DNA of 64,000 nucleotides from Muribaculaceae bacterium (GTDB lineage: Bacteria > Pseudomonadota > Alphaproteobacteria > Rs-D84): the NCBI GenBank assembly GCA_023665245.1, contig JAMPEH010000002.1, positions 186,001-250,000 of the forward strand, in the 5' to 3' direction. Below the pieces are notes generated by a model. The model was not told the DNA's origin, searched no databases, and saw only the letters and a program-made list of their open reading frames with translations. Positions 1-64,000 of the stretch are shown one piece after another (position 1 is the stretch's first letter; every line of letters begins with the position of its first letter). The position numbers were made by a program, and so were the translations under genes.

Positions 1-22
1 AACATCACAAGGGTGGTAGGCG

Positions 23-385
23 ATGACATACGATGAAATGAAGCGTAATTTGGATATGATAGATGAACCGGTTGATAAACTGGAAATGGTTATGGATTTT
101 GGTGCGCAATTGCCGCCTGTGCCGAACGATGCGGTGTGCAGTGATATTGTTGGATGCGCATCACGTGTGCAAATTTGCAGGGCGGGCAATCGATTTTATG
201 CCGTGGCGGATTCTGCGCTGGTGCGCGGGATTGTCGCGATTTTAATCGCGATTGTTGATGGGTGTGCGCCGGATGAAATTCGCAAAATGGATTTGGCAGG
301 GATGTTTGCGGATTTAAATATAAACCTGGGGGCGGGGCGATTGAACGGTGTTAATTCTATGATTCGTTTTTTGCAAAATTTATGA
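23..385 (+). CDS. sufE: SufE-like cysteine desulfurase sulfur acceptor
   Basis: A 120-residue SufE-family protein. SufE takes persulfide sulfur from the cysteine desulfurase SufS and passes it to the SufBCD scaffold during Fe-S cluster assembly in the cytoplasm. The family's LPPxP segment (about residues 30-34) and the loop SDIVGCASRVQI, with the sulfur-accepting cysteine in GCxSxV, are visible; the length is normal for SufE. The ATG follows a strong purine-rich ribosome site (AGGGTGGTAGG). sufB and sufC lie about 22 kb away on the other strand, so the suf genes are dispersed here; sufS and sufD are not in the window. Confidence 0.88.
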   Translation: MTYDEMKRNLDMIDEPVDKLEMVMDFGAQLPPVPNDAVCSDIVGCASRVQICRAGNRFYAVADSALVRGIVAILIAIVDGCAPDEIRKMDLAGMFADLNINLGAGRLNGVNSMIRFLQNL

Positions 386-412
386 TAAACTGATGTATCA
401 GGGAATGTGGTG

Positions 413-709
413 ATGAACGAAGATATAAAAATGTTTCATATCAGTTTATGGATGCTGGGGGCGGTGGCGATGTTGACTGTGGCGTTGCAGGTATGTTATC
501 GAACCCAGGATAGGGCACGTGCCCGTGTGCGCAGTCAAATCGTTCAGACCCAACAGGAAATTGCCGCCCGCCAGGCGAATTTTGCATCGTATGTGCGGCC
601 AGAAATTCTGCGAAATTTAGTTGTGACGATTTCGCCAAAATCAGAAGTAATCAGTTTTCAAAAATCTGTACAGATTGGTGATTTAAAAATGCGCGGGGTG
701 CGTGAATAA
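413..709 (+). CDS. ftsL: FtsL-like divisome protein
   Basis: A small bitopic membrane protein: a short N-terminus, one hydrophobic helix (about residues 10-28 of MNEDIKMFHISLW...), then a charged stretch rich in Gln, Arg and Glu that could form the periplasmic coiled coil of FtsL. The assignment rests on topology, size (98 aa) and position immediately upstream of ftsI, with the stop codon abutting the ftsI ATG. FtsL sequences diverge strongly, so homology is not visible residue by residue. I chose ATG 413 over GTG 407/410 because the CAGGGA ribosome site sits about 7 nt before it. Confidence 0.65.
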   Translation: MNEDIKMFHISLWMLGAVAMLTVALQVCYRTQDRARARVRSQIVQTQQEIAARQANFASYVRPEILRNLVVTISPKSEVISFQKSVQIGDLKMRGVRE

Positions 710-2338
710 ATGCTGGAAATAGGGCGCGATATTTTTAAACGTGGTTTTACGGGGGGCGCATCTAATGTCGCCGGACATCGCCGATTGCGTATAATATATG
801 GATTTTTTGCGGTTATATTCGTTGTTCTGACGGTGCGTACATTACAACTGGGGATTCAGGGCACGGACAGGGCGCGAATTGGCCGTGGGGATGGCCAGTG
901 GAGTGTGACACGTGCTGATATCGTGGATAGAAATGGTGATATATTGGCCAAGAATATAATGTCTGGGCATATAACGTTGCGCACGCGCCAGGTCAAAGAT
1001 GCGGATGCCGTCGCAAATTTGATTCATCAGGTGTTGCCGTATGAATATTCGTTGGCACGGGCGTTAGAACTGGTGAATTCGAATCGGTCTTTTATATATG
1101 TGAAAAAATATGCGTCTGATACGGTGCGCAATACTGTGGCATCGGCGAAATTGCCCGGGTTAGAGGTAGAACAGGTGCAAACACGTCGTTATCCAAAGCG
1201 TCGACTGTTTTCACATATTGTGGGGTTTGTTGGTTCCGATGGTCGTGGCTTGGAAGGTGCCGAACGTATATATGATGATTATTTAAGTGAAAATACCGAC
1301 CCGTTGCAGTTGTCGTTGGATGCACGAATTCAGGCGGTGTTCTATGAACAATTATCGGTTGCAATGGAAAAATATCAGGCCAAGGCGGCGATGGGACTGT
1401 TGATGAATTCGCGTACAGGTGAAATGGTCGCAATGGTATCGTTGCCAGATTTTGATCCTGAAAATTTGCGCGCAGACCCGGCGTCAAACCGTTTGTTTAA
1501 ACCATTGCGTGGTGTGTTTGAAATGGGGTCTATATTCAAGGTGTTCAACACCGCCATGGCATTCGAAAATGGTATAAATAAAGAATACTATATTGCTAAA
1601 CCATATAAAGTATTGGATAAATTTGGTCGCACAGCGGCATCTATTGGTGATGTGCGCAGTTTTAAGCCACCACGCCCAAATTTGACTGTTGAAGAAATTA
1701 TGTTGCATTCATGTAATGCAGGCAGTGCACAAATTGCGTTGGATTTGCCAGATGGGGCGCAAAAAGAATTCTTTCATCGGGTGCATTTGGATGACGCATT
1801 GGATTTGGAATTTGGGCGTACAGAACGACCGCTGATGCCTAAAAAGTGGGGACCTGTTGAACGTGCAACGATGTCGTTTGGGCATGGGATTGCGGTGACA
1901 CCAATGCATTTGTTGTTGGCAGTAAATTCTATGACCAATGGTGGGGTATATATTTATCCTACGTTACAAAAGCGAAGTGTTGGCGCAATTCGCGGTCAGC
2001 GTGTATTAGATTCTGAAATGTCATCGCGGTTGCGTGGGGTGATGATTCGTATCGCCGAAGAAACCAGTGCAAAACAGGCACGCATTTCTGGTATTACAAT
2101 TGGTGGTAAAACCGCAACGGCAGAAAAGCGCGATGCAAACGGAAAAATTAATCACAAGAAAAATTTAACCGCGTTTGCAGGAATCTTTCCGGCCGAGGCA
2201 CCACAATACACTATATTGGTTGTATTGGATGAACCCCAGGGAATAAAAGAAAATTTTGGATTGCGTACCGCCGCGTGGAACGCAGTGCCAACGGCTGGAA
2301 AAATTTTGGATAGTATACTGCCGTTGCTATTTGAATAA
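710..2338 (+). CDS. ftsI: Septal peptidoglycan transpeptidase PBP3/FtsI
   Basis: A class B penicillin-binding protein that cross-links septal peptidoglycan, anchored in the inner membrane by a helix at about residues 28-48. The transpeptidase motifs are visible: SxxK as S274-I-F-K277 (catalytic serine), SxN as S334-C-N, and the KTG box as K467-T-A in GGKTATAEK, where Ala replaces Gly. The N-terminal dimerisation domain has the expected VDRNGDILA signature. At 542 aa it is within the family range. It directly follows the FtsL-like gene, as in division clusters, but no mur genes follow; recJ comes next. Confidence 0.92.
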   Translation: MLEIGRDIFKRGFTGGASNVAGHRRLRIIYGFFAVIFVVLTVRTLQLGIQGTDRARIGRGDGQWSVTRADIVDRNGDILAKNIMSGHITLRTRQVKDADAVANLIHQVLPYEYSLARALELVNSNRSFIYVKKYASDTVRNTVASAKLPGLEVEQVQTRRYPKRRLFSHIVGFVGSDGRGLEGAERIYDDYLSENTDPLQLSLDARIQAVFYEQLSVAMEKYQAKAAMGLLMNSRTGEMVAMVSLPDFDPENLRADPASNRLFKPLRGVFEMGSIFKVFNTAMAFENGINKEYYIAKPYKVLDKFGRTAASIGDVRSFKPPRPNLTVEEIMLHSCNAGSAQIALDLPDGAQKEFFHRVHLDDALDLEFGRTERPLMPKKWGPVERATMSFGHGIAVTPMHLLLAVNSMTNGGVYIYPTLQKRSVGAIRGQRVLDSEMSSRLRGVMIRIAEETSAKQARISGITIGGKTATAEKRDANGKINHKKNLTAFAGIFPAEAPQYTILVVLDEPQGIKENFGLRTAAWNAVPTAGKILDSILPLLFE

Positions 2339-2352
2339 TTTTGCTTTATAAT
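2324..2352 (+). promoter_or_regulatory. Sigma70-type promoter for recJ
   Basis: TTGCTA, a 17-nt spacer and a perfect TATAAT, ending 28 nt before the recJ GTG. It overlaps the 3' end of ftsI, so recJ and the genes after it can be transcribed independently of the division genes. Confidence 0.6.
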
Positions 2353-2380
2353 ACACTTGATAATAAGAAAAGAGTGTAGC

Positions 2381-4144
2381 GTGAAAAAGATAGTAGATAA
2401 ATCCATGCTGGGCAGGGCATGGAAATTAGCAACATATAATGCAGAAGATATTTCACTGTCAAACGATAATCTGTTGAACCAAATATTGTCATCGCGTGGC
2501 GTGACAGGGGACGCGGATGTTCAAAAATTTTTAAATCCCAGTATCAAGGAATACATGCCGAATCCGTCGGTCTTGTATGATATGGATGCGGCCGCGCGTA
2601 CGATTGCAGATGCCATAATCGCAGGGCATAAAATCGCGATATATGGTGACTATGATGTTGATGGAATAACATCAACGGCTGTGTTTGTAAAATATATGCG
2701 GGCGTTGGATGTGGATGTGATTTGGCATCTGCCAACACGTGAAGGCGAAGGTTATGGCCTAAATATCGCAGCAATTGATGATATCGCAGATGCAGGTGTC
2801 AAACTGATGATAACCGTTGATTGTGGTATCAGTGGTGTGGCGGATGTTGCACATGCAAATGCGCGTGGTATGCGTGTGGTCGTGACAGACCATCACTCGC
2901 CAGATGCGGTGTTGCCAGATGCGGCGGCGGTTGTAAATCCTAAACGCGCGGATGATACATCTAATATGTCTTATCTGGCGGGCGTTGGGGTTGCGTTTTT
3001 AACACTGGTTGCAGTTCATCGCGAATTAAAGGCACGTGTTTCCACACCACAATTGCGTGAAAAATTGGATGCGATAAATTTGTTGAACTGGTTGGATTTG
3101 GTGGCGTTGGGGACTATTTGTGACACAATGCCGTTAATTGGTCTGAACCGGGCATTTGTTGCAACTGGGTTAAAGGTATTGGGATTGCGCCAAAATTTGG
3201 GATTGCGTACATTAATGGATGTTGCCGGGATTTCCAAGCCATCTGTTTATGCTGCAGGATTTGCATTGGGGCCGCGTCTAAATGCAGCGGGGCGTCTGGA
3301 TTCCGCAGCACCGGCATTGGAATTGTTATTAACTGATAATCCGTTGATTGCAAATGATTTGGCGGCGCGCCTGCATAATATGAATCAAGAACGTATTGAT
3401 ATTCAAAATGCAATTATGTTGCATGCAACAGAAAATGCTGAAAAATATTGCGCAGATGGTCGTGTCAGTTTATTCGTGTGTGGTGATAATTGGCACGGTG
3501 GTGTTATGGGTATTATTGCGGGGCGCCTGAAAGATAAATATAATATGCCGGCATGTGTCGCAACACGTGTTGATGGTGTTATAAATGGGTCAGGACGTTC
3601 GACTGCGGAAATAGATTTGGGCCGCATAATTCATGACGCGTTGGCGGCTGGCGTTATATCCGAAGGTGGGGGGCATGCGGCGGCGGCGGGATTTTCTTTG
3701 CCTGCGGAAAACGAGCAGCGCTTTTGTGAATTCTTAGAAAATGCGGTGGCAGGGCAACTGGGGGGACACAGACCTGTGCCGGAAATTACGGTTGATGCGG
3801 AAATGGACGCTGGGGCGGCCAATTTGGATTTGATTCATAAATTGGATGCGTTGGCGCCATTTGGTCAGGGTAATCCGGAACCAACATTGGTTTTGCAAGG
3901 TGCACGTTTGCACTATGCTGTTGCCATGGGCAAGGGGGCAAATCATCTGCGTGGGACTGTGACAACGTCGTCTGGCGGTCAGTTGGCATTTGTAGGATTT
4001 AATATGGTGGGAACACCAGTTGGTGATTTTTTGCTGGACGATGCCAACACAAACACTAAAATAATGATGCTAGGGCGATTAAAAGAAAATGAATATAATG
4101 GACGCGTTAGTGCACAGTTCTTTTTAGAAGACATCGCGATATAA
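2381..4144 (+). CDS. recJ: Single-stranded-DNA-specific exonuclease RecJ
   Basis: A 5'-to-3' ssDNA exonuclease acting in recombination and mismatch or base-excision repair. The DHH phosphoesterase core is clear: YGDYDVDG (motif I), TVDCGIS (motif II) and VTDHHSP (motif III). It is followed by the DHHA1 region with SGRST and EGGGHAAAAGFS, and a C-terminal OB-like segment. The length (about 587 aa) fits the family. I prefer GTG 2381 (VKKIVDKS...), preceded by AAGAAAAGAG, over TTG 2357, which has no ribosome site. The next gene, another DHH phosphoesterase, starts 10 nt after the stop, so they are probably co-transcribed. Confidence 0.93.
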   Translation: MKKIVDKSMLGRAWKLATYNAEDISLSNDNLLNQILSSRGVTGDADVQKFLNPSIKEYMPNPSVLYDMDAAARTIADAIIAGHKIAIYGDYDVDGITSTAVFVKYMRALDVDVIWHLPTREGEGYGLNIAAIDDIADAGVKLMITVDCGISGVADVAHANARGMRVVVTDHHSPDAVLPDAAAVVNPKRADDTSNMSYLAGVGVAFLTLVAVHRELKARVSTPQLREKLDAINLLNWLDLVALGTICDTMPLIGLNRAFVATGLKVLGLRQNLGLRTLMDVAGISKPSVYAAGFALGPRLNAAGRLDSAAPALELLLTDNPLIANDLAARLHNMNQERIDIQNAIMLHATENAEKYCADGRVSLFVCGDNWHGGVMGIIAGRLKDKYNMPACVATRVDGVINGSGRSTAEIDLGRIIHDALAAGVISEGGGHAAAAGFSLPAENEQRFCEFLENAVAGQLGGHRPVPEITVDAEMDAGAANLDLIHKLDALAPFGQGNPEPTLVLQGARLHYAVAMGKGANHLRGTVTTSSGGQLAFVGFNMVGTPVGDFLLDDANTNTKIMMLGRLKENEYNGRVSAQFFLEDIAI

Positions 4145-4154
4145 GGTTGTATTT

Positions 4155-5105
4155 ATGCAAGAAAATTTAAAAATATTTGATGAAAAAATACGCAACGCAA
4201 AAACAATTGTGATTTTTGCGCATAAAAATCTGGATGGTGATGCAATGTGTTCTGCATTGGCATTATCACGATTGATTGAATTGAATTATGGTGTGCGACC
4301 TTTATGCGTGTATGATGGTAATCTGCCTGATACGTTGGATAGTATGCCATTGCGACCGCGTATGAAATTTTTTGGTAATGCAGATTTGTCTGCGCCGTTT
4401 GATGTCGCAATTGTATTGGATTATGGTACGGCAAAAAATATCGGTGGGCCGTCGGTAATACTAGAACGTGCAAAATATATTATTGAAATCGACCATCATA
4501 AAAATGATGAACCGATTGCACATTTGCTGATGAACGATGATACGGCTGTTGCAACTGGTCAGATTATATATCGTATGATGGTGGCGCAAAACTGGCAGTA
4601 TGACACGGATGTGTTGAATCTATTGGCGGTGGCATTGATTACAGATACAGGGTATTTGAAATTTATTCATAATGGGGAACCGTTGCGCATAGTTGCAGAC
4701 TTGGTTGATAAAGGTGTCAAAATTCGTCCATTGATGGAATCAATGAATAACAAGGATCGTAAAACCGTTTTAACCGAGGCATCAGTTGTTGCTGCAACAG
4801 AATTCTTCTATCATCATAAATTGGCATTGGCGACGGTGCCGCATAAGAATTATAAGTATCTGGATGGACGTGGTGAAATGATTTTAGGTATGCTGGGGCA
4901 GATACGCGGTGTTGAATATATTGTGTTGTTAAAGCATCAAAAAGAAAATCAGATTGGTGTATCTATCCGCAGTCGCGGTACGCCGATAAACCATATTGCA
5001 GCGGCATTAGGTGGCGGCGGTCATCTGTGTGCGGCGGGGGCGGTTGTTGCCGACAGTTTGGATAATGTGCGTACCAAAATTTTGGAACTGTTCAAAGGGA
5101 TGTAA
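4155..5105 (+). CDS. DHH-family phosphoesterase (NrnA-like nanoRNase/pAp phosphatase)
   Basis: A 316-residue DHH/DHHA1 protein. NrnA-type enzymes degrade short oligoribonucleotides and dephosphorylate pAp; related GdpP-type enzymes hydrolyse c-di-AMP. Motifs seen: AHKNLDGDAM (metal-binding DxD region), VLDYGTAK, EIDHHKND, ITDTGYLKF and a C-terminal GGGGHLCAAGA. No membrane, PAS or GGDEF domains are present, which favours a stand-alone NrnA type. A CdaA-type diadenylate cyclase is encoded elsewhere in this window (50574-51353), and stand-alone DHH-DHHA1 proteins can degrade pApA or c-di-AMP, so a role in c-di-AMP turnover is possible (inference). Confidence 0.8.
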   Translation: MQENLKIFDEKIRNAKTIVIFAHKNLDGDAMCSALALSRLIELNYGVRPLCVYDGNLPDTLDSMPLRPRMKFFGNADLSAPFDVAIVLDYGTAKNIGGPSVILERAKYIIEIDHHKNDEPIAHLLMNDDTAVATGQIIYRMMVAQNWQYDTDVLNLLAVALITDTGYLKFIHNGEPLRIVADLVDKGVKIRPLMESMNNKDRKTVLTEASVVAATEFFYHHKLALATVPHKNYKYLDGRGEMILGMLGQIRGVEYIVLLKHQKENQIGVSIRSRGTPINHIAAALGGGGHLCAAGAVVADSLDNVRTKILELFKGM

Positions 5106-5109
5106 GAAG

Positions 5110-5724
5110 ATGAGAAAGATTTTATTATCATTATGTTTCGCATTTATTGCCATATCTGCAAATGCGGCGGTTGATTCAAATGTAGTCAAACGTGCTGAAA
5201 ATTATTTGAATTCTGTCACAGGACTGACAGGCGATTTTGTTCAGACATCTGCTGGTATAAAGCAAAATGGTACGTTTTCAATGCTGCGCCCGGGGCGTGT
5301 ACGCCTTGATTACAAAAATATGCCGATACAATTGATTGCGGATGGTAAAGATTTGTATTTCTTTGACAGTTCATTAGACCAAATAACGACTGTGCCATTG
5401 ACCAGTACGCCCGCCGGGGTTTTAATTCGCAAGAATATAAATTTGCAGACGGCAGATATCAATGTTTTTGAAACAACGGATGATAAAAATACGTTTGCTT
5501 TGAAAATGAATCTGCGCGGTCAAGAAGGATTGGGGACAATGACGGTTGTATTTGATAAAAGTCCAGTGAAATTAAATTCGTGGACTGTCACGGATGCAAC
5601 AGGTGCAACCACGGATGTTGTATTTCATGATTTGAAGCCAAAGACTAACTTTGCCAAGGATTATTTCCAGATTTCACGTCACAAGACGGTCAGCAACAGT
5701 GGCGGTGATGATTTCTATGATTAA
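5110..5724 (+). CDS. lolA: Outer-membrane lipoprotein carrier LolA
   Basis: A periplasmic chaperone that takes lipoproteins from the LolCDE transporter to the outer membrane. Start ATG 5110 gives a clean signal peptide (MRKILLSLCFAFIAISANA) and a 204-aa precursor. The mature part has the LolA pattern: NYLNSVTGLTGDFVQ, then GTFSMLRPGRVRLDY and a DGKDLYFFD strand pair. The start lies 4 nt after the preceding stop, with AAGAAG as ribosome site. Several lipoproteins in this window (NlpD-like, PilN, 12407, 57721) would be clients. Confidence 0.88.
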   Translation: MRKILLSLCFAFIAISANAAVDSNVVKRAENYLNSVTGLTGDFVQTSAGIKQNGTFSMLRPGRVRLDYKNMPIQLIADGKDLYFFDSSLDQITTVPLTSTPAGVLIRKNINLQTADINVFETTDDKNTFALKMNLRGQEGLGTMTVVFDKSPVKLNSWTVTDATGATTDVVFHDLKPKTNFAKDYFQISRHKTVSNSGGDDFYD

Positions 5725-5739
5725 TGCATAAAAGACAAA

Positions 5740-6045
5740 ATGTTTGGAATCAGTTGGGCTGAATTATTTGTGATATTATTGGTTGCGGTGGTTGTGATAC
5801 CGGCGCGGCTGTGGCCGGACGTGGCGCGGTTCCTGGCGCGATTGATTAAGTTTGTGCGTAATATAATTTGGCGTATTACCGATGCATCAGAACAGATAAA
5901 AAATCAGATTGAGCGGGATGTCCCAATTGATGATTTGATTCATACAACAACTGATGACATTTTGGCAGATTTTGCAACGCCATTGCGTAAGGCGCGTACA
6001 CGGCGCACAACAAAAAAGACTGGGGCAAAAAAATGCAACGCATGA
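5740..6045 (+). CDS. tatB: Twin-arginine translocase subunit TatB
   Basis: A TatB subunit of the Tat system, which exports folded proteins across the inner membrane. It starts with the typical MFGISWAELFVILLVAVVVI: one membrane helix, then a hinge (PARLWPDVARFLA) and an amphipathic, charged C-terminal helix. At 101 aa it is short but normal for alphaproteobacteria. It overlaps tatC by 13 nt, implying translational coupling. No tatA is visible in the window; it may lie elsewhere. Confidence 0.88.
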   Translation: MFGISWAELFVILLVAVVVIPARLWPDVARFLARLIKFVRNIIWRITDASEQIKNQIERDVPIDDLIHTTTDDILADFATPLRKARTRRTTKKTGAKKCNA

Positions 6046-6749
6046 CATTGATGCAACATTTTGCAGAATTACGTCGCCGTATATTGTGGTGTGCGCTGGT
6101 GTTTGTATGCGGGTTGTGTGTTGGTTGGGCGATTGCACCATTTATCCAAGAATTTTTAACCACGCCATTAATGAACGCATGGGGCGGGGGAACAATGCTG
6201 TATACAGCGGTGACAGACGGATTAATGATTCGGTTTTCATTGTCGGTCCTGTTTGCATTTTTGGTAACTTTGCCGATGGTGTTGTGGCATTTGTGGGCAT
6301 TTGTTGCGCCAGGATTGCATAAAAATGAACGTGGATTTATCTGGCCGATTTTGGTTTTGTCGCCGGTACTATTTTTAATTGGTGCGGGATTTGCGTTTTA
6401 TATTCTGTTCCCAACGGTATTTCGATTCTTTGTTGAATTAAATCAAACGGCACCGGTGCCTACTGTATTGATGCCGGCGGCGCGTGATTATCTGACGTTC
6501 ACAATTGGATTATTAAAAGTTTTTGGATTGGCATTTCAGTTGCCATTGATTATGGTTTTGTTAAATAGACTGGGGATTTTATCCCGTGATGTGGTTATAA
6601 AATCACGTCGATATGCAATTGTTGCGATTGTTATTGTGGCGGCAATTTTAACCCCGCCTGATATTGTTTCCCAGGTGATTTTAGCTGTGCCAATGTGGCT
6701 GTTATTTGAAGTAAGTATCCTGTTTATGCAACGTGACAGTGTGCATTAA
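6033..6749 (+). CDS. tatC: Twin-arginine translocase subunit TatC
   Basis: The six-helix TatC core, which recognises the twin-arginine signal peptide. The N-terminus MTLMQHFAELRRRI matches the conserved xxHLxELRxR motif, and the first periplasmic loop and the segment FRFFVELN (the FxxF-x-E region) are recognisable. At 238 aa it is typical. The start overlaps the end of tatB. Confidence 0.93.
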   Translation: MQRMTLMQHFAELRRRILWCALVFVCGLCVGWAIAPFIQEFLTTPLMNAWGGGTMLYTAVTDGLMIRFSLSVLFAFLVTLPMVLWHLWAFVAPGLHKNERGFIWPILVLSPVLFLIGAGFAFYILFPTVFRFFVELNQTAPVPTVLMPAARDYLTFTIGLLKVFGLAFQLPLIMVLLNRLGILSRDVVIKSRRYAIVAIVIVAAILTPPDIVSQVILAVPMWLLFEVSILFMQRDSVH

Positions 6750-6780
6750 TGTAAGTATTTTATTTTACGTATTTTTATGA

Positions 6781-6793
6781 TATAATTGGTGTG
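6781..6793 (+). promoter_or_regulatory. -10 box placed for a leaderless nlpD-like mRNA
   Basis: A perfect TATAAT at 6781-6786 is followed by only 6 nt before the GTG start at 6793, so the expected transcription start coincides with the start codon. There is no Shine-Dalgarno sequence. The -35 region (TTTTAT at a 17-nt spacing) is weak. Confidence 0.45.
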
Positions 6794-8313
6794 TGAAAAA
6801 AATCTGGATATCTTTGTGTGGCGTGCTGTTGGTGTGTTTGACGGCATGTGATTTGCAGCCGAAAATAATGTCGTTGCCTGATTCTGTCGGGGACTTTATT
6901 TCTGTGCGATATCCTGCATTATTGGCCGATCCCTATGCCCAGCCTGATATTTATAATTCTGCTGCGACGGACTATGGTGTTTATGCGTCACCTGAATTAT
7001 ACGGGTCAGAGGCCACAGATGATTATGTTTTGTATGCCAGTGTCAGTGATTATATAATTCCACCCCAGACCGTGACGTCAGATGTGTCTGGTGATGCAGT
7101 TAATACGGTTGATGAAAATGCATCATCTGTTGATACAGAAACAATTGTCCCTGATATGCCCAGTAATGATTATCTAATGGTGCCAATGTATGGCGCATTA
7201 GATACAGGTATTGGTACAGATGAAAATCAGATAACCGTTGCCAAAGGGGATACATTATATGCATTGGCGCGTCGTCATAATATGACTGTGGCTGAATTGG
7301 CGCGAATAAATAATTTGTCTGAACCGTATGTATTATCTGTTGGACAGGTGTTGCGTACCACAAGCCCGGCGGTGACGTATGTCGCAACACCAAAAAATGC
7401 AGATGTGGCATCTGCACAAAACAGTGTGGTTGATACAGCAGCAACATCTGTTGTGATAAAGAATCCAACACCAACAACCACGCGTGTTGAATTACAAGAA
7501 ATTACCGTTGGGGTGGGGGATACGTTGTATTCGTTATCTCGTAAGTATTCTGTTCCTGTAAATGATTTGGCGGTTATGAATAATTTGACACCACCATTTG
7601 GATTGTATGCTGGACAACACCTAAAGGTGCCAAATTTGTCAGCACCAGATGTTCGTGTCGCAACCCAGGTGACAGGAATGTCGAGTGTTGTGACACAGAA
7701 GTCGTCTGATTCAATTGTTGTAAAGCCACAGGTAAAATCTGCAAATCCAACACCTGTTGCCAGTGTACCAAAGGTCACATCAAATAAAAATACTAATTCA
7801 AAGCAGTCGCCATCAACACAGACCGCAAAGAAGATGTCTACCAATAAAACAGATAGTGCAAAAACAACCAAAAAAACGACAGAAAAGATTTCGTCTGATC
7901 CGTCGAAAAAATTGCCAAAAATTGCAGCCCGTTCGTCGTCTAAATTTTCGTGGCCTGTACGTGGACGTATATTGTCGGGATATGGTGCGAAATCAAACGG
8001 GCTGTTTAATGATGGGATAAACATCAGTGCAACACGTGGTACATCTGTTAAGGCCGCAGAAAACGGCGTTGTTGCGTACGCCGGGAACGAGGTTAAGGGG
8101 ATGGGTAATCTGGTTATAATCCAGCATTCTGGTGGTTGGATGACAGTTTATGCACATATGGATTCAATGGTGGTACGGCGTGGTGCACGGGTTAATGTTG
8201 GCCAGAAAATTGGTACGGTTGGTGCCACCGGCAAGGTTGATGCGCCCCAATTACATTTTGAAATACGCAAGGGCACCCAGGCATATAACCCGACAGCGTA
8301 TTTAAAGAAGTAA
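6793..8313 (+). CDS. nlpD: NlpD-like LysM/M23 lipoprotein (murein hydrolase activator)
   Basis: A 506-residue lipoprotein: signal peptide and lipobox ending LTAC (Cys at about residue 17), a Ser/Asp-rich linker, two LysM peptidoglycan-binding repeats (starting ITVAKGDTLYALARRHNM and ITVGVGDTLYSLSRKYSV), a Ser/Thr/Lys-rich linker and a C-terminal M23 domain. The M23 zinc-ligand motif reads NDGINIS instead of HxxxD, and the C-terminal HxH is reduced to QLHFE. It is therefore probably a catalytically inactive activator of amidases, like E. coli NlpD. It starts with GTG and looks leaderless. Confidence 0.82.
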   Translation: MKKIWISLCGVLLVCLTACDLQPKIMSLPDSVGDFISVRYPALLADPYAQPDIYNSAATDYGVYASPELYGSEATDDYVLYASVSDYIIPPQTVTSDVSGDAVNTVDENASSVDTETIVPDMPSNDYLMVPMYGALDTGIGTDENQITVAKGDTLYALARRHNMTVAELARINNLSEPYVLSVGQVLRTTSPAVTYVATPKNADVASAQNSVVDTAATSVVIKNPTPTTTRVELQEITVGVGDTLYSLSRKYSVPVNDLAVMNNLTPPFGLYAGQHLKVPNLSAPDVRVATQVTGMSSVVTQKSSDSIVVKPQVKSANPTPVASVPKVTSNKNTNSKQSPSTQTAKKMSTNKTDSAKTTKKTTEKISSDPSKKLPKIAARSSSKFSWPVRGRILSGYGAKSNGLFNDGINISATRGTSVKAAENGVVAYAGNEVKGMGNLVIIQHSGGWMTVYAHMDSMVVRRGARVNVGQKIGTVGATGKVDAPQLHFEIRKGTQAYNPTAYLKK

Positions 8314-8346
8314 TGATATGTACGTGTTTCGTATCTAATATTACTT

Positions 8347-8562
8347 TTGCATTTCCATATTTTTATTGATAATATCTTTCTTGAACCAAAGCATAATGGT
8401 TCGGGGTGTCAGAACCCTTTATCAAACCGTCTGCGATGCGGACGTTAAATATAAAACTCCAACTTATCTGGGTTGGAGGGCTGGTGAATATATTGAATAA
8501 GCCGCACAATTCGTTTGATATTGTTCTGAACCTCCAACCACCGCATTGTCTGGTGGTTTTTT
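8347..8562 (+). promoter_or_regulatory. Structured attenuator-type leader, copy 1, with promoter
   Basis: Promoter TTGCAT-N17-TAATAT (8347-8375), then a leader RNA. P0 hairpin GAACCA/TGGTTC (8383-8402). Long-range stem P1: TCAGAAC (8409-8415) with GTTCTGA (8523-8529), and TATCAAAC (8420-8427) with GTTTGATA (8513-8520). P2: CTCCAAC (8457-8463) with GTTGGAG (8472-8478). The conserved GAATATATTGAATAAGC segment follows at about 8486-8502. CCTCCAACC (8531-8539) can pair instead with GGTTGGAGG (8471-8479). Terminator AACCACC/GGTGGTT with a T run to 8562. Ribosome site AAGGAGG and the ATG of the Cys-rich gene follow. Confidence 0.85.
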
Positions 8563-8588
8563 CGTAAAACAGAAAAAAGGAGGTTTTT

Positions 8589-9227
8589 ATGCGAAAAAAT
8601 ATATGCATTGTGTTGACCGCAATTGGTATTGGAATCACGATGCCTGTCGTGGCGCGCGATTTTGTTGAATGTGTTGTGTCAACCGGACAAAATGAAGGAT
8701 TTATGTATAATGATGGAAATCAGGACAGGTGTTGTTTGCTTGATAGAACAACATGTCCAGAGATAAGCACTTTCAGTTGTGATGGATTTTTTAATATGTC
8801 TGGGGTATGGAGTGGTACCGCAAGGTTGAGTATAGGTATGGGAGGAACTGATTGCTATATAAATATTAAACCTGGTATGTACCTATCTGATTCGTATGAT
8901 GTGTTTGCAGAATATAGAACCGCAAATGATATTTTTTTTGAATGTTATTCTGGGAATTATTGTCCTGGGATGCAATTAACGTATACTGAAATAAAAGGTA
9001 AATATTGGGGCAGTACCAGTATTGGTGTGATTCAATGTCCCGATGCGCCAAGTGTTTTTATTGATTCAAGCCTGACCAAATATGCAACGGTTGGTAATGG
9101 GCATATTTTGTCAATGCCTGGTGCAGCTGCGATAACGTCATGCTATTTGGCACCGGGTACATATTATGATAGTACAGGGACATATAAGATATTAGATACG
9201 GGGACGAATTGTGCGTATGCGCAATAA
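8589..9227 (+). CDS. Secreted Cys-rich protein, unit 1
   Basis: A 212-residue protein with a signal peptide (MRKNICIVLTAIGIGITMPVVA) and a mature part with many cysteines, often in CxxC-like pairs (DRCCLLDRTTCPEISTFSCD). The C-terminus has the family motif ITSCYLAPGT...DSTGTYKI...NCAY. It is probably exported and stabilised by disulfides, at the surface or in the periplasm (inference). Function unknown. It is preceded by structured leader copy 1 and a strong AAGGAGG site. It shares only the C-terminal motif and general composition with the other units. Confidence 0.75.
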   Translation: MRKNICIVLTAIGIGITMPVVARDFVECVVSTGQNEGFMYNDGNQDRCCLLDRTTCPEISTFSCDGFFNMSGVWSGTARLSIGMGGTDCYINIKPGMYLSDSYDVFAEYRTANDIFFECYSGNYCPGMQLTYTEIKGKYWGSTSIGVIQCPDAPSVFIDSSLTKYATVGNGHILSMPGAAAITSCYLAPGTYYDSTGTYKILDTGTNCAYAQ

Positions 9228-9231
9228 ATCC

Positions 9232-9259
9232 TTGCAAATATTGTAAAAAGATATATAAT
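9232..9259 (+). promoter_or_regulatory. Promoter of tRNA-Lys
   Basis: TTGCAA, a 16-nt spacer and TATAAT, ending 43 nt before the tRNA. It shows the TTGC-type -35 seen across the window. Confidence 0.6.
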
Positions 9260-9302
9260 CTGCACGTCTTGAACGGATATTTTGATGTTCAATACGTGTT
9301 TT

Positions 9303-9378
9303 GGATGCGTAGCTCAGTTGGTAGAGCAACTGACTCTTAATCAGTGGGTCCAGGGTTCGAGTCCCTGCGCGTCCACCA
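9303..9378 (+). tRNA. tRNA-Lys (anticodon CUU)
   Basis: A 76-nt cloverleaf: acceptor GGATGCG pairs with CGCGTCC (one G·U), the D loop has AGCTCAGTTGGTAGAGC, the anticodon stem ACTGA/TCAGT holds loop CTCTTAA (anticodon CTT), the T arm has GGTTCGAGTCC, the discriminator is A, and CCA is encoded. It reads AAG lysine codons. Confidence 0.96.
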
Positions 9379-9384
9379 AAAATT

Positions 9385-9412
9385 AAACCGCCGTATGGCG
9401 GTTTTGTTTTTT
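9385..9412 (+). terminator. Intrinsic terminator after tRNA-Lys
   Basis: AAACCGCC-GTAT-GGCGGTTT hairpin followed by a T-rich tract; it ends the tRNA transcript just before the convergent SDR gene. Confidence 0.75.
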
Positions 9413-10299
9413 CAATACGTATGGTTGCCGCCGGTTATGCCGTATATTTCAGCGGTGGTATAACTGGATGCGTCGGATGCCAGTAAAACATATGTTGCGG
9501 CCAGTTCAGCGGGTTGGCCGGCACGCTTTAACGGGGTATCGTGACCAAAGTCGGGCAGGGCACTTTTCTTTTGGCCGCCCGTCACCTGTAATGCGGTCCA
9601 GATTGGGCCCGGTGCAACACCGTTAACGCGTATCCCACGTGGTGCCAATTGTTTGGCCAGGGCGCGTGTGTATGCCATGATTGCTGCCTTGGACGCGGCA
9701 TAATCCAATAAACCGGGGCTGGGTTTGAATGCCTGGATGGATGTTGTTGTGATAATTGATGCGCCGGGTTTCAGTAATGGCAGTGCGGATTGCGTCATCC
9801 AAAACATTGAAAATAAATTTATCTTGAATGTTTGTTCCAGTTGTTTGGTGGATAATGTTAATATGTCATCGTTAAACTGTTGAAATCCGGCGTTCATAAC
9901 CATTATATCCAGGCCACCTAGTGCACGTGACGCGCGCGTTGGCAAAGAACGTGCGAATCGTTCGTTTGACAGGTCGCCCGGGATTAGTACGGCGCGTCGG
10001 CCGGCCTGTTCAATATATTTTTTGACGATTAATGCATCTTGTTCTTCGGATGGCATATATGATATGGCGACATCTGCACCTTCGCGGGCAAATGCGATGG
10101 CAACTGCGCGACCAATGCCTGAATCACCGCCGGTAATTAATGCGTGTCGACCCGACAGGCGGTTGCATCCTATATAACTTTCTTCGCCACAGTCGGGTTT
10201 TGGGGTCATTTTTTCTTCTAGGCCCGGATATGTTTGTGATTGGGTTGGGTATTTTTTATGCCAGTATTTTACCAGTGGATTTGATTCGGTTTTTTTCAT
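9412..10299 (-). CDS. SDR-family oxidoreductase (YghA-like)
   Basis: A 295-residue short-chain dehydrogenase/reductase of the extended-N-terminus type (YghA/YhdF-like), which uses NAD(P)H on aldehydes or ketones of unknown identity. It has the Rossmann motif TGGDSGIG, the NAG motif (VMNAGFQ), the catalytic Ser region (IITTTSIQ) and YxxxK as YAASK. The N-terminal [22 protein letters not shown] segment, with its Pro-rich lead-in, is typical of that subfamily. Single gene; AGGTAAATC precedes the ATG on the minus strand. Confidence 0.85.
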
Positions 10300-10538
10300 G
10301 ATTTACCTCTTTGGTTTGTTTGGTTTATTTTATTTATGATGAAATATTTGCGCCATAGGATAGAAAGTTTGCAGATATGCAAATTATGATGTGTGTGGCG
10401 GATTTTATGGTGTTTGCGCGGTTGTATACGTGGTGGATATAAGAATCCTTACCTATGCAAAGATTTGAAACGCTTTGATAGAATTAAATTGTTGACATGA
10501 AAACCTTTAAACAACCAAAAAAGAAAAAAGGAGAAAAA

Positions 10539-11150
10539 ATGAAAAAAATAATTATATCAACACTGGCAGTGCTGATTGCATGTCCGGCGTTTGCAGGTAT
10601 GCACCATGCAGACCAGGGTACGTGGCAGATGTGGGGTATGGACCCGTATATTGGTTTAAAGGGTGGTATCACATGGGAAAATATGAATTACAGTTTTAAC
10701 AATAAAAAAGACACGATGACAGACCTGGTGTTCCAAGGACGTGCAGCATTAGGTTTGGAAGTGTGCGATACCGTTCGTTCTGAAATTGAATGGTCTATCT
10801 TTTCCAAGGCAAAAGACCATGCAGATTTTAATACCCCGGAACGTATAGATGTTCATACCAAATTACAGACGTTGTTGTGGAATTCTTATTGGGAATTTGG
10901 TGATTATCAGATTGTTCGTCCGTTCTTTGGGTTGGGTGTTGGTGCCGCGTTTGCAGACGTCAGTCGTCATGGTGGTATCTATGGTGACCACAGCAGCAGC
11001 AAGACACGTGTCGCCGCGATGGGAACATTGGGCGTATCGTTTGATATGGAATATTTCGCGGTTGATTTGGCAGCCCGTTATAACTATATCGATGTTCAGT
11101 CCAGCATGCATAATATCGGTGCCGATATTGGTATCAGATTTATGTTCTAA
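10539..11150 (+). CDS. Small outer-membrane beta-barrel protein
   Basis: A 203-residue precursor with a signal peptide (MKKIIISTLAVLIACPAFA). The mature part has alternating polar/apolar strands (YIGLKGGITWENMNYSF; FFGLGVGAAFADV; FAVDLAARYNYIDV) and ends in an aromatic residue (GIRFMF), as needed for BAM-dependent insertion. It resembles OmpA-like/opacity porin barrels; the exact family is not recognised. ATG 10539 is chosen because AAAAAAGGAG is correctly spaced and the signal peptide starts there; an earlier in-frame ATG at 10497 would add a Lys-rich, non-signal extension. Confidence 0.7.
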   Translation: MKKIIISTLAVLIACPAFAGMHHADQGTWQMWGMDPYIGLKGGITWENMNYSFNNKKDTMTDLVFQGRAALGLEVCDTVRSEIEWSIFSKAKDHADFNTPERIDVHTKLQTLLWNSYWEFGDYQIVRPFFGLGVGAAFADVSRHGGIYGDHSSSKTRVAAMGTLGVSFDMEYFAVDLAARYNYIDVQSSMHNIGADIGIRFMF

Positions 11151-11162
11151 AAAAAATATGTA

Positions 11163-11187
11163 TCGTCTGGGGCGATTGCCCCAGACG
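11163..11187 (+). terminator. Strong hairpin after the outer-membrane protein gene
   Basis: CGTCTGGGGC-GATT-GCCCCAGACG, a 10-bp perfect stem without a T run. It may be a 3' mRNA stabiliser; a canonical terminator follows at 11212. Confidence 0.5.
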
Positions 11188-11211
11188 GTGGTTATCCGTG
11201 TTTCGTATGTT

Positions 11212-11240
11212 AAATCGCCGAATTTTTTCGGCGATTTTTT
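11212..11240 (+). terminator. Intrinsic terminator
   Basis: AAATCGCCGA/TCGGCGATTTTTT hairpin with a T6 tract; ends the outer-membrane protein transcript. Confidence 0.75.
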
Positions 11241-11243
11241 GAC

Positions 11244-11348
11244 TTGATTTAGATTTTTTTTGAAAATATAATTTGGCGAATTTTTGATTAGAATAAAACA
11301 CAACGTGCAGTGTCCGCAACACATAAGTCCAGTTGCAGGCACTGTTTT
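11244..11348 (+). promoter_or_regulatory. Promoter and hairpin-T8 leader before gene 11379
   Basis: TTGATT-N17-TATAAT (11244-11272) predicts transcription from about 11279. A hairpin at about 11308-11340 (CAGTG...CACTG with GCAAC/GTTGC inside and mismatches between) is followed at once by eight T residues, 31 nt before the next ATG. Either a short terminated RNA or an attenuator for the downstream membrane-protein gene. It is unrelated in sequence to the nine-copy leader. Confidence 0.45.
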
Positions 11349-11378
11349 TTTTGACTAATAAACAAGAGAGGGTAAAAA

Positions 11379-11837
11379 ATGAAAGTGAATTTTCCGCAAA
11401 ATATGAAAGAAGCGGTGATTATGTCTGTTCCAAATTGTACTACGATGGTGTTGGGGATGATGACATTGAATTTGTGGATTTATGGTGTGTTGACATGGGG
11501 GCATTTTTTTACGGCACTGCCACGTATTTATATTACGGCGTTTGTATTAGATTTCTTTATCATCGGGCCGTGGGTTATGCGCATAGTCAGAAAATACGAT
11601 ATTCAAAAGTTTATGCCACTGATTCGTGTGGGGATGATGGCGGGAATTTTAACGTTCTTGGCCCCTGTGTTAGAAACAGGGTATATGCCGTCGGCGTTGC
11701 GTTATATAATTGCATTGCCGCGCAATTATATTGCTGCATTGACATTACAGGTTGTTGTTGCGTTTCCGTTGGGGAACTATTGTCTGGGCAAATGGCGTCA
11801 AATCCGTCATATTGATGTGGATATCAAGAAACAATAA
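11379..11837 (+). CDS. Four-helix membrane protein (DUF2798-like)
   Basis: A 152-residue inner-membrane protein with four hydrophobic helices arranged as two similar halves. Each half has a pattern around LPRIYITAFVLDFFIIGP / LPRNYIAALTLQVVVAFPLG, so the halves look like an internal duplication. This two-repeat arrangement is like DUF2798 proteins; function unknown. Ribosome site AGAGAGGG precedes the ATG. It may be controlled by the hairpin/T8 leader upstream. Confidence 0.6.
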   Translation: MKVNFPQNMKEAVIMSVPNCTTMVLGMMTLNLWIYGVLTWGHFFTALPRIYITAFVLDFFIIGPWVMRIVRKYDIQKFMPLIRVGMMAGILTFLAPVLETGYMPSALRYIIALPRNYIAALTLQVVVAFPLGNYCLGKWRQIRHIDVDIKKQ

Positions 11838-11840
11838 TAT

Positions 11841-11866
11841 AAAAATCCCCCGATTGGGGGATTTTT
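11841..11866. terminator. Bidirectional terminator
   Basis: AAAAATCCCCC-GATT-GGGGGATTTTT between two convergent genes; works on both strands. Confidence 0.85.
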
Positions 11867-11867
11867 A

Positions 11868-12221
11868 TTATGATAATTTTGCAAGGCCTAATTTATTCAG
11901 AAAGCCTTCTTCGATTGCCGACAGCATGGATGCGATGCCTTCGTTCAGGTCGTCGTCTTGGATTTTTTCAAGATGGACGATAATCGATTCGCACATTTTA
12001 ACCAGGTCTTTATTAATCAGTTTGGGGTTTAATAAATTCGGGCCCAGTTGTTTTTGTTCGTCGCCTGCCATGAAATAGCATTCGGCAATGCTGTCAACCC
12101 ATGTGTCTAGGTCTTGTGACAGACGGTCAAACAATAGGTGTTGTCCATAGTTGTCTGTGCCCCAGTGGCGCAGTTTACAGGCATATTTAAATGCGACCAG
12201 GCGTTGCATTAGTTCATACAT
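11868..12221 (-). CDS. Small all-helical protein (ferritin-like/DUF5856-like?)
   Basis: A 117-residue soluble protein predicted to be alpha-helical. The segment KLRHWGTDNYGQHLLFDRLSQDLDTWVDSIAE resembles the first helices of ferritin-like DUF5856 and Dps-type four-helix bundles, with His/Asp/Glu spaced for a possible metal site (inference). Single gene, ribosome site AGGAGAG. Function unknown. Confidence 0.55.
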   Translation of the reverse strand: MYELMQRLVAFKYACKLRHWGTDNYGQHLLFDRLSQDLDTWVDSIAECYFMAGDEQKQLGPNLLNPKLINKDLVKMCESIIVHLEKIQDDDLNEGIASMLSAIEEGFLNKLGLAKLS

Positions 12222-12246
12222 TTATCTCTCCTTTGGTTGTGACAGA

Positions 12247-12406
12247 TATAATTTACAATGCATGCTTTAAAATGCGTATAGGATTGAAATACTAAACGCG
12301 CAATGTGGCGGAACGGCGCCGTTTCCTAGGGATTCAAACCTGACGAAAAGTGCAAAAAAATATTATAAAATGTATTTGAACCCAAAAGGAAAAAAGGAGA
12401 CCAAAA
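12247..12406 (+). promoter_or_regulatory. 5' region of lipoprotein gene with possible structured leader
   Basis: TATAAT at 12247-12252 could start a leader of about 145 nt. It contains a palindromic GGAAC/GTTTCC hairpin around GGCGCC (about 12309-12327), flanked by GGATTGAA and TTCAAACC that can pair. No similarity to the nine-copy leader. Low confidence that it is regulatory. Confidence 0.3.
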
Positions 12407-12955
12407 ATGCAAAACTTAATCAAAAAAACATTAAAATTGACATCTGTCTTAGGTGTTGTCGCAATATTGGCAGGATGTGCCGGTATGTGTCCTAGTCACA
12501 AGCGTCCCCATCAGCCCAGACGCCAGCCTGTAAAAACAACCCAGACGGTTGAATATTATCAGACATACAGTGATGCAGATATTAATCGTGTCAAGGCAAC
12601 AATGTATACCCACAGCAGCCAGGGCGGTGAATCTAAGATGGGCTATATCAAGTTCACAGAAACAGATAGTGGCCTGAAAATGGTTGTTGATGTTAAAGAC
12701 TTGCGTCCGGGTGTGACGTATACACCGCGCATTTATCAGTGCAATCCATGTGCGTCAAATGCGACCACGTGTTGCAGTCGTACAATGCTGACCGCGGATT
12801 TGCCACGCTTGCGTGTTGATGCACCGGGGCGTTTGGAAGAAACATATATGATTCGTGGTCTGATGGCGGGCCAATTGCAAAATGCACAAATCTATCTGGA
12901 ACGTGACGGTGGATACAAAGCCGCATGGGGAACCTTGGACAAGGATTTGTTCTAA
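12407..12955 (+). CDS. Predicted lipoprotein with beta-sandwich-like domain
   Basis: A 182-residue lipoprotein: signal peptide with lipobox LAGC (Cys at about residue 23), a Pro/Arg/Gln-rich linker, then a domain whose strand pattern (GYIKFTETDSGLKMVVDVKDLRPGVTYTPRIYQ) resembles the first half of Cu/Zn superoxide dismutase-like barrels. The copper-binding histidines of that family are missing, so it would not be an active SodC. Cys pairs in CNPCASNATTCC suggest disulfides. Strong ribosome site AAAAAGGAG. Function unknown. Confidence 0.6.
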   Translation: MQNLIKKTLKLTSVLGVVAILAGCAGMCPSHKRPHQPRRQPVKTTQTVEYYQTYSDADINRVKATMYTHSSQGGESKMGYIKFTETDSGLKMVVDVKDLRPGVTYTPRIYQCNPCASNATTCCSRTMLTADLPRLRVDAPGRLEETYMIRGLMAGQLQNAQIYLERDGGYKAAWGTLDKDLF

Positions 12956-13027
12956 ATAAAATAATGTGTTCGGTATGTCTTACATATATGCCCCGGGGAC
13001 GCCCGGGGTATAATTTTGATTTTTTCT

Positions 13028-13056
13028 TTGTGATAATATTCCTAATATGTTAAATT
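13028..13056 (+). promoter_or_regulatory. Promoter placed for leaderless autotransporter mRNA
   Basis: TTGTGA-N17-TAAATT ends 6 nt before the GTG start at 13063, the same geometry as before the nlpD-like gene and dprA. No Shine-Dalgarno sequence. Confidence 0.4.
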
Positions 13057-13062
13057 GATTTT

Positions 13063-14643
13063 GTGGTAGATAGATTCGTGAATTATTTTGTTGCCATTTG
13101 TATGGCGTTGTGTGTCGTATTTTCTGATGCACATGCACTGTATGTCGATTCGAATTTGGGATGGTCACCGTCATATTTAAATGAAGATTTGTTTGTGACA
13201 AACACCGGTGTTTTTGAATCGTTTGCCGGTGCCATTTCTGTGACGCGCAGTATATCAATTATAAATTCTGGCGCGATATATTCTGATTTCTATATTAATG
13301 GTGGATATGATGTCTTTGTTCAAAATTCAGGTATGATTGATGGTGATTTTAGTGTGGCACCCAATGCGCGCTTGATTCAGATTGTGACCGGAAATGACGA
13401 TTTGAATTTTATAGATGTGTCATCTGGGCATACAGTGTGGGTGAATAATGCAACAGATATTTCTTTGGGCGCGGTGCTGAATATTTCGGGTGGGGCGGAT
13501 AAAATCGTATTGGAAAATTCAGTATTAAATTTGTCGGAAAATGCATCACGGCGTGTGTCTGGTTCTGTTGCCGGTATAGAGGTTCTGGGTGATGTTGTTA
13601 TATTGTTGGATTCGATTGATTCTGTTGATTATGCAACGCCATTGCTTAGAAATGTATCAGGTGAGGGTACGGTCAGTTTTGATGTCGCAGAAATAAATCC
13701 GTTATATCGGTTGGCATCGCGGATAGATGATGGGAATTTGTATGTGGTACGGGAACGAGAAACAGAATATCGCAAGGTTTTGGGCGGCAGCCTTGGTGAA
13801 TTTTTGGATAATTTGCGTGTTGGGTATCCCGCGGATGGTTTATTGGCGGCGATGGATGCTGTGCCCGATATGGATGGGTTGATGTCTGTTATGTCGAAAT
13901 CTGTGCGGTTACATCCGTTGCGCTTAATGGATGCGTCGCGACGTATGCAGATGTTAGATTCGCTGGGCGGGGTGCGTTTCTCAGATGGAACAGATTTTAA
14001 TGTTGGTGCGGATGTTATTTTGTTTGATTCAGATGTGATATATCGCAGTCGTATGTCGGGTGGTGTGTCCGTGACGGATGATTTGTATTTTAGTATCGGT
14101 GGTTTTGCAGGCTTGCAAGATACGTCGGATGATATTAATGAATTTTCTGCGCATTTGTTTGGTGGAGAATTAGCATTGCATTATGATGATGGGCTGGTTG
14201 TTGGTACTGCTGCTGTTGGGTTAACCTATGGGCGTTTTGATGTAGGGCCTGTGTTTAATGGAACAGATGTTGATTATAATCCAATGGGTCTGGCTGGATT
14301 TGCATCGGGTAATATTGGTGTTCATATTGGAAATACATTTGGTATTGTGTTAACGCCGCTTGTCGGTGTGTTTGCAGATTATGCAAACGTATCAGATGAC
14401 ACTGATTCTGTATTATTGGCAAATATCGGATTGTCGGCAGATTTTGCAGAACATGGGTTTGATGTATTATATGATTATGGTATTCGTGGTAATGTTCTGA
14501 CGGATGGCGCGTTGCATGTTGGGGCGTTTATGAAAATTACCGCACCCGAAGATGGTGTTTCGGGTATTCTGGATTTTGCGGCAATTCATGATGACGACGG
14601 CATGGGATATAAAATATCCGTGACGGCGCATGTTATGTTTTAA
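13063..14643 (+). CDS. Autotransporter-type surface protein
   Basis: A 526-residue protein: signal peptide (ending SDAHA), a passenger region of about 200 residues rich in short Gly/Asn/Asp-bounded strands like a small beta-helix (SGAIYSDFYINGGYDVFVQNSGMIDGDF), and from about residue 300 a C-terminal beta-barrel ending in Phe (ISVTAHVMF). This is the layout of type Va autotransporters. The passenger is short and carries no recognised catalytic domain; adhesin or structural roles are possible. GTG start without a ribosome site, probably leaderless. Confidence 0.72.
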   Translation: MVDRFVNYFVAICMALCVVFSDAHALYVDSNLGWSPSYLNEDLFVTNTGVFESFAGAISVTRSISIINSGAIYSDFYINGGYDVFVQNSGMIDGDFSVAPNARLIQIVTGNDDLNFIDVSSGHTVWVNNATDISLGAVLNISGGADKIVLENSVLNLSENASRRVSGSVAGIEVLGDVVILLDSIDSVDYATPLLRNVSGEGTVSFDVAEINPLYRLASRIDDGNLYVVRERETEYRKVLGGSLGEFLDNLRVGYPADGLLAAMDAVPDMDGLMSVMSKSVRLHPLRLMDASRRMQMLDSLGGVRFSDGTDFNVGADVILFDSDVIYRSRMSGGVSVTDDLYFSIGGFAGLQDTSDDINEFSAHLFGGELALHYDDGLVVGTAAVGLTYGRFDVGPVFNGTDVDYNPMGLAGFASGNIGVHIGNTFGIVLTPLVGVFADYANVSDDTDSVLLANIGLSADFAEHGFDVLYDYGIRGNVLTDGALHVGAFMKITAPEDGVSGILDFAAIHDDDGMGYKISVTAHVMF

Positions 14644-15945
14644 TTAGTCAATAAATTCACCACGCAGGGATGCCTTGTTTGCGGCCGTTATGCGAATATT
14701 TGATAATGTGTTGTATTTGTGCGACGGTGTATCGACAATGCATTGTTGCATGTATGGGGTGCGAAATACCAAGTGTTGGCCTGTTTTGTCTGCGCCTTCA
14801 CACAGGCACTCGAATGTTTTGCCGATGCAACTTTCGTTAAATTCGCGTTGTATTTCGTTCAGTCTTGCATCTAGGTGCGCCAGACGTGCCGCCTTTATCT
14901 GCTCTGGAATTTGATTTTTCATCAGTGCGGCGGCGGTGTGCGGGCGCGGTGAATATTTAAATGAATATGAATTTATGTATCTGATTTTGTTTGCGATATC
15001 GATTGTTTGCCCAAAGTCGTCATCTGTTTCGCCGGGGAACCCAACGATAAAGTCACTGGATATTTGGATGTCGGGGCGGGCGGCGCGTAATTTGTCAACA
15101 ATATCTATATATAGATTTAGCGAATATGGACGGTTCATTCTTGTCAATACATCGGGGCTGCCACTTTGTATAGGCATGTTCAAAAATGGTAATAATTTAG
15201 GCTCTAGCCGGAACATGTCAATCAGGTCATCCGTCATTTCTGTTGGATAACTGGATGTGAAACGTATGCGTTTTATTGCGTCCAGTTTTGCAGCCGCGCG
15301 GATTAAATCAGATAGGCGATATAATGTGCCGGATTCATCGGTATATTTATACCCGTTCACATTTTGGCCTAAGAAGCATATTTCAATTGCGCCTGTATTT
15401 GCGGCGTGTATGCAATCGTTAATAATATCGGAAAATGGGCGTGATATTTCGCGGCCACGTGTATACGGTACAATGCAATATGTACAACAGTGGTCACAGC
15501 CTTCTTGGATTGGAATATATGCCACGGCTGGGGATGTGACAGGTTGGGGCAGGGTGTCAAATTTTTCCAGGCCCGTCATATCGATATTTAATAACTTGGT
15601 ATCTGGGTCAGACAATATTTCCGGCAGTTTATGATAACTTTGCGGCCCCAGCACAAAGTTTAAATCAGTGATACGTTTGAAAGCGGTGGCACCTGCCTCG
15701 CGTGCGACACAACCGACAATGCCAAACAAGGCGTCTGGACGCTTGGCCTTGCGAATACGGCCCAGGGCAGAAAATACCTTGTTTGTTGCCTTTTCACGAA
15801 CGGCGCATGTGTTTAATATGATTATATCTGCGTCACTGACGTCATCTGTTGATTGCATGCCGTGCGCAGCCAGCATCGCCGCAATGCGTTGTCCATCATA
15901 TACGTTCATTTGGCAACCAAATGTCTGAATAAAAAATTTTTTCAT
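14644..15945 (-). CDS. miaB: tRNA-2-methylthio-N6-dimethylallyladenosine synthase MiaB
   Basis: A radical-SAM methylthiotransferase acting on i6A37 of tRNAs. N-terminal UPF0004 domain starting KKFFIQTFGCQMNVYD, the radical-SAM cluster motif GCDHCCTYCIVPYTRGRE (CxxxCxxC), and a C-terminal TRAM domain (GKTFECLCEG...). At 433 aa the length is normal. It depends on Fe-S clusters, made by the Suf system partly encoded here. Single gene, convergent with the autotransporter, whose stop codon abuts it. Confidence 0.95.
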   Translation of the reverse strand: MKKFFIQTFGCQMNVYDGQRIAAMLAAHGMQSTDDVSDADIIILNTCAVREKATNKVFSALGRIRKAKRPDALFGIVGCVAREAGATAFKRITDLNFVLGPQSYHKLPEILSDPDTKLLNIDMTGLEKFDTLPQPVTSPAVAYIPIQEGCDHCCTYCIVPYTRGREISRPFSDIINDCIHAANTGAIEICFLGQNVNGYKYTDESGTLYRLSDLIRAAAKLDAIKRIRFTSSYPTEMTDDLIDMFRLEPKLLPFLNMPIQSGSPDVLTRMNRPYSLNLYIDIVDKLRAARPDIQISSDFIVGFPGETDDDFGQTIDIANKIRYINSYSFKYSPRPHTAAALMKNQIPEQIKAARLAHLDARLNEIQREFNESCIGKTFECLCEGADKTGQHLVFRTPYMQQCIVDTPSHKYNTLSNIRITAANKASLRGEFID

Positions 15946-16008
15946 GTCGCACCTAAAATATTTTTTGTTTTATGGGGATTATATCATCGGGGGCGCAGAC
16001 GTCAAGAT

Positions 16009-16229
16009 TTGCTTGCGCGGGGGCGGTCTGTGATATATCATTTCCGTGTTGTCGGGAATTCCGACAATGGGGTTTAGCGACCCTTCATTAGACGTCGCAC
16101 ATGCGTTAGATGTGTGAATCTTCTCCAATTGATATTCGGTTGGAGGGTGTGGAAATATACTGAATACCACCGCTATTTCTAATGATAGTCGCTAACCTCC
16201 AACCACTGAAATATATTCGGTGGTTTTTT
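16009..16229 (+). promoter_or_regulatory. Structured attenuator-type leader, copy 2, with promoter
   Basis: Promoter TTGCTT-N17-GATATA (16009-16037). P0 TTGTCGG/CCGACAA (16049-16067). P1: TAGCGAC (16075-16081) with GTCGCTA (16188-16194), and TCATTAG (16085-16091) with CTAATGA (16179-16185). P2: CTCCAA (16123-16128) with TTGGAG. P3: GTGG/CCAC around AAATATACTGAATA. GGTTGGAGG (16138-16146) versus CCTCCAACC (16196-16204). Terminator AACCAC/GTGGTT with T run to 16229. P1 shares almost no sequence with copy 1, yet both arms pair fully. Confidence 0.85.
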
Positions 16230-16261
16230 CGTTTCGCAAAATGAAAAAAGGAGGTTAGGAA

Positions 16262-16684
16262 ATGAAAAAACTTTTTCTATATTTGGGGATGTGTATGATT
16301 TGCCCCGTCCCAGATGCATGGTCGGCGCCAAACGCTTGCAATTGTGATTGGCAGGTTGGTGTCACACAGCAATACGCAGCAAATTGCACGGATTCGTCGT
16401 TTATTAATAGTTGCACTGGTACAATCACGGCCAGTATTGTAGATGGTGTGTGCACACCAATATGTAAATCCAGTGGCGGTATAACACCGACCCGGCCTAC
16501 ATCGTGTGCCAAAGGTACATATTTAAATGCGTTAAAAACACTGTGTTTGGATTGTCCAAATGGTGGAACAACAGTCGTGCGTGGCAGTATATCAATAACC
16601 GATTGTTATTTGCCGTCGGGGACAACCGTGACAGATAGCACCGGCACGTATACTGTACAGGGGGATTGTTATTATTCGAAATAA
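16262..16684 (+). CDS. Secreted Cys-rich protein, unit 2
   Basis: A 140-residue protein with a signal peptide (cleaved after about AWSA) and closely spaced cysteines (CNCDWQVG, ANCTDSSFINSCTG, VCTPICKSSGG, TLCLDCPNGG). It ends in the family motif ITDCYLPSGT...DSTGTYTV...DCYY, the best consensus example in the window. Preceded by leader copy 2 and an AAAGGAGG site. Function unknown; export is inferred from the signal peptide. Confidence 0.75.
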   Translation: MKKLFLYLGMCMICPVPDAWSAPNACNCDWQVGVTQQYAANCTDSSFINSCTGTITASIVDGVCTPICKSSGGITPTRPTSCAKGTYLNALKTLCLDCPNGGTTVVRGSISITDCYLPSGTTVTDSTGTYTVQGDCYYSK

Positions 16685-16687
16685 AAT

Positions 16688-16713
16688 AAAATGGGGCATT
16701 GCCCCATTTTTAT
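16688..16713. terminator. Bidirectional terminator
   Basis: AAAATGGGGC-ATT-GCCCCATTTT; ends Cys-rich unit 2 on + and the gatB operon on -. Confidence 0.8.
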
Positions 16714-16901
16714 TTATGCTTTGTATTATTTTTACGGATGCGTGCGTTGCGTAATTTTTGCAATTCAATCACACTGCGTGATGCTTGCTGTATTGATTTG
16801 TTTGGATTGCCGTTTGGGGCGGTTTTATCCAAAATTTCTATTTCGCCGTATTTAACGCCGGTAATGCAATTGTTTTCAATGATGCCTATTATTTTGGTCA
16901 T
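16710..16901 (-). CDS. Small hypothetical protein downstream of gatB
   Basis: A 63-residue basic protein: beta-like N-terminus (MTKIIGIIENNCITGVKYGEIEIL), then a Lys/Arg-rich C-terminal helix. It starts 14 nt after gatB with an AAGGAT ribosome site and is probably the last gene of that transcript. No family recognised. Its C-terminus runs into the shared terminator. Confidence 0.45.
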   Translation of the reverse strand: MTKIIGIIENNCITGVKYGEIEILDKTAPNGNPNKSIQQASRSVIELQKLRNARIRKNNTKHK

Positions 16902-16915
16902 GTGTTATCCTTTTT

Positions 16916-18439
16916 TTATGATAATTTTTTGCGCATGATTTCATTTACAACCGCTGGGTTTGCCTGGCCCTTGGTTGCCTTCATAACATTACCAACAAAG
17001 AAGCCCAGAAGCCCTGTCTTGCCAGATTTGTATTGTTCAACCTGGGCTGGGTTTGCGGCGATGACATCATCGATAACTTTTTCAATCGCGTTCGTGTCGG
17101 TTATTTGTTCCATACCGTATTTTTTTGCAATCTGTGCCGGGGTGCCGTTTTCACCATCCAGCATCTTTATAAATATTTCTTTGGCCTGTTTGCCGTTGAT
17201 TGATTGTGCATCAATCATATCAACCAATTCTGCTAAATTTTCTGGGGTAATAATCCGCGGCGCACCAGGCTCAGATGCATCCACAGCGTTTTTTATATCC
17301 CAATTTTCGGGGTGTGCAAACAGTTCCGAAATCATCCAGTTTGCAACCGGTTTGCCGCGTTGTTTTTTATCGCCAACGGCGGTGTCATACCATTTGGATA
17401 TGTCTGTTGTTTCGGTCAATCTGGCCGCGTCATATTCAGACAGACCGTATTCAGACATATAACGGCGACGTGTGGCGGCCGGCAATTCCGGCATTGTTTT
17501 ACGTATGCGTTCAATTGTTTCGTCATCTATATTTAATTCTAATAAATCCGGATCTGGGAAATAGCGATAATCCAGTGCGTCTTCCTTGCTGCGCATGACG
17601 GATGTGGTGCCATCACTTTGCGAATAGCGCATTGTGTCCTGGGATACGGTGCCGCCGTTTTCATATATTTCAATTTGACGGCGTGCTTCGTACTCGATTG
17701 CTGATTTTATGAATTTAAATGATACCATGTTTTTGGTTTCGGTACGTGTGCGGAACTTTGTGTCACCAACCGGGCGCACAGAAACATTAACGTCGGCACG
17801 CATGGAACCTTCTTCCATGTTGGCCTTGGATACGCACAGGGCGCGTGCAATTTCGCGAATTTCGCGCAGGTATCTTTCGGCTTCGTCTGGGGATGAAATA
17901 TAAGAATTATTTTCTGGATTTTTTGTATCCAAAAACGTGACGATTTCCAATAATGCAACACCTGTGCGGTTATAGTCCGCAAATGATTTTGTTGGATGCA
18001 TGTCGTGTTTTAATTTTCCGGCATCTTGTTCCAAGTGTGCACGTTCGATAAATATTTTCTTTGGGTTGCCATCATCGCCTATGATTTCAACGTATCCGCG
18101 GCCAACAACCGGTGGCTGATCTGCGGGTTGTGAAATCTGATACCCCTGGGGCAGGTCAGGATAGAAATACTGTTTGCGGGCAAATGTGCTGTGATGTGAA
18201 ATTTCGGCATTAATACCCAGACCAAATTTTATTGCCTGTTCGACACAATATTTGTTTAATACCGGCAACATGCCCGGCATTGCGACATCAACCATTGATA
18301 CCTGGGTATTTGGTTTGACGGTTGGGTTATAGTCCGCGGATGCGCCACTGAATAATTTGGAATTTGACAGTACTTCGATGTGTGTTTCCAGCCCAATTAC
18401 CAGTTCCCAATCTGTTGTTTTGCCTTTTATTGTAAACAT
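16916..18439 (-). CDS. gatB: Asp/Glu-tRNA amidotransferase subunit B
   Basis: GatB (507 aa) of the GatCAB complex, which converts misacylated Glu-tRNAGln and Asp-tRNAAsn to the Gln and Asn forms. The typical N-terminus (TDWELVIGLETHIEVLSNSKLFS), DLPQGYQISQ, and the C-terminal YqeY-like tail (GNVMKATKGQANP) are present. The start at 18439 is chosen because AAGGAAAAAG precedes it; the upstream in-frame extension would run toward tRNA-Phe on the other strand. gatA and gatC lie beyond that tRNA on the same strand. Confidence 0.95.
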   Translation of the reverse strand: MFTIKGKTTDWELVIGLETHIEVLSNSKLFSGASADYNPTVKPNTQVSMVDVAMPGMLPVLNKYCVEQAIKFGLGINAEISHHSTFARKQYFYPDLPQGYQISQPADQPPVVGRGYVEIIGDDGNPKKIFIERAHLEQDAGKLKHDMHPTKSFADYNRTGVALLEIVTFLDTKNPENNSYISSPDEAERYLREIREIARALCVSKANMEEGSMRADVNVSVRPVGDTKFRTRTETKNMVSFKFIKSAIEYEARRQIEIYENGGTVSQDTMRYSQSDGTTSVMRSKEDALDYRYFPDPDLLELNIDDETIERIRKTMPELPAATRRRYMSEYGLSEYDAARLTETTDISKWYDTAVGDKKQRGKPVANWMISELFAHPENWDIKNAVDASEPGAPRIITPENLAELVDMIDAQSINGKQAKEIFIKMLDGENGTPAQIAKKYGMEQITDTNAIEKVIDDVIAANPAQVEQYKSGKTGLLGFFVGNVMKATKGQANPAVVNEIMRKKLS

Positions 18440-18493
18440 TTTTTCTTTTTCCTTGCTTTTTATCTTTTCATATCTTATTATGCATGCTGGATT

Positions 18494-18569
18494 GGCTAGG
18501 TAGCTCAGTTGGTAGAGCAAGGGACTGAAAATCCCTGTGTCAGCGGTTCGATTCCGTTCCTAGCCACCA
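18494..18569 (+). tRNA. tRNA-Phe (anticodon GAA)
   Basis: A 76-nt cloverleaf: acceptor GGCTAGG pairs with CCTAGCC, D arm AGCTCAGTTGGTAGAGC, anticodon stem GGGA/TCCC region with loop carrying GAA, T arm GGTTCGATTCC, encoded CCA. It sits on the strand opposite the gat genes, separating gatB from gatA. Confidence 0.96.
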
Positions 18570-18605
18570 TTTTTTATGCAAATTTTCCGACATTTTATGC
18601 ATTTT

Positions 18606-20081
18606 TTATTTTCCCATAACTTTTGATGGGCGATTGTCTACGCCTGCAAATTGTTCAATATGCTTGGCCAATTGCATTACACGCATGTCGTCAAATCGGC
18701 GTCCGACAACCTGCATCCCCAGTGGCAGACCGTTTGCCGCCAATCCGCATGGTACGCTGCATGCCGGGATACCTGCCAAGTTCATCGCAACGGTGAATAA
18801 ATCCAGTGCATAATATTCCAGCGGTGTCAGGTCAGAATCCAATGGCATGGCCGTACCAGCACCTGATGGACATATAATCAAGTCACATTGTTCAAATGCT
18901 TTGTTAAAACTGTCTGCAATCATGCGGCGAACGCGTGCGGCCTGCATGAAATATACATCATACGATTCGCTGGACAGCACTGCTGTGCCGATAATCATAC
19001 GGCGTTGTACTTCGGTACCAAATCCTGCCGCGCGGGTCTTTTTATATGTGTCGATTAAATCTTTGCCTTCGACACGCAGTCCATACCGCATACCGTCATA
19101 GCGGGCCAGGTTTGATGATGCCTCTGCCGGGGCGATGATGTAATATGCCGCCAATGCGTCCAGGATATTTGGAATTGAAACCTCTACTATTTCTGCACCG
19201 GCAGATTTTAAATCGTTAATGCGTTGTTCAAACAGGTGTTTCATATCTGGCGATACTTCAACATCTGCGAATTCTTTTATTATTCCAACACGCAATTTTT
19301 TGCCATCGCCGATAATTGGACGCAGGTTGCCATTAAATTCAAATTTAGCATCCGGACAACTGGTTGAATCCAGTGCATCATGCCCCGCCATAACTGATAA
19401 TAATAATGCCGTGTCATCGGTTGTACGTGCGATTGGGCCCGGTGTATCCAGGCTGGACGCAAATGCGACGCATCCCCAACGTGAACACAGACCATATGTT
19501 GGTTTCATTCCGACCAATCCTGTTATTGCCGATGGGAAACGGATTGAACCACCGGTATCTGTGCCGGTACCACCCATTGCGAGTCCCGATGCAATTGCAC
19601 TGGTTGCGCCACCAGATGAACCACCCGCGGTAAGGCGCCGCGCCATTTGCCATGGATTAACGGGTGCGCCAAAGTAACTGGTCTTGCTGAATGTGCCCAT
19701 TGCGAATTCATCCAGATTTGATTTACCCAATAATACAGAACCAGAATCAATGAATTTCTGTGAAATGGTGGATTCATATTCCGGAACAAAATTTTCCAGC
19801 ATTTTTGACGCCGCCGTTGTACGAATGCCACGTGTTGCAAACAGGTCTTTCATTTCAATTGGAATACCGTCCAGTGTGCGCATTTCGCCGCCTGCGATGC
19901 GTGTGTCGGCCGCCGCGGCGTCATGCATGGCGCGTTCGGGTGTGACGGTGATATAGCAATTTAAATCACCGCCCAATTTTTCAATGCGATCCAGGTGTGC
20001 ACGTGTCAATTCGGTTGCGCTGATTTCGCGTGATTTTAATTTTTGTAATGCTTCGGTAATCGTCAGGTCTATCAGGTTCAT
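18606..20081 (-). CDS. gatA: Asp/Glu-tRNA amidotransferase subunit A
   Basis: GatA (491 aa), the amidase subunit that releases ammonia from glutamine. The amidase signature is visible: GGSSGGATSAIASGLA with the Ser-cis-Ser pair, the upstream catalytic Lys in PIEMKDLFAT, and TDTGGSIRFPS. It follows gatC and a 150-aa unknown gene on the same strand, spaced 15 nt from the latter. Confidence 0.96.
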   Translation of the reverse strand: MNLIDLTITEALQKLKSREISATELTRAHLDRIEKLGGDLNCYITVTPERAMHDAAAADTRIAGGEMRTLDGIPIEMKDLFATRGIRTTAASKMLENFVPEYESTISQKFIDSGSVLLGKSNLDEFAMGTFSKTSYFGAPVNPWQMARRLTAGGSSGGATSAIASGLAMGGTGTDTGGSIRFPSAITGLVGMKPTYGLCSRWGCVAFASSLDTPGPIARTTDDTALLLSVMAGHDALDSTSCPDAKFEFNGNLRPIIGDGKKLRVGIIKEFADVEVSPDMKHLFEQRINDLKSAGAEIVEVSIPNILDALAAYYIIAPAEASSNLARYDGMRYGLRVEGKDLIDTYKKTRAAGFGTEVQRRMIIGTAVLSSESYDVYFMQAARVRRMIADSFNKAFEQCDLIICPSGAGTAMPLDSDLTPLEYYALDLFTVAMNLAGIPACSVPCGLAANGLPLGMQVVGRRFDDMRVMQLAKHIEQFAGVDNRPSKVMGK

Positions 20082-20096
20082 TTTTATATCACTTTC

Positions 20097-20549
20097 TTAT
20101 TTTTGTTTATCAATTGCATATTTTTCAGGAAACAGTATTGCGCCCAATGTGCGGCGGATAAATTCATCGCGACATTTTCCGCAACGCAGATTGTGTGCAC
20201 ATGCACGTGTCATTGCGTCTGAATTCTGGGGCAGGCGGGGCCCAGACATGCATGGTGCACGGAACTTTGGTTCGCGCACATCATAGAAATAAAACATATC
20301 TGATAAATCCAGTGTGCGATACCGATTGCGCGAACCCGGCATTTTCCCAAACGACATTGTGTCACGGAAATCCAGTGACATCGTTTCAATGCATGTGTGT
20401 TTTTTGTTTGTGCCGGTGGCAAACGCATCCATTAATGTGTTTAATTGTGTGGTGTCAATTTGCCCCATGTTTATGCATGTGTACGGAATTTCGTCATACG
20501 GCATGTATGTACAGAAATTTACAGAAATTTGCGGTTGCTTTTTTGCCAT
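20097..20549 (-). CDS. Unknown protein between gatC and gatA
   Basis: A 150-residue soluble protein with Cys clustered toward the C-terminus (ACAHNLRCGKC), which could bind metal (inference). Further Cys lie at NFCTY, YTCIN, HTCIE and APCMS. No family recognised. It is tightly packed in the gat operon: 2 nt after the gatC stop and 15 nt before gatA, so it is co-translated with the amidotransferase genes. Its position suggests a link to tRNA charging or simply a shared transcript. Confidence 0.6.
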   Translation of the reverse strand: MAKKQPQISVNFCTYMPYDEIPYTCINMGQIDTTQLNTLMDAFATGTNKKHTCIETMSLDFRDTMSFGKMPGSRNRYRTLDLSDMFYFYDVREPKFRAPCMSGPRLPQNSDAMTRACAHNLRCGKCRDEFIRRTLGAILFPEKYAIDKQK

Positions 20550-20551
20550 GA

Positions 20552-20845
20552 TTATTCGTCCATAACTTTTGGTACCGCAAAGTATCCACGTGAAACGCCG
20601 GCGGTATCCGGGTCGTTGGCCAATACTGCATCACGGATATTGCCATCGGTGACGGTGTCATCCCGCTGGGGCAGGTGGTGTTCACATGGGTTTAGCATTG
20701 GTTCAATGCCATGTGTGTCAATTTTCTGTAATTTGTCCAGCCAGTCGACCACGGAATCTATATTCATTGATGCCAATTTTTCATCCGAAATTTCAATTCG
20801 AATAAGGTCTGCGAATTTATTTAATTGCTGCTTGCTAAATGCCAT
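20552..20845 (-). CDS. gatC: Asp/Glu-tRNA amidotransferase subunit C
   Basis: GatC (97 aa), the small subunit that stabilises GatA and bridges GatB. It has the typical start (FSKQQLNKFADLIRIEISDEKLASM) and C-terminal part (PMLNP...RDDTVTDG). ATG 20845 is preceded by a weak ribosome site and lies 35 nt from the divergent ruvX start, so the two transcripts share a short promoter region. Confidence 0.9.
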   Translation of the reverse strand: MAFSKQQLNKFADLIRIEISDEKLASMNIDSVVDWLDKLQKIDTHGIEPMLNPCEHHLPQRDDTVTDGNIRDAVLANDPDTAGVSRGYFAVPKVMDE

Positions 20846-20880
20846 TTCAAATCCTATTATTAAACAAAGGGAATTATACA

Positions 20881-21327
20881 ATGATTTTGCCAGATTTCAA
20901 GGCTTTTCCTCGCGTCGGGCGCATATTAGGGATTGATTGGGGTGCGTGCCGTACCGGTGTCGCGGTCAGTGACGCGTCACGTGAATTTGTTTTTACACGG
21001 CCATCTGTGCTTGTGAAATCCGCGGATGATATTGCACCACAAATTGCAAAATTTGCGCTGGCAGAAAATGTTGTAGGTGTTGTTATCGGGTTGCCGGTAC
21101 ATGGTGACGGTACAGAATCAGAAACGTCTGCCATGGTGCGCCAATTTGCAAATCAGTTGTCTGAAATTACAGATTTGCCAATTTGCTTTATCGAAGAAAA
21201 TTTGACGAGTTTGGCCGCCCAGGAACAAATGGGACGTGTGCGTGTTCGCGATATAAAACAAAAACTGGATTCAGAATCTGCACGGGTTATTTTGGAAAAT
21301 GCAATTGCAGTTATAAACAGATTGTAA
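20881..21327 (+). CDS. ruvX: Holliday junction resolvase-like RuvX/YqgF
   Basis: A 148-residue RNase H-fold protein with the YqgF pattern: GIDWGACRTGVAVSD, IGLPVHGDGTES and FIEENLTS. The family has roles in 16S rRNA 3'-end maturation (YqgF) and possibly Holliday-junction cleavage. ATG 20881 is chosen for its AAAGGGAA ribosome site; the upstream in-frame codon would overlap gatC. Confidence 0.9.
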   Translation: MILPDFKAFPRVGRILGIDWGACRTGVAVSDASREFVFTRPSVLVKSADDIAPQIAKFALAENVVGVVIGLPVHGDGTESETSAMVRQFANQLSEITDLPICFIEENLTSLAAQEQMGRVRVRDIKQKLDSESARVILENAIAVINRL

Positions 21328-21372
21328 AAAATGCGCTATGTGCTGGATTTTATGCATATAGCGCGTTTTTTA
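21326..21372. terminator. Bidirectional terminator after ruvX
   Basis: TGCGCTATGTGC/GCATATAGCGCG stem flanked by A6 and T6 tracts, between convergent ruvX and the AI-2E permease gene. The sequence resembles the dnaJ terminator at 43895. Confidence 0.8.
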
Positions 21373-22416
21373 ATCTTCACGTTTGTCGGGAATATTACCA
21401 TCCGCAGACAGTAGTACTGCAATCCAACGGGTAGAGTCAAACTGGGCAGTGATAATAAATGTTGCAACCAATAATGGCACGCTGAAAAACATGCCGGCAA
21501 CGCCCCAAATCATGCCCCAAAATACCAGGTTTATTAAAATTGCCAGTGTTGATATGTTTAATGTTTTGCCCATCAGTTTTGGTTCGATAATATTTCCAAA
21601 TAATATCTGTAATGCAATTAGGCCACCCGCAGTTAACAGTGGTTGGTGCAGGTCGGGTGCGGTCGCCAATGAATAAAGAATTGGCAATCCGCATGCAATA
21701 ATTGCGCCGATGGTTGGAATATAACTGGTGATAAATACGATAAATGCCCAGACACCTGCAAATTGAACGTCAATCGCAGTCAACCATATGTACGAGAAAA
21801 TACCTGTCACAGCAGATATAAATGTTTTCATAAACAGATATTTTTTCATGTTGTCATTTATGCTGTCCAGGATGTAGCGCATTTTTTTAGACCGCATTTT
21901 GTTGGGAAACATTGCGATAAATTTGCGGTTAAATGTGCTTTGCTCTACAAACATGAACAGTATGTATATCAAAATCATTCCGACCGATGCCACAATTGAT
22001 GCCGCGGATGAACCAACGTTTGATGCGATTTTTGTCATGTTGGGCAGCATTTCTGCATCAAATCGCAATCCCAGCATATCAGACAAATAATTGCCCAGAT
22101 TAATCATTTTATCTTGGATTTCAGGCAGTGCGGCCAGTAATTCTGAAAACATGGGGCGAACCTGGGTTGCAAACAGGTATGTCACCATGCACAATGTCAA
22201 AATTGCCAGGCCCCGCGACACCCAATCAAATGAACGCGATGCCAACATGCAATCTTTGTCACGATTGCAATGTTGCAGTGGCATAACCTTGCGATAGTAT
22301 GCAGCAATTGCGTTTATCAGGTACCATAAAAATACGGCGACCAATAATGGTATTAAAATCGAACGTCCCAACCACAGGAATGCAACAAAGGCAACAAATA
22401 AAATTAAACCGTTCAT
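21370..22416 (-). CDS. AI-2E family transporter (PerM/YdiK-like)
   Basis: A 348-residue polytopic inner-membrane protein with about seven hydrophobic segments. The C-terminal half carries the family pattern (FITSYIPTIGAIIACGLPILYSLA...GNIIEPKLMGKTLNISTLAILINLVFWGMIWGVAGMFFSVPLL). Members are exporters of uncertain substrate; the AI-2 role was shown only for some. It starts 43 nt downstream of sufC on the same strand and may be co-transcribed. Confidence 0.88.
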   Translation of the reverse strand: MNGLILFVAFVAFLWLGRSILIPLLVAVFLWYLINAIAAYYRKVMPLQHCNRDKDCMLASRSFDWVSRGLAILTLCMVTYLFATQVRPMFSELLAALPEIQDKMINLGNYLSDMLGLRFDAEMLPNMTKIASNVGSSAASIVASVGMILIYILFMFVEQSTFNRKFIAMFPNKMRSKKMRYILDSINDNMKKYLFMKTFISAVTGIFSYIWLTAIDVQFAGVWAFIVFITSYIPTIGAIIACGLPILYSLATAPDLHQPLLTAGGLIALQILFGNIIEPKLMGKTLNISTLAILINLVFWGMIWGVAGMFFSVPLLVATFIITAQFDSTRWIAVLLSADGNIPDKRED

Positions 22417-22459
22417 AAAAAACTCCTATGCGTTGTGTACGTGCATGCAGCACGTTTTT

Positions 22460-23137
22460 TTACCCTTGTAGAATACACCCATTTTTCATCTGTGTTGTGG
22501 CCGTTGGATTGATGCGTTTTGTAAAGTCATCTTGGTGACTGATGAACAAAAATGTCGTGTCACGCATTTCGTCAATTATATCTGCAATTTGTTGTTTGGT
22601 TATTGCATCTGCACCGGAATCCGGTTCATCTAAAATTGCAAATTTGGGTGCGGTTAAAATCAATCGTAATAGCATCAGGCGTTTACGTTCGCCACCGGAA
22701 AATCCAACGTTGACACTGCGATTTAACCAATCTTTTGGTATATCTAGTTTACTGCGTGCGTTTTCTAGTTTTTCTAAGAATTCAGCCATTGACAGGTCGC
22801 GGCCTGTTTGAAAATGTGTGTGGGCCACCATAGAGTGTTTTAAGAAACTGACCATTGTCAGGCCCGGGATTTCTGGTACGTTTTGTCCGCCGGTAAATAT
22901 GCCCAGTAATGCGCGTGTTGTTGCGTTTTCATTTGTTATATCGCGGCCATCAAAAATAATGCGTCCCGCGTCAATGGTGTATTCAGGATTGCCGGAAATG
23001 GTTTGTACCAGTGTTGTTTTTCCACATCCATTGTGACCGGATAATAAGTGGCGTGCCCCATGTTCAACACGCATGTTTATATCTGATAATAATTTTTTCC
23101 CATTCATTGTGACGGTCAGATTCTGTATTTCTAGCAT
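22460..23137 (-). CDS. sufC: Fe-S assembly ATPase SufC
   Basis: The ABC-type ATPase of the SufBCD scaffold (225 aa). Walker A SGHNGCGKTT, signature GFSGGERKR, Walker B with SufC-typical ILDEPDSGAD, and the His switch ISHQ. The start at 23137 (MLEIQNLTV) is preceded by ACAGGATAAT. It is separated from sufB by Cys-rich unit 3 on the opposite strand and has its own promoter at 23163-23190. sufD was not seen. Confidence 0.93.
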   Translation of the reverse strand: MLEIQNLTVTMNGKKLLSDINMRVEHGARHLLSGHNGCGKTTLVQTISGNPEYTIDAGRIIFDGRDITNENATTRALLGIFTGGQNVPEIPGLTMVSFLKHSMVAHTHFQTGRDLSMAEFLEKLENARSKLDIPKDWLNRSVNVGFSGGERKRLMLLRLILTAPKFAILDEPDSGADAITKQQIADIIDEMRDTTFLFISHQDDFTKRINPTATTQMKNGCILQG

Positions 23138-23162
23138 AATATTATCCTGTTGTATCTGATTA

Positions 23163-23190
23163 ATTATAGCATAAATTACTTGCGTTGCAA
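23163..23190 (-). promoter_or_regulatory. Promoter for sufC, overlapping the unit-3 promoter
   Basis: On the minus strand: TTGCAA (23190-23185), 16-nt spacer, TATAAT (23168-23163), 25 nt before the sufC ATG. Its -35 box touches the plus-strand -35 (23180-23185) of Cys-rich unit 3, so the two promoters face apart and overlap; RNA polymerase probably cannot occupy both at once. Confidence 0.6.
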
Positions 23191-23410
23191 TCATGGCATT
23201 TTTATAATGATTGCGTCGACAGGTGTTCTGTCGATGGGTGTGAGAACCCTTTTCTGGCGTCACGAAAATATACATGGCGCGTAGGCGTCTTTTTATTTAT
23301 CGCGATGGAAACCCCAGCATGGGCTGGGGGGCGGTGAATATATTGAATAAGCCCACAATTTCCAGAAGTTGTTCTCAACCCCCAGTCCACCATTAATTTT
23401 GGTGGTTTTT
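23180..23410 (+). promoter_or_regulatory. Structured attenuator-type leader, copy 3, with promoter
   Basis: Promoter TTGCGT-N17-TATAAT (23180-23208). P0 TCGACAG/CTGTCGA (23216-23234). P1: TGAGAAC (23241-23247) with GTTCTCA (23371-23377), and TTCTGG (23252-23257) with CCAGAA (23362-23367). P2: CCCCAGC (23312-23318) with GCTGGGG (23323-23329). The competing partner CCCCCAG at 23379-23385 changes together with P2, so both alternative pairings persist. Terminator CCACC/GGTGG with T5 to 23410. Confidence 0.85.
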
Positions 23411-23433
23411 GTTTACAACAAAGGGGTTATGAG

Positions 23434-23997
23434 ATGAAAGTAAAAATATTATGTATGACCATGGTGTCGTTAATTTGGACGTCTGGTTTGTCTGCACAGG
23501 TGTTATGGCTGAACGGCGGTGGTGGCGGTATTGCCGATTGGTGTTTGATTGGCAGTCCGACGGCAACACTTTCTGATACATCTGACAATACATGCTATTG
23601 GTGTGAAACCGGTGAACGATCGTCGGGGTATTGCACGTCACGATATGCCAGTTGTGCCGGCGGCAGTGATATGGTTGTGGCATCAGGTGGTATCATGACA
23701 GACACTTCAAATAATGCCAAGTGGCGGTGTACAGATGATGGATGGGTGTCGTATACTGAACCTGAGACGTGTTATAGTGGTGCCGGTTGCAAAGAGACAT
23801 GCTATTGGGATGCCGGCCCATATACGTGTTTATCGTGTCCAGCACCAGATTTTGTAAGTCTGTTGCCGGTGTCTGCACATACCGGTCAGGATGGTGTTCG
23901 TTCTGATATTACAGATTGCTTTATTTCGCGTGGTATTGGTTTTAGTGATGTGACGGGGACATTTGATATTCTGGGCGATTGTTATTATAGCTTGTAA
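23434..23997 (+). CDS. Secreted Cys-rich protein, unit 3
   Basis: A 187-residue protein with a signal peptide (MKVKILCMTMVSLIWTSGLSA) and a mature part rich in Cys, Ser, Thr and Gly (NTCYWCETGERSSGYCTS; GCKETCYWDAGPYTCLSC). It ends ITDCFISRG...DVTGTFDI...DCYY. It lies on the plus strand between sufB and sufC, which are both on minus, so it interrupts what is normally one operon. Ribosome site AAAGGGG. Function unknown. Confidence 0.75.
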   Translation: MKVKILCMTMVSLIWTSGLSAQVLWLNGGGGGIADWCLIGSPTATLSDTSDNTCYWCETGERSSGYCTSRYASCAGGSDMVVASGGIMTDTSNNAKWRCTDDGWVSYTEPETCYSGAGCKETCYWDAGPYTCLSCPAPDFVSLLPVSAHTGQDGVRSDITDCFISRGIGFSDVTGTFDILGDCYYSL

Positions 23998-23999
23998 TT

Positions 24000-25319
24000 T
24001 TATTTTCCAGATAGCGCCATTTGTATCAATTGCTTTGATTCAACCAGAAATTCCATCGGCAGTCGCGATATAATTGGGGATGCGGTGGCACCTATAATCA
24101 ATGCTGTTGCGGTATCGATATCAATGCCTGACATCATCAAATATAATAATTGGTCTGCATTGATGGCGCCGGTTGTGGCCTCGTGACTTTGGGTGTTATT
24201 GGGGTTAGTGTGAATTATTGTTGGTAATGTGTTGGCAACCGCACGATTGCCAATTATACGTGTGTCGCATTTTGATGCATTTTTGCCGTGTGTGCCCATA
24301 AATGATACCATGCTGCGAAACGTTTGGTGTGATGCGCCCAATGCAACGCCATATGACACAATATTTGATACGGTATTATTTCCAACGTGTATCATTTTTG
24401 TGCCTGTATCTGATTGCTGGGCGCCCCGTGTTATTGTCAGTGAATAAAAATCACTGTGTGCGCCGTCGCCGGCCAGAATTGTTGACGGGTATTTCCATGT
24501 CATGGCAGCGCCGATTTCAACCTGGGTCCAATCAATGCGGGCGTTGTTATCGGCGCGTCCACGTTTTGTGACAAAGTTTAATATCCCACCACGCCCCGTT
24601 TCGTCGCCAGAAAACCAGTTTTGAACAGTTGCGTATTTTACCGTTGCATTGTCGTGTGCGATGATTTCAACGACACCGCTGTGCAGTTGATGGTTTGGGC
24701 GGCGTGGGGCGCTGCATCCTTCCATATATGATAATTCAGCACCGCAATCTGCAATAATCAGTGTGCGTTCAAATTGTCCGATTTTTGCCGTTTCTATCCT
24801 GAAATAACTGGCCAAATCAATCGGGCATTTTGTATTTTTGGGAATATATACAAATGTGCCGTCTGAAAATACCGCGGCGTTTAGTGCGGCATAAAAATTA
24901 TCGGTTGCTGGTACAACGGTGCCCAGATATTTCTGGACGAGTTCTGGATATTGCTTTACCGCATCTGAAAATGGTAAAAATATAATCCCCAGTTTATTCA
25001 GGGTTTCTGTATATGAAGTATGAACGGAACGACTGTCGATAACGGTATCGGTCGCCATGCCCAGTAATGCACGCTGTTCAGATTCTGGCAGGCCCATTTT
25101 ATTGTATACCGCTTTTAAATCTGAATTATCTATTGGGGCAGGTTCGTTATAGTAATTTAATTCATCATAATTTATTGGTGTGTATTCTATTTCGCCCCAA
25201 TGTGGTTCCGTCATTTTTTTCCATGCATCAAATGCCGCCAGACGCCAATCGGTCAGCCACTGTGGCTCGTCACGCATTTGTGATATTTCACAGATAAGGT
25301 CAGGGGATATCGTTCGCAT
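24000..25319 (-). CDS. sufB: Fe-S cluster scaffold protein SufB
   Basis: SufB (439 aa), the scaffold on which Fe-S clusters form with SufC and SufD. Family landmarks: YFRIET, ERTLIIADCGAELSYMEGCSAP, TVQNWFSGDETGRGGILNFVTKRG, and the C-terminal SHEATTGAINADQLLYLMMSGI. It follows an unknown 179-aa gene with a 2-nt gap. Downstream, Cys-rich unit 3 on the other strand ends 2 nt from the sufB stop. Confidence 0.94.
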   Translation of the reverse strand: MRTISPDLICEISQMRDEPQWLTDWRLAAFDAWKKMTEPHWGEIEYTPINYDELNYYNEPAPIDNSDLKAVYNKMGLPESEQRALLGMATDTVIDSRSVHTSYTETLNKLGIIFLPFSDAVKQYPELVQKYLGTVVPATDNFYAALNAAVFSDGTFVYIPKNTKCPIDLASYFRIETAKIGQFERTLIIADCGAELSYMEGCSAPRRPNHQLHSGVVEIIAHDNATVKYATVQNWFSGDETGRGGILNFVTKRGRADNNARIDWTQVEIGAAMTWKYPSTILAGDGAHSDFYSLTITRGAQQSDTGTKMIHVGNNTVSNIVSYGVALGASHQTFRSMVSFMGTHGKNASKCDTRIIGNRAVANTLPTIIHTNPNNTQSHEATTGAINADQLLYLMMSGIDIDTATALIIGATASPIISRLPMEFLVESKQLIQMALSGK

Positions 25320-25321
25320 GG

Positions 25322-25861
25322 TTAACTTTGTGTGGCCAGTTGTTTTGCCTGGGCAAAGAAGGTCAATGATTGCCCCAGCAATCCGTCTGTAAATGTGTTG
25401 GCCAAGATGCTGTCTGGTTCTGTTGTTGTCAAGTGATGCAAGAACGCATCCGCACGTGTCATATAGTTATCAACACTGCGTGCAACCTCGGTGTCCAGTT
25501 TTATGCATCGGCGCAGTTTCTCCAACGCAAATGGATTCTTTGCATATTCGTCCATTATGCCGCCCAATGCACGCCATAGTTGGTGTTCGTTTGTTGCGCG
25601 TGGCATAACATCGATTGCCGCCATAATCGGAATCAGATTTTGTAATAAATCCTGGTATATTATTTCGGCGTTTTCTGTAATAGCGTTGGTTGCGTATTTG
25701 TTTTTCAACACCTTTTGCATTTTTACAATCAGGTTGTACTGGTATGTCAATGTCTTGTTCATTGCGTGTATGCGCGAGTTTATGCCGACCAAGAACCCAA
25801 TCAGCCCGACCAGCATTACACAAACCAGCCCCAGTCCTGATAAAATAAGCGTTTCTTGCAT
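25322..25861 (-). CDS. Membrane-anchored helical protein upstream of sufB
   Basis: A 179-residue protein: one N-terminal membrane helix (LILSGLGLVCVMLVGLIGFLVGIN), then a long alpha-helical, Leu/Met-rich domain. Its layout is reminiscent of LemA-like proteins, but I do not recognise the family. It ends 2 nt before sufB and probably forms the head of that transcript. Start 25861 is chosen because the hydrophobic helix begins there. Confidence 0.55.
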   Translation of the reverse strand: MQETLILSGLGLVCVMLVGLIGFLVGINSRIHAMNKTLTYQYNLIVKMQKVLKNKYATNAITENAEIIYQDLLQNLIPIMAAIDVMPRATNEHQLWRALGGIMDEYAKNPFALEKLRRCIKLDTEVARSVDNYMTRADAFLHHLTTTEPDSILANTFTDGLLGQSLTFFAQAKQLATQS

Positions 25862-25975
25862 GCTTTTGTCCCTGTGTTTTTTATTATTTTGTACACAGTA
25901 TAGCATACTTTTTACGATTCGCGCGATTTTATGTGCCGTGTCGCAAAAGTGCCGATTTATAGTGTGTTTTTAGTC

Positions 25976-26004
25976 TTGCACAGATTCGGTCGAATTGTTA
26001 TAAT
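25976..26004 (+). promoter_or_regulatory. Promoter for the TcpQ-pilN pair
   Basis: TTGCAC, 17-nt spacer, TATAAT; 44 nt before the ATG of the TcpQ-domain gene. Confidence 0.6.
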
Positions 26005-26048
26005 GACTTATAATAATAATGTATAAACGCGCAGGAAAGGAAGTTTTT

Positions 26049-27014
26049 ATGTTTCGCAAGATATTGATTTTTGCCATGTTTGCAACGGCCGCAGGCTATT
26101 GTTTTGCCGCGCAACCATTGCCCCAAATCGTCACGTCAGAAGTGTTTTATTCCCAGGAAAAAGATACTGTGGATAATACGTACATTGATGCGCAATATCA
26201 ACAGCAGACAGTTCAAACCATGGATAGTATGCCTGCGCAAGTTCCTGCGTGGCCGATTGCAGGTACTGATGCCGATGTAGAGGTGTCTTGTGATTCAGGT
26301 CTGTGTTCTAAAAGCAAGCAATCTGATAACATTAAGATTGTGTCCAAAATTGGTGCAGATTTAGTTGTGGAAAATAACTTTAATCTGGGGGCAGGTCGCG
26401 TGGATGGTTTCGGCGGATGGTCTGGTGGGGCGAATATGCTGCACGGAACCCAGATACCGGTCGGATTCGCGGATGAATGTAATAATGGCGCAGAAATGCC
26501 GTTGCTGCACCGCGAGGTTTTGGAAGACGATGGTGGTAATGTTTTGACCGTGTCGCGCAGTGGTCGCAAAAATTGTGGTGGTTATGCAGATGGATATTTG
26601 GCGTTTGCAACCAAGAACGGTATGATGATGCGTGCGGATGGTAAATTGATTAATGAAAAGGGTGAAATTGTTGATGAAAACGGAACTGTGATTGATGAAA
26701 CAACAGAAATCGCGGTTGATATTTCTGCCGATGCGGAGGCACCTGCCACAATTTCTGACCAGGTGCGTTCATGGGTTGTTGCCAATGGCCAGACATTACG
26801 CGAAGTCTTGCAAGATTGGTGCAACAAAGAAGGTTGGGATTTGGTATGGGCGACGTCACGTGAATACCCAATAGAGGCCAGTGCCGTATTCAAGGGGCGT
26901 TTTGTTGATGTGGCGTCGGCCTTGGTGCGTAATTTTGGTCGTGCAAATCCGGTGCCGTATGCAAAGTTTTACAAAGGGAATCGAGTGCTGGTGATTTCAA
27001 CTACAGAAGAATAG
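26049..27014 (+). CDS. Type IVB pilus-associated TcpQ-domain protein (PilL-like)
   Basis: A 321-residue exported protein (signal peptide ending YCFA). The C-terminal ~90 residues (SWVVANGQTLREVLQDWCNKEGWDLVWA...GRFVDVASALVRNF...VPYAKFYKGNRVLVI) match the TcpQ/PilL periplasmic domain that partners a pilus secretin. The middle carries an acidic spacer of short similar repeats (GKLINEKGEIVDENGTVIDE). The secretin gene follows 30 nt downstream. Start 26049 has AGGAAG upstream. Confidence 0.75.
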   Translation: MFRKILIFAMFATAAGYCFAAQPLPQIVTSEVFYSQEKDTVDNTYIDAQYQQQTVQTMDSMPAQVPAWPIAGTDADVEVSCDSGLCSKSKQSDNIKIVSKIGADLVVENNFNLGAGRVDGFGGWSGGANMLHGTQIPVGFADECNNGAEMPLLHREVLEDDGGNVLTVSRSGRKNCGGYADGYLAFATKNGMMMRADGKLINEKGEIVDENGTVIDETTEIAVDISADAEAPATISDQVRSWVVANGQTLREVLQDWCNKEGWDLVWATSREYPIEASAVFKGRFVDVASALVRNFGRANPVPYAKFYKGNRVLVISTTEE

Positions 27015-27044
27015 AATCATTGGACTTGATAGGGGGAAAGACAG

Positions 27045-28643
27045 ATGAATAAATCGCTGAAAAAAATAATGATGTTTATGTTTGCGGGCATGATTGTCGC
27101 TGGATGTGCAACCCGTGAATCGGCCAAGGTTGCCGCATCTGTCGACCAGGATTTTATTAATGCACACGATGCGTTTGAAATGGCGAAAAATCCGCGTGCC
27201 AAGGTTGCAACAGGCGACACTGTTTCTATGTCCGAAGGTGTATGGCTGGGGAATAAATCAACTGTGTTGGAACATCGTAATAATCTGCCGTCGCAGTTTG
27301 AAACGGATACCGGTGTGACAATTTTATTGAACGAGCCTGTGACCCTGCAAGTATTGGCGAATAACATTAATTCAATTACAGGTATTCCTGTAAAAATCGA
27401 CAGTCAGGTTAATTCTGAAAAATTACGCAAGACAGTAAATATTGCATATACGGGTAAATTATCAGGATTGCTGTCCCAGGTGGCGACGGATTTAGACCTG
27501 TTGTGGTACTATGATAAAAATTCAATTGTTTTCTATGAAACAGAAACCAAGACTTTTTCACTGTATGCGCTGGGGACAGATGTGTCGTATCAGACCGCGG
27601 TTCAGACCGATGATGGAAACCAGGTGTCTTTGGAATCCACTTTAAAAGAGTGGGACGAGGTTGAAAATGCCATTTCCGGAATTATTGGCAAGACGGATAA
27701 TGCAGACTTTTCTGTGTCGCGCAGTTTGGGTACAATTACTGTGACGGCGCCGCCATCGGTATTAAATCGTGTTGGTGAATATATCGCCCGTCAGAACAAG
27801 CGTCTGTCGCAATTGGTGACAATTGATGTCAAGGTTTTACAGGTATCAATTTCAAACAATTCTGCGTTCGGGTTGAATTTGGCGGCGGCAATTAATTCGG
27901 CATCTGGATTAAATATCGTTGCGAATCCGAAAAATAATCTTGCCACGACCGAGGCCAGTTCCATGAACATCGCGGTTCTGTCAAATGACTTGGCTAAATC
28001 TGTTGGTATGGCGGGATATAGTGACGATAAAATCAATAACGGTTCATTATCTGGTGTCGCCGGCAGCAGCGCATTGATAGAGGCATTGGCGAAACAGGGC
28101 AAGGTATCACTGGTGACAAACGTTGGTGTGACAACACGTAATAACCGTGTGGCGCCGGTAAATAATACGCGTACAACCGGATATATCAAACGTTTCGAAT
28201 CGCGCAACTTTACAACTGTTGAATCATCAACCGTTGACCAGGATGATTTGGAAACCGGATTTTCAATGCAGTTGTTGCCGAATATCTTGGAAAACGGCCG
28301 TATATTACTGTTATTCCGTATGTCTGTGCGTGAATTGTTGAAAATGTCAACGCAAACAATCGGCGAAGTGACATTACAATTGCCAGAGGTTGAAGAACGC
28401 TCCTTTATGCAGGAAGTAATCATGGAATCAGGCCAGATGTTGGTTGTATCGGGCTTTGAAAAGCAACAGGATAACGATACGCGTTATGGTTTGGGTGATC
28501 CGGACTTTATGGCACTGTCAGGCTCGCGCGAGACAACATCCCAGCGTGATGTATTGGTTGTGATATTAACGCCCCAGGTATTGGTCAGTCCGATGGATGC
28601 CGAACGTAATATCCAGCAGCATTGGGGCGCACCGTTGAATTAA
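27045..28643 (+). CDS. pilN: Type IVB pilus secretin, PilN family
   Basis: A 532-residue outer-membrane lipoprotein secretin: lipobox VAGC, N-terminal PilN/STN-like domains (TVNIAYTGKLSGLLSQVATDLDL), and a C-terminal secretin domain (ETGFSMQLLPNILENGRILLLFRMSV...VVSGFEKQQDNDTRYGLGD...DVLVVILTPQVLVSP). It forms the pore for a type IVB pilus or a secretion or competence pilus. Only TcpQ and the secretin are here; the ATPase, platform and prepilin peptidase must be elsewhere. A pilin-like gene is at 46948. Confidence 0.85.
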   Translation: MNKSLKKIMMFMFAGMIVAGCATRESAKVAASVDQDFINAHDAFEMAKNPRAKVATGDTVSMSEGVWLGNKSTVLEHRNNLPSQFETDTGVTILLNEPVTLQVLANNINSITGIPVKIDSQVNSEKLRKTVNIAYTGKLSGLLSQVATDLDLLWYYDKNSIVFYETETKTFSLYALGTDVSYQTAVQTDDGNQVSLESTLKEWDEVENAISGIIGKTDNADFSVSRSLGTITVTAPPSVLNRVGEYIARQNKRLSQLVTIDVKVLQVSISNNSAFGLNLAAAINSASGLNIVANPKNNLATTEASSMNIAVLSNDLAKSVGMAGYSDDKINNGSLSGVAGSSALIEALAKQGKVSLVTNVGVTTRNNRVAPVNNTRTTGYIKRFESRNFTTVESSTVDQDDLETGFSMQLLPNILENGRILLLFRMSVRELLKMSTQTIGEVTLQLPEVEERSFMQEVIMESGQMLVVSGFEKQQDNDTRYGLGDPDFMALSGSRETTSQRDVLVVILTPQVLVSPMDAERNIQQHWGAPLN

Positions 28644-28669
28644 AAAATGGGGCATCGCCCCATTTTTTG
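28643..28669. terminator. Terminator after pilN
   Basis: AAAAAATGGGGC-ATC-GCCCCATTTTTT. Confidence 0.85.
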
Positions 28670-28794
28670 TTTGTGAACAGATAACAAAATATGTGCAGAC
28701 AAGACTTGCAGGTAATATTTCATTTGTTGAATTTCGCCTTGTGTTATCCTGTGGTGTATTGGGGGCCCGCAAAATTGCAAATCAAATTTGTCAT

Positions 28795-29445
28795 CCCGTG
28801 GCTTGACCACGGGATCTAGGTTGTAAAGACCCACTCCTGCCTGGCGCAGGAGTGACAATAGGAGCAAGGATAAATATATGCGTGTAAAATTATTATTTTG
28901 TAATTTCATACGTATAAGTACCCTTTGTCACCCCTGTGTTCGGGCCCCACGAAAATATTATTTTCGTGGGTGGGTGTCGGCAGGGATAGGGACTATAAAA
29001 TTTGCAAAGCACATATTAACTGGATTGCCACGCTTTGACGGACGCGCAATGAATCCGAGTATGCGAGAACATATTCGAGCAAATATCGAGGATACGCGCA
29101 GACACATCGTGTCGAGCAACACACGAACTGGCACCACACTTCACACACATCTACGTCATGCCGGTGAAGACCGGCATCCATTGTGTTCTGTAATGTCCTA
29201 GTGCTAGGAGAATCGAGGAACACAGTGGACACCGGCCGCCGCCGGTGTGACGGCAAGAAAGAAAGTGTGACGGTAAGAGAGAAGCGCGGGGCGTGGAGGC
29301 ATGGTGACAAGTGTAGTCATATAATGTTATAATAATTGCCACCGCCATTGGCGGGGGCTGTCGCACGTAGTGTGACTGGGGGTGGCTATAAAATTTGCAT
29401 GACTTGATAATTAACCTGGATCCCGGTGTCAAGCACCGGGATGAC
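28795..29445. repeat. Cluster of intergenic palindromic repeats
   Basis: This gene-free spacer (28644-29774) has several unrelated palindromes: CCCGTGG/CCACGGG (28795-28813), CACTCCTGC/GCAGGAGTG (28832-28854), CCCACGAAAATA/TATTTTCGTGGG (28946-28970), a composite element with GCCGGTG/CACCGGC-like arms (29156-29255), CCACCGCC...GGGGGTGG (29340-29385), and CCCGGTG/CACCGGG (29425-29441). At least three occur again elsewhere in the window (39591, 56023, 56299). They resemble the dispersed palindromes of Rickettsiales and other alphaproteobacteria. Short open frames here are accidental. Confidence 0.7.
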
Positions 29446-29543
29446 ACGTTTGTATGGTAATGATAATGTATAATTCGCGCGTGCTGTAATCACCAGAAAA
29501 CATAGGGTTTGACGGTTTTATGTATGATTTTTTAATTGATGTA

Positions 29544-29756
29544 TTGCAATATTTACTTTTTTACAATATAATGTGGTCGCATTGGCATTGTCCGGTGCGG
29601 GGTGTCGAAACCTCTCTTTAAGGTGTCTGAGCAGGACATTAAATCTCTCTCCAACTGATTAAGGTTGGAGGGTTTGCGAATATATTGAATAAGCAACACT
29701 ATTCCTTAAAGTAGTTTCGAACCTCCAACCGACCGTGAATTGTTTACGGTGGTTTT
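29544..29756 (+). promoter_or_regulatory. Structured attenuator-type leader, copy 4, with promoter
   Basis: Promoter TTGCAA-N17-TATAAT (29544-29572). P0 GCATTGG/CCGGTGC (29579-29598, G·U pairs). P1: TCGAAAC (29605-29611) with GTTTCGA (29714-29720), and CTTTAAGG (29616-29623) with CCTTAAAG (29704-29711). P2: CTCCAAC (29649-29655) with GTTGGAG. P3: TTGC/GCAA around GAATATATTGAATAA. GGTTGGAGG (29663-29671) versus CCTCCAACC (29722-29730). Terminator ACCGT/ACGGT with a T4 tract to 29756. Confidence 0.85.
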
Positions 29757-29774
29757 GTTATTCAGGGGGAATAG

Positions 29775-32700
29775 ATGCGACGTTTTTTATTGGGTGTGAT
29801 TTTTTCTTTGGCAACATCTGGTGCATACGCGGCCGGCTATACTTGCGATAGTATCAAGCAGTATACGTCATGTAATACTGGTTATTATATGAGTGGTACC
29901 GGTACAGGTAATTCGTGCAAGGCGTGTACAATTAGTGTGTCAAATTGTACCGCTACGTCGCAATCATGCAGTGTGAATTGTTCGGGAAATAATACATCTG
30001 CGTGTCCGGCAAATTCGACATGTACATATAATTCATCTTATAAGTATAGTGGATCACAAACACGTTCTGCATCTTTGACCAGTGGTGGAACAAACACTTC
30101 TTGTTATTGCTCTTATGGTAGTTGGGGCACATGCAGCGCCACCGCAGGAACGTGTCCGTTATCTTCGTTTAGTTGTAATGCCAAGTATTATAAAAATGGC
30201 TCGTCTTGTTCTCCCTGTTCGGGTGTATCGTTTACAGAAAATGGTTCGGATACAGAAACTGTGACGGGTGGAACGCGTACACGTACTAAGTCACGTACAT
30301 GTTATCGTACGACCAGCGCGGCGGGCAGTACGGCATCATCACAATGTACAGGCAGTGCGAGTTGTGGAAATTGGACGTATGGTTCGTGGGTATATTCTTG
30401 TTCATCAGGATATACCGCGACCAGTTCTGCATGTTCATGTAATACACCGTGTACCAGTGTTGCCAATCTTTCTTCTACACAAGGTTGTACGCGTACGTGT
30501 TCGGTGTCGGGTGGAACGTGTTATTATTCGGGGGCAACACAGACGTGTGCCGGTAATTACACCAGTCCTGGGTGTAATTCTGCCGGTGCGTCGTGCAGTG
30601 GGTGTTCCCGTTGGGGGACGTGCAGTGGCGGTACGCGGTATATCACGTGCCCGGCCGGTACATATTGGAACGGCAGTTCATGTGGAACCTGTACCGCAGG
30701 ATATTATTGTTCAGGATTCAAAGATGTTGCAGAAACGAGTTTGAGTAATGGATACGGACGCGCACAATGTGGTGCTGGTACATATTCTGGTTCTGGGGCA
30801 TCCAGCTGTACATCATGTCCGGCAGCGTCAAACAGCAAGGTTTTTGTATATATGTCAAAATCTCTTGTCACAAGTCCCGCAGGCTCAACAGCGGCAACAC
30901 AATGTTATTTGGACAAAAGTATTGGTGATTTTTGGGTATATGAATCAGATAGATATAATGGGTTCTGGCGTACGTCATCGAATACAGGAAAGTGCTATTA
31001 TGAAACAACAGGTGCGCGCTATGATAATTGCAATGGCACCAGACATTTTTCCGAAGCACGGGCTGGATATTTCTTGGATGGTTCGGGGACTACAACGGCG
31101 GCCAGTGGTGCGGCAGGTAATTTCGCAAACCGTATAACCGGGTGTGCAAACGGCTCTTATACGACAAGTAGCGGAACAGCGGCGGGGTCGTTTAATGTTC
31201 CCTATACTTATGCGACCAGTTGTACGGCGTGCGGTGCAGGAAAAACAAATTCTGGTACGGCCAATACATCATGTGGTTCAGATTGTACTGCTATTACCGG
31301 GCGCTATTCATGGGCAACGCCATCATGGTCAAACAACAGTGTATCAAACTTGTGCAAGGCGGCATCTTGTAATACAAATTATTATCTGTCCGGTGGCAGT
31401 TGTTCGGGATGCCCTTCAACACATCCAAACAGTGCAAATAATAATACCGGTGGTGCCGGCAGTTGCTATAAGTCTTGTACCCGTCCGTGTACGCAACAAT
31501 CGTGTCCGGCAAATGCAACATGTACGCATGGGACAACGTCAACATCCGGGACGGAATATTATGGTGGTTCATGCAATGCGGCGACATCTACGTGTTCAAT
31601 AACTGTCACGTGCAATGCTGGATATTATAAGAACAGCAGTGGTACATGTACGGCGTGTGAAAACGGGTACTATTGCAAAGGCGATAATTCGCGTACTGCG
31701 TGTTCAACATTAGGGGCCGGATATACCAGTTCCGATGGTGCACGCAGCGGAACCGGCAATTGCTATCAATCGTGTTCCAAGGCATGTACACAACAGGCGT
31801 GTCCATCAACCGCGTCGTCTTGTTCACATGGCAATTCATCCACCACAGGTACCCAGCATTACGGTGCGTCATGTACTGCGGCGGCGTCTTCGTGCAGTTT
31901 GACAGTCAACGGCTGCAAGGCAAACTATTTCAAAGAGGGTAATGCGTGTACGACGTGTCCATCTGGATATCCGTATGCAGATGCGGGTACTACGTCATCG
32001 GGCAAGTGTTATAAAAACAGTACAAAATATGGTGGACGCAATAATGCTGCTTTGCCGACAGGGTGTGCCGCGCAGACCCAGAATGAGTGTACATTGAATT
32101 CTTGTACATATCGCACGTATGCCGATGGAACAACATCCAGTTGCACGGTCTACAATTGTACCAATACGCACAAGGCATGCACGTCGGCCAGTACGAATTA
32201 TTATCTGGCGTCGGGTGTGGCCAAGGCGTGCAGTGGCAGTTATCCAAATTCTGCGGGTGGAAATATTGACAGCAATTCATGTTATGGCACCTTCAGTAAA
32301 TCTGGCAGTCAGTTAGAGCCGACGGCACCCGCGGTGCCATCGGGATGTGCAACACGCACGTACAGTACATCTGCCTGTACGCCGGGGTCTTGCAATTATA
32401 CCAAATATGCCAGTGGTACAATCAAGGATGACTGTACACCGACGAACTGTACCAAGACCGCAACAATCACATCGGTCAAGGCGAATACGAACAGTTATGT
32501 TGATGGCGTGTCTTGCAAGACTTGCACCAGTTTCAACAGTTCGTATCCGTTATCAGATGGTGGCAGTATCAGCAATGCGTATTGCTATGCATCTAAGACC
32601 AGCAAGGGTACGATTGTTCGCGCTGACGCGGCGTGCGTCACCAACAGTTGCACGTATAACACATGTTCTTGTACACCGGGGACATGTACGTGGCGTGATT

Positions 32701-33371
32701 ATTATAATGTAACTGATACATCGTGTGTGCCTGATAATTGCAGTTGTACAAATACTGTAAAATCATGGACGGGTAATCCGGGGTACTATTTCAACGGGTC
32801 GTCAATGGCGAAATGTGTTGCCGGTAATTATTGCGCTGGGTTTACGGTGATATCTGCGCCGACAAATGGTGTGGGGCTGACCGTATGCGACACTAATAAA
32901 TATTCTGATGTGGGGGCGTCATCGTGCACGGCATGTGATACCACGCATGGATATGGCAACAGTGGCAGTGCGGCCGCCAATCACGCGGGCGTTGCATCCT
33001 GCAAAGTGACGTGTTCGGGTGGCCAATATGTGGCAACTGCATCTGCAGGGTGCACAAATGTTGGTGCCGGATATTGGGGGGCGGGTGGTACCGTCGCACA
33101 AAATGCAACATTGGCACGTACGGCGTGTGCGTCTGGCCTGACCACCATTGGGTATGGACGTGGCGCGGACGAGGCCGCCGACTGTGGCCGTATCTTGCAT
33201 GCTGGTGATAAACAGATTTATCTGCGCAATGTGAAAAAGACAACGCCATCACTGAACGTCAAGATTGGTGACACCACGTACTATGGCAATATGACGGCGG
33301 GTGCGTTGGATGGATATCTAATAATAAAGGATGGTGACGTCACATATCGTGTCCATGATGACAGCAAATAA
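29775..33371 (+). CDS. Giant secreted Cys-rich repeat protein, unit 4
   Basis: A 1198-residue exported protein (signal peptide MRRFLLGVIFSLATSGAYA) made almost entirely of Cys/Ser/Thr/Gly/Asn-rich modules with recurring C..GYY.....C and CPAGTY-like patterns, comparable in style to eukaryotic furin/GCC2-like repeats. One ~100-residue unit is clearly duplicated: the segments coded from about 31460 (SCYKSCTRPCTQQSCP) and 31756 (NCYQSCSKACTQQACP). The C-terminus differs from the other units: a Cys-poor ~60-residue domain (QIYLRNVKKTTPSLNVKIGD...) that may be an anchoring or sorting domain (inference). Preceded by leader copy 4. Confidence 0.75.
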   Translation: MRRFLLGVIFSLATSGAYAAGYTCDSIKQYTSCNTGYYMSGTGTGNSCKACTISVSNCTATSQSCSVNCSGNNTSACPANSTCTYNSSYKYSGSQTRSASLTSGGTNTSCYCSYGSWGTCSATAGTCPLSSFSCNAKYYKNGSSCSPCSGVSFTENGSDTETVTGGTRTRTKSRTCYRTTSAAGSTASSQCTGSASCGNWTYGSWVYSCSSGYTATSSACSCNTPCTSVANLSSTQGCTRTCSVSGGTCYYSGATQTCAGNYTSPGCNSAGASCSGCSRWGTCSGGTRYITCPAGTYWNGSSCGTCTAGYYCSGFKDVAETSLSNGYGRAQCGAGTYSGSGASSCTSCPAASNSKVFVYMSKSLVTSPAGSTAATQCYLDKSIGDFWVYESDRYNGFWRTSSNTGKCYYETTGARYDNCNGTRHFSEARAGYFLDGSGTTTAASGAAGNFANRITGCANGSYTTSSGTAAGSFNVPYTYATSCTACGAGKTNSGTANTSCGSDCTAITGRYSWATPSWSNNSVSNLCKAASCNTNYYLSGGSCSGCPSTHPNSANNNTGGAGSCYKSCTRPCTQQSCPANATCTHGTTSTSGTEYYGGSCNAATSTCSITVTCNAGYYKNSSGTCTACENGYYCKGDNSRTACSTLGAGYTSSDGARSGTGNCYQSCSKACTQQACPSTASSCSHGNSSTTGTQHYGASCTAAASSCSLTVNGCKANYFKEGNACTTCPSGYPYADAGTTSSGKCYKNSTKYGGRNNAALPTGCAAQTQNECTLNSCTYRTYADGTTSSCTVYNCTNTHKACTSASTNYYLASGVAKACSGSYPNSAGGNIDSNSCYGTFSKSGSQLEPTAPAVPSGCATRTYSTSACTPGSCNYTKYASGTIKDDCTPTNCTKTATITSVKANTNSYVDGVSCKTCTSFNSSYPLSDGGSISNAYCYASKTSKGTIVRADAACVTNSCTYNTCSCTPGTCTWRDYYNVTDTSCVPDNCSCTNTVKSWTGNPGYYFNGSSMAKCVAGNYCAGFTVISAPTNGVGLTVCDTNKYSDVGASSCTACDTTHGYGNSGSAAANHAGVASCKVTCSGGQYVATASAGCTNVGAGYWGAGGTVAQNATLARTACASGLTTIGYGRGADEAADCGRILHAGDKQIYLRNVKKTTPSLNVKIGDTTYYGNMTAGALDGYLIIKDGDVTYRVHDDSK

Positions 33372-33379
33372 ATAAAAAT

Positions 33380-33474
33380 CCCGCCCCTGTGACTTTCAGG
33401 GGCGGGTGGAAATAATCTTTACCTGATGACAGCCCGGCAAACCCACTTTTTTCTGTACACACCGCCGGGCTGTC
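33380..33474 (+). terminator. Two hairpins after Cys-rich unit 4
   Basis: A GC-rich hairpin CCCGCCCCTG/CAGGGGCGGG (33380-33406) without a T run, then GACAGCCCGGC (33428-33438) pairing with GCCGGGCTGTC (33464-33474), followed by a T-rich stretch. They may form a composite terminator or a small structured RNA. From 33475 to 33600 I see only AT-rich sequence and a fragment of an intergenic repeat (GGATTGCCACGGGCTGC...). Confidence 0.5.
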
Positions 33475-33601
33475 GCCTTTTATTTTATACTATATTTTAT
33501 CAGATTTAAGATATTTGAATTTATTCATATGTGTGTATTACTTGGATTGCCACGGGCTGCGCCCTAGCAATGACAAAGCGGAGTAGGGGTCATATTCACA
33601 C

Positions 33602-33869
33602 TTGTTTTTGTCCAGGCGGTGTCTTATAATTTTATCCGAATTCAACAGGGATGTTGGTTTCAGGGACCTAAGAAATCCCATAACGATACGGTGCATTTAT
33701 GCACTGAAAATCCAAATGTTGTGGCATTGTCACAACGTATTTTTCCCGTCCGATTTTGGTCGGGGGTCTGTCGGCTATACAACAGTGTGCACTGCACGCA
33801 AAGGCCGACAGGGTCATTTTTCGTTATGATTTTCTTAATCCCCGACCACCAATCTGTTTGGTGGTTTTT
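33602..33869 (+). promoter_or_regulatory. Structured attenuator-type leader, copy 5 (divergent), with promoter
   Basis: Promoter TTGTTT-N17-TATAAT (33602-33630). P0 CAACA/TGTTG (33643-33656). P1: TAAGAAA (33669-33675) with TTTCTTA (33831-33837), and CATAACGA (33679-33686) with TCGTTATG (33821-33828). P2: CCGA/TCGG (33750-33763). P3 is enlarged: CTGTCGGC (33768-33775) with GCCGACAG (33804-33811). Competing pair GGTCGGGG (33758-33765) and CCCCGACC (33840-33847). Terminator ACCACC/GGTGGT with T5. The usual GGTTGGAGG and GAATATATTGAATAA sequences are absent, yet every pairing is kept. Confidence 0.72.
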
Positions 33870-33897
33870 CTTTTTTACCAGAAAAAGGAGTGGGAAT

Positions 33898-34653
33898 ATG
33901 AAAAGAAAAAATATAAACGCGTGGCGCGGTATGGCGATTGTTGTGGGCGTTGGCACGCATATGCATTGTGCAATGGCGGCGCCAACGGTCGCCCAATGTA
34001 AAACAGTTTACAGCGATATTAACTGTGCGGAATATAGGTTGGATACGGCGTCAAATTCAGATGGCAGTGCGCTGTATATATGTATGTGTATAAATTGCGC
34101 CAAGGATTATGCATTGGATAGCGGTGCAACACGTGGCAACAACCGGGATGCCAATGGATATCATTTTTATAATCCAAATGCATGTGGATATCGGCCAAAC
34201 AGTAGCAGTGGTGGCGTATCCAGTGCATGTACATCTGCGGGTGGCAGTGCATGCACCGTGTGTCAGGGGCCGAATTACACCATAAATGGCGTAATGTATT
34301 GTGGCATGTATTCAGATGGGGTAAAAACGTGCAGTGGGCCGGGTGGGGCACAGTCCGCGTATCAGATGTCCAATTGCTGTAAAGACAATAAGGCCTATCA
34401 GGTATCTGGATGTTTTGTTATGGCATGTAAAACAGGGATGGTTGTTTCCCCAGCCAAGACATCGTGTATATGTCAGGTTGGATATTATGGTAATTGGCAA
34501 TCATGTACGCAATGTCCGGCATTGAATGGATTTCATGGTTTGACATCTGGGACTGGGGCATCGGCGATAACAGATTGTTTTATCCCTGCGGGGGTATCAT
34601 TAACAGATGGTACAGGTACGTATAAATTTACCAGTGATTGCAAATATCAATAA
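33898..34653 (+). CDS. Secreted Cys-rich protein, unit 5
   Basis: A 251-residue protein starting MKRKNINAWRGMAIVVGVG, with a signal peptide ending near CAMAA and about 25 cysteines. It ends ITDCFIPAGV...DGTGTYKF...DCKY. The reading frame is open further upstream (to 33619), but that part covers leader copy 5; ATG 33898 has AAAAAGGAG at the right distance and starts the signal peptide. Function unknown. Confidence 0.75.
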   Translation: MKRKNINAWRGMAIVVGVGTHMHCAMAAPTVAQCKTVYSDINCAEYRLDTASNSDGSALYICMCINCAKDYALDSGATRGNNRDANGYHFYNPNACGYRPNSSSGGVSSACTSAGGSACTVCQGPNYTINGVMYCGMYSDGVKTCSGPGGAQSAYQMSNCCKDNKAYQVSGCFVMACKTGMVVSPAKTSCICQVGYYGNWQSCTQCPALNGFHGLTSGTGASAITDCFIPAGVSLTDGTGTYKFTSDCKYQ

Positions 34654-34666
34654 AATAACAACGCAC

Positions 34667-34690
34667 AAAAACACCCCGCATGGGGTGTTT
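34667..34690. terminator. Terminator between unit 5 and rpsT
   Basis: AAAACACCCC-GCAT-GGGGTGTTT, followed by AATTT; serves the convergent genes. Confidence 0.7.
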
Positions 34691-34712
34691 AATTTCGTTT
34701 GTCAAATGACAA

Positions 34713-34973
34713 TTATGCCATTTGTGCGACTTTCTTCGTCAAACGAGAAATTTTACGTGCCGCACGTTTCTTTGGCATGATTTTGCCCGCAGATTTCATG
34801 ATTTTTGATTCTGCACTGCGTGTGGCTGTTGTTGCCGCTGCCTTGTCGCCAGATGCGATTGCGGACAATGCCTTTTTAGTTGCGGTTTTCACCACGCTGC
34901 GGCGTGATGTATTAATTGCGTTCTTTTTGGCTGTGACCAAAATTCTTTTTTCAGATGACTTGTGATTTGCCAC
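34713..34973 (-). CDS. rpsT: 30S ribosomal protein S20
   Basis: An 86-residue, very basic, all-helical protein starting MANHKSSEKRILVTAKKNAINTSRRS, the S20 signature; it binds 16S rRNA early in 30S assembly. In many alphaproteobacteria rpsT neighbours dnaA; here it lies 3 kb from dnaA with plsY, an unknown gene and dprA in between. AAGGAAAATAA precedes the ATG. Confidence 0.95.
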   Translation of the reverse strand: MANHKSSEKRILVTAKKNAINTSRRSVVKTATKKALSAIASGDKAAATTATRSAESKIMKSAGKIMPKKRAARKISRLTKKVAQMA

Positions 34974-35045
34974 TTTATTTTCCTTTTATTTAATCACGTT
35001 TTTTGGTATTTTATAAAAAACAAACCAAAAATCAAGGAAAAATAA

Positions 35046-35633
35046 ATGTTATACGTTTTTGCAATCATTGTTTCTTATTTGCTGGGGTCGATTCCAATGG
35101 GATTGCTGTTAACAAAATGGATGGGGCGGGGTGACTTGCGCCAGGTTGGCAGTGGTAATATCGGTGCAACAAATGTTATGCGTGTGGGCGGTCTGCGCAT
35201 GGCAGGATTGGTTTGGATTCTGGATATGGCCAAGGCGATTGCGGCTGTTTTAATTGGCGGATATGTCGGGGGCGCGGCATTTGCCGCCTGGTGCGGATTT
35301 GTTGCAATGGTGGGGCATTGCTATCCGGTATGGTTGCGTTTCCACGGGGGCAAGGGTATTTCGTGCCTGTTTGGCATAATGCTGGCGGTAAATCCAATTA
35401 TATTTATTATATGTGGGATTGAGTGGTTGATTGTCGCCCTGGGTACTGGGTTTTCATCTATGGGGGCGGTGGTTGCGTTTTGTCTGATGCCGGTGTTGGG
35501 GTTTGTTATGGGGGCGTCAATTGGTTGGGCGTTCTTGGCAATGGGGATTTTGTGTTTGTGGCGTCATCGCGAAAATATTGGACGATTGGTTGGTGGAACA
35601 GAATCTAAAATCCAGTGGCGTTGGAAAAAGTAG
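35046..35633 (+). CDS. plsY: Glycerol-3-phosphate acyltransferase PlsY
   Basis: An inner-membrane enzyme that moves an acyl group from acyl-phosphate to glycerol-3-phosphate, the first step of phospholipid synthesis. At 195 aa with about five membrane helices it has the three family motifs: LGSIPMGLLLTK, GSGNIGATNVMR and RFHGGKGIS. It works upstream of PlsC (62493-63200). It starts 72 nt from the divergent rpsT. Confidence 0.94.
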   Translation: MLYVFAIIVSYLLGSIPMGLLLTKWMGRGDLRQVGSGNIGATNVMRVGGLRMAGLVWILDMAKAIAAVLIGGYVGGAAFAAWCGFVAMVGHCYPVWLRFHGGKGISCLFGIMLAVNPIIFIICGIEWLIVALGTGFSSMGAVVAFCLMPVLGFVMGASIGWAFLAMGILCLWRHRENIGRLVGGTESKIQWRWKK

Positions 35634-35708
35634 CCGTTGGGATGGATATATATCTTTATTTTTATGTCATTTTGTGATATAATAAGACGTGTAACAAGGA
35701 TGAGAGTA

Positions 35709-36593
35709 ATGACAAAATTCGTATGTTTTCTATCTGCTATGCTGGTTATGTCGTCTGCATATGCGGCGGGTGTTGGCGGCGCACGGCGCACGATGTCGCA
35801 GCAAATGATGGCACCACGTGGTGTCGCACCGGTTCAGACATCTATGGCATCGGCCAAGGTGACGGTCACCAATAATATATCAGGTAATAATAATGGCACC
35901 CAGAACCCGGGCGCATCTGCAACCCCGGGGGTGACATCGCCTGCGCCACAGCCATCGGTGGCGGTTGATACCCGTGAAAAGGAAAAGGAGGCATGTACAC
36001 GTAATAATATCGGTGCGGGAAATACATTTGTTTGGGCATCACGGTACAGCAATACCAGCAACTATGCCACAATGGTCGAAGATATGGATACGCCTGAAAA
36101 TAATACATGTTGGGTTCGTGTTGAATTGAAATCGTCTGATTCCAAGGTCAAGGTGTCTGATATCCCGGCGCAATATTTTGAAATGGGGCGCACAATTACA
36201 TGCGGTGCATGGGCAGATGAAGAAGTTTTGAAAAAACGTATCTTGGATGCCAAGAAAACAGCCCGTACATGGGGCACAATTGGTGGTGCGGTCGGTGGGG
36301 CGGCACTGGGCGTTGGTGCGATGGAATTGTTTGGTAATAAAGCAATCGGTGGCAAGGTTGAGGGTCAATTTGATAAAAGTCTGTCTGAAACTGATTTGTT
36401 ATTGTCACAATTGGCCGTTGAATACAAAGAAAACGCTCACGGTGATTTCACTAAATATTATGTTGCTGTGCAAGAGTTGGATGCCGCGTGCAAAGATTGG
36501 CCAGCAGGTGTAGATAAAAAAGAAGTTGAAGAATACTGCAATAAAGCAACTGTTTTATTAGAGGGTATGAATAAAATAAAAAGTGGCAAGTAA
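35709..36593 (+). CDS. Exported protein of unknown function
   Basis: A 294-residue protein with a signal peptide (MTKFVCFLSAMLVMSSAYA), a low-complexity Ser/Thr/Pro/Asn linker, a central domain with four Cys (EKEACTRN, NNTCWVRVEL, RTITCGAW), a glycine-zipper-like helix (GTIGGAVGGAALGVGAM) that may insert in a membrane, and a helical C-terminus with two Cys. No family recognised. Start 35709 is preceded by AGGATGAGAG; TATAAT lies at 35678-35683 with a weak -35. Confidence 0.6.
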   Translation: MTKFVCFLSAMLVMSSAYAAGVGGARRTMSQQMMAPRGVAPVQTSMASAKVTVTNNISGNNNGTQNPGASATPGVTSPAPQPSVAVDTREKEKEACTRNNIGAGNTFVWASRYSNTSNYATMVEDMDTPENNTCWVRVELKSSDSKVKVSDIPAQYFEMGRTITCGAWADEEVLKKRILDAKKTARTWGTIGGAVGGAALGVGAMELFGNKAIGGKVEGQFDKSLSETDLLLSQLAVEYKENAHGDFTKYYVAVQELDAACKDWPAGVDKKEVEEYCNKATVLLEGMNKIKSGK

Positions 36594-36627
36594 ATTTATT
36601 CGGGCGTGATGCGTTCGCGACCTTTAT

Positions 36628-36660
36628 GCCATGCATATAATAATATGTGTGGCTTTTTTT
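36628..36660 (+). terminator. Intrinsic terminator
   Basis: GCCA.GCATAT / ATATGT.TGGC stem followed by T7, after gene 35709 and just before the dprA promoter. Confidence 0.65.
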
Positions 36661-36673
36661 ATGTTGAAATGGA

Positions 36674-36686
36674 TATAGTATAAATA
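36674..36686 (+). promoter_or_regulatory. -10 box placed for leaderless dprA
   Basis: TATAGT at 36674-36679 ends 6 nt before the dprA ATG; no Shine-Dalgarno sequence is present. Same geometry as at 6793 and 13063. The -35 is weak. Confidence 0.4.
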
Positions 36687-37705
36687 TGAATAATGATTTG
36701 TTTTATAAATTATTAATCTTGCGTACGCCGGGTATTGGGGCGGTGCGGTTTCGTGCGCTGGTGCGGATGTATGATGGTGATGTGTCGGCGGCCGCTGCAT
36801 CATTAAATGCGGATATGTCGCATCGTGATATGGTTATGCGTGAAATTGACCGCGCGGCGGATTTAGGTATTACATATTTATCAGATGATGACGATATGTA
36901 TCCGGTGCGGTTGCGTGAATTAAAAAATCATCCGCCTGTAATTTCAGCACGTGGTAATTTGGCAACGTTGAACAAACCTATTGTATCAATGGTTGGAACG
37001 CGGCATGCAACGGCTGCTGGAATGGGATTTGTATCAAATTTGGCATGCGAATTTGCATCGCATGGCGTGGTTGTTGCGTCCGGCATGGCCGCCGGCACCG
37101 ATGCGGCCGCACATCGTGGTGCGTTGCGCACCGCGGGTGACACGACAACGATTGCAGTTGTTGCGGGTGGGGCGGATTATATATGGCCGACCGAGAACGA
37201 ATCGCTGTATCATGAAATTGTCGCGCGTGGCGTCGTTATCAGTGAAATGCCGGTTGGTTTTGTGCCGGTGGCCACAAATTTTATACAACGCAACCGTTGG
37301 GTCGCAGGAATCTGCGATAAATTAATATTGGGCGAGGCTGATTTAAAATCTGGCAGTATGGCAACCGCCCGATTCGCAATTGATTTTGGTCGCGATATTT
37401 GGGCAATTCCGTCACATCCTGCAGATTCTAGGGGATTGGGCCCAAATAGTTTGATTGCGGGTGGGAATGCAAAACTGTGTATGGGGGCGTCTGATTTTTT
37501 CCAAAAAGATGTGGTTGATAATAAAAAACAAAAAAATGAAACATCTGACGATTCGATTCTGGATAAAATAGGTATTGTTCCCGTATCAGAATCTGTATTG
37601 GCAGATGTTGTCAAAAAAACAATTCCGGAAATCAAACGCGATTTAGTCATGTTAGAATTGCAGGGTTTAATCCGAAAAACGGATATGGGTTATGTCCGTG
37701 TGTGA
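36686..37705 (+). CDS. dprA: DNA-processing protein DprA
   Basis: DprA/Smf binds incoming ssDNA during natural transformation and loads RecA. Central Rossmann-like domain: SMVGTRHATAAGMGF, VASGMAAGTDAAAHRGAL, VVAGGADYIWPTEN, FIQRNRWVAGICDKLILGEA, and the C-terminal winged-helix (LQGLIRKTDMGYVRV). Length 339 aa, normal. With the pilus secretin and pilin genes in the window it hints at DNA uptake ability, though comEC/comF are not in view. Confidence 0.93.
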   Translation: MNNDLFYKLLILRTPGIGAVRFRALVRMYDGDVSAAAASLNADMSHRDMVMREIDRAADLGITYLSDDDDMYPVRLRELKNHPPVISARGNLATLNKPIVSMVGTRHATAAGMGFVSNLACEFASHGVVVASGMAAGTDAAAHRGALRTAGDTTTIAVVAGGADYIWPTENESLYHEIVARGVVISEMPVGFVPVATNFIQRNRWVAGICDKLILGEADLKSGSMATARFAIDFGRDIWAIPSHPADSRGLGPNSLIAGGNAKLCMGASDFFQKDVVDNKKQKNETSDDSILDKIGIVPVSESVLADVVKKTIPEIKRDLVMLELQGLIRKTDMGYVRV

Positions 37706-37714
37706 ATCAAATCA

Positions 37715-37735
37715 TGTATATACAGTGTATATACA
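37715..37735. repeat. Two adjacent 10-bp palindromes (TGTATATACA)
   Basis: TGTATATACA at 37715-37724 and again at 37726-37735, each a perfect palindrome, spaced 11 bp centre to centre (one helical turn). Fits two cooperative dimer-binding sites for a regulator or replication factor. Confidence 0.5.
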
Positions 37736-37913
37736 AACCGCGGATTTCTGGCAAAAAAACGAATCGTTGTCAAAAAATAAATGTTCAAAAATGGGTTGTA
37801 ATTTAATTGCAAATGACAATTTTTAATTTAACTTTATCAGTGTAATCCAAAACGATTGAGAGCAAATCAATCAAACAACAAAGCGAGAGAGGGAAGGGTA
37901 TCAAGTAGGCAAA

Positions 37914-37972
37914 CATAAACACTAAATTTTGATGATGCGAAAATCAGTCGCCAGTAAAATTTAGCGTTTATG
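37914..37972 (+). repeat. Long inverted repeat in the dnaA leader
   Basis: CATAAACACTAAATTTT (37914-37930) pairs with AAAATTTAGCGTTTATG (37956-37972), 16 of 17 positions, with a 25-nt loop, ending 60 nt before the dnaA ATG. Could be a hairpin in the dnaA mRNA or a DNA cruciform near the origin. Confidence 0.55.
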
Positions 37973-38032
37973 TGCAGGTGTTTTTTACACTCTGACGCAG
38001 ATAACTCTTTCAGGGAAGGAAAGGAGAAATAA

Positions 38033-39313
38033 ATGCAGGCAGTCGCAACAAAAACAATGACAAACTTGGATGCAATCAAGGGGGCCATTGCCGCGAAAAT
38101 AGATGCTGCCAGTTTTTCTTCTTGGATTGCACCGTTGGGATTTGAAATTTCTGGTAATGTATTAACGCTGGTTGCACAAAACCAATTTTCTGCGGATTTT
38201 ATCGGTGGGGTACATATGGGTGTTATTTCATCCGTTGCGGCAGAATTTGGTTTGGATGCGCAAATTGTTGTACGCGGTGTAAAATGTGCATCTGCCACAA
38301 GTGCAAATGATAATAATGTTCAGGCGTTTTCGCCGATGGCGACGACGACAAAAAATGCAGATGCATCATTTGATAAGTTTGTTGCGTCTGATGAAAATGC
38401 ATTTGTGTTGTCTGCATGCAAAAAGGTGGCAACGGGTGCGGTATCTTTTTCACCACTGTTTATATATGGGCCGGCAGGTTGTGGCAAATCATTATTAGCA
38501 GATTGCATCAACAACGCATCAAATGGTCGCGTTGTAATGATGACAGGTGCGCAATTTGTATCTGAATTTACACGCAGTTTGCACGACCACAGTGTGTTCG
38601 CGTTCAAAGATTTCTGCCGCAACTGTGATACCTTTATTCTGGATGATGTTCAGACGTTGGCGGGTAAGCGTGCAACATGTGATGAATTCTTGCAATTGAT
38701 TGTTGATTTGCGTAATGCTGGTAAAAACGTTGTTTTGACGGCATGTGCGGCACCAAATAATCTGACGGGGTTTGACCGCCGTGCACAGTCTTTGATGGCG
38801 TCTGGTTTAACCGCAGATGTTGTGGCACCAACCACACATGTGAAATCAATCATGTTGCGTCGTGCGGGTGTGGCATCTGACGTGGCAAATGCCATTGCGT
38901 CACGTATCGCGGGTGATGGTCATCTGGTGGCGGGTGTTGTAAACAAAATCCGTGCATATGTTGAATTGATGGGGGGCACTGTGGATATGGATGTTGCACA
39001 ACGTTTGTTGGCGGACACCCTGCAACGCGCAAAAACACCAATTGCAATGGTAAAATCAATGTGTGAAAAATTGGGTGTATCATACGATGCAGTATGTGAC
39101 ACAGGGCGCAGCCGTTCATTGGTATTGGCACGTCAGATAATGATGACAGTGTTGAAAAATGCAACAGGTATGTCTTTGACAGAAATTGGAAATATGGTTG
39201 GTGGTCGCAATCATGCCACAGTTTTGTATGCAATTGCACAAATTGAAAAGGTAAAGCAGGTTGATTTGGTGCTGTCTGCACAAATCAACGATTTGATTGC
39301 AGATTGCAAATAA
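38033..39313 (+). CDS. dnaA: Chromosomal replication initiator DnaA
   Basis: A 426-residue DnaA: N-terminal domain I (SFSSWIAPLGFEISGNVLTLVAQNQFSADFI), a short linker, the AAA+ domain with Walker A GPAGCGKS and Walker B FILDDVQ, and the C-terminal DNA-binding domain (RSRSLVLARQIMM...SLTEIGNMVGGRNHATVLYAI). The usual GGRDHTTV motif reads GGRNHATV, so Asp and Thr contacts to the DnaA box are changed. Shorter than the E. coli protein (467 aa), mainly in linker and AAA+ segments. Ribosome site AAAGGAGA. Confidence 0.9.
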   Translation: MQAVATKTMTNLDAIKGAIAAKIDAASFSSWIAPLGFEISGNVLTLVAQNQFSADFIGGVHMGVISSVAAEFGLDAQIVVRGVKCASATSANDNNVQAFSPMATTTKNADASFDKFVASDENAFVLSACKKVATGAVSFSPLFIYGPAGCGKSLLADCINNASNGRVVMMTGAQFVSEFTRSLHDHSVFAFKDFCRNCDTFILDDVQTLAGKRATCDEFLQLIVDLRNAGKNVVLTACAAPNNLTGFDRRAQSLMASGLTADVVAPTTHVKSIMLRRAGVASDVANAIASRIAGDGHLVAGVVNKIRAYVELMGGTVDMDVAQRLLADTLQRAKTPIAMVKSMCEKLGVSYDAVCDTGRSRSLVLARQIMMTVLKNATGMSLTEIGNMVGGRNHATVLYAIAQIEKVKQVDLVLSAQINDLIADCK

Positions 39314-39327
39314 AATGGAGTTGATTA

Positions 39328-39420
39328 ATGATTGATTGGATGATTAATTATTTTAAATTTAAATTTTTAATTATGTTGTTGTGCATTAGTTTGGCTCTTA
39401 TGCTTACTATGTGCTCTTAG
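39328..39420 (+). CDS. Possible 30-aa hydrophobic membrane peptide after dnaA
   Basis: ATG 39328 is preceded by GGAG at a 7-nt spacing and opens a 30-codon frame: a short charged start (MIDWMINYFKFKF) and a single hydrophobic helix (LIMLLCISLALMLTMCS). It begins 14 nt after the dnaA stop. The ribosome site and clean membrane segment support it; no homolog is known to me. It could be chance in AT-rich DNA. Confidence 0.4.
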   Translation: MIDWMINYFKFKFLIMLLCISLALMLTMCS

Positions 39421-39490
39421 GGTTTTAATTATATATAGAAATGGTAAAAATCTGTGTATATAAAGTAAAAAAGTTCTTTTGTTTGTTTGG

Positions 39491-39513
39491 TGCGCTGGCA
39501 ACAGCGCATTTTT
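39491..39513 (+). terminator. Terminator downstream of dnaA
   Basis: TGCGCTG-GCAA-CAGCGCA (a GNRA tetraloop) followed by T5. Confidence 0.75.
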
Positions 39514-39590
39514 CTATCTGGATGACGGGACAAGTGGCGTAAGGGTGAATTGTCAATGGTCGATATTATACGTGTGTTTTATTCTCGTCT

Positions 39591-39755
39591 CGTCATGCCG
39601 TCGTAGGACGGCATCCATTGTGTTCTGTAAACTCCTAGTGCTGGGTGAGCCGAGGAACACACTGGGCCCCGACCTCCGTCGGGGTGACGGCAAGGGATGG
39701 GGGGGATAAGTATAATTAACTGGATTGCTTCGTTACACTCGCAATGACATAGAGC
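39591..39755. repeat. Composite intergenic palindromic repeat
   Basis: GTCATGCCGTCG...CGACGGCATCC-type arms, then TGTGTTC...GAACACA and CCCCGAC/GTCGGGG, closely matching the element at 29153-29255 in order and spacing (about 105 bp). It is followed by a GGATTGC...GCAATGACA palindrome (39722-39750). The rest of the 39421-39857 spacer is AT-rich with three terminator-like hairpins and no gene. Confidence 0.7.
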
Positions 39756-39774
39756 CTAGAATTCGTGTGTTTGA

Positions 39775-39798
39775 TGCGCCGATAACGGCGCATTTTTT
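39775..39798 (+). terminator. Terminator-like hairpin
   Basis: TGCGCCG-ATAA-CGGCGCA with T6. No + gene precedes it within 350 bp, so it may be a relic or end read-through from the dnaA transcript. Confidence 0.55.
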
Positions 39799-39807
39799 AT
39801 ATAAAAT

Positions 39808-39838
39808 AAAACACCGCGGGGAAAATGCGGTGTTTTTT
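39808..39838. terminator. Terminator of gene 39858 (minus strand), bidirectional
   Basis: AACACCGC/GCGGTGTT stem flanked by A-rich and T7 tracts. Confidence 0.7.
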
Positions 39839-39857
39839 TGGATATTGGTTTTAATAA

Positions 39858-40529
39858 TTATTTCTGGCGTTGGGCAACGATTTGTTTTGCACGCTCGATT
39901 TGCATACGGTTCAGTTCGGCGATAAATTCCGCACGTTTTTCGGATGAATATTGTGGTGCATGTTGCATTGCCTGGTTGCGTGCATTAATCAAGGGGTTGA
40001 CCAATTGTACATATTCAATAATCCGATTCTGTTGGCGTACAAAGTCACGACGTGATGCGTGGTTCAGACGTGTGCCAACAACCGTGTTTGCATCCATATT
40101 TGGAACCAGTGATGATACGTGACCTGTTGGGTACAATACCAGTGCCGGTTTGCCAGATTCTTTGTCCAGGTATTCGATAATTGTTTGTGTCATTTTGTCG
40201 CCGGCGATAATACGCCATTCTGGGGCGCGTTGAAATAAAACCTCCATCTGGCAGGCACCCGGATTTGGAAAACGTGTCGCGGTCATAAATGCCCGACCAA
40301 CATTATCAGTTGGTTTGCCGTTTATTGTGACAACCACCAGTGGTGTTGTATCGCACCATTCGTGCATACCAGCCGTTGTCATTGTAGACAGGTGCAGAAT
40401 ATATGTGTTTTTCTTTTTCTTGGTGGGTTTAACCAGACGCGGTGGCACAGGCTGTGCTGGGGCGACGGGCGCCGCCACGGATTGTTGTTCAATGTTTTCT
40501 TTACCTTTGCCAAATAAATTCTTTAACAT
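39858..40529 (-). CDS. Unknown protein with Lys/Pro-rich N-terminal linker
   Basis: A 223-residue protein without a signal peptide: N-terminal MLKNLFGKGKENIEQQ, a Pro/Ala/Val linker, a Lys cluster (KPTKKKKN), a mixed alpha/beta core (TYILHLSTMTTAGMHEWCDTTPLVVVTINGKP...) and a helical, charged C-terminus (RAEFIAELNRMQIERAKQIVAQRQK). No family recognised. Single gene with its own terminator; AAAGGAG-like site (GGAGTC) upstream of the ATG. Confidence 0.55.
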   Translation of the reverse strand: MLKNLFGKGKENIEQQSVAAPVAPAQPVPPRLVKPTKKKKNTYILHLSTMTTAGMHEWCDTTPLVVVTINGKPTDNVGRAFMTATRFPNPGACQMEVLFQRAPEWRIIAGDKMTQTIIEYLDKESGKPALVLYPTGHVSSLVPNMDANTVVGTRLNHASRRDFVRQQNRIIEYVQLVNPLINARNQAMQHAPQYSSEKRAEFIAELNRMQIERAKQIVAQRQK

Positions 40530-40609
40530 ATTCAGACTCCTTTTGTTTGGTTATCAATCACTCACACTTATTAATATAATACAAAATATAAAATTGTCAA
40601 TAAATTGTG

Positions 40610-40638
40610 GTAAAAAATATCCCGCCATCTGGCGGGTA
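40610..40638 (-). terminator. Terminator of parE
   Basis: On the minus strand CCCGCC-AGAT-GGCGGG followed by ATATTTTTT. Confidence 0.7.
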
Positions 40639-40644
40639 TGTGTT

Positions 40645-42624
40645 TTATACGAACAAATCCTTAACAAATTGGGCGTGTTCGGTGATAAAGCGGAATCTGA
40701 ATTCCGGTTTTTTGCCCATCAGTTCGGTGACGATAGTTTTGGTTTTTTCGGTATCTTCGGCACCTTCGTCTGTGCGTGGGGGCAGGTCAACACGGATTAA
40801 GCGACGTGTTTTGGGTGACATAGTCGTTTCCTTTAATTGATTTGGCATCATTTCACCCAGACCTTTGAATCGTGATATTTCGATTTTTTTATTTTTGTAT
40901 TTACCGTTCTTTAATTCTTCCAATTGTTCATCTGTATCAATATACATCGATTCGGTGCCGTGTGTTAATTTATACAGTGGTGGGCATGACAGATACAGGT
41001 GTCCCCCGTAAATTAATTGTGGCATATATTGATAGAAAAACGCCATTAACAGGGACGCAATATGACTGCCGTCGACGTCCGCATCGGTCATAACGATGAT
41101 TTTTTCGTATCTCAGTTTATCTTCGTTCCAATCCTTGGCAGTGCCGGCACCGATAATGTCGATTAATTCATTTAATTCTTTGTTCGCGCCAAAGCGTTCG
41201 TCGGAATTTGAAAATACGTTTAATACCTTGCCGCGCAGTGGCATAATCGCCTGGGTTGCACGGTCGCGTGCCTGTTTGGCGGTACCGCCTGCCGATTCGC
41301 CCTCTACAATAAATAACTCGGTTCCTTCGATACCATGTTTTGAACAATCTGCCAATTTTGCAGGCATGCGAATACGTTTTGTCGGGGTTTTACGGGCAAC
41401 ATCCTTGACCTGTTTTGTCTTGATACGTGCGTTTGCCAGGTTTATTACAAAATCCAGTATTGCATTTGCGGTCTTTGGGTCAGATGCCAAAAATATTTCC
41501 CATGGGTCGCGCAGGGCCGCCTCTGTATAGCGTGCAACCTCTGGATTGGATAACTTTTCCTTGGTTTGACCCAAGAATTGTGGGGTCTTGTAAAATACAG
41601 ATACAATTGCTGCAACCGAATCGAATACGTCATCACTGATGATTGTAGTGGCGGATTTATTGTTTACCTTTTCGCCGTATGCCTTTATACCCTTGGTAAT
41701 TGCAGACTTAAACCCTGTTTCATGTGTGCCGCCATCAATTGTTGCAATTGTATTGCAGTATGATGAAAAAAATCCATCGTCAGATGCCGCACCATTTTCA
41801 TCTGTTAAAAATGTCAGTGCCCATTCAACGCGACCAGAACCATCGGGGAAATCAACATTGCCAGAAAATATGCGTGGCATTATGCGTGGTTTGGAATCGG
41901 TCTTTTCGGCCAAGAAATCGGCAACACCATTTGGATAATAAAATGTTGTGTCCGCCGGTATATTCATATCGTCAGTCAATAACGTCGGATTGCAATGCCA
42001 TTCGACGCGTACGCCACGTGACAAGAAAGATTTTGCACGTGCCATACGATAAATCTTGACAGGTTTAAATACCGCATTTGCGCCAAATATTTCATCATCA
42101 ATTGTAAAGCGTATCGCGGTGCCGTGTGCGCGTGTGGCGTCCAGACGCTGCATAGTGCTGGTTGGTTTGCCACGGGAAAATGTCTGGCGCCATTGATATC
42201 CATCGCGCGAAATTGTCACAATCATTTCAGATGACAGTGCATTTACCACCGATGAGCCAACCCCATGCAGACCGCCAGATGTTTTATAAACATTATTATT
42301 GAATTTACCACCCGAATGCAGGGTTGTTAAAATAACCTCTAACGCGGACTTGCCGGGATACTTTGGATGTTCGTCAACAGGGATTCCGCGACCGTCATCA
42401 ATGATTTCAATCGTTTTTGCATCAATCAGGTTTACAACAATTTTCTTGGCAAAACCGGCCACAGCCTCGTCAATACTGTTGTCCATGATTTCAATCGGCA
42501 GGTGGTGCCACGCCTTTTCATCTGTGCCACCGATGTACATTCCCGGGCGCAGGCGGACGGGTTCCAATCCTTCTAAAACCTGGATATCTGATGCGTCATA
42601 TGTATGTGTATTTGTGTCTGTCAT
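40645..42624 (-). CDS. parE: DNA topoisomerase IV subunit B
   Basis: A 659-residue type IIA topoisomerase ATPase subunit. GHKL motifs EIMDNSIDEAVAG and DDGRGIPVDEHPKYPGKSALEVILTTLHSGGKF; the TOPRIM motif EGESAGGTAKQARDR and DADVDGSHI; C-terminal ending MPNQLKETTMSPKTRRLIRV. The HPKYPGKSALEVI segment is typical of alphaproteobacterial ParE, whereas GyrB has a different loop and is about 800 aa; gyrB is a less likely alternative. Decatenates daughter chromosomes with ParC (not in view). Confidence 0.9.
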   Translation of the reverse strand: MTDTNTHTYDASDIQVLEGLEPVRLRPGMYIGGTDEKAWHHLPIEIMDNSIDEAVAGFAKKIVVNLIDAKTIEIIDDGRGIPVDEHPKYPGKSALEVILTTLHSGGKFNNNVYKTSGGLHGVGSSVVNALSSEMIVTISRDGYQWRQTFSRGKPTSTMQRLDATRAHGTAIRFTIDDEIFGANAVFKPVKIYRMARAKSFLSRGVRVEWHCNPTLLTDDMNIPADTTFYYPNGVADFLAEKTDSKPRIMPRIFSGNVDFPDGSGRVEWALTFLTDENGAASDDGFFSSYCNTIATIDGGTHETGFKSAITKGIKAYGEKVNNKSATTIISDDVFDSVAAIVSVFYKTPQFLGQTKEKLSNPEVARYTEAALRDPWEIFLASDPKTANAILDFVINLANARIKTKQVKDVARKTPTKRIRMPAKLADCSKHGIEGTELFIVEGESAGGTAKQARDRATQAIMPLRGKVLNVFSNSDERFGANKELNELIDIIGAGTAKDWNEDKLRYEKIIVMTDADVDGSHIASLLMAFFYQYMPQLIYGGHLYLSCPPLYKLTHGTESMYIDTDEQLEELKNGKYKNKKIEISRFKGLGEMMPNQLKETTMSPKTRRLIRVDLPPRTDEGAEDTEKTKTIVTELMGKKPEFRFRFITEHAQFVKDLFV

Positions 42625-42755
42625 AGTGATTTATTAATAGCGCAAAAATGAAAAATTGGCAAGTGAAACTATTTGTGCCAGGTTTATATTCAAGGGACTT
42701 GAATTTTATATAAAATAAAACTATATATTTGTGCAAATAAACAGGACAAATAAAA

Positions 42756-43886
42756 ATGAATCAAAATCCATATGAAGTATTGGGCGTGGCGCGTGATGCA
42801 TCAGATGCAGATATTAAAAAGGCGTATCATAAATTGGTCTTGAAATATCATCCTGATAAAAATCCGGGTGACAAATCTGCCGAAGAAAAATTCAAAGAAG
42901 TCAATAATGCGTTTGATATCCTGAAAGACCCACAAAAACGCGCGGCATACGACCGTTTTGGTAATGCAGCGTTTGCCGGTGGCAATGGGGCATCGGCAGG
43001 AAATGGATTTGGTGGTAATCCGTTCGGGGGCTTTGAATTTAATATGGGTGGTGGTGCCGGGATGGAAGACATCCTGCGCGAGGCGATGCGTGGATTCGGC
43101 TTTGGTGGTTTTGATGGCGCTGCCAGTGCGTCACGTGGCGCGTCGGCGCGTGCCGGTCGTGATTTACTGGACGAGGTTGTAATTGATTTACGCGACGCAT
43201 ACTTTGGTACAACCCATACGGTTAAATTTTCAACAAATGTAGAATGTGACACATGTCACGGCAATGGCACGGCGGATGGCAAGCCTGCGCCTACGTGTTC
43301 GCGTTGTGGCGGAACGGGCTATGTTCATACGCGCCAGGGATTTTTTGCGGTTGAAACACCGTGCCCAGACTGCAATGGGTTGGGACGCAAAATTGATAAA
43401 AAATGCAGCGCATGTGACGGCACGGGTACGGTTCATAAAAGTCGTACACTGGATGTAAAAATCCCAGCAGGCGTTCAGGATGGTACGCGTCTGCGTCTTG
43501 CCGGTCAGGGCGAGGCTGGTGCCAATGGCGCGCCAGCTGGTGATTTTTATCTGGATGTGCATGTGCGTCCGGATAAACGATTTGAACGTGTTGGCGCAGA
43601 TTTAATTATGCGTATGGATGTGCCGTTTACGACACTGGCCCTGGGGGGTGAAATAGAGGTGCAAACCATCGACGATAAAACATTATCTGTCAAGGTACCA
43701 TCGGGTACCCAGGTTGGCGAACGCCTGCGCGTGCGTGGACATGGTATGCCGACGGGGCGTGCGTCATCGTTTGGCGATTTGTATATAGAAATTGCAATTC
43801 AAATTCCAACAAAATTAACGGATACGCAAAAGAAATTATTAAATGAATTCGCCGGTACAAAATCATCTAAAAAAGGATGGTTTTAA
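42756..43886 (+). CDS. dnaJ: Chaperone DnaJ
   Basis: A 376-residue Hsp40: J-domain with HPD (YHPDKNPGD), a Gly/Phe-rich stretch ([17 protein letters not shown]), four CxxCxGxG zinc motifs ([32 protein letters not shown]) and the C-terminal substrate domain. Stimulates DnaK; dnaK and grpE are not in the window. Single gene ending at a strong terminator. Confidence 0.96.
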
Positions 43887-43894
43887 TTTGGGAT

Positions 43895-43976
<82 letters not shown>

Positions 43977-44462
43977 CTAATTTTGGTAGTAGCAATCGGC
44001 CGTATATTTATATGTGCCGGTGGTATCAGAACCGGTGGTGCCAGATGGCAAATAGCAACTTGTTATTGCTGTACTGCCTGTGGCACTTTTTCCGGATTGT
44101 GGACATGGTGAACATGTATTGCCGTTTTTATAATAATTTGCATTGCACTTAAAACTGGTTGCGGATGTACATGTACTGTTTGCAACAGGGCATTTTTCAC
44201 ATGTACACATATCCAGTAAATCTGTTCCCTCGTAATATCCATTGTCACAAGTGCATTTAACTATCGGTGATTTTATACAGCACATACATTTTGTATTGGA
44301 ACAATTTGGCATTGTTTGTGAACAGATTGTAATCGTTCGTTTGCCACCAGTAATGGTCTCGGTTTCTATGCTGTCTCCAGGACACGTGGATGGCGTACTC
44401 AGGCAATATGCATTTGTGCAGTATAGGGTACCTATACTAATATAGATTAAAAGTTTTTTCAT
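43977..44462 (-). CDS. Secreted Cys-rich protein, unit 6
   Basis: A 161-residue protein with a signal peptide (MKKLLIYISIGTLYCTNAYC) and about 24 cysteines in modules such as CSNTKCMCC, CTCDNGYYEGTD, CEKCPVANSTCTSATSFKCNANYYKNGNTCSPCP, closely similar in style to parts of the giant unit 4. It ends ITSCYLPSGT...DTTGTYKY...DCYY. Its stop codon directly abuts the 42-nt homopolymer. Function unknown. Confidence 0.75.
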   Translation of the reverse strand: MKKLLIYISIGTLYCTNAYCLSTPSTCPGDSIETETITGGKRTITICSQTMPNCSNTKCMCCIKSPIVKCTCDNGYYEGTDLLDMCTCEKCPVANSTCTSATSFKCNANYYKNGNTCSPCPQSGKSATGSTAITSCYLPSGTTGSDTTGTYKYTADCYYQN

Positions 44463-44486
44463 AGTATTTTACTCCATTTGTTTTAT

Positions 44487-44545
44487 TGACCCTCCCCGTC
44501 ACTGCTTCGCCAAGGCTTCGCAGTGCCACCCCTCCGGTGGTGGGG
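44487..44545. repeat. Palindromic element between leader 6 and its gene
   Basis: Two small inverted repeats, CACTGC...GCAGTG and CCACC...GGTGG, separate the leader-6 terminator from the ATG. The other leaders have only about 20-30 nt there, so this looks like an inserted intergenic palindrome. Confidence 0.5.
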
Positions 44546-44548
44546 AAT

Positions 44549-44781
44549 AAAAACACCGCTTGGGTTAGAAGCGGTTGGAGGTTCGAAACTATAAAATGGT
44601 ATAGTGTGTTTATTTTGCGCAAAATAAATGCGCATTATTCACAGCCCTCCAACCGAAAATGTTCATGTTGGAGATTACTTTTCGTCCGCATTTGCGAACG
44701 CCATTTTCACGGGTTTCGACACCCCGATATCAGAACACCTGATATCACGCTAATATTAATTCAGAATACGCTGTAATTCAA
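44549..44781 (-). promoter_or_regulatory. Structured attenuator-type leader, copy 6, with promoter
   Basis: Minus-strand promoter TTGAAT (44781-44776), N17, TAATAT (44758-44753). P0 GATATCAG/CTGATATC (44726-44746). P1: TCGAAAC (44719-44713) with GTTTCGA (44589-44583), and AAAATGG (44707-44701) with CCATTTT (44599-44593). P2: CTCCAAC (44673-44667) with GTTGGAG. P3 TGTG/CACA carries an extra TGCGCA/TGCGCA hairpin inside the conserved loop. GGTTGGAGG (44654-44646) versus CCTCCAACC (44581-44573). Terminator ACCGCTT/AAGCGGT with T5. Confidence 0.85.
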
Positions 44782-44797
44782 GGTTGTATTTTTGCAT

Positions 44798-44828
44798 AAA
44801 AAAAGACCGGTATTTACCGGTCTTTTTT
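44798..44828. terminator. Terminator after pgsA
   Basis: AGACCGGTA/TACCGGTCT hairpin with A7 and T6 flanks; bidirectional. Confidence 0.85.
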
Positions 44829-44841
44829 GTTAAATTTGCGA

Positions 44842-45441
44842 TTATTTTATTTTCTTTAATTTTTCGGCAAATGTAATTGTGTACTGTGTCGCAGACCATA
44901 CGGATGCAACCAATGCAAACCACAATCCAAATATACCAATTTGTGGCAACCATGTAATCAGGTATAACCAAATGCGTCCTGTGGTGTTTGGCGTAATCAA
45001 TACAGTTATGGCAAACATCAACATAAATGCGGCAATTGCAATCATTTGCAATGTGGTTTTTATTTTGCCCATGGAAAAGCGTGCCTTGGGTACAGGCATT
45101 TCAATTTTCTGTGTCCCCAGGAATTCGCGCAGACCACTGATATATAATTCACGTGCAATCATGATGATTGTTGGGATAACGATAAACCATACCGGCATCA
45201 TGACTGACAACATAATCAGTGTGTTTGCAACCAGTAATTTATCGCCGATGTGATCCATTACACCGCCAACCTTGGTGCATACATTATATTTACGTGCCAA
45301 GAATCCATCAAACCAATCGGATATTGCGCCCAATGCGAACAGGATAAATGCAGTCCAGTACAGTTGGAACATCAATGCCGGGATAATCGCAAATGCCGCA
45401 AAAATGCGGAACGCGGATAAAAAGTTAACAAAAAATTTCAT
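44842..45441 (-). CDS. pgsA: CDP-diacylglycerol-glycerol-3-phosphate phosphatidyltransferase
   Basis: A 199-residue integral membrane enzyme making phosphatidylglycerol phosphate. The CDP-alcohol phosphotransferase motif is intact: DWFDGFLARKYNVCTKVGGVMDHIGDK (DGxxAR-x8-G-x3-D-x3-D). Start 45441 (MKFFVNFLSAFRI) follows GGAGAAAAC. It lies 28 nt downstream of uvrC, a pairing conserved in many proteobacteria. Confidence 0.93.
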   Translation of the reverse strand: MKFFVNFLSAFRIFAAFAIIPALMFQLYWTAFILFALGAISDWFDGFLARKYNVCTKVGGVMDHIGDKLLVANTLIMLSVMMPVWFIVIPTIIMIARELYISGLREFLGTQKIEMPVPKARFSMGKIKTTLQMIAIAAFMLMFAITVLITPNTTGRIWLYLITWLPQIGIFGLWFALVASVWSATQYTITFAEKLKKIK

Positions 45442-45469
45442 GTTTTCTCCTTTGTTTTTCATGCGTTTA

Positions 45470-46894
45470 TTATACCACATCCGTATGGAAATAGGCATAT
45501 ATTTTTTCTGCGGCAGATTTTCCCAGCCCCGGCACCTTTTTCAGGGCGGTCAAATCTGCGTCGGCAATATTACGTGTCGAGCCGAAATGATTTAACAATC
45601 CACGTTTACGGGTTGGACCAATGCCGTCGATTTCATCCAGTACGGACGCGGTGACTGTTTTGGCACGGACTGTACGATGGTATGTGATGACGAAACGATG
45701 TGCCTCGTCCCGGACAGCACGCAGTAATAAAAACAGTTTTGAATCCTTGGGCAAATCGCGATTTACGGAACCGTCTGGCATTATAAAGTGTTCGTCGCCA
45801 TCGCGTACTTCGCCCTTGGTGACACCCAGCACCGGTATTGCGCCGGCGCGTCGGTGGGCGATATTCCATTGGGCAGGTCCACCGTCCACAATTATTAAAT
45901 CCAGTTTTGGTCCACGTTCAACGGCGCGTCCTACGAATTCAGACATCATGGCGATATCATTCCCGGCGCGTGACGCATCTTGCAATTTAAAGTGGCGGTA
46001 TCCTGATTTTTCAAAGCCGTTTTTTCCAAATGTTATCATTGCGCCAACGGGGCTTTTGCCAAATAAATGCGAGTTATCAAATACGCCCGCCAGGTTTATT
46101 TTTATCCCCAGCCATGTTTCCAATTCATTAACCGTATTTTGCCAATCAAAATTCGCGCTATGTGCATGTGGACGGCGTATACCGCGATTTGATGTATGTG
46201 TTAATTCGGCGATTTTATCGCGACAAATTGCCGCCTGTTCATAGTCCATTTTTGATGCAAATTCCTGCATTTGTTTTGACAGGTCTGCGACAATTGGTTC
46301 ACTGTCGCCGGTCAGTATTCGGCGTGCCAATTGCACGTTTGTGGCGTATTCGGATTGTGGGTTTACGCATGGCGCACTGCATCGCCCAATTTGGTGCAAC
46401 AGGCACGGACGCGACCGGTTGCGCATAAACGTATCGGTGCATGTACGCAGTTGGCATACCTTTTGAATTGTCTTTATCGTTTCTTTTAATGCCGATACCG
46501 ATGGATATGGGCCATATACGTCACGACGCTGGGATATTTTACCACGGAATTTCAACAGACGCGGATATTCGGAATTGGTCAGTGCAATCATTGGGTACAT
46601 TTTCCCATCGGTCAGCATGATGTTATATTTTGGACGCAGTGATTTTATCAATTCTTGTTCACGTACCAGTGCATCCGATTCGGTGGGGACTGTTTCCCAT
46701 TCAACGCGTGCGACCAATGGGCGCATAATCTGTTTGTGCAATTCCAGTTTTGATATGTCCAGATATTGTTTCAACCGGTTTGACAGATTTTTCGCCTTTC
46801 CTACATAAAGCAGCATGCCATCTGCGTCATACATTTTATAGACGCCGGGGGCATTGGGACTGTTTTCTATTAAATCTGAAAATTGAATATTCAT
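45470..46894 (-). CDS. uvrC: Excinuclease ABC subunit C (short form)
   Basis: UvrC makes both incisions in nucleotide excision repair. Domains: GIY-YIG (APGVYKMYDADGMLLYVGKAKNLSNRL), Cys-containing region (CLLHQIGRCSAPCV), UVR motif (MDYEQAAICRDKIAEL), RNase H-like nuclease (VFDNSHLFG, LIIVDGGPAQ, EAHRFVITYH) and C-terminal helix-hairpin-helix (GIGPTRKRGLLNHFGS). At 474 aa it is well below the usual ~600; the shortfall lies between the UVR motif and the nuclease domain. No ribosome site; TATAAT ends 12 nt before the ATG. Confidence 0.92.
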   Translation of the reverse strand: MNIQFSDLIENSPNAPGVYKMYDADGMLLYVGKAKNLSNRLKQYLDISKLELHKQIMRPLVARVEWETVPTESDALVREQELIKSLRPKYNIMLTDGKMYPMIALTNSEYPRLLKFRGKISQRRDVYGPYPSVSALKETIKTIQKVCQLRTCTDTFMRNRSRPCLLHQIGRCSAPCVNPQSEYATNVQLARRILTGDSEPIVADLSKQMQEFASKMDYEQAAICRDKIAELTHTSNRGIRRPHAHSANFDWQNTVNELETWLGIKINLAGVFDNSHLFGKSPVGAMITFGKNGFEKSGYRHFKLQDASRAGNDIAMMSEFVGRAVERGPKLDLIIVDGGPAQWNIAHRRAGAIPVLGVTKGEVRDGDEHFIMPDGSVNRDLPKDSKLFLLLRAVRDEAHRFVITYHRTVRAKTVTASVLDEIDGIGPTRKRGLLNHFGSTRNIADADLTALKKVPGLGKSAAEKIYAYFHTDVV

Positions 46895-46947
46895 GACAAA
46901 TATGATATTATAATAAAAAATAAATAGCAAATAAGAGGATATAAAAC

Positions 46948-47412
46948 ATGAAACAAGAATCAGGACGTTCGATGATTGAAATGCTGGGGGTGTTGGCCAT
47001 TATGGGGGTAATTACCGTCGGTGCAATCGGTGCGATATCAATGGCAATGCGTACACAAAAACGTGCGACCGTTGAAGAAGAAGTCTTTCAAATGGTTGCA
47101 GGTGTGCGCCAATTGCTGGGTGGATATGATGATTTTTCGCATATTGATAATGCGACTATATTCGGTGCAATCGGTATGAAAAATAAAAATCCATACGGTG
47201 GTACATACGAATTGTCGGTTGACCCGTCTAATTCACGCCAATTTATTGTATCGATTAATGGTTTGACACAATCAGACTGTCGGGCATTGGTGACCAAGGC
47301 ATGGCAGGATTCTGTTGGGTATCAAATGTCTGGTAATAAAGAGGGCGGGGCGTCCGGTCGTTGTACGGATGCTGATGGAAAGAATATTGTCCAGATTACA
47401 TTTGGCGAATAA
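46948..47412 (+). CDS. Type IV pilin-like protein
   Basis: A 154-residue protein with a class III prepilin signal: short leader MKQESG, then RSMIEMLGVLAIMGVITVGAIGAI with Glu at +5 after the cleavage glycine. The C-terminal part has a Cys pair (QSDCRALV...SGRCTDAD) like the disulfide-bounded D-region of pilins. Probably a pilin of the type IV system whose TcpQ/secretin genes are at 26049-28643. Ribosome site AAGAGGAT. It is divergent from uvrC. Confidence 0.78.
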   Translation: MKQESGRSMIEMLGVLAIMGVITVGAIGAISMAMRTQKRATVEEEVFQMVAGVRQLLGGYDDFSHIDNATIFGAIGMKNKNPYGGTYELSVDPSNSRQFIVSINGLTQSDCRALVTKAWQDSVGYQMSGNKEGGASGRCTDADGKNIVQITFGE

Positions 47413-47435
47413 TTTATTGTGCCACGGGGGACATT

Positions 47436-48407
47436 ATGGCCGAACCGATTATCGTTTCAAAAACCGAAGATGGCATAAGGCTGATGCGCTGGTTCTTGCG
47501 CCGGTTTCCGTCATTGCCCCAGCGCGAGTTCTATAAATTATGTCGTGGTGGCCAGATACGCGTGAATTCATCGCGTTGTCATGGACATGAAGTATTGTGT
47601 GCGGGTGACGCGGTACGTGTGCCACCAACATTGACGGGATATGCGGCGCGGCCACAAAAAAAGACAGAAAGCGGCGAACGTTTCTCGTTGGCTGATTTGG
47701 AAATGCTGCGTAAATGCATAATCCACAATGATGATGATATTGTTGTGTTTAACAAACCGGCAGGATTGGCCGTCCAGGGCGGAACAGGAATACAAAAATC
47801 TGTGGATAAAATGGCGGCGGCATTGTTCCCGTATGACAAGATTTCGTTGGTGCATCGCATTGATAGAGAAACCAGCGGTATACTGGTTGTTGCAAAAAAT
47901 CAACGTGCAGCGCAAAGTCTGGCGGCGCAATTTCAAAACAAGACCGCGCACAAGGAATATTTGGCGTTATTGCGTGGTAATGTTATGCCAATGCGTGGCG
48001 AAATTGATAACTATATGGCCAAGGGGCGCGTTTTTGACAGTCCGTCACGTGTTGATGATGGCACTGGCCAGCGGCCGCAACGTGCAATTACGGAATATCG
48101 CGTTCTGGCAAATGCATCAGGATATTTATCGTGGGTTTTGTTTATGCCAAAAACTGGCCGTACGCACCAATTACGTGTACATAGCGCGTTTTCATTAAAT
48201 GCGCCAATCGTTGGTGACAATCTGTATGGTGGTGCGGTAAAATCAGATGGTGAAATTGATGCAATGTTGAATACAAACAACTTGTTTTTATTTGCATATA
48301 AGATAACATTTCAGCATCCTGCATCTGGACGTATGACAACGTTGCGGGCAACCGTACCTGATTTTATGCAACCGGTGATAAAGTTTATGGAATTTCCGAT
48401 ACCGTAA
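47436..48407 (+). CDS. RluC/RluD-family 23S rRNA pseudouridine synthase
   Basis: A 323-residue pseudouridine synthase: N-terminal S4 RNA-binding domain (RLMRWFLRRFPSLPQREFYKLCRGGQIRVN), catalytic motif VHRIDRETSGILVVAK with the nucleophilic Asp, and the C-terminal GRTHQLRVHSAF. The S4 domain and motif fit RluC more than RluA, but the precise uridine target cannot be read from sequence. The pilin-like gene ends 23 nt upstream; asmA follows 15 nt downstream. Confidence 0.9.
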   Translation: MAEPIIVSKTEDGIRLMRWFLRRFPSLPQREFYKLCRGGQIRVNSSRCHGHEVLCAGDAVRVPPTLTGYAARPQKKTESGERFSLADLEMLRKCIIHNDDDIVVFNKPAGLAVQGGTGIQKSVDKMAAALFPYDKISLVHRIDRETSGILVVAKNQRAAQSLAAQFQNKTAHKEYLALLRGNVMPMRGEIDNYMAKGRVFDSPSRVDDGTGQRPQRAITEYRVLANASGYLSWVLFMPKTGRTHQLRVHSAFSLNAPIVGDNLYGGAVKSDGEIDAMLNTNNLFLFAYKITFQHPASGRMTTLRATVPDFMQPVIKFMEFPIP

Positions 48408-48422
48408 AAATGTGGCAGAAGA

Positions 48423-50558
48423 ATGGCGATAAAGAAAAAAAGTTCTTTCTTTATGATAATGCGAATAACGGGCCTGTTTATTATTGGGCTGTGTGTCGCG
48501 GTGTTTGTCGCACTTAGTCAGGTGAATCTGGAAACATTGCGTGGGGATGTGTTATCCGTGTTGCGTGGTGCAACCGGACTGGATGTCGAAATTGATGGAC
48601 CGGTATCATGGAAATTTTCGCTGCAACCGCGAATTCAATTGCGCCAGGTGCGTGTCTTAAATGCAGATTGGGCAACGGAAAAGTATGCGTTTAGTGCAGA
48701 ACAGGTTGATGTGCGCCTAAATTTATTATCACTGTTTCGCGATCATCCGACAATTCAAAATGTGCGAATTTATGATGCAACAGTATCTATTGAAAAAAAT
48801 GCCGACGGGCAATATTCTGTTATGCCGTTTTCAGATGATGTGACGGATACAGATGTTTCTGTGGCCAGTCAAGAGATTGATGCTGAATCTGATATTGCTG
48901 ACGATGTGGCAGAAAAAAAAGTTGTTGCCCAGCCAGAATTTCCGTTTGAAGATCCAGGCCTGGGTGGAATTCAGGTCAGGAATTTGGTCGCAAACGTATT
49001 TGGCGAAACGTACACGTTATCTGGGTTTTCTGTGCGGTATATTCCAAAAGATGATGAACGTGAATATGCCGGTTGGATAAAGGATGATGAAAATGTGTAT
49101 CCGTTTATCATGTCTTATTCAAAGTATAATGCAGAACGCAAGATTTATCCGGTGCGAATCGCTTTTGCAACCGGGGGTGATGCATTGATTGCCAATATCG
49201 CGTTAGAGGGAACCAGTCGCGCCCCGATTGATTTCAAGATAAAGGGTGATATTCCAGATGTTGCCGCATTGGGACGTATGTTTAATTTGGATTTGGAATA
49301 TATGCCGGCATTAAGTGTGAATCTGGCCGGTGGATTTGACAGGGATAAATTAACACTGCGTAAATCGTCTGTTTCGGTGCGTGGGACAAATTTAAATATA
49401 TCTGGGTCAGTAGATTGGTCCAAGAAGGTGACGGCCTATAACGTTGAAATTGAATCAAAATCAATTAATTTGATGGAATTGTTTCCTGAAATTTATACGC
49501 CCAGTAAAAAGGCGCGCCCAAATCGTGATTTGTATGTGTTCAAGAACATACCACTGTATGGTCGGGATTTGTTGGGGTTGGATATTAATGCGCGCCTGAT
49601 AACAGATAATTTGATAGTGTATCGTGATTTGAATTTACGTGATGTAGATATATCTGTGAAATTGAAAAACAATCATGCGCGTATTGATGGGGCGTTGGTT
49701 TTCAGTGGTGGTAATGTACGTGCAGGGGCAGATATTGATATCGATAGTGCAGGTCGCATGTATATGCAGGTGGGCGCGGCCGGGCGCAATATTTCAGTTG
49801 GTACGTTATTACAGCAAATTCGTGTAAATGATATTATTTCTGATTTACCTGTAAATGTTGAAGCGTATGTTCGCGCCAATGGTCGCAATATGACCGAGAT
49901 TATGCAAACCATAACAGGCCCAGTTCAGGTTTATTCAATTGGGGCGGGCTATGCACATTCGGCATTGGTGTCGTATATGTATGGGGCGGACTTTTTAACC
50001 AATCTGCGCCACAGTATCCAAGATTTATTCCGCAGTGATAAAAAATATAATCAAATGAAAATATCATGTGTGACGATGAATACAAAATTGCGTGACGGGA
50101 TTGCAGAAACGCGCCAGGGGGTTGCTGTTGAAACAAACGCGATAAATATACGTCTGGCAGGTGATGTTGATTTAGGTGACGAAAGCATGCATCTGGCATT
50201 GACAACGGTGCCGGTACGCGGTATAAAGCTGTCGCTGACAGGAAATGTTGTAAATTCGATAGAAATAACTGGCAATTTGGCAGAACCTGATATAAAAATA
50301 TCTGGTGTGGCGGTCGCAGGCAAGGTTGCGTCGGCCACGGGTATCGGACTTCTGCTGGCGCCGTTTACGGGTGGCATTGGACTGGCAGCAGGCGCGGGAA
50401 TCGGATTGTTGGCTGGGGATTTGTTGGAAAACTGGCTGGCGGATGATGAACCGTGCAAAACGGCATTACAGCGTGGTGCGCCATCTATGCGGGGTGACCC
50501 GGATTGGTTGGATGTGCCGGTGACGGAATTGCTGGATGGGGTTTTGAATAATAAATAA
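48423..50558 (+). CDS. AsmA-family envelope protein
   Basis: A 711-residue protein anchored by one N-terminal helix (IMRITGLFIIGLCVAVFVAL), followed by an AsmA/TamB-like periplasmic region: LRGDVLSVLRGATGLDVEIDGPVSWKFSLQPRIQLRQVRV and a C-terminal AsmA_2-like part (SMHLALTTVPVRGIKLSLTGNVVNSIEITGNLAEPDIKI), then a Gly/Ala-rich hydrophobic tail. The family is linked to lipid transport to the outer membrane. An acidic insert lies at about residues 137-165. Start overlaps its ribosome site AGAAGA. Confidence 0.85.
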   Translation: MAIKKKSSFFMIMRITGLFIIGLCVAVFVALSQVNLETLRGDVLSVLRGATGLDVEIDGPVSWKFSLQPRIQLRQVRVLNADWATEKYAFSAEQVDVRLNLLSLFRDHPTIQNVRIYDATVSIEKNADGQYSVMPFSDDVTDTDVSVASQEIDAESDIADDVAEKKVVAQPEFPFEDPGLGGIQVRNLVANVFGETYTLSGFSVRYIPKDDEREYAGWIKDDENVYPFIMSYSKYNAERKIYPVRIAFATGGDALIANIALEGTSRAPIDFKIKGDIPDVAALGRMFNLDLEYMPALSVNLAGGFDRDKLTLRKSSVSVRGTNLNISGSVDWSKKVTAYNVEIESKSINLMELFPEIYTPSKKARPNRDLYVFKNIPLYGRDLLGLDINARLITDNLIVYRDLNLRDVDISVKLKNNHARIDGALVFSGGNVRAGADIDIDSAGRMYMQVGAAGRNISVGTLLQQIRVNDIISDLPVNVEAYVRANGRNMTEIMQTITGPVQVYSIGAGYAHSALVSYMYGADFLTNLRHSIQDLFRSDKKYNQMKISCVTMNTKLRDGIAETRQGVAVETNAINIRLAGDVDLGDESMHLALTTVPVRGIKLSLTGNVVNSIEITGNLAEPDIKISGVAVAGKVASATGIGLLLAPFTGGIGLAAGAGIGLLAGDLLENWLADDEPCKTALQRGAPSMRGDPDWLDVPVTELLDGVLNNK

Positions 50559-50573
50559 AAAAAGGGGATAAAA

Positions 50574-51353
50574 ATGCATTGGTGGATGGATTTAAATTTA
50601 TGGGTTAATGTGGCACAGTTGGTTGTGATTGCAGGGATTTTATTGTTGTTCTATCGCAGTTTTATACAAAATACATCATCGGAAAAGTTGGTTCGTGGAT
50701 TATTTGGATTGGCGGTTTTGTGGGGATTAAGTTTTGTTTTCCCTGCTTTGCACTTGGAATTGTTGGGGCGTTTCTTGCACTGGACGGCGTTGTTTGTGTC
50801 GTTGTCGTTGATTGTTATTTTTCAACCGGAATTGCGCAAGTTTATGGCACTGCTGGGGAATATTGATGGGTGGCGTCGCGTTTTAAAGCGTGGTGGTATC
50901 GGGGCCAAGCCTGATACGAAATCATTGGATGCGATTGTCAGTGCGGTTGAATATATGTCTGCCAAGCATACCGGGGCATTGATTGTTTTTCCGTCGACAT
51001 TGGATGAAAGCACGATTGAAAAGAAAGGTGTTTATATTGATGCCGCAATCAGCAGTGAATTGTTGTTGACCATATTCTTTAACAAAACGCCGTTGCATGA
51101 TGGGGCGGTGATTATTGAAAAGAATCGTATCACGTATGCAGGTGGAATATTGCCGTTGTCGCAAAATAATCTGAATTGGAAATATGGTACGCGTCATCGT
51201 GCGGCACTTGGTATGTCAGAAGTATCAAGCGCAACAGTCTTGGTTGTATCCGAAGAAAGCGGTGATATATCCATCGCGGAAAAGGGCAAATTTACAAAAT
51301 ATGAAGATATAAAAAAACTGCGTTCAAAATTGGAAAAGGTTTTGAACAAGTAA
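50574..51353 (+). CDS. cdaA: CdaA-type diadenylate cyclase
   Basis: A 259-residue membrane enzyme making c-di-AMP from two ATP. Three N-terminal membrane helices, then the DAC (DisA_N) domain with both catalytic motifs: DGA in PLHDGAVII and RHR in GTRHRAALG. The whole resembles CdaA/DacA of Firmicutes. c-di-AMP synthesis is uncommon in Proteobacteria, so this is noteworthy. It follows asmA by 15 nt (ribosome site AAGGGGA). A stand-alone DHH phosphoesterase at 4155 could degrade the product (inference). No CdaR-like partner is adjacent. Confidence 0.88.
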   Translation: MHWWMDLNLWVNVAQLVVIAGILLLFYRSFIQNTSSEKLVRGLFGLAVLWGLSFVFPALHLELLGRFLHWTALFVSLSLIVIFQPELRKFMALLGNIDGWRRVLKRGGIGAKPDTKSLDAIVSAVEYMSAKHTGALIVFPSTLDESTIEKKGVYIDAAISSELLLTIFFNKTPLHDGAVIIEKNRITYAGGILPLSQNNLNWKYGTRHRAALGMSEVSSATVLVVSEESGDISIAEKGKFTKYEDIKKLRSKLEKVLNK

Positions 51354-51385
51354 ATTCAGGAATAATATCCGATTGTATATATTTT

Positions 51386-51413
51386 CAGGCACCCTGATTT
51401 TGGGTGCCTGTTT
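51386..51413 (+). terminator. Terminator after cdaA
   Basis: CAGGCACCC/GGGTGCCTG stem followed by TTTCTTG. Confidence 0.75.
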
Positions 51414-51513
51414 CTTGTTTCGGGTGGGTGTTTTTATGCCTTGCACCGAATCGGCATTTTTTGATAAAGTGTCACATAAGAAATAAAAATTTATTTAATT
51501 ACAGGAGCCTATT

Positions 51514-52620
51514 ATGGAATTTTCGGTGTTTCGTCAGGTATTGATACGTGCGCTGGGGCATATGCAGTCGATTGTTGAAAAACGTGCGACGCTGCCGATT
51601 TTGATGAACGTTAAGTTAGAGGTTGCAGACAATTTGGTTTTATCTGCGACAAATGTTGATTTGGAATTGGTTGAACACGTTGATGCGGATATTACCCTGG
51701 TGGGAAAAACGACGGTTCCTGTTCAGATGTTGTACGATATTGTGCGTAAATTGCCAGATGATGCAGAAATTAATTTTAAGCAGTCTGGTGACCAATTGGT
51801 GGTATCCAGTGGCCGCGCCGTATTCCGTTTGCCAACATTGCCGGCGGAAAATTTCCCGGCCATGGCGGGCAGTAATCTGACCACAAAATTCCAGATGACC
51901 ACAGGCGACCTGTCGCATTTGATTAATCAGACCAAATTTGCAATTCCAACCGATGATGTGCGCTATCATTTGGGGGGGATTTATTTCCATATTTCCGAAG
52001 ATAAATTGACCGCTGTTGCAACAGACGCACAACGTATGGCGTTGTGTGCGATGCCGGCACCGTCGGGCGCTGCGGAAATGCCGTCTGTTATTTTGCCACG
52101 TCGCGTGATTGGTGAATTGTCTAAATTGTTAGAAGATGCAACTGTTGACGATGTGACGGTTGAATTGTCTGATACCAAGGCCCGCTTTACCGTTGGTGCC
52201 GCAACATTGACCAGTAAATTGGTTGATGCGCAATATCCGAATTATCGCGTTGTTATTCCAAAGGGTAATGACAAGATTGCAATCTTGGACAGAAAACAAT
52301 TCGTAAACGCGGTTGACTTGGTGTCTGTTGCCAGTGTTGACAAGACAAAGTCTGTGCAATTAACATATTCTATGAATAAATTGGTTATAAATGCATCCAG
52401 CCCGGATGCGGGTACCGCAACCCAAGAATTAGATATTGAATACAATGGTGACAGTGAATTTACCGTGACATTTAATGTAAAGTTCTTGTTGGATGTCGCC
52501 GGCCAGGTCGAAGGTGAACGTTTCCAAATGGAAATGCAGGATCCGTTATCGCCAACGATTATAAAATCAACGGCCCAGGATACCGATGCGTTATTTATCC
52601 TGATGCCAATGCGTATGTAA
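51514..52620 (+). CDS. dnaN: DNA polymerase III sliding clamp (beta)
   Basis: The ring-shaped processivity factor, 368 aa, three clamp domains: start MEFSVFRQVLIRALGHMQSIVEKRATLPILMNVKLEV, middle KFAIPTDDVRYHLGGIYFHI, and end STAQDTDALFILMPMRM matching the MPMR C-terminus of beta clamps. It is 13 kb from dnaA, so the classical dnaA-dnaN-recF cluster is broken up. Own promoter region after the cdaA terminator; ribosome site AGGAG. Confidence 0.95.
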   Translation: MEFSVFRQVLIRALGHMQSIVEKRATLPILMNVKLEVADNLVLSATNVDLELVEHVDADITLVGKTTVPVQMLYDIVRKLPDDAEINFKQSGDQLVVSSGRAVFRLPTLPAENFPAMAGSNLTTKFQMTTGDLSHLINQTKFAIPTDDVRYHLGGIYFHISEDKLTAVATDAQRMALCAMPAPSGAAEMPSVILPRRVIGELSKLLEDATVDDVTVELSDTKARFTVGAATLTSKLVDAQYPNYRVVIPKGNDKIAILDRKQFVNAVDLVSVASVDKTKSVQLTYSMNKLVINASSPDAGTATQELDIEYNGDSEFTVTFNVKFLLDVAGQVEGERFQMEMQDPLSPTIIKSTAQDTDALFILMPMRM

Positions 52621-52632
52621 GAATATGAATAT

Positions 52633-52656
52633 AAAGGCCCGCAAATGCGGGCCTTT
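52633..52656 (+). terminator. Terminator after dnaN
   Basis: AAAGGCCCGC-AAAT-GCGGGCCTTT, a 10-bp perfect stem. Confidence 0.75.
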
Positions 52657-52673
52657 ATAAATAGGGGGCGGAT

Positions 52674-53600
52674 GTGAAAGTTTCTGTAATTATTCCTGCG
52701 TTTAATTGTGCGGATTATATTTGTCAAACATTGAATTGTGTTTATCACCAGACAATGCCGCACCGTGATATAGAGGTTATTGTTTGCCTGGATGCGCCGA
52801 CGGATAATACTGTGGATGTAATTAACGATTGGGGACGGCGTCATGCAGATTTTAATTTGCGAATACTGCACAGTTCAAAAAATTTTGGTGTTTCGCATTC
52901 CAGAAATGTTGCCGTGCGACATGCGCGTGGCGAATTTATTCATTTTATGGATGCGGATGATTTGATAAATACTGATTTTTATCGCCTGTTGTATGATGGG
53001 GCGATTGGTTCTGATTCAGATATTGCGGTTGCGTCATATTATCACCAGCGCCGTCCGAACAGCAGTATTGTTTTAGATATTGCGGCTGTTATTTCCAATC
53101 CGCAAGACAGGATTGATATGATCCGTGTTGACCAGCATGGGATGATGTGGCGGTACCTGATACGTCGCACGTTTTGGACAGAAAACAAATTTAAATTCCC
53201 CGAAGATATGCGTATATGTGAAGATTGGGTATTGGCGAATAAAATGGTTTTTTCTGCAAATCAAATTGTATTGGTGCCGGGGGCGGTGTATTTGTATCGG
53301 TATCGGGAAAATTCACTGATTACGGCAAACAGTCATATTCGTGAAGAAAGTGCGGATGGGCGTCGGGCAAATATGGAAATTGTAGAATTCTTTGCCGCGC
53401 ATAATTTGCGCCGCTGTGCCAAGCAGCAAGACCTGGTTGAATTCAGATTGTTTGGTCGGGTGTTGTTATTCACAATTCGGTATTTGGATTGTACGCGTGA
53501 ATTTATGCTGTTTGGAAAATGGCCGATACTGCGCGTGTCGCGCCAATATCGTGTCGTTCGGCGTCAGTTGACGCCGTGGCATCGCCATAAATATTTATGA
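52674..53600 (+). CDS. Family 2 glycosyltransferase
   Basis: A 308-residue GT-A glycosyltransferase: VSVIIPAFNCADYICQTLNCVYHQTM, the nucleotide-binding VCLDAPTDNT and FIHFMDADDLIN (DxD-like metal motif DAD). It adds a sugar to an envelope glycan of unknown nature. GTG start after GGGGGCGG. No other sugar genes are nearby, so substrate cannot be inferred. Confidence 0.85.
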   Translation: MKVSVIIPAFNCADYICQTLNCVYHQTMPHRDIEVIVCLDAPTDNTVDVINDWGRRHADFNLRILHSSKNFGVSHSRNVAVRHARGEFIHFMDADDLINTDFYRLLYDGAIGSDSDIAVASYYHQRRPNSSIVLDIAAVISNPQDRIDMIRVDQHGMMWRYLIRRTFWTENKFKFPEDMRICEDWVLANKMVFSANQIVLVPGAVYLYRYRENSLITANSHIREESADGRRANMEIVEFFAAHNLRRCAKQQDLVEFRLFGRVLLFTIRYLDCTREFMLFGKWPILRVSRQYRVVRRQLTPWHRHKYL

Positions 53601-53626
53601 TAAATATTGCTGCGTGTAAAATACGC

Positions 53627-53867
53627 TTTACTTAAAATCGATAGTTTCCTATAATGTTTGTGTCACAGTGAATTGCTGTGATGGGGCATGACAACCTCTC
53701 TGACGCGTTGGAATAGAATCTTGGGGCGCGTTGCGCCGTTTTTTATTACAACGAAAATATAACTCCTGGCTTTATTGGTCAGGAGGACGGTTGAATATTC
53801 AATAAACCGTGCTACTCGTTAGATAGTTGTCAACCTCCTGGCCACCTGAATTTTTCTGGTGGTTTTT
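53627..53867 (+). promoter_or_regulatory. Structured attenuator-type leader, copy 7, with promoter
   Basis: Promoter TTTACT-N17-TATAAT (53627-53655). P0 TCACAG/CTGTGA (53663-53681). P1: TGACAAC (53689-53695) with GTTGTCA (53826-53832), and CTGACG (53700-53705) with CGTTAG (53817-53822, one G·U). P2: CTCCTGGC (53763-53770) with GTCAGGAG. P3 CGGTT/AACCG around GAATATTCAATA. GGTCAGGAGG (53777-53786) versus CCTCCTGGCC (53834-53843). Terminator CCACC/GGTGG with T5. The switch arms changed from TTGGAGG to TCAGGAGG in all three places together. Confidence 0.85.
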
Positions 53868-53892
53868 ATTATTAAAATGTTAGGAGAGTTTT

Positions 53893-54462
53893 ATGTGGCG
53901 ACTATTTTGGTTTTTGATATGTGTTGTGATTTCACAATCTGCGTTTGCTGTTACTACATTAAAAACTGTTGAGTGCTGTTCAGAACCATTTTGCACCGCT
54001 ACATCTGTTTCTGCCTGTGCCATTACGTGCAGTCATTGTTATACGGGTGGTATTGGTGGCGGTGAACTGGTTCATACGTGTTTACAAATGGTTGATTCGT
54101 GCCCAACTGTTTCAAATCCAACATGGTTAATAACACGTGGTGAACTATATGATATATATAGTAAAATTACAGCCTATAACTATGAATGGAGTGATGATGA
54201 AAATAAATGTGTATGTAATCCTGTGACTGAATATGCATGTTCAAAAGGCTATTACCCAGTTATTGATACGTACGGCGGTGCGTGGTGTACGTCGTGTCCA
54301 CGGGATAATGTGTCAGATTGTAATGGTACATCTGATGATTATTCAACCAGTATTTCATCGTGTTATTTGCCGGCTGGTCGTATGTTTGCAGATGATACAG
54401 GTTATTACGAATATGACGAAAATTGTTATTACACTGCGGATAGACCGATAGTTAAGAACTAG
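53893..54462 (+). CDS. Secreted Cys-rich protein, unit 7
   Basis: A 189-residue protein with a signal peptide (MWRLFWFLICVVISQSAFA) and a mature region with about 18 cysteines (VECCSEPFCTATSVSACAITCSHC; NKCVCNPVTEYACSKGYY). It ends ISSCYLPAGR...DDTGYYEY...NCYY plus about ten more residues. Ribosome site TAGGAGAG. Function unknown. Between its stop and ppa there is no gene; an ATG-less remnant-like stretch (about 54470-54560) shows similarity of style only. Confidence 0.75.
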   Translation: MWRLFWFLICVVISQSAFAVTTLKTVECCSEPFCTATSVSACAITCSHCYTGGIGGGELVHTCLQMVDSCPTVSNPTWLITRGELYDIYSKITAYNYEWSDDENKCVCNPVTEYACSKGYYPVIDTYGGAWCTSCPRDNVSDCNGTSDDYSTSISSCYLPAGRMFADDTGYYEYDENCYYTADRPIVKN

Positions 54463-54574
54463 TTTTATATAATGTGTCTGCCACGGATACACCCGGGGCC
54501 GGCAAATACACCGACAGATGTAATGCATCGTTTGATAGTGAAGAAGAGGCTGAAAATTCTTGGCTATAAATAAA

Positions 54575-54602
54575 TTGCAAATCCGTATTTTTATGATAAA
54601 AT
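54575..54602 (+). promoter_or_regulatory. Promoter for ppa
   Basis: TTGCAA, 16-nt spacer, TAAAAT, 28 nt before the ppa ATG. Confidence 0.55.
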
Positions 54603-54630
54603 CGCCCGAATTAAAAATAGAGGTTGAAAT

Positions 54631-55173
54631 ATGACACTGGAAGAAATTGCCCCAGGTAAAATGCCGCCAAAGAAAATGAACGCGATAATAGAAGTACCGG
54701 AAAATGGTTTCGTAAAATATGAAATTGACAAAGAAACAGGCCTGTTGCGCGTGGACAGAATTTTGCATGCGCCAATGGCGTATCCGGCGAACTATGGATA
54801 TTTTCCGGGAACCCTTGGTGATGATGGTGACCCGTTGGATTGTGTCGTGGTCTGTAATGCACCATTGCGTCCCGGTGTGCTGATTGAGGTTCGACCCATC
54901 GGTGCATTATTGATGGAAGACCAGGCCGGCGGTGATGAAAAGATTATTTGTGTCCCGTTGGACAAGACCGACCCATTTTATACAGATACGGAATTTGTTG
55001 AACAACTGCCCCAGATTTTGCGCAGCAAGATAAAATATTTTTTCCAACATTACAAAGACCTGCAACCAAATTCATGGTCCAAGGTTGGTGAATGGGCAAA
55101 TCGTGAAACTGCTGATAAACTGATTATGGACAGTATCGACCGGTACTGGGCACACAAGCGCGAGGCACAATAA
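54631..55173 (+). CDS. ppa: Inorganic pyrophosphatase
   Basis: A family I soluble pyrophosphatase (180 aa) that removes PPi and drives biosynthetic reactions. Active-site pattern GYFPGTLGDDGDPLDCVVV (the DxDPxD metal motif) and KYFFQHYKDL are present. Single gene with its own TTGCAA promoter; ribosome site AGAGG. Confidence 0.95.
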   Translation: MTLEEIAPGKMPPKKMNAIIEVPENGFVKYEIDKETGLLRVDRILHAPMAYPANYGYFPGTLGDDGDPLDCVVVCNAPLRPGVLIEVRPIGALLMEDQAGGDEKIICVPLDKTDPFYTDTEFVEQLPQILRSKIKYFFQHYKDLQPNSWSKVGEWANRETADKLIMDSIDRYWAHKREAQ

Positions 55174-55178
55174 AATCC

Positions 55179-55207
55179 TTGCGACGTGGGCGTTTGATTT
55201 TTATAAT
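55179..55207 (+). promoter_or_regulatory. Promoter for efp
   Basis: TTGCGA, 17-nt spacer, TATAAT, 33 nt before the efp ATG. Confidence 0.6.
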
Positions 55208-55240
55208 CGGAAATATTATAAACGTAAAGAGGTAAAAACA

Positions 55241-55810
55241 ATGGCATCATATATTGCAAATGATATGCGTGTGGGTTGGGTGATTTCGCACAACGGCAAA
55301 CGTTATTCTGTCACGTCAATTACAAAAGTTAAACCGGGCAAGGGTGGTGCCTTTGTTCAGGCTGATTTGCGTGATATTGATTCTGGGAACAAGGGCGGCG
55401 ACCGCTGGCGTGCAGAAGACAAGGTTGAAAAATTAATGGTTGAAGACTTTGAATGTCAATACCTGTATTCTGATGGAACAGACGCGTTCTTTATGAATTT
55501 GTCTGACTATGAACAGTTTACAATGCCGGTTGATTCACTTGGTGAACAGATGAAATTCCTGGCGCCGGAAATGACGGTCAAGGCAAACTTTGTCGAAGGA
55601 CATCCTGTTTCAATTTCATTGCCAAAAACAGTAATTGCAACGGTTGAAGAAACAGAACCTGCATTAAAGGGCCAGACTGCATCATCATCTGGTGGCAAGC
55701 CTGCAATCTTGGATAACGGTGTACGCGTTCAGGTTCCGTTATTCGTCGAACAGGGTGAAAGGATTGTGGTTAATACTGAAACCCTAGAATACGTCGAACG
55801 CGCAAAATAA
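55241..55810 (+). CDS. efp: Elongation factor P
   Basis: EF-P (189 aa) relieves ribosome stalling at polyproline. Three OB/KOW-like domains; the domain I loop KPGKGGAFVQ carries the lysine that is lysylated in many bacteria. The C-terminal domain DNGVRVQVPLFVEQGERIVVNTETLEYVER is typical. AAAGAGG ribosome site. Whether EpmA/EpmB exist cannot be told from here. Confidence 0.95.
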   Translation: MASYIANDMRVGWVISHNGKRYSVTSITKVKPGKGGAFVQADLRDIDSGNKGGDRWRAEDKVEKLMVEDFECQYLYSDGTDAFFMNLSDYEQFTMPVDSLGEQMKFLAPEMTVKANFVEGHPVSISLPKTVIATVEETEPALKGQTASSSGGKPAILDNGVRVQVPLFVEQGERIVVNTETLEYVERAK

Positions 55811-55830
55811 AATTATAATAACATATCTGC

Positions 55831-55883
55831 AAAAAATGGGCGTGTCTCATGTATGTTCAATACACTACGACATGCCCATTTTT
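55831..55883 (+). terminator. Terminator after efp
   Basis: AAAAATGGGCGTGTC pairs with GACATGCCCATTTTT (one G·U) around a 22-nt loop; T5 end. Confidence 0.75.
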
Positions 55884-55934
55884 CGCATCTATATCATTCT
55901 AATTTTATTTGTAATTTGCGCTCTTTTCTTTTGT

Positions 55935-56357
55935 CATGTCGTCGCCCGGGGGCCACGGTGCGTGCGCTGTGAGTGGTTCGTGGACAACATCCAGTGCGCG
56001 AGCCGACAAAACTAAAACTTTCAAGTCCCACTCCTGCCTGCGCAGGAGTGACAATAGGAGTAAGTATAAATATATGTGTGTAAAATCATACTTTATCATT
56101 ACCATACATATAGCAATATTTGTCACTCCTGCGTAGGCAGGAGTGGGACTATTAACCTAGATCTCGGTGTCATCATCACCCATAAAATTTAACAATTTTG
56201 CGGGGCCTGAACGCCGGGGTGACGATAAGTTTTAAGTTTAAAACGCGATACTTTACACATTCTCGTCATGCCGTCGAAGGACGGCATCCATTGTCATTAA
56301 TTGCCACCGCCTTTGGCGGGGGCTGTCAGGCTTTGCCTGACTGGGGGTGGCTATATA
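55935..56357. repeat. Second cluster of intergenic palindromic repeats
   Basis: The 55811-56374 spacer holds no gene but several elements: CACTCCTGC/GCAGGAGTG (56029-56050) within a ~110-bp block (ACAATAGGAG...ATAAATATATG...GTGTAAAAT) also found at 28830-28940; an inverted copy of the same arms (56124-56145); GCCGTCG/CGACGGC-like arms (56269-56285); and the CCACCGCC...GGGGGTGG element (56303-56350), shared with 29340-29385. Confidence 0.7.
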
Positions 56358-56374
56358 ATGCATAATAACTCTTC

Positions 56375-56857
56375 TTATTCCGCGTAATTACAGTTTTCGG
56401 AATATGTGCCACTGCCGGTGGTGTCGGAAAATGCGGTCCCGGCGGGAATATAACATTCTGTGATTTGTGTCGCACCACGGTCGGCGGTTGTTGCGCTGGG
56501 GTGGCCGGTTGTGGTTGCACATTTGTTGCATGTTTTGTTGAGTAGGGTTGGTGTGCCATAGTATCCGGCGGCACATGTGTACGTGGTGCTGGGCAGACAA
56601 CTGACTATATTTGTGTCGGTACTGCTGGTTGCGCATGTGACTGTTTCGGTATATTGTTTCACGGTGATGACGCCGTTTGCGTCTGGGGCACTGTATGATG
56701 GTGTGGCGTATCCTGAACCGTATTTGGCGAGACAACAATTTGTTGTGCATGCGGTGTCATCTGTATGGTACGGGCATTTGGCGCAGCAGTTAAGTGCCGC
56801 ATGTGCGGTTGTGCTGGCGATGATTGTTATTGTTGCGATTGTTATTATTTTGTTCAT
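56375..56857 (-). CDS. Secreted Cys-rich protein, unit 8
   Basis: A 160-residue protein starting MNKIITIATITIIASTTAHA (signal peptide) with Cys in CCAKCPYHTDDTACTTNCC, CATSSTDTNIVSCLP, YTCAAGYYGTPTLLNKTCNKC. It ends ITECYIPAGT...DTTGSGTY...NCNY. The frame is open further upstream to 57076, but that part is leader copy 8; ATG 56857 has TCGGAGG at the right distance. Function unknown. Confidence 0.75.
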   Translation of the reverse strand: MNKIITIATITIIASTTAHAALNCCAKCPYHTDDTACTTNCCLAKYGSGYATPSYSAPDANGVITVKQYTETVTCATSSTDTNIVSCLPSTTYTCAAGYYGTPTLLNKTCNKCATTTGHPSATTADRGATQITECYIPAGTAFSDTTGSGTYSENCNYAE

Positions 56858-56890
56858 TTGAATCCTCCGATTTTTCAGTTTGATTAATTG

Positions 56891-57114
56891 AAAAACCGCC
56901 AAGTCAAAGGCGGTTGGAGGTTCGAAACTACAATACAGTATAGTGTGCTTATTGGTGCGTACAATGTACGCATTATTCACAACCCTCCAACCGAAAAATC
57001 TGTTGGAGTTTGTTTGTTCGTTCTTTTCTGAACGCTGTATTCCGGGTTTCGACACCCCATCATGGCAACACGCCACGACATTGAAATTATATATAATCTG
57101 ATAGTTGTTTTACA
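56891..57114 (-). promoter_or_regulatory. Structured attenuator-type leader, copy 8, with promoter
   Basis: Minus-strand promoter: TATAAT near 57091-57096, with a weak TGTAAA 17 nt upstream. P0 TGGC/GCCA (57063-57075). P1: TCGAAAC (57052-57046) with GTTTCGA (56928-56922), and AATACAG (57041-57035) with CTGTATT (56938-56932). P2: CTCCAAC (57008-57002) with GTTGGAG. P3 TGTG/CACA with an inserted TGCGTAC/GTACGCA hairpin. GGTTGGAGG (56992-56984) versus CCTCCAACC (56920-56912). Terminator AACCGCC/GGCGGTT with T5. Close sister of copy 6 in layout. Confidence 0.85.
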
Positions 57115-57170
57115 GAAAAAAATGAAATCATTTGCTGTTGTCGTCCGTGCAATGACAACTTTAATACAAA

Positions 57171-57193
57171 AAAAACGGCGTTTCCGCCGTTTT
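57171..57193. terminator. Terminator of the VirB2-like gene
   Basis: AAAACGGCG-TTTC-CGCCGTTTT; bidirectional. Confidence 0.75.
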
Positions 57194-57221
57194 AAATCAA
57201 TATATGTGATATGGTGTTTTT

Positions 57222-57602
57222 TTATATGCCCTTACCAAAACTTAATATTGCATCTTTGCATGGGCCGTTATCTGCCATGAATACGGATAATATGATACCA
57301 ACACCAAACAGCAACATAAATCCGACCAACATGCCGATACCCTTGTCCTTGACGTCTTTGATATCAACGCCTTTACCGGCAGAGATATATCCCCATGCCC
57401 ATCCGGCGATGATAAATGCCGCACCAATAAATGCCAGTGTACGCAATGTTCTGAACAGACCACCCATTTCGGTAATTAATGTGCAAATACTGTTTTCCAT
57501 ATTTCCGGAAAAAGCATCGCCAGCATTTGCAGCAAATGATGATGTGGCTGTCGCCATTAACATTAAACTTGCAAAACTTATTTTTTGTATCAGTTTCTTC
57601 AT
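57222..57602 (-). CDS. TrbC/VirB2-family pilin-like protein
   Basis: A 126-residue protein: signal peptide (MKKLIQKISFASLMLMATATSSFA), then two hydrophobic helices (LRTLAFIGAAFIIAGWAWGYI and KGIGMLVGFMLLFGVGIILSVFM) separated by a charged loop (SAGKGVDIKDVKDKG), the TrbC/VirB2 pattern, with one Cys near each end of the mature protein. VirB2 is the pilus subunit of type IV secretion systems, but no other vir/trb genes are nearby. Start 57602 has AGGAAG upstream. Confidence 0.7.
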   Translation of the reverse strand: MKKLIQKISFASLMLMATATSSFAANAGDAFSGNMENSICTLITEMGGLFRTLRTLAFIGAAFIIAGWAWGYISAGKGVDIKDVKDKGIGMLVGFMLLFGVGIILSVFMADNGPCKDAILSFGKGI

Positions 57603-57670
57603 TTTTTTCTTCCTTTCTTTTAAAGATATTTTAGCATAATTTTTATGCACGTTCAAGTGACAACGTTATA

Positions 57671-57695
57671 AAAAAACACCCGATTGGGTGTTTTT
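57671..57695. terminator. Terminator of gene 57721
   Basis: AAAACACCC-GATT-GGGTGTTTTT; lies between two minus-strand genes. Confidence 0.75.
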
Positions 57696-57720
57696 ACAGG
57701 GGAATGAAAATAATCGTATA

Positions 57721-58086
57721 TTACTGTGATACGACAATGTATTTGTGGCGTGAAACCGGCTTTGGCATGCCGCATGTATTGCATCCACATGATGGGGCAT
57801 ATACTGGTTGTGCGGCTGGTGCCAAAATCTGACGGTCGGCACGTGGTGCCATGCCAAAATTATCGCGTGCGTATAAATCGGCGCAGCGTGTATTGCGATA
57901 TATGATTTTTTTGTTGTTATCCAAACTGCGGATGTCGGATGAATAGTGGTTGCCATTTTCGCCGGCGTAATATATGCAATCTGGGCCGTCCTGGGTATAA
58001 CGGATGCCCGCCTTGTAATAATCATAATAATCAGCACATCCCGCCAATGCAACCAATGCGATAACAGAAACTAAAACATTTTTCAT
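57721..58086 (-). CDS. Predicted lipoprotein, Cys-containing
   Basis: A 121-residue lipoprotein: MKNVLVSVIALVALAGC lipobox (Cys 17), a Tyr/Asp-rich stretch (ADYYDYYKAGIRYTQDGPDCIYYAGENG), and a C-terminal CGCNTCGMP motif. No family recognised. Start 58086 is chosen because the signal peptide begins there. Own terminator; single gene. Confidence 0.6.
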   Translation of the reverse strand: MKNVLVSVIALVALAGCADYYDYYKAGIRYTQDGPDCIYYAGENGNHYSSDIRSLDNNKKIIYRNTRCADLYARDNFGMAPRADRQILAPAAQPVYAPSCGCNTCGMPKPVSRHKYIVVSQ

Positions 58087-58189
58087 ATTTTGCGTCCTTT
58101 TTATAGAAACGTATGCTCTCTGGGCCCCCGATTCGTTGTTATAATTGTTGCACAAAATATATGATTGTCAAGATGTGTCTAAAAAATCC

Positions 58190-58218
58190 ATGCGATATGT
58201 TTTGATGTGTGATATAAT
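58190..58218 (+). promoter_or_regulatory. Promoter just before fba
   Basis: ATGCGA-N17-TATAAT (58190-58218). Only 8 nt separate the -10 box from ATG 58227, so translation may start on a leaderless mRNA there, or at ATG 58242 using the GGGGGA at 58229. Confidence 0.5.
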
Positions 58219-58226
58219 TTCGGGCA

Positions 58227-59192
58227 ATGGGGGATTTTGATATGAAGTATTCTGATTATGGTTTGGTAAATACGCGCGGTATGTTTGCGGATGCGATAAA
58301 TCGTGGATATGCAGTGCCGGCATTTAATTTTTATAATATGGAAACGTTGTCGGCGATTTTGTCGGCGGCACGTGATACAAACAGTCCTGTAATTTTGGCG
58401 GTCAGTGAATCTGCATTAAAATATATGGGTGGCGACACATTGATGGGATTAATTGGCGGGCAGAAATTATCCCCAGAAAAAGGTGTGGCACTGCATCTGG
58501 ATCATGGGGGCAGTTTTGATGCATGTTGCCGCGCAGTGGAATTGGGCTTTTCGTCTGTTATGATTGATGCCAGTAAATTGCCAATAGATGAAAACATTGC
58601 GCTGGCGCGGCGTGTTGTCGAAATGGCGCATCCGCATAATGTATCGGTAGAGGCCGAGTTGGGAACCCTGGCCGGAATCGAAGATGAAAATACGTTTGGC
58701 ACAGAATCCAGTTATACAAATCCGGATGATGTTGTTCGCTTTGTAAAAGAGACAGGGTGTGATTCATTGGCAATTGCGATTGGTACCAGTCATGGTGCAT
58801 ATAAACGTAAATCAGATACAGAAGAATTGCGGTTTGATATCTTGGCCGATGTTGCGGAACGCTTGCCAGGATTTCCATTGGTGTTGCATGGCGCATCCAG
58901 TATTCCACAGCATTTTATTGAAACGATAAATGAATATGGTGGTGCGATGCGTGATGCCCGTGGAATCGCGGTTTCGCAGTTGCAACGTGCGGTAAAAATA
59001 AATATATGCAAAATAAATGTCGACAGTGATTCACGCCTGGCATTTACGGCCGGTGTTCGTCAAAGCCTGGTACAGCATCCTGATGGATTTAATCCGCGTG
59101 ATTATCTGGGGGCAGGGCGCAAATTAATGTACGAAAATTGTGTCGATGAAATAAAAAATATTATGGGTTCGAATGACATTTTTTATAACTAG
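58227..59192 (+). CDS. fba: Class II fructose-bisphosphate aldolase
   Basis: A zinc-dependent aldolase of glycolysis/gluconeogenesis. Family signatures: YAVPAFNFYNMETLSAI, ALHLDHGGSFD (zinc His), SVEAELGTLAGIED, AIGTSHGAYK (zinc His), LVLHGASSIP and INVDSDSRLAF. 321 aa from ATG 58227, or 316 aa from ATG 58242 (MKYSDYG...), which has GGGGGA upstream; I cannot decide. Not linked to other glycolytic genes here. Confidence 0.92.
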   Translation: MGDFDMKYSDYGLVNTRGMFADAINRGYAVPAFNFYNMETLSAILSAARDTNSPVILAVSESALKYMGGDTLMGLIGGQKLSPEKGVALHLDHGGSFDACCRAVELGFSSVMIDASKLPIDENIALARRVVEMAHPHNVSVEAELGTLAGIEDENTFGTESSYTNPDDVVRFVKETGCDSLAIAIGTSHGAYKRKSDTEELRFDILADVAERLPGFPLVLHGASSIPQHFIETINEYGGAMRDARGIAVSQLQRAVKINICKINVDSDSRLAFTAGVRQSLVQHPDGFNPRDYLGAGRKLMYENCVDEIKNIMGSNDIFYN

Positions 59193-59234
59193 AGTGAAGA
59201 TAATAGAGTGTAGAGGTTAGATAGAATGTTATAA

Positions 59235-59459
59235 CTATTTTTTATCATCTATATTCGCCAATGAAAATAGGACGGACGAAATCAATGACTGGTACGGGAC
59301 GTGTTGTTGGTCGGCCAGTTCTTTTATTTTATCCAGTACCGGGCGCGGAATGCGCATATTAATAACACAATCTGATTTGTTGAACGCCTTGTATGCGGCG
59401 TATTCTTTTAACAAAGATTCAATGTTCATTATGAACAATTGCTGCATAACATTTGGCAT
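59235..59459 (-). CDS. RHH/CopG antitoxin-like DNA-binding protein
   Basis: A 74-residue protein whose C-terminal part, NMRIPRPVLDKIKELADQQHVPYQSLISSVL, matches the ribbon-helix-helix pattern of CopG/BrnA-type antitoxins (a short strand, then two helices). Such proteins normally pair with a toxin (BrnT or RelE type) encoded just upstream, but no toxin-sized frame is adjacent. ATG 59459 is preceded by GGAG; starts at 59477 or further inside are possible. May be an orphan antitoxin or autonomous regulator. Confidence 0.6.
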   Translation of the reverse strand: MPNVMQQLFIMNIESLLKEYAAYKAFNKSDCVINMRIPRPVLDKIKELADQQHVPYQSLISSVLFSLANIDDKK

Positions 59460-59629
59460 AGACAACACTCCATACAATCAACAATACTGACGTCTTTACA
59501 AGTGACTATATCAATGTAAATACAAATGTCAATACAAATGTAAATGCGGCTGTGTCGACGTGTGTATTGTGGGTTGTGTTGTTGTTTGTGATGGTGTTTG
59601 TGTTGGTGTGTGATTTGGGTGCTTCTGTC

Positions 59630-59658
59630 TTGCATTTTGGAATTGTTGCGGGTAAAAT
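59630..59658 (+). promoter_or_regulatory. Promoter for tolB
   Basis: TTGCAT-N17-TAAAAT, 36 nt before the tolB ATG. The 59480-59630 stretch upstream is GT-rich low-complexity DNA (repeated TGTAAATAC/TGTTTGTG-like units) with no gene. Confidence 0.55.
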
Positions 59659-59694
59659 TAGGCATAAGAATTTTTATCAGGAAAGGATATTCGT

Positions 59695-61014
59695 ATGTTA
59701 AAGCGTGTTTTTGCGTTGATTGTTTTGTGTGCGATGGCGGTTATGCCAGCGCGTGCGGAATTAAAGGTTGATATTATTGCCGGTGCCACCGACCCTATAT
59801 CAATCGCGGTTCAGAAATTTGAACGTGGTGACGATGTGTCCGCAAATGACGCGGCAATGATACGCAGTGTGGTTGAAAACGATTTGAAGACCACTGGCAT
59901 ATTTCGTATCGTGTCGCATGACGCATTTCCAGAATATGTAAAAATGGGGGCTATGCCAAACTTTAAATCATGGATGGCGATAAAGACCCAGGTGCTGGTT
60001 CAGGCAAAATTGACTTTGGATGCGTCAAAACGCTATAAACTGGAATTCTATGTCTGGGATGTAAATGGGGCAGAACAGATAGAGGCACAATCACTGGTTG
60101 CATCAAAAAAATCAGCACGTCGCTTGGCGCATATTATGGCGGATGCGATATATGAACGCCTGACCGGTGAAATTGGTTATTTTGATACACAAATAATATT
60201 TATTGCAGAAACCGGGCCAATATCTGCGCGTGTAAAGCGTATGGCAATTATGGACCAGGACGGTTATGGTATGCGGTATTTATCAGATGAAAATACCTTT
60301 GTTATGTCGCCGCATTTTTCGCCAAATATGCAGACGGTTGTATTCTTGTCATATCGTGACGATGACCCGATGGTTTGGGCATTGGATTTGGATACGGGTG
60401 AACAACGCAGACTCGGGCAATTTGGCGGGATGAGTTTTGCGCCGCGCTTTTCACCCGACGGTTCTAAAATAGCATTGTCATTGGTTAAAAATGGTATTAC
60501 GCATATATATGAATATGATATTGAATCCAAGGCATTGCGTCAATTGACGTTTGGTAATTCGCTGAATACCAGTCCGTCTTATTCCCCCGATGGCAAGAAA
60601 TTGGCATTTAATTCCGATCGGTCGGGGCGTCAACAGATTCACGTATTAGATTTGGCGACGGGTGAAGAAAGTCGCCTGACATACGGGGCGGGCAAATATG
60701 CAACACCTGCGTGGTCACCGGACGGGCAATTTATCGCGTTTACCAAGATTGCAGATGATACGTTCTATATCGGTATTATGGATCCACGTGGTAGAAATGA
60801 AAAAATATTGGCCGGTGGCTGGTATATGGAGGCACCATCATGGGCGCCAGGCTCGCGCCGTGTTGTATACTATGAAACAGAAAAGGCATTGGATGGCCTG
60901 GAACGCATCAGTCATATTCGCAGTGTTGATATCACGGGGCATAATATTTATGATATTGAATTACCAGATGGCATAAATGGTACAGAACCGACGTGGTCGC
61001 CCAGATTGCCGTAA
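59695..61014 (+). CDS. tolB: Tol-Pal system beta-propeller protein TolB
   Basis: A periplasmic TolB (439 aa) with signal peptide (MLKRVFALIVLCAMAVMPARA), an N-terminal domain (LKVDIIAGATDPISIAVQKFE...DLKTTGIFRIVS) and a C-terminal propeller with repeated FSPDGSKIALS / YSPDGKKLAFNSDRSG / WSPDGQFIAF units. It helps constrict the outer membrane at division with Pal. tolQRA and pal are not in the window. Confidence 0.95.
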   Translation: MLKRVFALIVLCAMAVMPARAELKVDIIAGATDPISIAVQKFERGDDVSANDAAMIRSVVENDLKTTGIFRIVSHDAFPEYVKMGAMPNFKSWMAIKTQVLVQAKLTLDASKRYKLEFYVWDVNGAEQIEAQSLVASKKSARRLAHIMADAIYERLTGEIGYFDTQIIFIAETGPISARVKRMAIMDQDGYGMRYLSDENTFVMSPHFSPNMQTVVFLSYRDDDPMVWALDLDTGEQRRLGQFGGMSFAPRFSPDGSKIALSLVKNGITHIYEYDIESKALRQLTFGNSLNTSPSYSPDGKKLAFNSDRSGRQQIHVLDLATGEESRLTYGAGKYATPAWSPDGQFIAFTKIADDTFYIGIMDPRGRNEKILAGGWYMEAPSWAPGSRRVVYYETEKALDGLERISHIRSVDITGHNIYDIELPDGINGTEPTWSPRLP

Positions 61015-61040
61015 AAAAATCCCCATTTGGGGATTTTTTT
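61013..61040 (+). terminator. Terminator after tolB
   Basis: AAAAAAATCCCC-ATTT-GGGGATTTTTTT. Confidence 0.85.
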
Positions 61041-61064
61041 AGAGTGAAGATAATAGGTAGTAGA

Positions 61065-61475
61065 GTGAAGGTATTTGTAAGTTTCTTGTCGGGATTAATG
61101 TTGTTAAGTACGGCATATGCCGTGCCGGCACGTGTTGGCTATATTGTTGATGGTGATACGTTTTCAGGTGTTGTAAGGTTAGAAGATGATATTGAAATTT
61201 CTGTGCGTATTCGTCTGCGTAATGTTGATACGCCTGAATTGCACGGTGGGTGCGTAAATGAAATCATAATGGCGAATTTGGCACGCGACAGGTTGGCGGA
61301 ACTGATGCCTGTTGGGTCAACGGTTGATTTGCAGAATATCAAGGATGACAAATACTTGGGGCGAATTGATGCAAATGTAATTTTGCCTGACGGTCGTGAT
61401 GTGGGCGATGTATTGATTGCTGAAAAGCACGGCCGGCCATATGGTGGTGGCCGACGCGCCCCATGGTGTGATTAA
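61065..61475 (+). CDS. Secreted thermonuclease-like (SNase) protein
   Basis: A 136-residue exported nuclease (signal peptide VKVFVSFLSGLMLLSTAYA). SNase-fold motifs: VDGDTFSG (calcium Asp), RLRNVDTPE (catalytic Arg and Glu), KYLGRIDANV (second catalytic Arg). All three catalytic positions appear kept, so it is probably active on DNA/RNA outside the cytoplasm. GTG 61065 is preferred because the signal peptide starts there; an alternative GTG lies at 61043. Confidence 0.8.
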   Translation: MKVFVSFLSGLMLLSTAYAVPARVGYIVDGDTFSGVVRLEDDIEISVRIRLRNVDTPELHGGCVNEIIMANLARDRLAELMPVGSTVDLQNIKDDKYLGRIDANVILPDGRDVGDVLIAEKHGRPYGGGRRAPWCD

Positions 61476-61483
61476 AATAAATT

Positions 61484-62224
61484 CTAAGAACCGTAATAGC
61501 AATTTTGACTTAGGGTGAAAACACCTGTTTTATCCATATACAAATTCTTACTGGTTCCAGATCCTGATGCGATATAGCATGAATATATATCGGTAGATCC
61601 CGCCTTGGATGTGCCTTCGACTTTGTCCAGTGGGAAATATTCGCCGTCTTCATATTCTGCCCAAAAGAAATCTGCATTTGGGCACTTTATACATGGTCCG
61701 GTTTCTGTTTTTGCGTAATATCCAGCATTGCATGATACGGGTGTATCGTCCCCACCATCAGAACCACCGATATTGGGGTCATCATATGTTCCAGATACCC
61801 ATCCTGTGTTGGTACATTCGTAATAAGTGACTGTTGATGTTGTTGCTGTTCTATGATCTACCTGTGGCACCCGTGTTCCAAAATCGTAATATATGGCATC
61901 GCCATATTCGCCACTGGTACTGCATACGTTATCAACGCATACTTCTTGGGCCCACTTTAGAGTTTTTCCTGGTTGTGGTAACCAATATTCGTCCCCCGGC
62001 AGTTGTTTTGGCACACACACGTGGCACGGATGCTCTTCGCCCCAATAGCTTAGGGCACAGTATTGTCTGCGGATGCCTTCTGGCCACTCTAATCGTATGC
62101 CTGCGGGTGTTGCGGCCGTGGCGGTGCCAATCTGATACGATACCAGCATTGATATTAGAATATAAAAACTGCGCTGTTGTGGCGTTATGATAGATATCAA
62201 TCCGCCAAGACTAATTTTTTTCAT
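61484..62224 (-). CDS. Secreted Cys-rich protein, unit 9
   Basis: A 246-residue protein with an N-terminal hydrophobic signal (SFYILISMLVSYQIGTATA, after a short charged start) and fewer, spaced cysteines (YCALSYWGEEHPCHVCVP, VCVDNVCSTSGEYGD, VSCNAGYYAKTETGPCIKCP). It ends IYSCYIASGS...DKTGVFTL...NCYY. ATG 62224 uses AAAGGAGG. Convergent with the SNase gene, 8 nt apart. Function unknown. Confidence 0.75.
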   Translation of the reverse strand: MKKISLGGLISIITPQQRSFYILISMLVSYQIGTATAATPAGIRLEWPEGIRRQYCALSYWGEEHPCHVCVPKQLPGDEYWLPQPGKTLKWAQEVCVDNVCSTSGEYGDAIYYDFGTRVPQVDHRTATTSTVTYYECTNTGWVSGTYDDPNIGGSDGGDDTPVSCNAGYYAKTETGPCIKCPNADFFWAEYEDGEYFPLDKVEGTSKAGSTDIYSCYIASGSGTSKNLYMDKTGVFTLSQNCYYGS

Positions 62225-62250
62225 TCATGGCCTCCTTTTTCTGTGAATGA

Positions 62251-62451
62251 AAAAACCGCTGAAAAATCATCAGACGGTTGGAGGCTCAAAACTATCAAGA
62301 AAAATAGCGGGCTTATTCAATATATTCGCCGCCCTCCAACCAAGTGTTGGAGTATTCGCATTTTGTCGCAATGCGTTCGTTTCTTGCAGAGGTTTTGAGT
62401 CCTCATCCCCAGAATACCCGGGAACATAACACAGGATAGTATAAAAAAGTG
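62251..62451 (-). promoter_or_regulatory. Structured attenuator-type leader, copy 9
   Basis: A minus-strand -10 (TATACT) lies near 62442-62437; the -35 is weak. P0 CCCGG/CTGGG (62422-62408, one G·U). P1: CTCAAAAC (62399-62392) with GTTTTGAG (62292-62285), and CAAGAAA (62386-62380) with TTTCTTG (62302-62296). P2: CTCCAAC (62352-62346) with GTTGGAG. P3 GCGGC/GCCCGC around GAATATATTGAATAA. GGTTGGAGG (62341-62333) versus CCTCCAACC (62284-62276). Terminator AACCG...CGGTT with T6 (62256-62251). Confidence 0.85.
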
Positions 62452-62462
62452 TTATAGTAAAA

Positions 62463-62492
62463 TAAAAAATCCGCCACTGGCGGATAAAATTT
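62463..62492 (-). terminator. Terminator of plsC
   Basis: ATCCGCC-AGT-GGCGGAT followed by T5 on the minus strand; ends the ftsX-ydcF-plsC transcript. Confidence 0.75.
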
Positions 62493-63200
62493 TTATGCAC
62501 TGTGGCGGTTAATTGCCTCAGTAATTTCGTCCAGGGACGCATTACATGGCAATAATGGTTCAAAATATACATTTGCGGTGCCGCCATTCATTTTACCATG
62601 CTTCGGCCAGAAGCATCCGGCGTCTGTACCGACCGGTAAAATTGGTAATTTTAACTGATGTGCCAAATATAACAGGCCGCGTTTTAATTTTATACGTTGA
62701 CCCGGTTTTGTACGTGTGCCTTCGGGGAATATAATCAGAATTTTGCCATCCATAATTTTTTTTGCAACGGCGTCTGATAATTTATTCATGTTTGTTGCGC
62801 CGCGCTTGCGATTTACAGGTTGCAAACCCATACGCCAAAATGCCCAACCATAAATCGGTATCCACAGCAGTTCGCGCTTTATAATAAAAAATGAATTTGG
62901 AACATTTGTTGCCAGAATTGCGATTTCCAGAATAGACATGTGTTTGGCGGCAATAATCGCCTTGCCATCAAGTCTAATATTGTCGTTTGGTTTGACAGGG
63001 ATACCGTTTTCTTCGACCGGTGGGTAATGAATTTTGTATTTTATTCCCATGACAACGCGTGCCAGTACCAGTACGCCACCGGCGCATGTTAATACCAAGA
63101 AATCATTTACACGTTTATTTACCAGGCCAACCAATAAGAACGGTGCCCACACAACCCAATAAATTGCCAAAATAAATTTAAACAAAATAGTTTTTAACAT
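62493..63200 (-). CDS. plsC: 1-acyl-sn-glycerol-3-phosphate acyltransferase
   Basis: A 235-residue membrane-associated acyltransferase making phosphatidic acid. The catalytic HX4(D/E) motif is AKHMSILEIA (His and Glu, as is usual in alphaproteobacterial PlsC), and the glycerol-phosphate-binding motif is FPEGTRTKPGQ. It acts after PlsY (35046). Four nt after the YdcF-like gene, so same operon. Confidence 0.9.
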   Translation of the reverse strand: MLKTILFKFILAIYWVVWAPFLLVGLVNKRVNDFLVLTCAGGVLVLARVVMGIKYKIHYPPVEENGIPVKPNDNIRLDGKAIIAAKHMSILEIAILATNVPNSFFIIKRELLWIPIYGWAFWRMGLQPVNRKRGATNMNKLSDAVAKKIMDGKILIIFPEGTRTKPGQRIKLKRGLLYLAHQLKLPILPVGTDAGCFWPKHGKMNGGTANVYFEPLLPCNASLDEITEAINRHSA

Positions 63201-63204
63201 ATTA

Positions 63205-63714
63205 TTACCCTTCTTTTATCCCGAACATTGTGACGATATATTTTATATATTCAATAGTCCATCGTTCAAGTCTTTTTGTTGCGCGCATGCCGGTCAGTGG
63301 CACCGGGCAGACAGAAATTTCAACGTCTGGAATTTCTGATCGGATTAAATATTTTGCGCGATTCATGTGGTCTTCGGTTGTGATTAAAACGATTCGGTCC
63401 AGACCTGCGCGTCTGACGATATCTTTGATTGCCAACGCGTTTTGATATGTTGATTTTGATGCAGATTCTATTTTTACCGGATGTGCAACATTGCTGATAG
63501 ATGGGGCGCCTGCGCCGATTATATACAAATCTGCATCCGGATTTTGTTCCAGTTTGCGCAGTGCAAACGGTATTCGGCGTTCATCCCCTGTCAGGACAAA
63601 AATACTGTCATCTGATAAAATTAATCCGCATCGTGTTGTAGCCAGCGACTTGAACATCAGGCCCCCCAACACAAAACACACAACCAATAAAAAAGACGGT
63701 GTAAAAAAACGCAT
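63205..63714 (-). CDS. YdcF-like (DUF218) membrane-anchored protein
   Basis: A 169-residue protein: one N-terminal helix (FFTPSFLLVVCFVLGGLMF), then the DUF218 fold (DSIFVLTGDERRIPFALRKLEQNPDADLYIIGAGA; SASKSTYQNALAIKDIV; IVLITTEDHMNRAKYL). Related proteins (YdcF, SanA) are linked to envelope metabolism; the reaction is not established. Its ATG overlaps the ftsX stop (TAATG), implying translational coupling. Confidence 0.78.
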   Translation of the reverse strand: MRFFTPSFLLVVCFVLGGLMFKSLATTRCGLILSDDSIFVLTGDERRIPFALRKLEQNPDADLYIIGAGAPSISNVAHPVKIESASKSTYQNALAIKDIVRRAGLDRIVLITTEDHMNRAKYLIRSEIPDVEISVCPVPLTGMRATKRLERWTIEYIKYIVTMFGIKEG

Positions 63715-64000
63715 TAACTATCTTTTAGTATTTTTAATGTAGTGCGCCGGGTTATAGATATTGCAAATATTACAATGCATACCGGCATTAATATCAATGC
63801 AACCCAACCATAGGTATTTAATCCCATCATGGCCAATAATCCCACACGGGCCGAGTGTGCCGCCGACAAGATTAATAGTAATACAGGAACAGATGCCAAA
63901 AATCCACCCAGTGACGCAACCGTGCATATTTTTGCAACAATAATTTGCATCTGGCGTGCGACAAAAATATCGCTGGCACCGATTTGGTTTAATATTTCCA
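63714..64000 (-). CDS. ftsX: Cell-division protein FtsX (partial, C-terminal part)
   Basis: The frame is open to the window edge. It starts EILNQIGASDIFVARQMQIIVAKI..., matching the FtsX permease-fold segment (the usual LxLIGATDxFIARxF region), and continues with two hydrophobic helices (ASLGGFLASVPVLLLILSAA; WVALILMPVCIVIFAISI). FtsEX activates septal peptidoglycan amidases through EnvC/NlpD-type proteins, so it may act with the NlpD-like protein at 6793 (inference). The N-terminal part and ftsE would lie beyond 64000. Confidence 0.75.
   Translation of the reverse strand, partial: EILNQIGASDIFVARQMQIIVAKICTVASLGGFLASVPVLLLILSAAHSARVGLLAMMGLNTYGWVALILMPVCIVIFAISITRRTTLKILKDS

Follow-up and report, generated by a model that had tools for sequence, protein, structure and literature searches.

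A leader RNA related to sRNA-Xcc1 and laid out like the phage P1 c4 region, apparently adopted as a common gene switch by tiny-genome gut bacteria

Background

sRNA-Xcc1 (Rfam RF02221) is treated in published accounts, as excerpted here, as a small RNA in its own right that is linked to virulence regulation; it has been sized at 88 nt by RACE (PMC2996969) and reported in Xanthomonas integron cassettes (PMC12444791) and in E. coli EDL933 (PMC5331693). Phage P1 is annotated in the order a1, b1 (both 'putative'), C4 RNA, a2, b2, icd, and a GG processing site for RNase P has been reported for C4 (PMC5320573). In phage P4, CI RNA and its site seqA are reported to bring about early termination of a constitutive transcript (PMC10111431), and a downstream site, seqC, is named in another account (PMC4825925). 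According to that account, IsrK of Salmonella Gifsy-1 (RF01394) is a leader RNA that occurs both within an mRNA and as a short terminated transcript and can fold in alternative ways, the short form re-folding its own read-through mRNA in trans (PMC4825925). In the sources as excerpted, sRNA-Xcc1 and C4 antisense RNA are named together only in a table, with no link drawn; a limited search found no printed sRNA-Xcc1–C4 link, and a survey of thousands of human-microbiome candidate RNAs might hold the motif under another name.

Results and Discussion

Nine leaders with a covarying core and self-specific pairing

The initial annotation of the window (the whole 64,000-nucleotide stretch of DNA that was analysed) had proposed nine copies of a selected leader RNA supported by covariation, and all nine lie at the positions and on the strands that it gave, with their parts in the order described (Table 1). 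A covariance model, the check that it had suggested, was built from 51 (of 54 selected) copies in other genomes and from no window copy. This model, R1, gives 15 matches in the window at E<=1: the nine leaders on their expected strands (88.7 to 31.0 bits; E 2.6e-19 to 2.5e-5; copy 5 scoring lowest) and six weaker matches, which are antisense mirrors at six of the nine leader sites. Since the matches are confined to these sites and mirrors, the window holds no tenth copy at the sensitivity of R1 (E<=1). Weak miRNA-family matches at 56024-56150 were rejected, their source being an inverted repeat and not leaders.

Two-sided changes occur in 15 of the 16 core pairs across the 118 copies found by the model, a set that includes the training copies of R1 and in which copies are fitted to its structure. 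An earlier, weaker count, from 51 pattern-selected copies in which B was fixed by the search pattern, gave two-sided changes in 5 of 16 pairs; this number was matched by 106 of 500 shuffles, and the covariation score by 0 of 500. The pattern used to search for leader occurrences fixes B and the P3 loop and its occurrences are those among the matches listed, so that statistics drawn from them are biased to one form. At least 125 occurrences were available, of which 107 were scored for upstream and ribosome-site copies (14 had no recognised C and the rest were short of flank); the cross-pairing, terminator and promoter-box tests scored 115, 109 and 98 elements, with losses for like reasons. For two copies, comparison of the fold with those of 200 shuffles gave z-scores of -6.2 and -5.3.

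The claim that the long-range stem P1 pairs in every copy although its sequences differ proved correct, and the pairing is element-specific. Among the nine window copies the mean P1 duplex energy is -16.2 kcal/mol for own strands vs -7.0 kcal/mol for swapped strands, and the own strand is the best partner in eight of nine rows; the exception is copy 7 (44549), for which the return strand of copy 9 (62251) is slightly better (-15.4 vs -14.3). Strong cognate matching was found in 104/115 elements vs 1227/13110 swapped pairs, and a target (U) lying upstream in the same transcript and complementary to the antisense strands in 99/107 elements vs 12/107 shuffled, in both cases among the matches listed. 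A selected, covarying leader RNA is thus borne out by the R1 matches, the cognate P1 pairing and the covarying core pairs.

Table 1. Leaders, their parts, and associated features in the window (U, upstream target; X', P1 return strands)
Feature	Position	Strand	Parts and remarks
Leader copy 1	8383..8562	+	P0 through terminator
Copy 1, U	8403..8427	+	G-tract hairpin with X1 (P1 outer 5' strand), and X2 (P1 inner 5' strand); a1-b1-like
Copy 1, A strand	8457-8463	+
Copy 1, antisense-type core B..C	8471..8539	+	B 8471-8479; X2'-X1' return strands 8506-8529; C 8531-8539
Copy 1, intrinsic terminator	8537..8562	+	5' arm overlaps the end of C
Leader copy 2	16049..16229	+	U 16069-16091; A 16123-16131; B 16138-16146; X' 16173-16194; C 16196-16204; terminator 16202-16229
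Leader copy 3	23216..23410	+	U 23236-23257; A 23312-23318; B 23321-23330; X' 23355-23376; C 23379-23388; terminator 23387-23410
Leader copy 4	29579..29756	+	U 29599-29623; A 29649-29655; B 29663-29671; X' 29699-29720; C 29722-29730; terminator 29728-29756
Leader copy 5	33640..33869	+	U 33663-33686; A 33745-33753; B 33758-33765; X' 33814-33837; C 33840-33847; terminator 33845-33869
Leader copy 6	53663..53867	+	U 53683-53705; A 53763-53770; B 53777-53786; X' 53812-53832; C 53834-53843; terminator 53842-53867
Leader copy 7	44549..44746	-	U 44701-44725; A 44667-44673; B 44646-44654; X' 44583-44604; C 44573-44581; terminator 44549-44575
Leader copy 8	56891..57075	-	U 57035-57058; A 57002-57008; B 56984-56992; X' 56922-56943; C 56912-56920; terminator 56891-56914
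Leader copy 9	62251..62422	-	U 62380-62404; A 62346-62352; B 62333-62341; X' 62285-62307; C 62276-62284; terminator 62250-62278
-10-like box, copy 3	23203..23208	+	TATAAT, 7 nt before P0; from sequence only
ORF after copy 1	8589..9227	+	212 aa, 12 Cys; signal-like start by eye; C-terminal motif
ORF after copy 2	16262..16684	+	140 aa, Cys-rich
ORF after copy 3	23434..23997	+	187 aa, Cys-rich
ORF after copy 4	29775..33371	+	1198 aa, 107 Cys; signal-like start by eye
ORF after copy 5	33898..34653	+	Cys-rich
ORF after copy 6	53893..54462	+	189 aa, 17 Cys
ORF after copy 7	43977..44462	-	161 aa, 19 Cys; extra stretch separates leader from gene
ORF after copy 8	56375..56857	-	Cys-rich
ORF after copy 9	61484..62224	-	246 aa, 11 Cys

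Mutually exclusive folds

Segment C (CCTCCAACC) repeats A, the 5' strand of P2, and B is the common partner of both; because C can pair with B in place of A, the structure drawn in the initial annotation is one of two mutually exclusive folds. A.B pairing is found in 107/118 elements vs 25/118 shuffled; its co-variation is weak (own 5.6 vs swapped 5.2 in 16 variant elements), the own partner being best in 4 of 10. Copy 3 shows a joint change of A, B and C. In the minimum-energy folds of all nine copies part of C pairs instead with the G-tract 5' of P1, and when the full leaders are folded the terminator has a probability of 0.90-1.00, and B.C of at most 0.01, in nine of nine. Blocking both U and A in the folding raises B.C to 0.67-0.99 and leaves the terminator at 0.37-0.93 (still 0.81 in copy 2 and 0.93 in copy 4); with U alone blocked, A.B and the terminator are mostly retained in eight of nine copies, and only copy 3 flips. 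An intrinsic terminator lies 3' of C in 96 of 109 elements among the matches listed.

Relation to sRNA-Xcc1

The initial annotation did not recognise the leader as a published class, which holds insofar as Rfam at its gathering threshold finds tRNAs only in the window. Below that threshold the 3' half of the leader (B, P3, P4, the P1 return strands and C) matches RF02221 over its full length. Permissive thresholds give matches to three of the nine copies: copy 5 (38.7 bits, the best in the window), copy 9 (36.5 bits) and copy 4 (33.3 bits, from a short scan and absent from the full-window permissive scan, in which filters are stricter on longer input). The permissive scan lists no RF02221 match for the other six copies or elsewhere in the window. 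RF02221 scores range from about 30 to 51 bits, so that none meets the gathering cut-off of 53 bits; full-length matches at E<=0.001 occur in 7/7 related genomes (best score 51.4 bits) vs 0/14 control genomes, and RF02221 is listed, under the cut-off, for two of eight loci scanned. In the reciprocal test R1 matches 9 of 30 true sRNA-Xcc1 loci in the same place (E<=0.1). The claim that the class is unpublished therefore needs qualification, on account of these sub-threshold matches and of a wider layout shared with the c4 immunity region of phage P1.

The likeness to sRNA-Xcc1 comprises the outer stem, hairpin 1 with an AATA-type loop, hairpin 2, and then X1' and the closing strand. Strong sRNA-Xcc1 loci also carry an upstream X1-X2 copy (27/29 loci at score >=12 vs 188/812 swapped; L160, of unclear orientation, was left out of the 30), a half of the leader that the Rfam model RF02221 lacks. 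A further X1-X2 copy stands at the ribosome site in 16 of the 29 loci; the present variant differs in lacking it and in having a terminator after C instead. One strong locus, L136, gave no nucleotide-similarity match in phages (near mode) or plasmids (distant mode).

Different expression platforms on one core are typical of riboswitches, and the core here is joined to either a terminator or a ribosome site. A ligand- or protein-sensing riboswitch would use the GAATA/GAATAA internal loop to bind a metabolite or protein and so set the choice between A.B and B.C, P1 being scaffold only; accordingly, the aligned copies show no variation in the P3 internal loop (which the search pattern forces), most window copies have a similar one, and an AATA-type loop recurs in many sRNA-Xcc1 loci. 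We nevertheless judge this reading unlikely: P1 is element-specific and not conserved, a specificity that a ligand sensor does not need; its strands often recur at the ribosome site in sRNA-Xcc1 loci; and the downstream genes share no evident pathway and point to no ligand.

Comparison with C4, P4 CI and IsrK

Applied to phage P1, the Rfam C4 and c4-a1b1 models (RF01695, RF03163) give the same hairpin order as in the leaders, namely a leading hairpin, a1 in a small hairpin, b1, and an antisense RNA made of an outer stem and two hairpins; in our reading of the alignment, b' would lie in the loop of the second hairpin and a' before the closing strand. The leaders have an upstream target of the a1-b1 type, and differ from C4 in that no a2-b2 copy was found at the ribosome site, a terminator is added, and the outer stem has 9 modelled pairs as against 17 in C4. 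There is also no match at the level of sequence: in a window scan at E<=10 C4 is not listed at all, and the only c4-a1b1 match (57737-57776, 17.4 bits) and the only isrK match (9332-9408, over a tRNA) fall outside the leaders; of the 30 sRNA-Xcc1 loci, the 20 that were scanned at E<=0.5 have no listed C4, c4-a1b1 or isrK match; and C4 of phage P1 (844-920 of L168) is missed by R1. The link to C4, as we assess it, is one of layout, not sequence. At positions 1 and 2 of the outer stem, 113 and 115 of the 118 copies, respectively, have a G-C pair, a start that is compatible with the GG site of C4, and similar processing by RNase P is predicted.

P4, by its published description, resembles the leaders in combining an antisense RNA with a nearby site in one leader and in having early termination as output, for the leaders a predicted one; a downstream site like seqC was not found in the variant. 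The leaders would share with IsrK the reported combination of mRNA part, short terminated RNA and alternative folds. They differ in that IsrK control is described as translational, and in that an IsrK-model match with a T-run precedes C4 in phage P1 whereas the terminator of the leaders comes after C. Control of the kind described for IsrK, in which the short leader RNA would act in trans to open the read-through mRNA to ribosomes, could draw on the CCTCC of C, which might pair with GGAGG-type ribosome sites. It is nonetheless a rather remote prospect for this variant, in which an X1-X2 copy is absent from the ribosome site (8/107 vs 9/107 shuffled) and was not found within 350 nt in a second search (12/98 vs 11/98), both among the matches listed.

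Proposed attenuation

Each leader is probably (at roughly 0.6) an immunity leader of the C4/P4-CI type that acts as a transcription attenuator targeting itself, with pairing that is specific to each element. A promoter immediately upstream of P0 would give an RNA bearing U, in which X1 occupies the loop of a G-tract/C-tract hairpin and is followed by X2, and then an antisense-type core: the outer stem B.C, hairpin 1 with the conserved GAATA/GAATAA internal loop, hairpin 2, whose loop holds X2', then X1' as a single strand, and C. In the default state U would pair with X2'-X1', the G-tract with part of C, and A with B, and the terminator, whose 5' arm uses the last bases of C, would form; most transcripts should therefore stop before the gene, leaving a short stable RNA. 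Were U and A otherwise engaged, whether by core RNA made earlier and acting in trans, by ribosomes or upstream transcription running through, or by processing, B would pair with C, and a weaker terminator and read-through are predicted. Because the P1 strands differ among copies, each leader should answer mainly to itself. Control would thus run opposite to that expected in sRNA-Xcc1 loci, in which the pairing U.X' should make the ribosome site accessible. From the scheme we infer interconversion of the folds in the cell, the direction of control, RNase P processing and any biological role, for instance that surface proteins are switched on and off independently.

Downstream genes and spread among genomes

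The genes behind the leaders, first described as secreted and Cys-rich, fit that description in the window, where the ORFs are Cys-rich with signal-like starts by eye, and not across the clade, where Cys-rich secreted-type, HTH-like and other genes occur; among 114 downstream ORFs outside the window the largest sequence cluster comprises 35 small proteins, and one of these has matches to HTH families. For the 187-aa protein behind copy 3, a search of viral contigs found no relatives, and a search of the protein collection found three entries.

The best -10-like hexamer lies 6-10 nt before P0 in seven of nine window copies (TATAAT in five) and elsewhere in copies 7 and 9, and promoter-like boxes were scored in 55/98 elements vs 15/98 in a control stretch, among the matches listed. 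Flanked thus by promoter-like boxes and a terminator, the leaders might be independent sRNA genes that act in trans on other mRNAs, the next gene being expressed by chance read-through or from other promoters; a 2011 paper reportedly describes sRNA-Xcc1, an 88-nt RNA by RACE, as trans-acting in its title. This too seems improbable, given that a start codon with a Shine-Dalgarno-like sequence and an ORF follow closely in eight of nine window copies and in 93 of 114 occurrences with enough flank (ORF >=50 aa, 70-115 nt from the core), and that the upstream target lies in the same transcript.

Variant leaders are present in 98 of 114 genomes of one bacterial order, at 1 to at least 38 copies each, with no more than 38 candidates scored in any genome; many of these genomes, of ~1 Mb, carry at least 10, and in some the copies stand in tandem. 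Such numbers and tandem arrays, like the reported presence of sRNA-Xcc1 in integron cassettes, could suggest a DNA recombination site (integron attC-like or another mobile cassette end) that folds as a single strand. We set this aside as highly improbable: a promoter-like box, the terminator and a gene follow in consistent order on the transcribed strand, two-sided changes preserve the pairs, and A and B do not fit what we take to be the attC core consensus.

Conclusions

On the evidence of sequence and comparison, the leaders have P1 and B.C pairings with covariation, a terminator, relatedness to sRNA-Xcc1 and a common layout. The class is not wholly unknown, the variant being related to sRNA-Xcc1, itself already in Rfam, and having a C4-type layout. 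The data suggest that sRNA-Xcc1 forms the core of something larger: a leader whose self-target lies upstream, which often has a second target at the ribosome site of the gene, and whose layout is like that of the c4 immunity region of phage P1; if so, its copies in integrons, islands and prophages would be read differently. The mostly cognate pairing of P1 means that compensatory mutations offer a direct test of self-specific RNA control. An RNA that looks related to a self-silencing RNA of phages and mobile elements has apparently been adopted as a common gene switch by a group of gut bacteria with tiny genomes. More speculatively, and against the odds as we weigh them, a phage-type immunity RNA may have been domesticated as a standard gene switch across a bacterial order with reduced genomes, with up to dozens of self-recognising, barcode-like leaders per ~1 Mb genome, each independently switching its own surface or regulatory gene, so that cells of one population would show different combinations of secreted Cys-rich proteins.

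Architecture of the leader

The nine copies of a structured leader RNA placed in the window by the initial annotation (see table) are confirmed both by inspection and by a search with R1, a covariance model that extends from strand B to the terminator and was trained on 51 copies from other genomes: at E ≤ 1, R1 finds all nine leaders, and each of its six further matches lies antisense to one of them. Each leader begins with a 5' hairpin (P0), followed by X1 (stem P1, outer 5' strand) within a G-tract hairpin and by X2 (inner 5' strand; together U), usually one more hairpin, strand A and strand B; 3' of B lie a hairpin with a GAATA/GAATAA-type internal loop in most copies, a hairpin with the return strand X2' in its loop, X1', strand C (a repeat of A; B can pair with either), and a terminator whose 5' arm overlaps the end of C. 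Next in order are a Shine-Dalgarno-like sequence and then the ORF. In copy 7, terminator and gene are separated by additional sequence containing inverted repeats, of a kind absent from the first 60 bases after each of the other eight terminators.

Positions of the leaders and neighbouring features (window coordinates, or coordinates of the record named)
Feature	Position	Strand	Remarks
Leader 1	8383-8562	+	
Leader 2	16049-16229	+	
Leader 3	23216-23410	+	
Leader 4	29579-29756	+	
Leader 5	33640-33869	+	
Leader 6	53663-53867	+	
Leader 7	44549-44746	-	
Leader 8	56891-57075	-	
Leader 9	62251-62422	-	
Extra stretch, copy 7	44489-44545		
42-A run	43935-43976	-	right after stop codon of copy 7 ORF, then a hairpin
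Inverted repeat	56024-56150		near-perfect arms of ~31 bases; weak matches to miRNA precursor families; outside leaders
PilN-like protein	27045-28643		shortly upstream of copy 4
Cys-rich ORFs with C-terminal motif	8589-62224		C[YF][IL]..G....D.TG.Y....C.Y type
R1 clusters in other records	L062:2942-3736; L066:1121-2135; L049:5567-6073; L029:2341-2928		one L066 match on opposite strand
Weak c4-2 match	L143:2890-2958		34.8 bits (cut-off 41); a true sRNA-Xcc1 element lies ~1.3 kb away

Covariation

In 118 R1-found copies from 100 loci, 96.1% of cells hold standard pairs, 15 of 16 pairs show two-sided changes, none of 500 shuffles reaches the observed value on any of five measures, and pairing falls to 32-56% when the partner is shifted by 1-3 columns; these statistics lean towards the structure, since the alignment was fitted to it and includes R1 training copies. 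The 51 training copies alone, in which B is fixed by the search pattern, show five pairs with two-sided changes, a number reached by 106 of 500 shuffles. In an alignment-free test of P1, a match at a score of at least 13 is found between own strands in 104 of 115 elements, versus 1227 of 13110 swapped combinations, and a separate shuffle test gives 99/107 elements versus 12/107 shuffled. Within the window, own P1 strands are the best pairing in eight of nine copies; two leaders fold far better than their shuffles (z -6.2 and -5.3). The covariation originally claimed for this RNA is strong, on both the 118-copy counts and the P1 cross-pair test.

Relationship to sRNA-Xcc1 and to C4 RNA

The whole sRNA-Xcc1 model (RF02221) matches copy 4 in a 211-base scan (33.3 bits, E 2e-4), and a full-window scan lists copies 5 (38.7 bits, E 0.0032) and 9 (36.5 bits, E 0.01) and no other RF02221 match; the family is not listed for the remaining six copies, and is listed for two of eight loci bearing the leader. 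Scans of whole genomes give a clearer signal: all seven related genomes match at E ≤ 0.001, in 3 to 19 places each (best score 51.4), versus none of 14 control genomes. The initial annotation did not recognise the leader as a published class, which holds only in part: it has a relative in sRNA-Xcc1, and it is the terminator variant that is new.

Among 398 sampled Pseudomonadota genomes, 58 match RF02221, 39 of them above the cut-off. Thirty strong loci from this sample were read. In most of them the upstream sequence places X1 in the loop of a G-tract hairpin, followed by X2, and both strands often recur downstream, around the ribosome-binding site. Cross-pair controls on 29 loci support the upstream copy (27/29 versus 188/812 swapped pairs) and the downstream copy (16/29 versus 49/812); its own leader is thus one possible pairing partner of the middle RNA, and in about half of the loci the start of the gene is another. 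Phage P1 has this layout in its immunity region, annotated in the order a1, b1, C4 RNA, a2, b2, icd; there, Rfam models give a hairpin at the front, a small one over a1, and then C4 RNA (outer stem and two hairpins). Processing of C4 by RNase P is reported at a GG located at the 5' end of the outer stem, as is pairing of its loops a' and b' with targets (PMC5320573).

Membership of the leaders in the C4 Rfam family is rejected: the C4, c4-a1b1 and isrK profiles match no leader at E ≤ 10 across the window (c4-a1b1, 17.4 bits, and isrK, 19.7 bits, each match once, outside the leaders), none of the three is listed for 20 sRNA-Xcc1 loci scanned, and an R1 search of phage P1 does not find C4. We call the leaders C4-like in layout and related to sRNA-Xcc1. 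One compared locus (L143) has a weak c4-2 match.

A terminator as output

The ribosome-site copy of X1-X2 is missing from the leader variant (8/107 versus 9/107 shuffled; 12/98 versus 11/98 when 350 nt are searched). An intrinsic terminator lies 3' of C in 96 of 109 elements, versus 3/109 shuffled and 1/29 sRNA-Xcc1 loci. The same core is thus found with two outputs, ribosome-site pairing in the sRNA-Xcc1 group and termination in the variant; the window leader is an sRNA-Xcc1-related leader of C4 layout with a terminator output.

Energy modelling predicts P1, A.B and the terminator together in all nine full leaders (probability 0.90-1.00), with C partly paired with the G-tract; this off state is well supported by prediction. 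Blocking U alone flips only copy 3, so the on state, with B.C formed, would need A displaced as well as U. With both blocked, predicted B.C reaches 0.67-0.99 and the terminator 0.37-0.93, highest in copies 4 (0.93) and 2 (0.81). The requirement for A displacement, and A/B co-variation, are the weakest parts of the model. As precedents, an antisense RNA and a nearby site in P4 are reported to end a constitutive transcript prematurely, read-through yielding a downstream product (PMC10111431), and for IsrK a short RNA is reported to refold its own long form (PMC4825925). We propose, with moderate confidence, that a switch between these off and on folds controls termination in the leaders.

Downstream genes

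Each of the nine window ORFs behind leaders encodes a Cys-rich product (11 to 107 Cys) whose start looks signal-like by eye; none of the eight scanned matches Pfam at the curated cut-off. A motif common to the C-termini of most of them might serve in sorting or assembly. Below its cut-off (244 bits against 288), the PilN-like protein resembles type IVb pilus outer-membrane proteins; it might have a part in exporting the Cys-rich proteins. Outside the window, downstream ORFs were collected for 114 of 125 leader occurrences; the leading clusters have 35, 15, 12, 9 and 6 members, the largest comprising small proteins, of which the single member scanned matches HTH families. By a crude test, 48 of the 114 ORFs have signal-like starts, 25 of these with at least 6 Cys. 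By a stricter count, 93 of 114 occurrences that have sufficient flanking sequence carry a start with a Shine-Dalgarno-like sequence within 70-115 nt of the core (B to C).

Distribution

A pattern search of genome contigs matched at least 119 stretches; record titles among the matches listed are uncultured Alphaproteobacteria, proteobacteria, 'Rickettsiales bacterium', 'Candidatus Enterousia' and two 'bacterium' only. Three viral-contig records (L120, L121, L122) also contain the pattern; they may be phages or mis-binned host DNA. Groups of 3-4 R1 matches within ~0.5-1 kb occur in four records, comparable to a cluster of five sRNA-Xcc1 copies described from a Xylella island (PMC12189769). R1 finds 4 to 64 copies per genome in 13/13 genomes chosen for already having a match. 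In the class of the genome that contains locus L026, 10 of 289 sampled genomes are positive, at least three of the 10 from the same order; within that order, 98 of 114 sampled genomes carry 1 to at least 38 copies, scoring being capped at 38. The shared leaders suggest that the window's genome, too, belongs to that order. The genus 'Candidatus Enterousia' is placed in order Rs-D84, with genomes described as mostly <1 Mb (PMC12306168). The leader has proliferated within a bacterial order characterised by reduced genomes.
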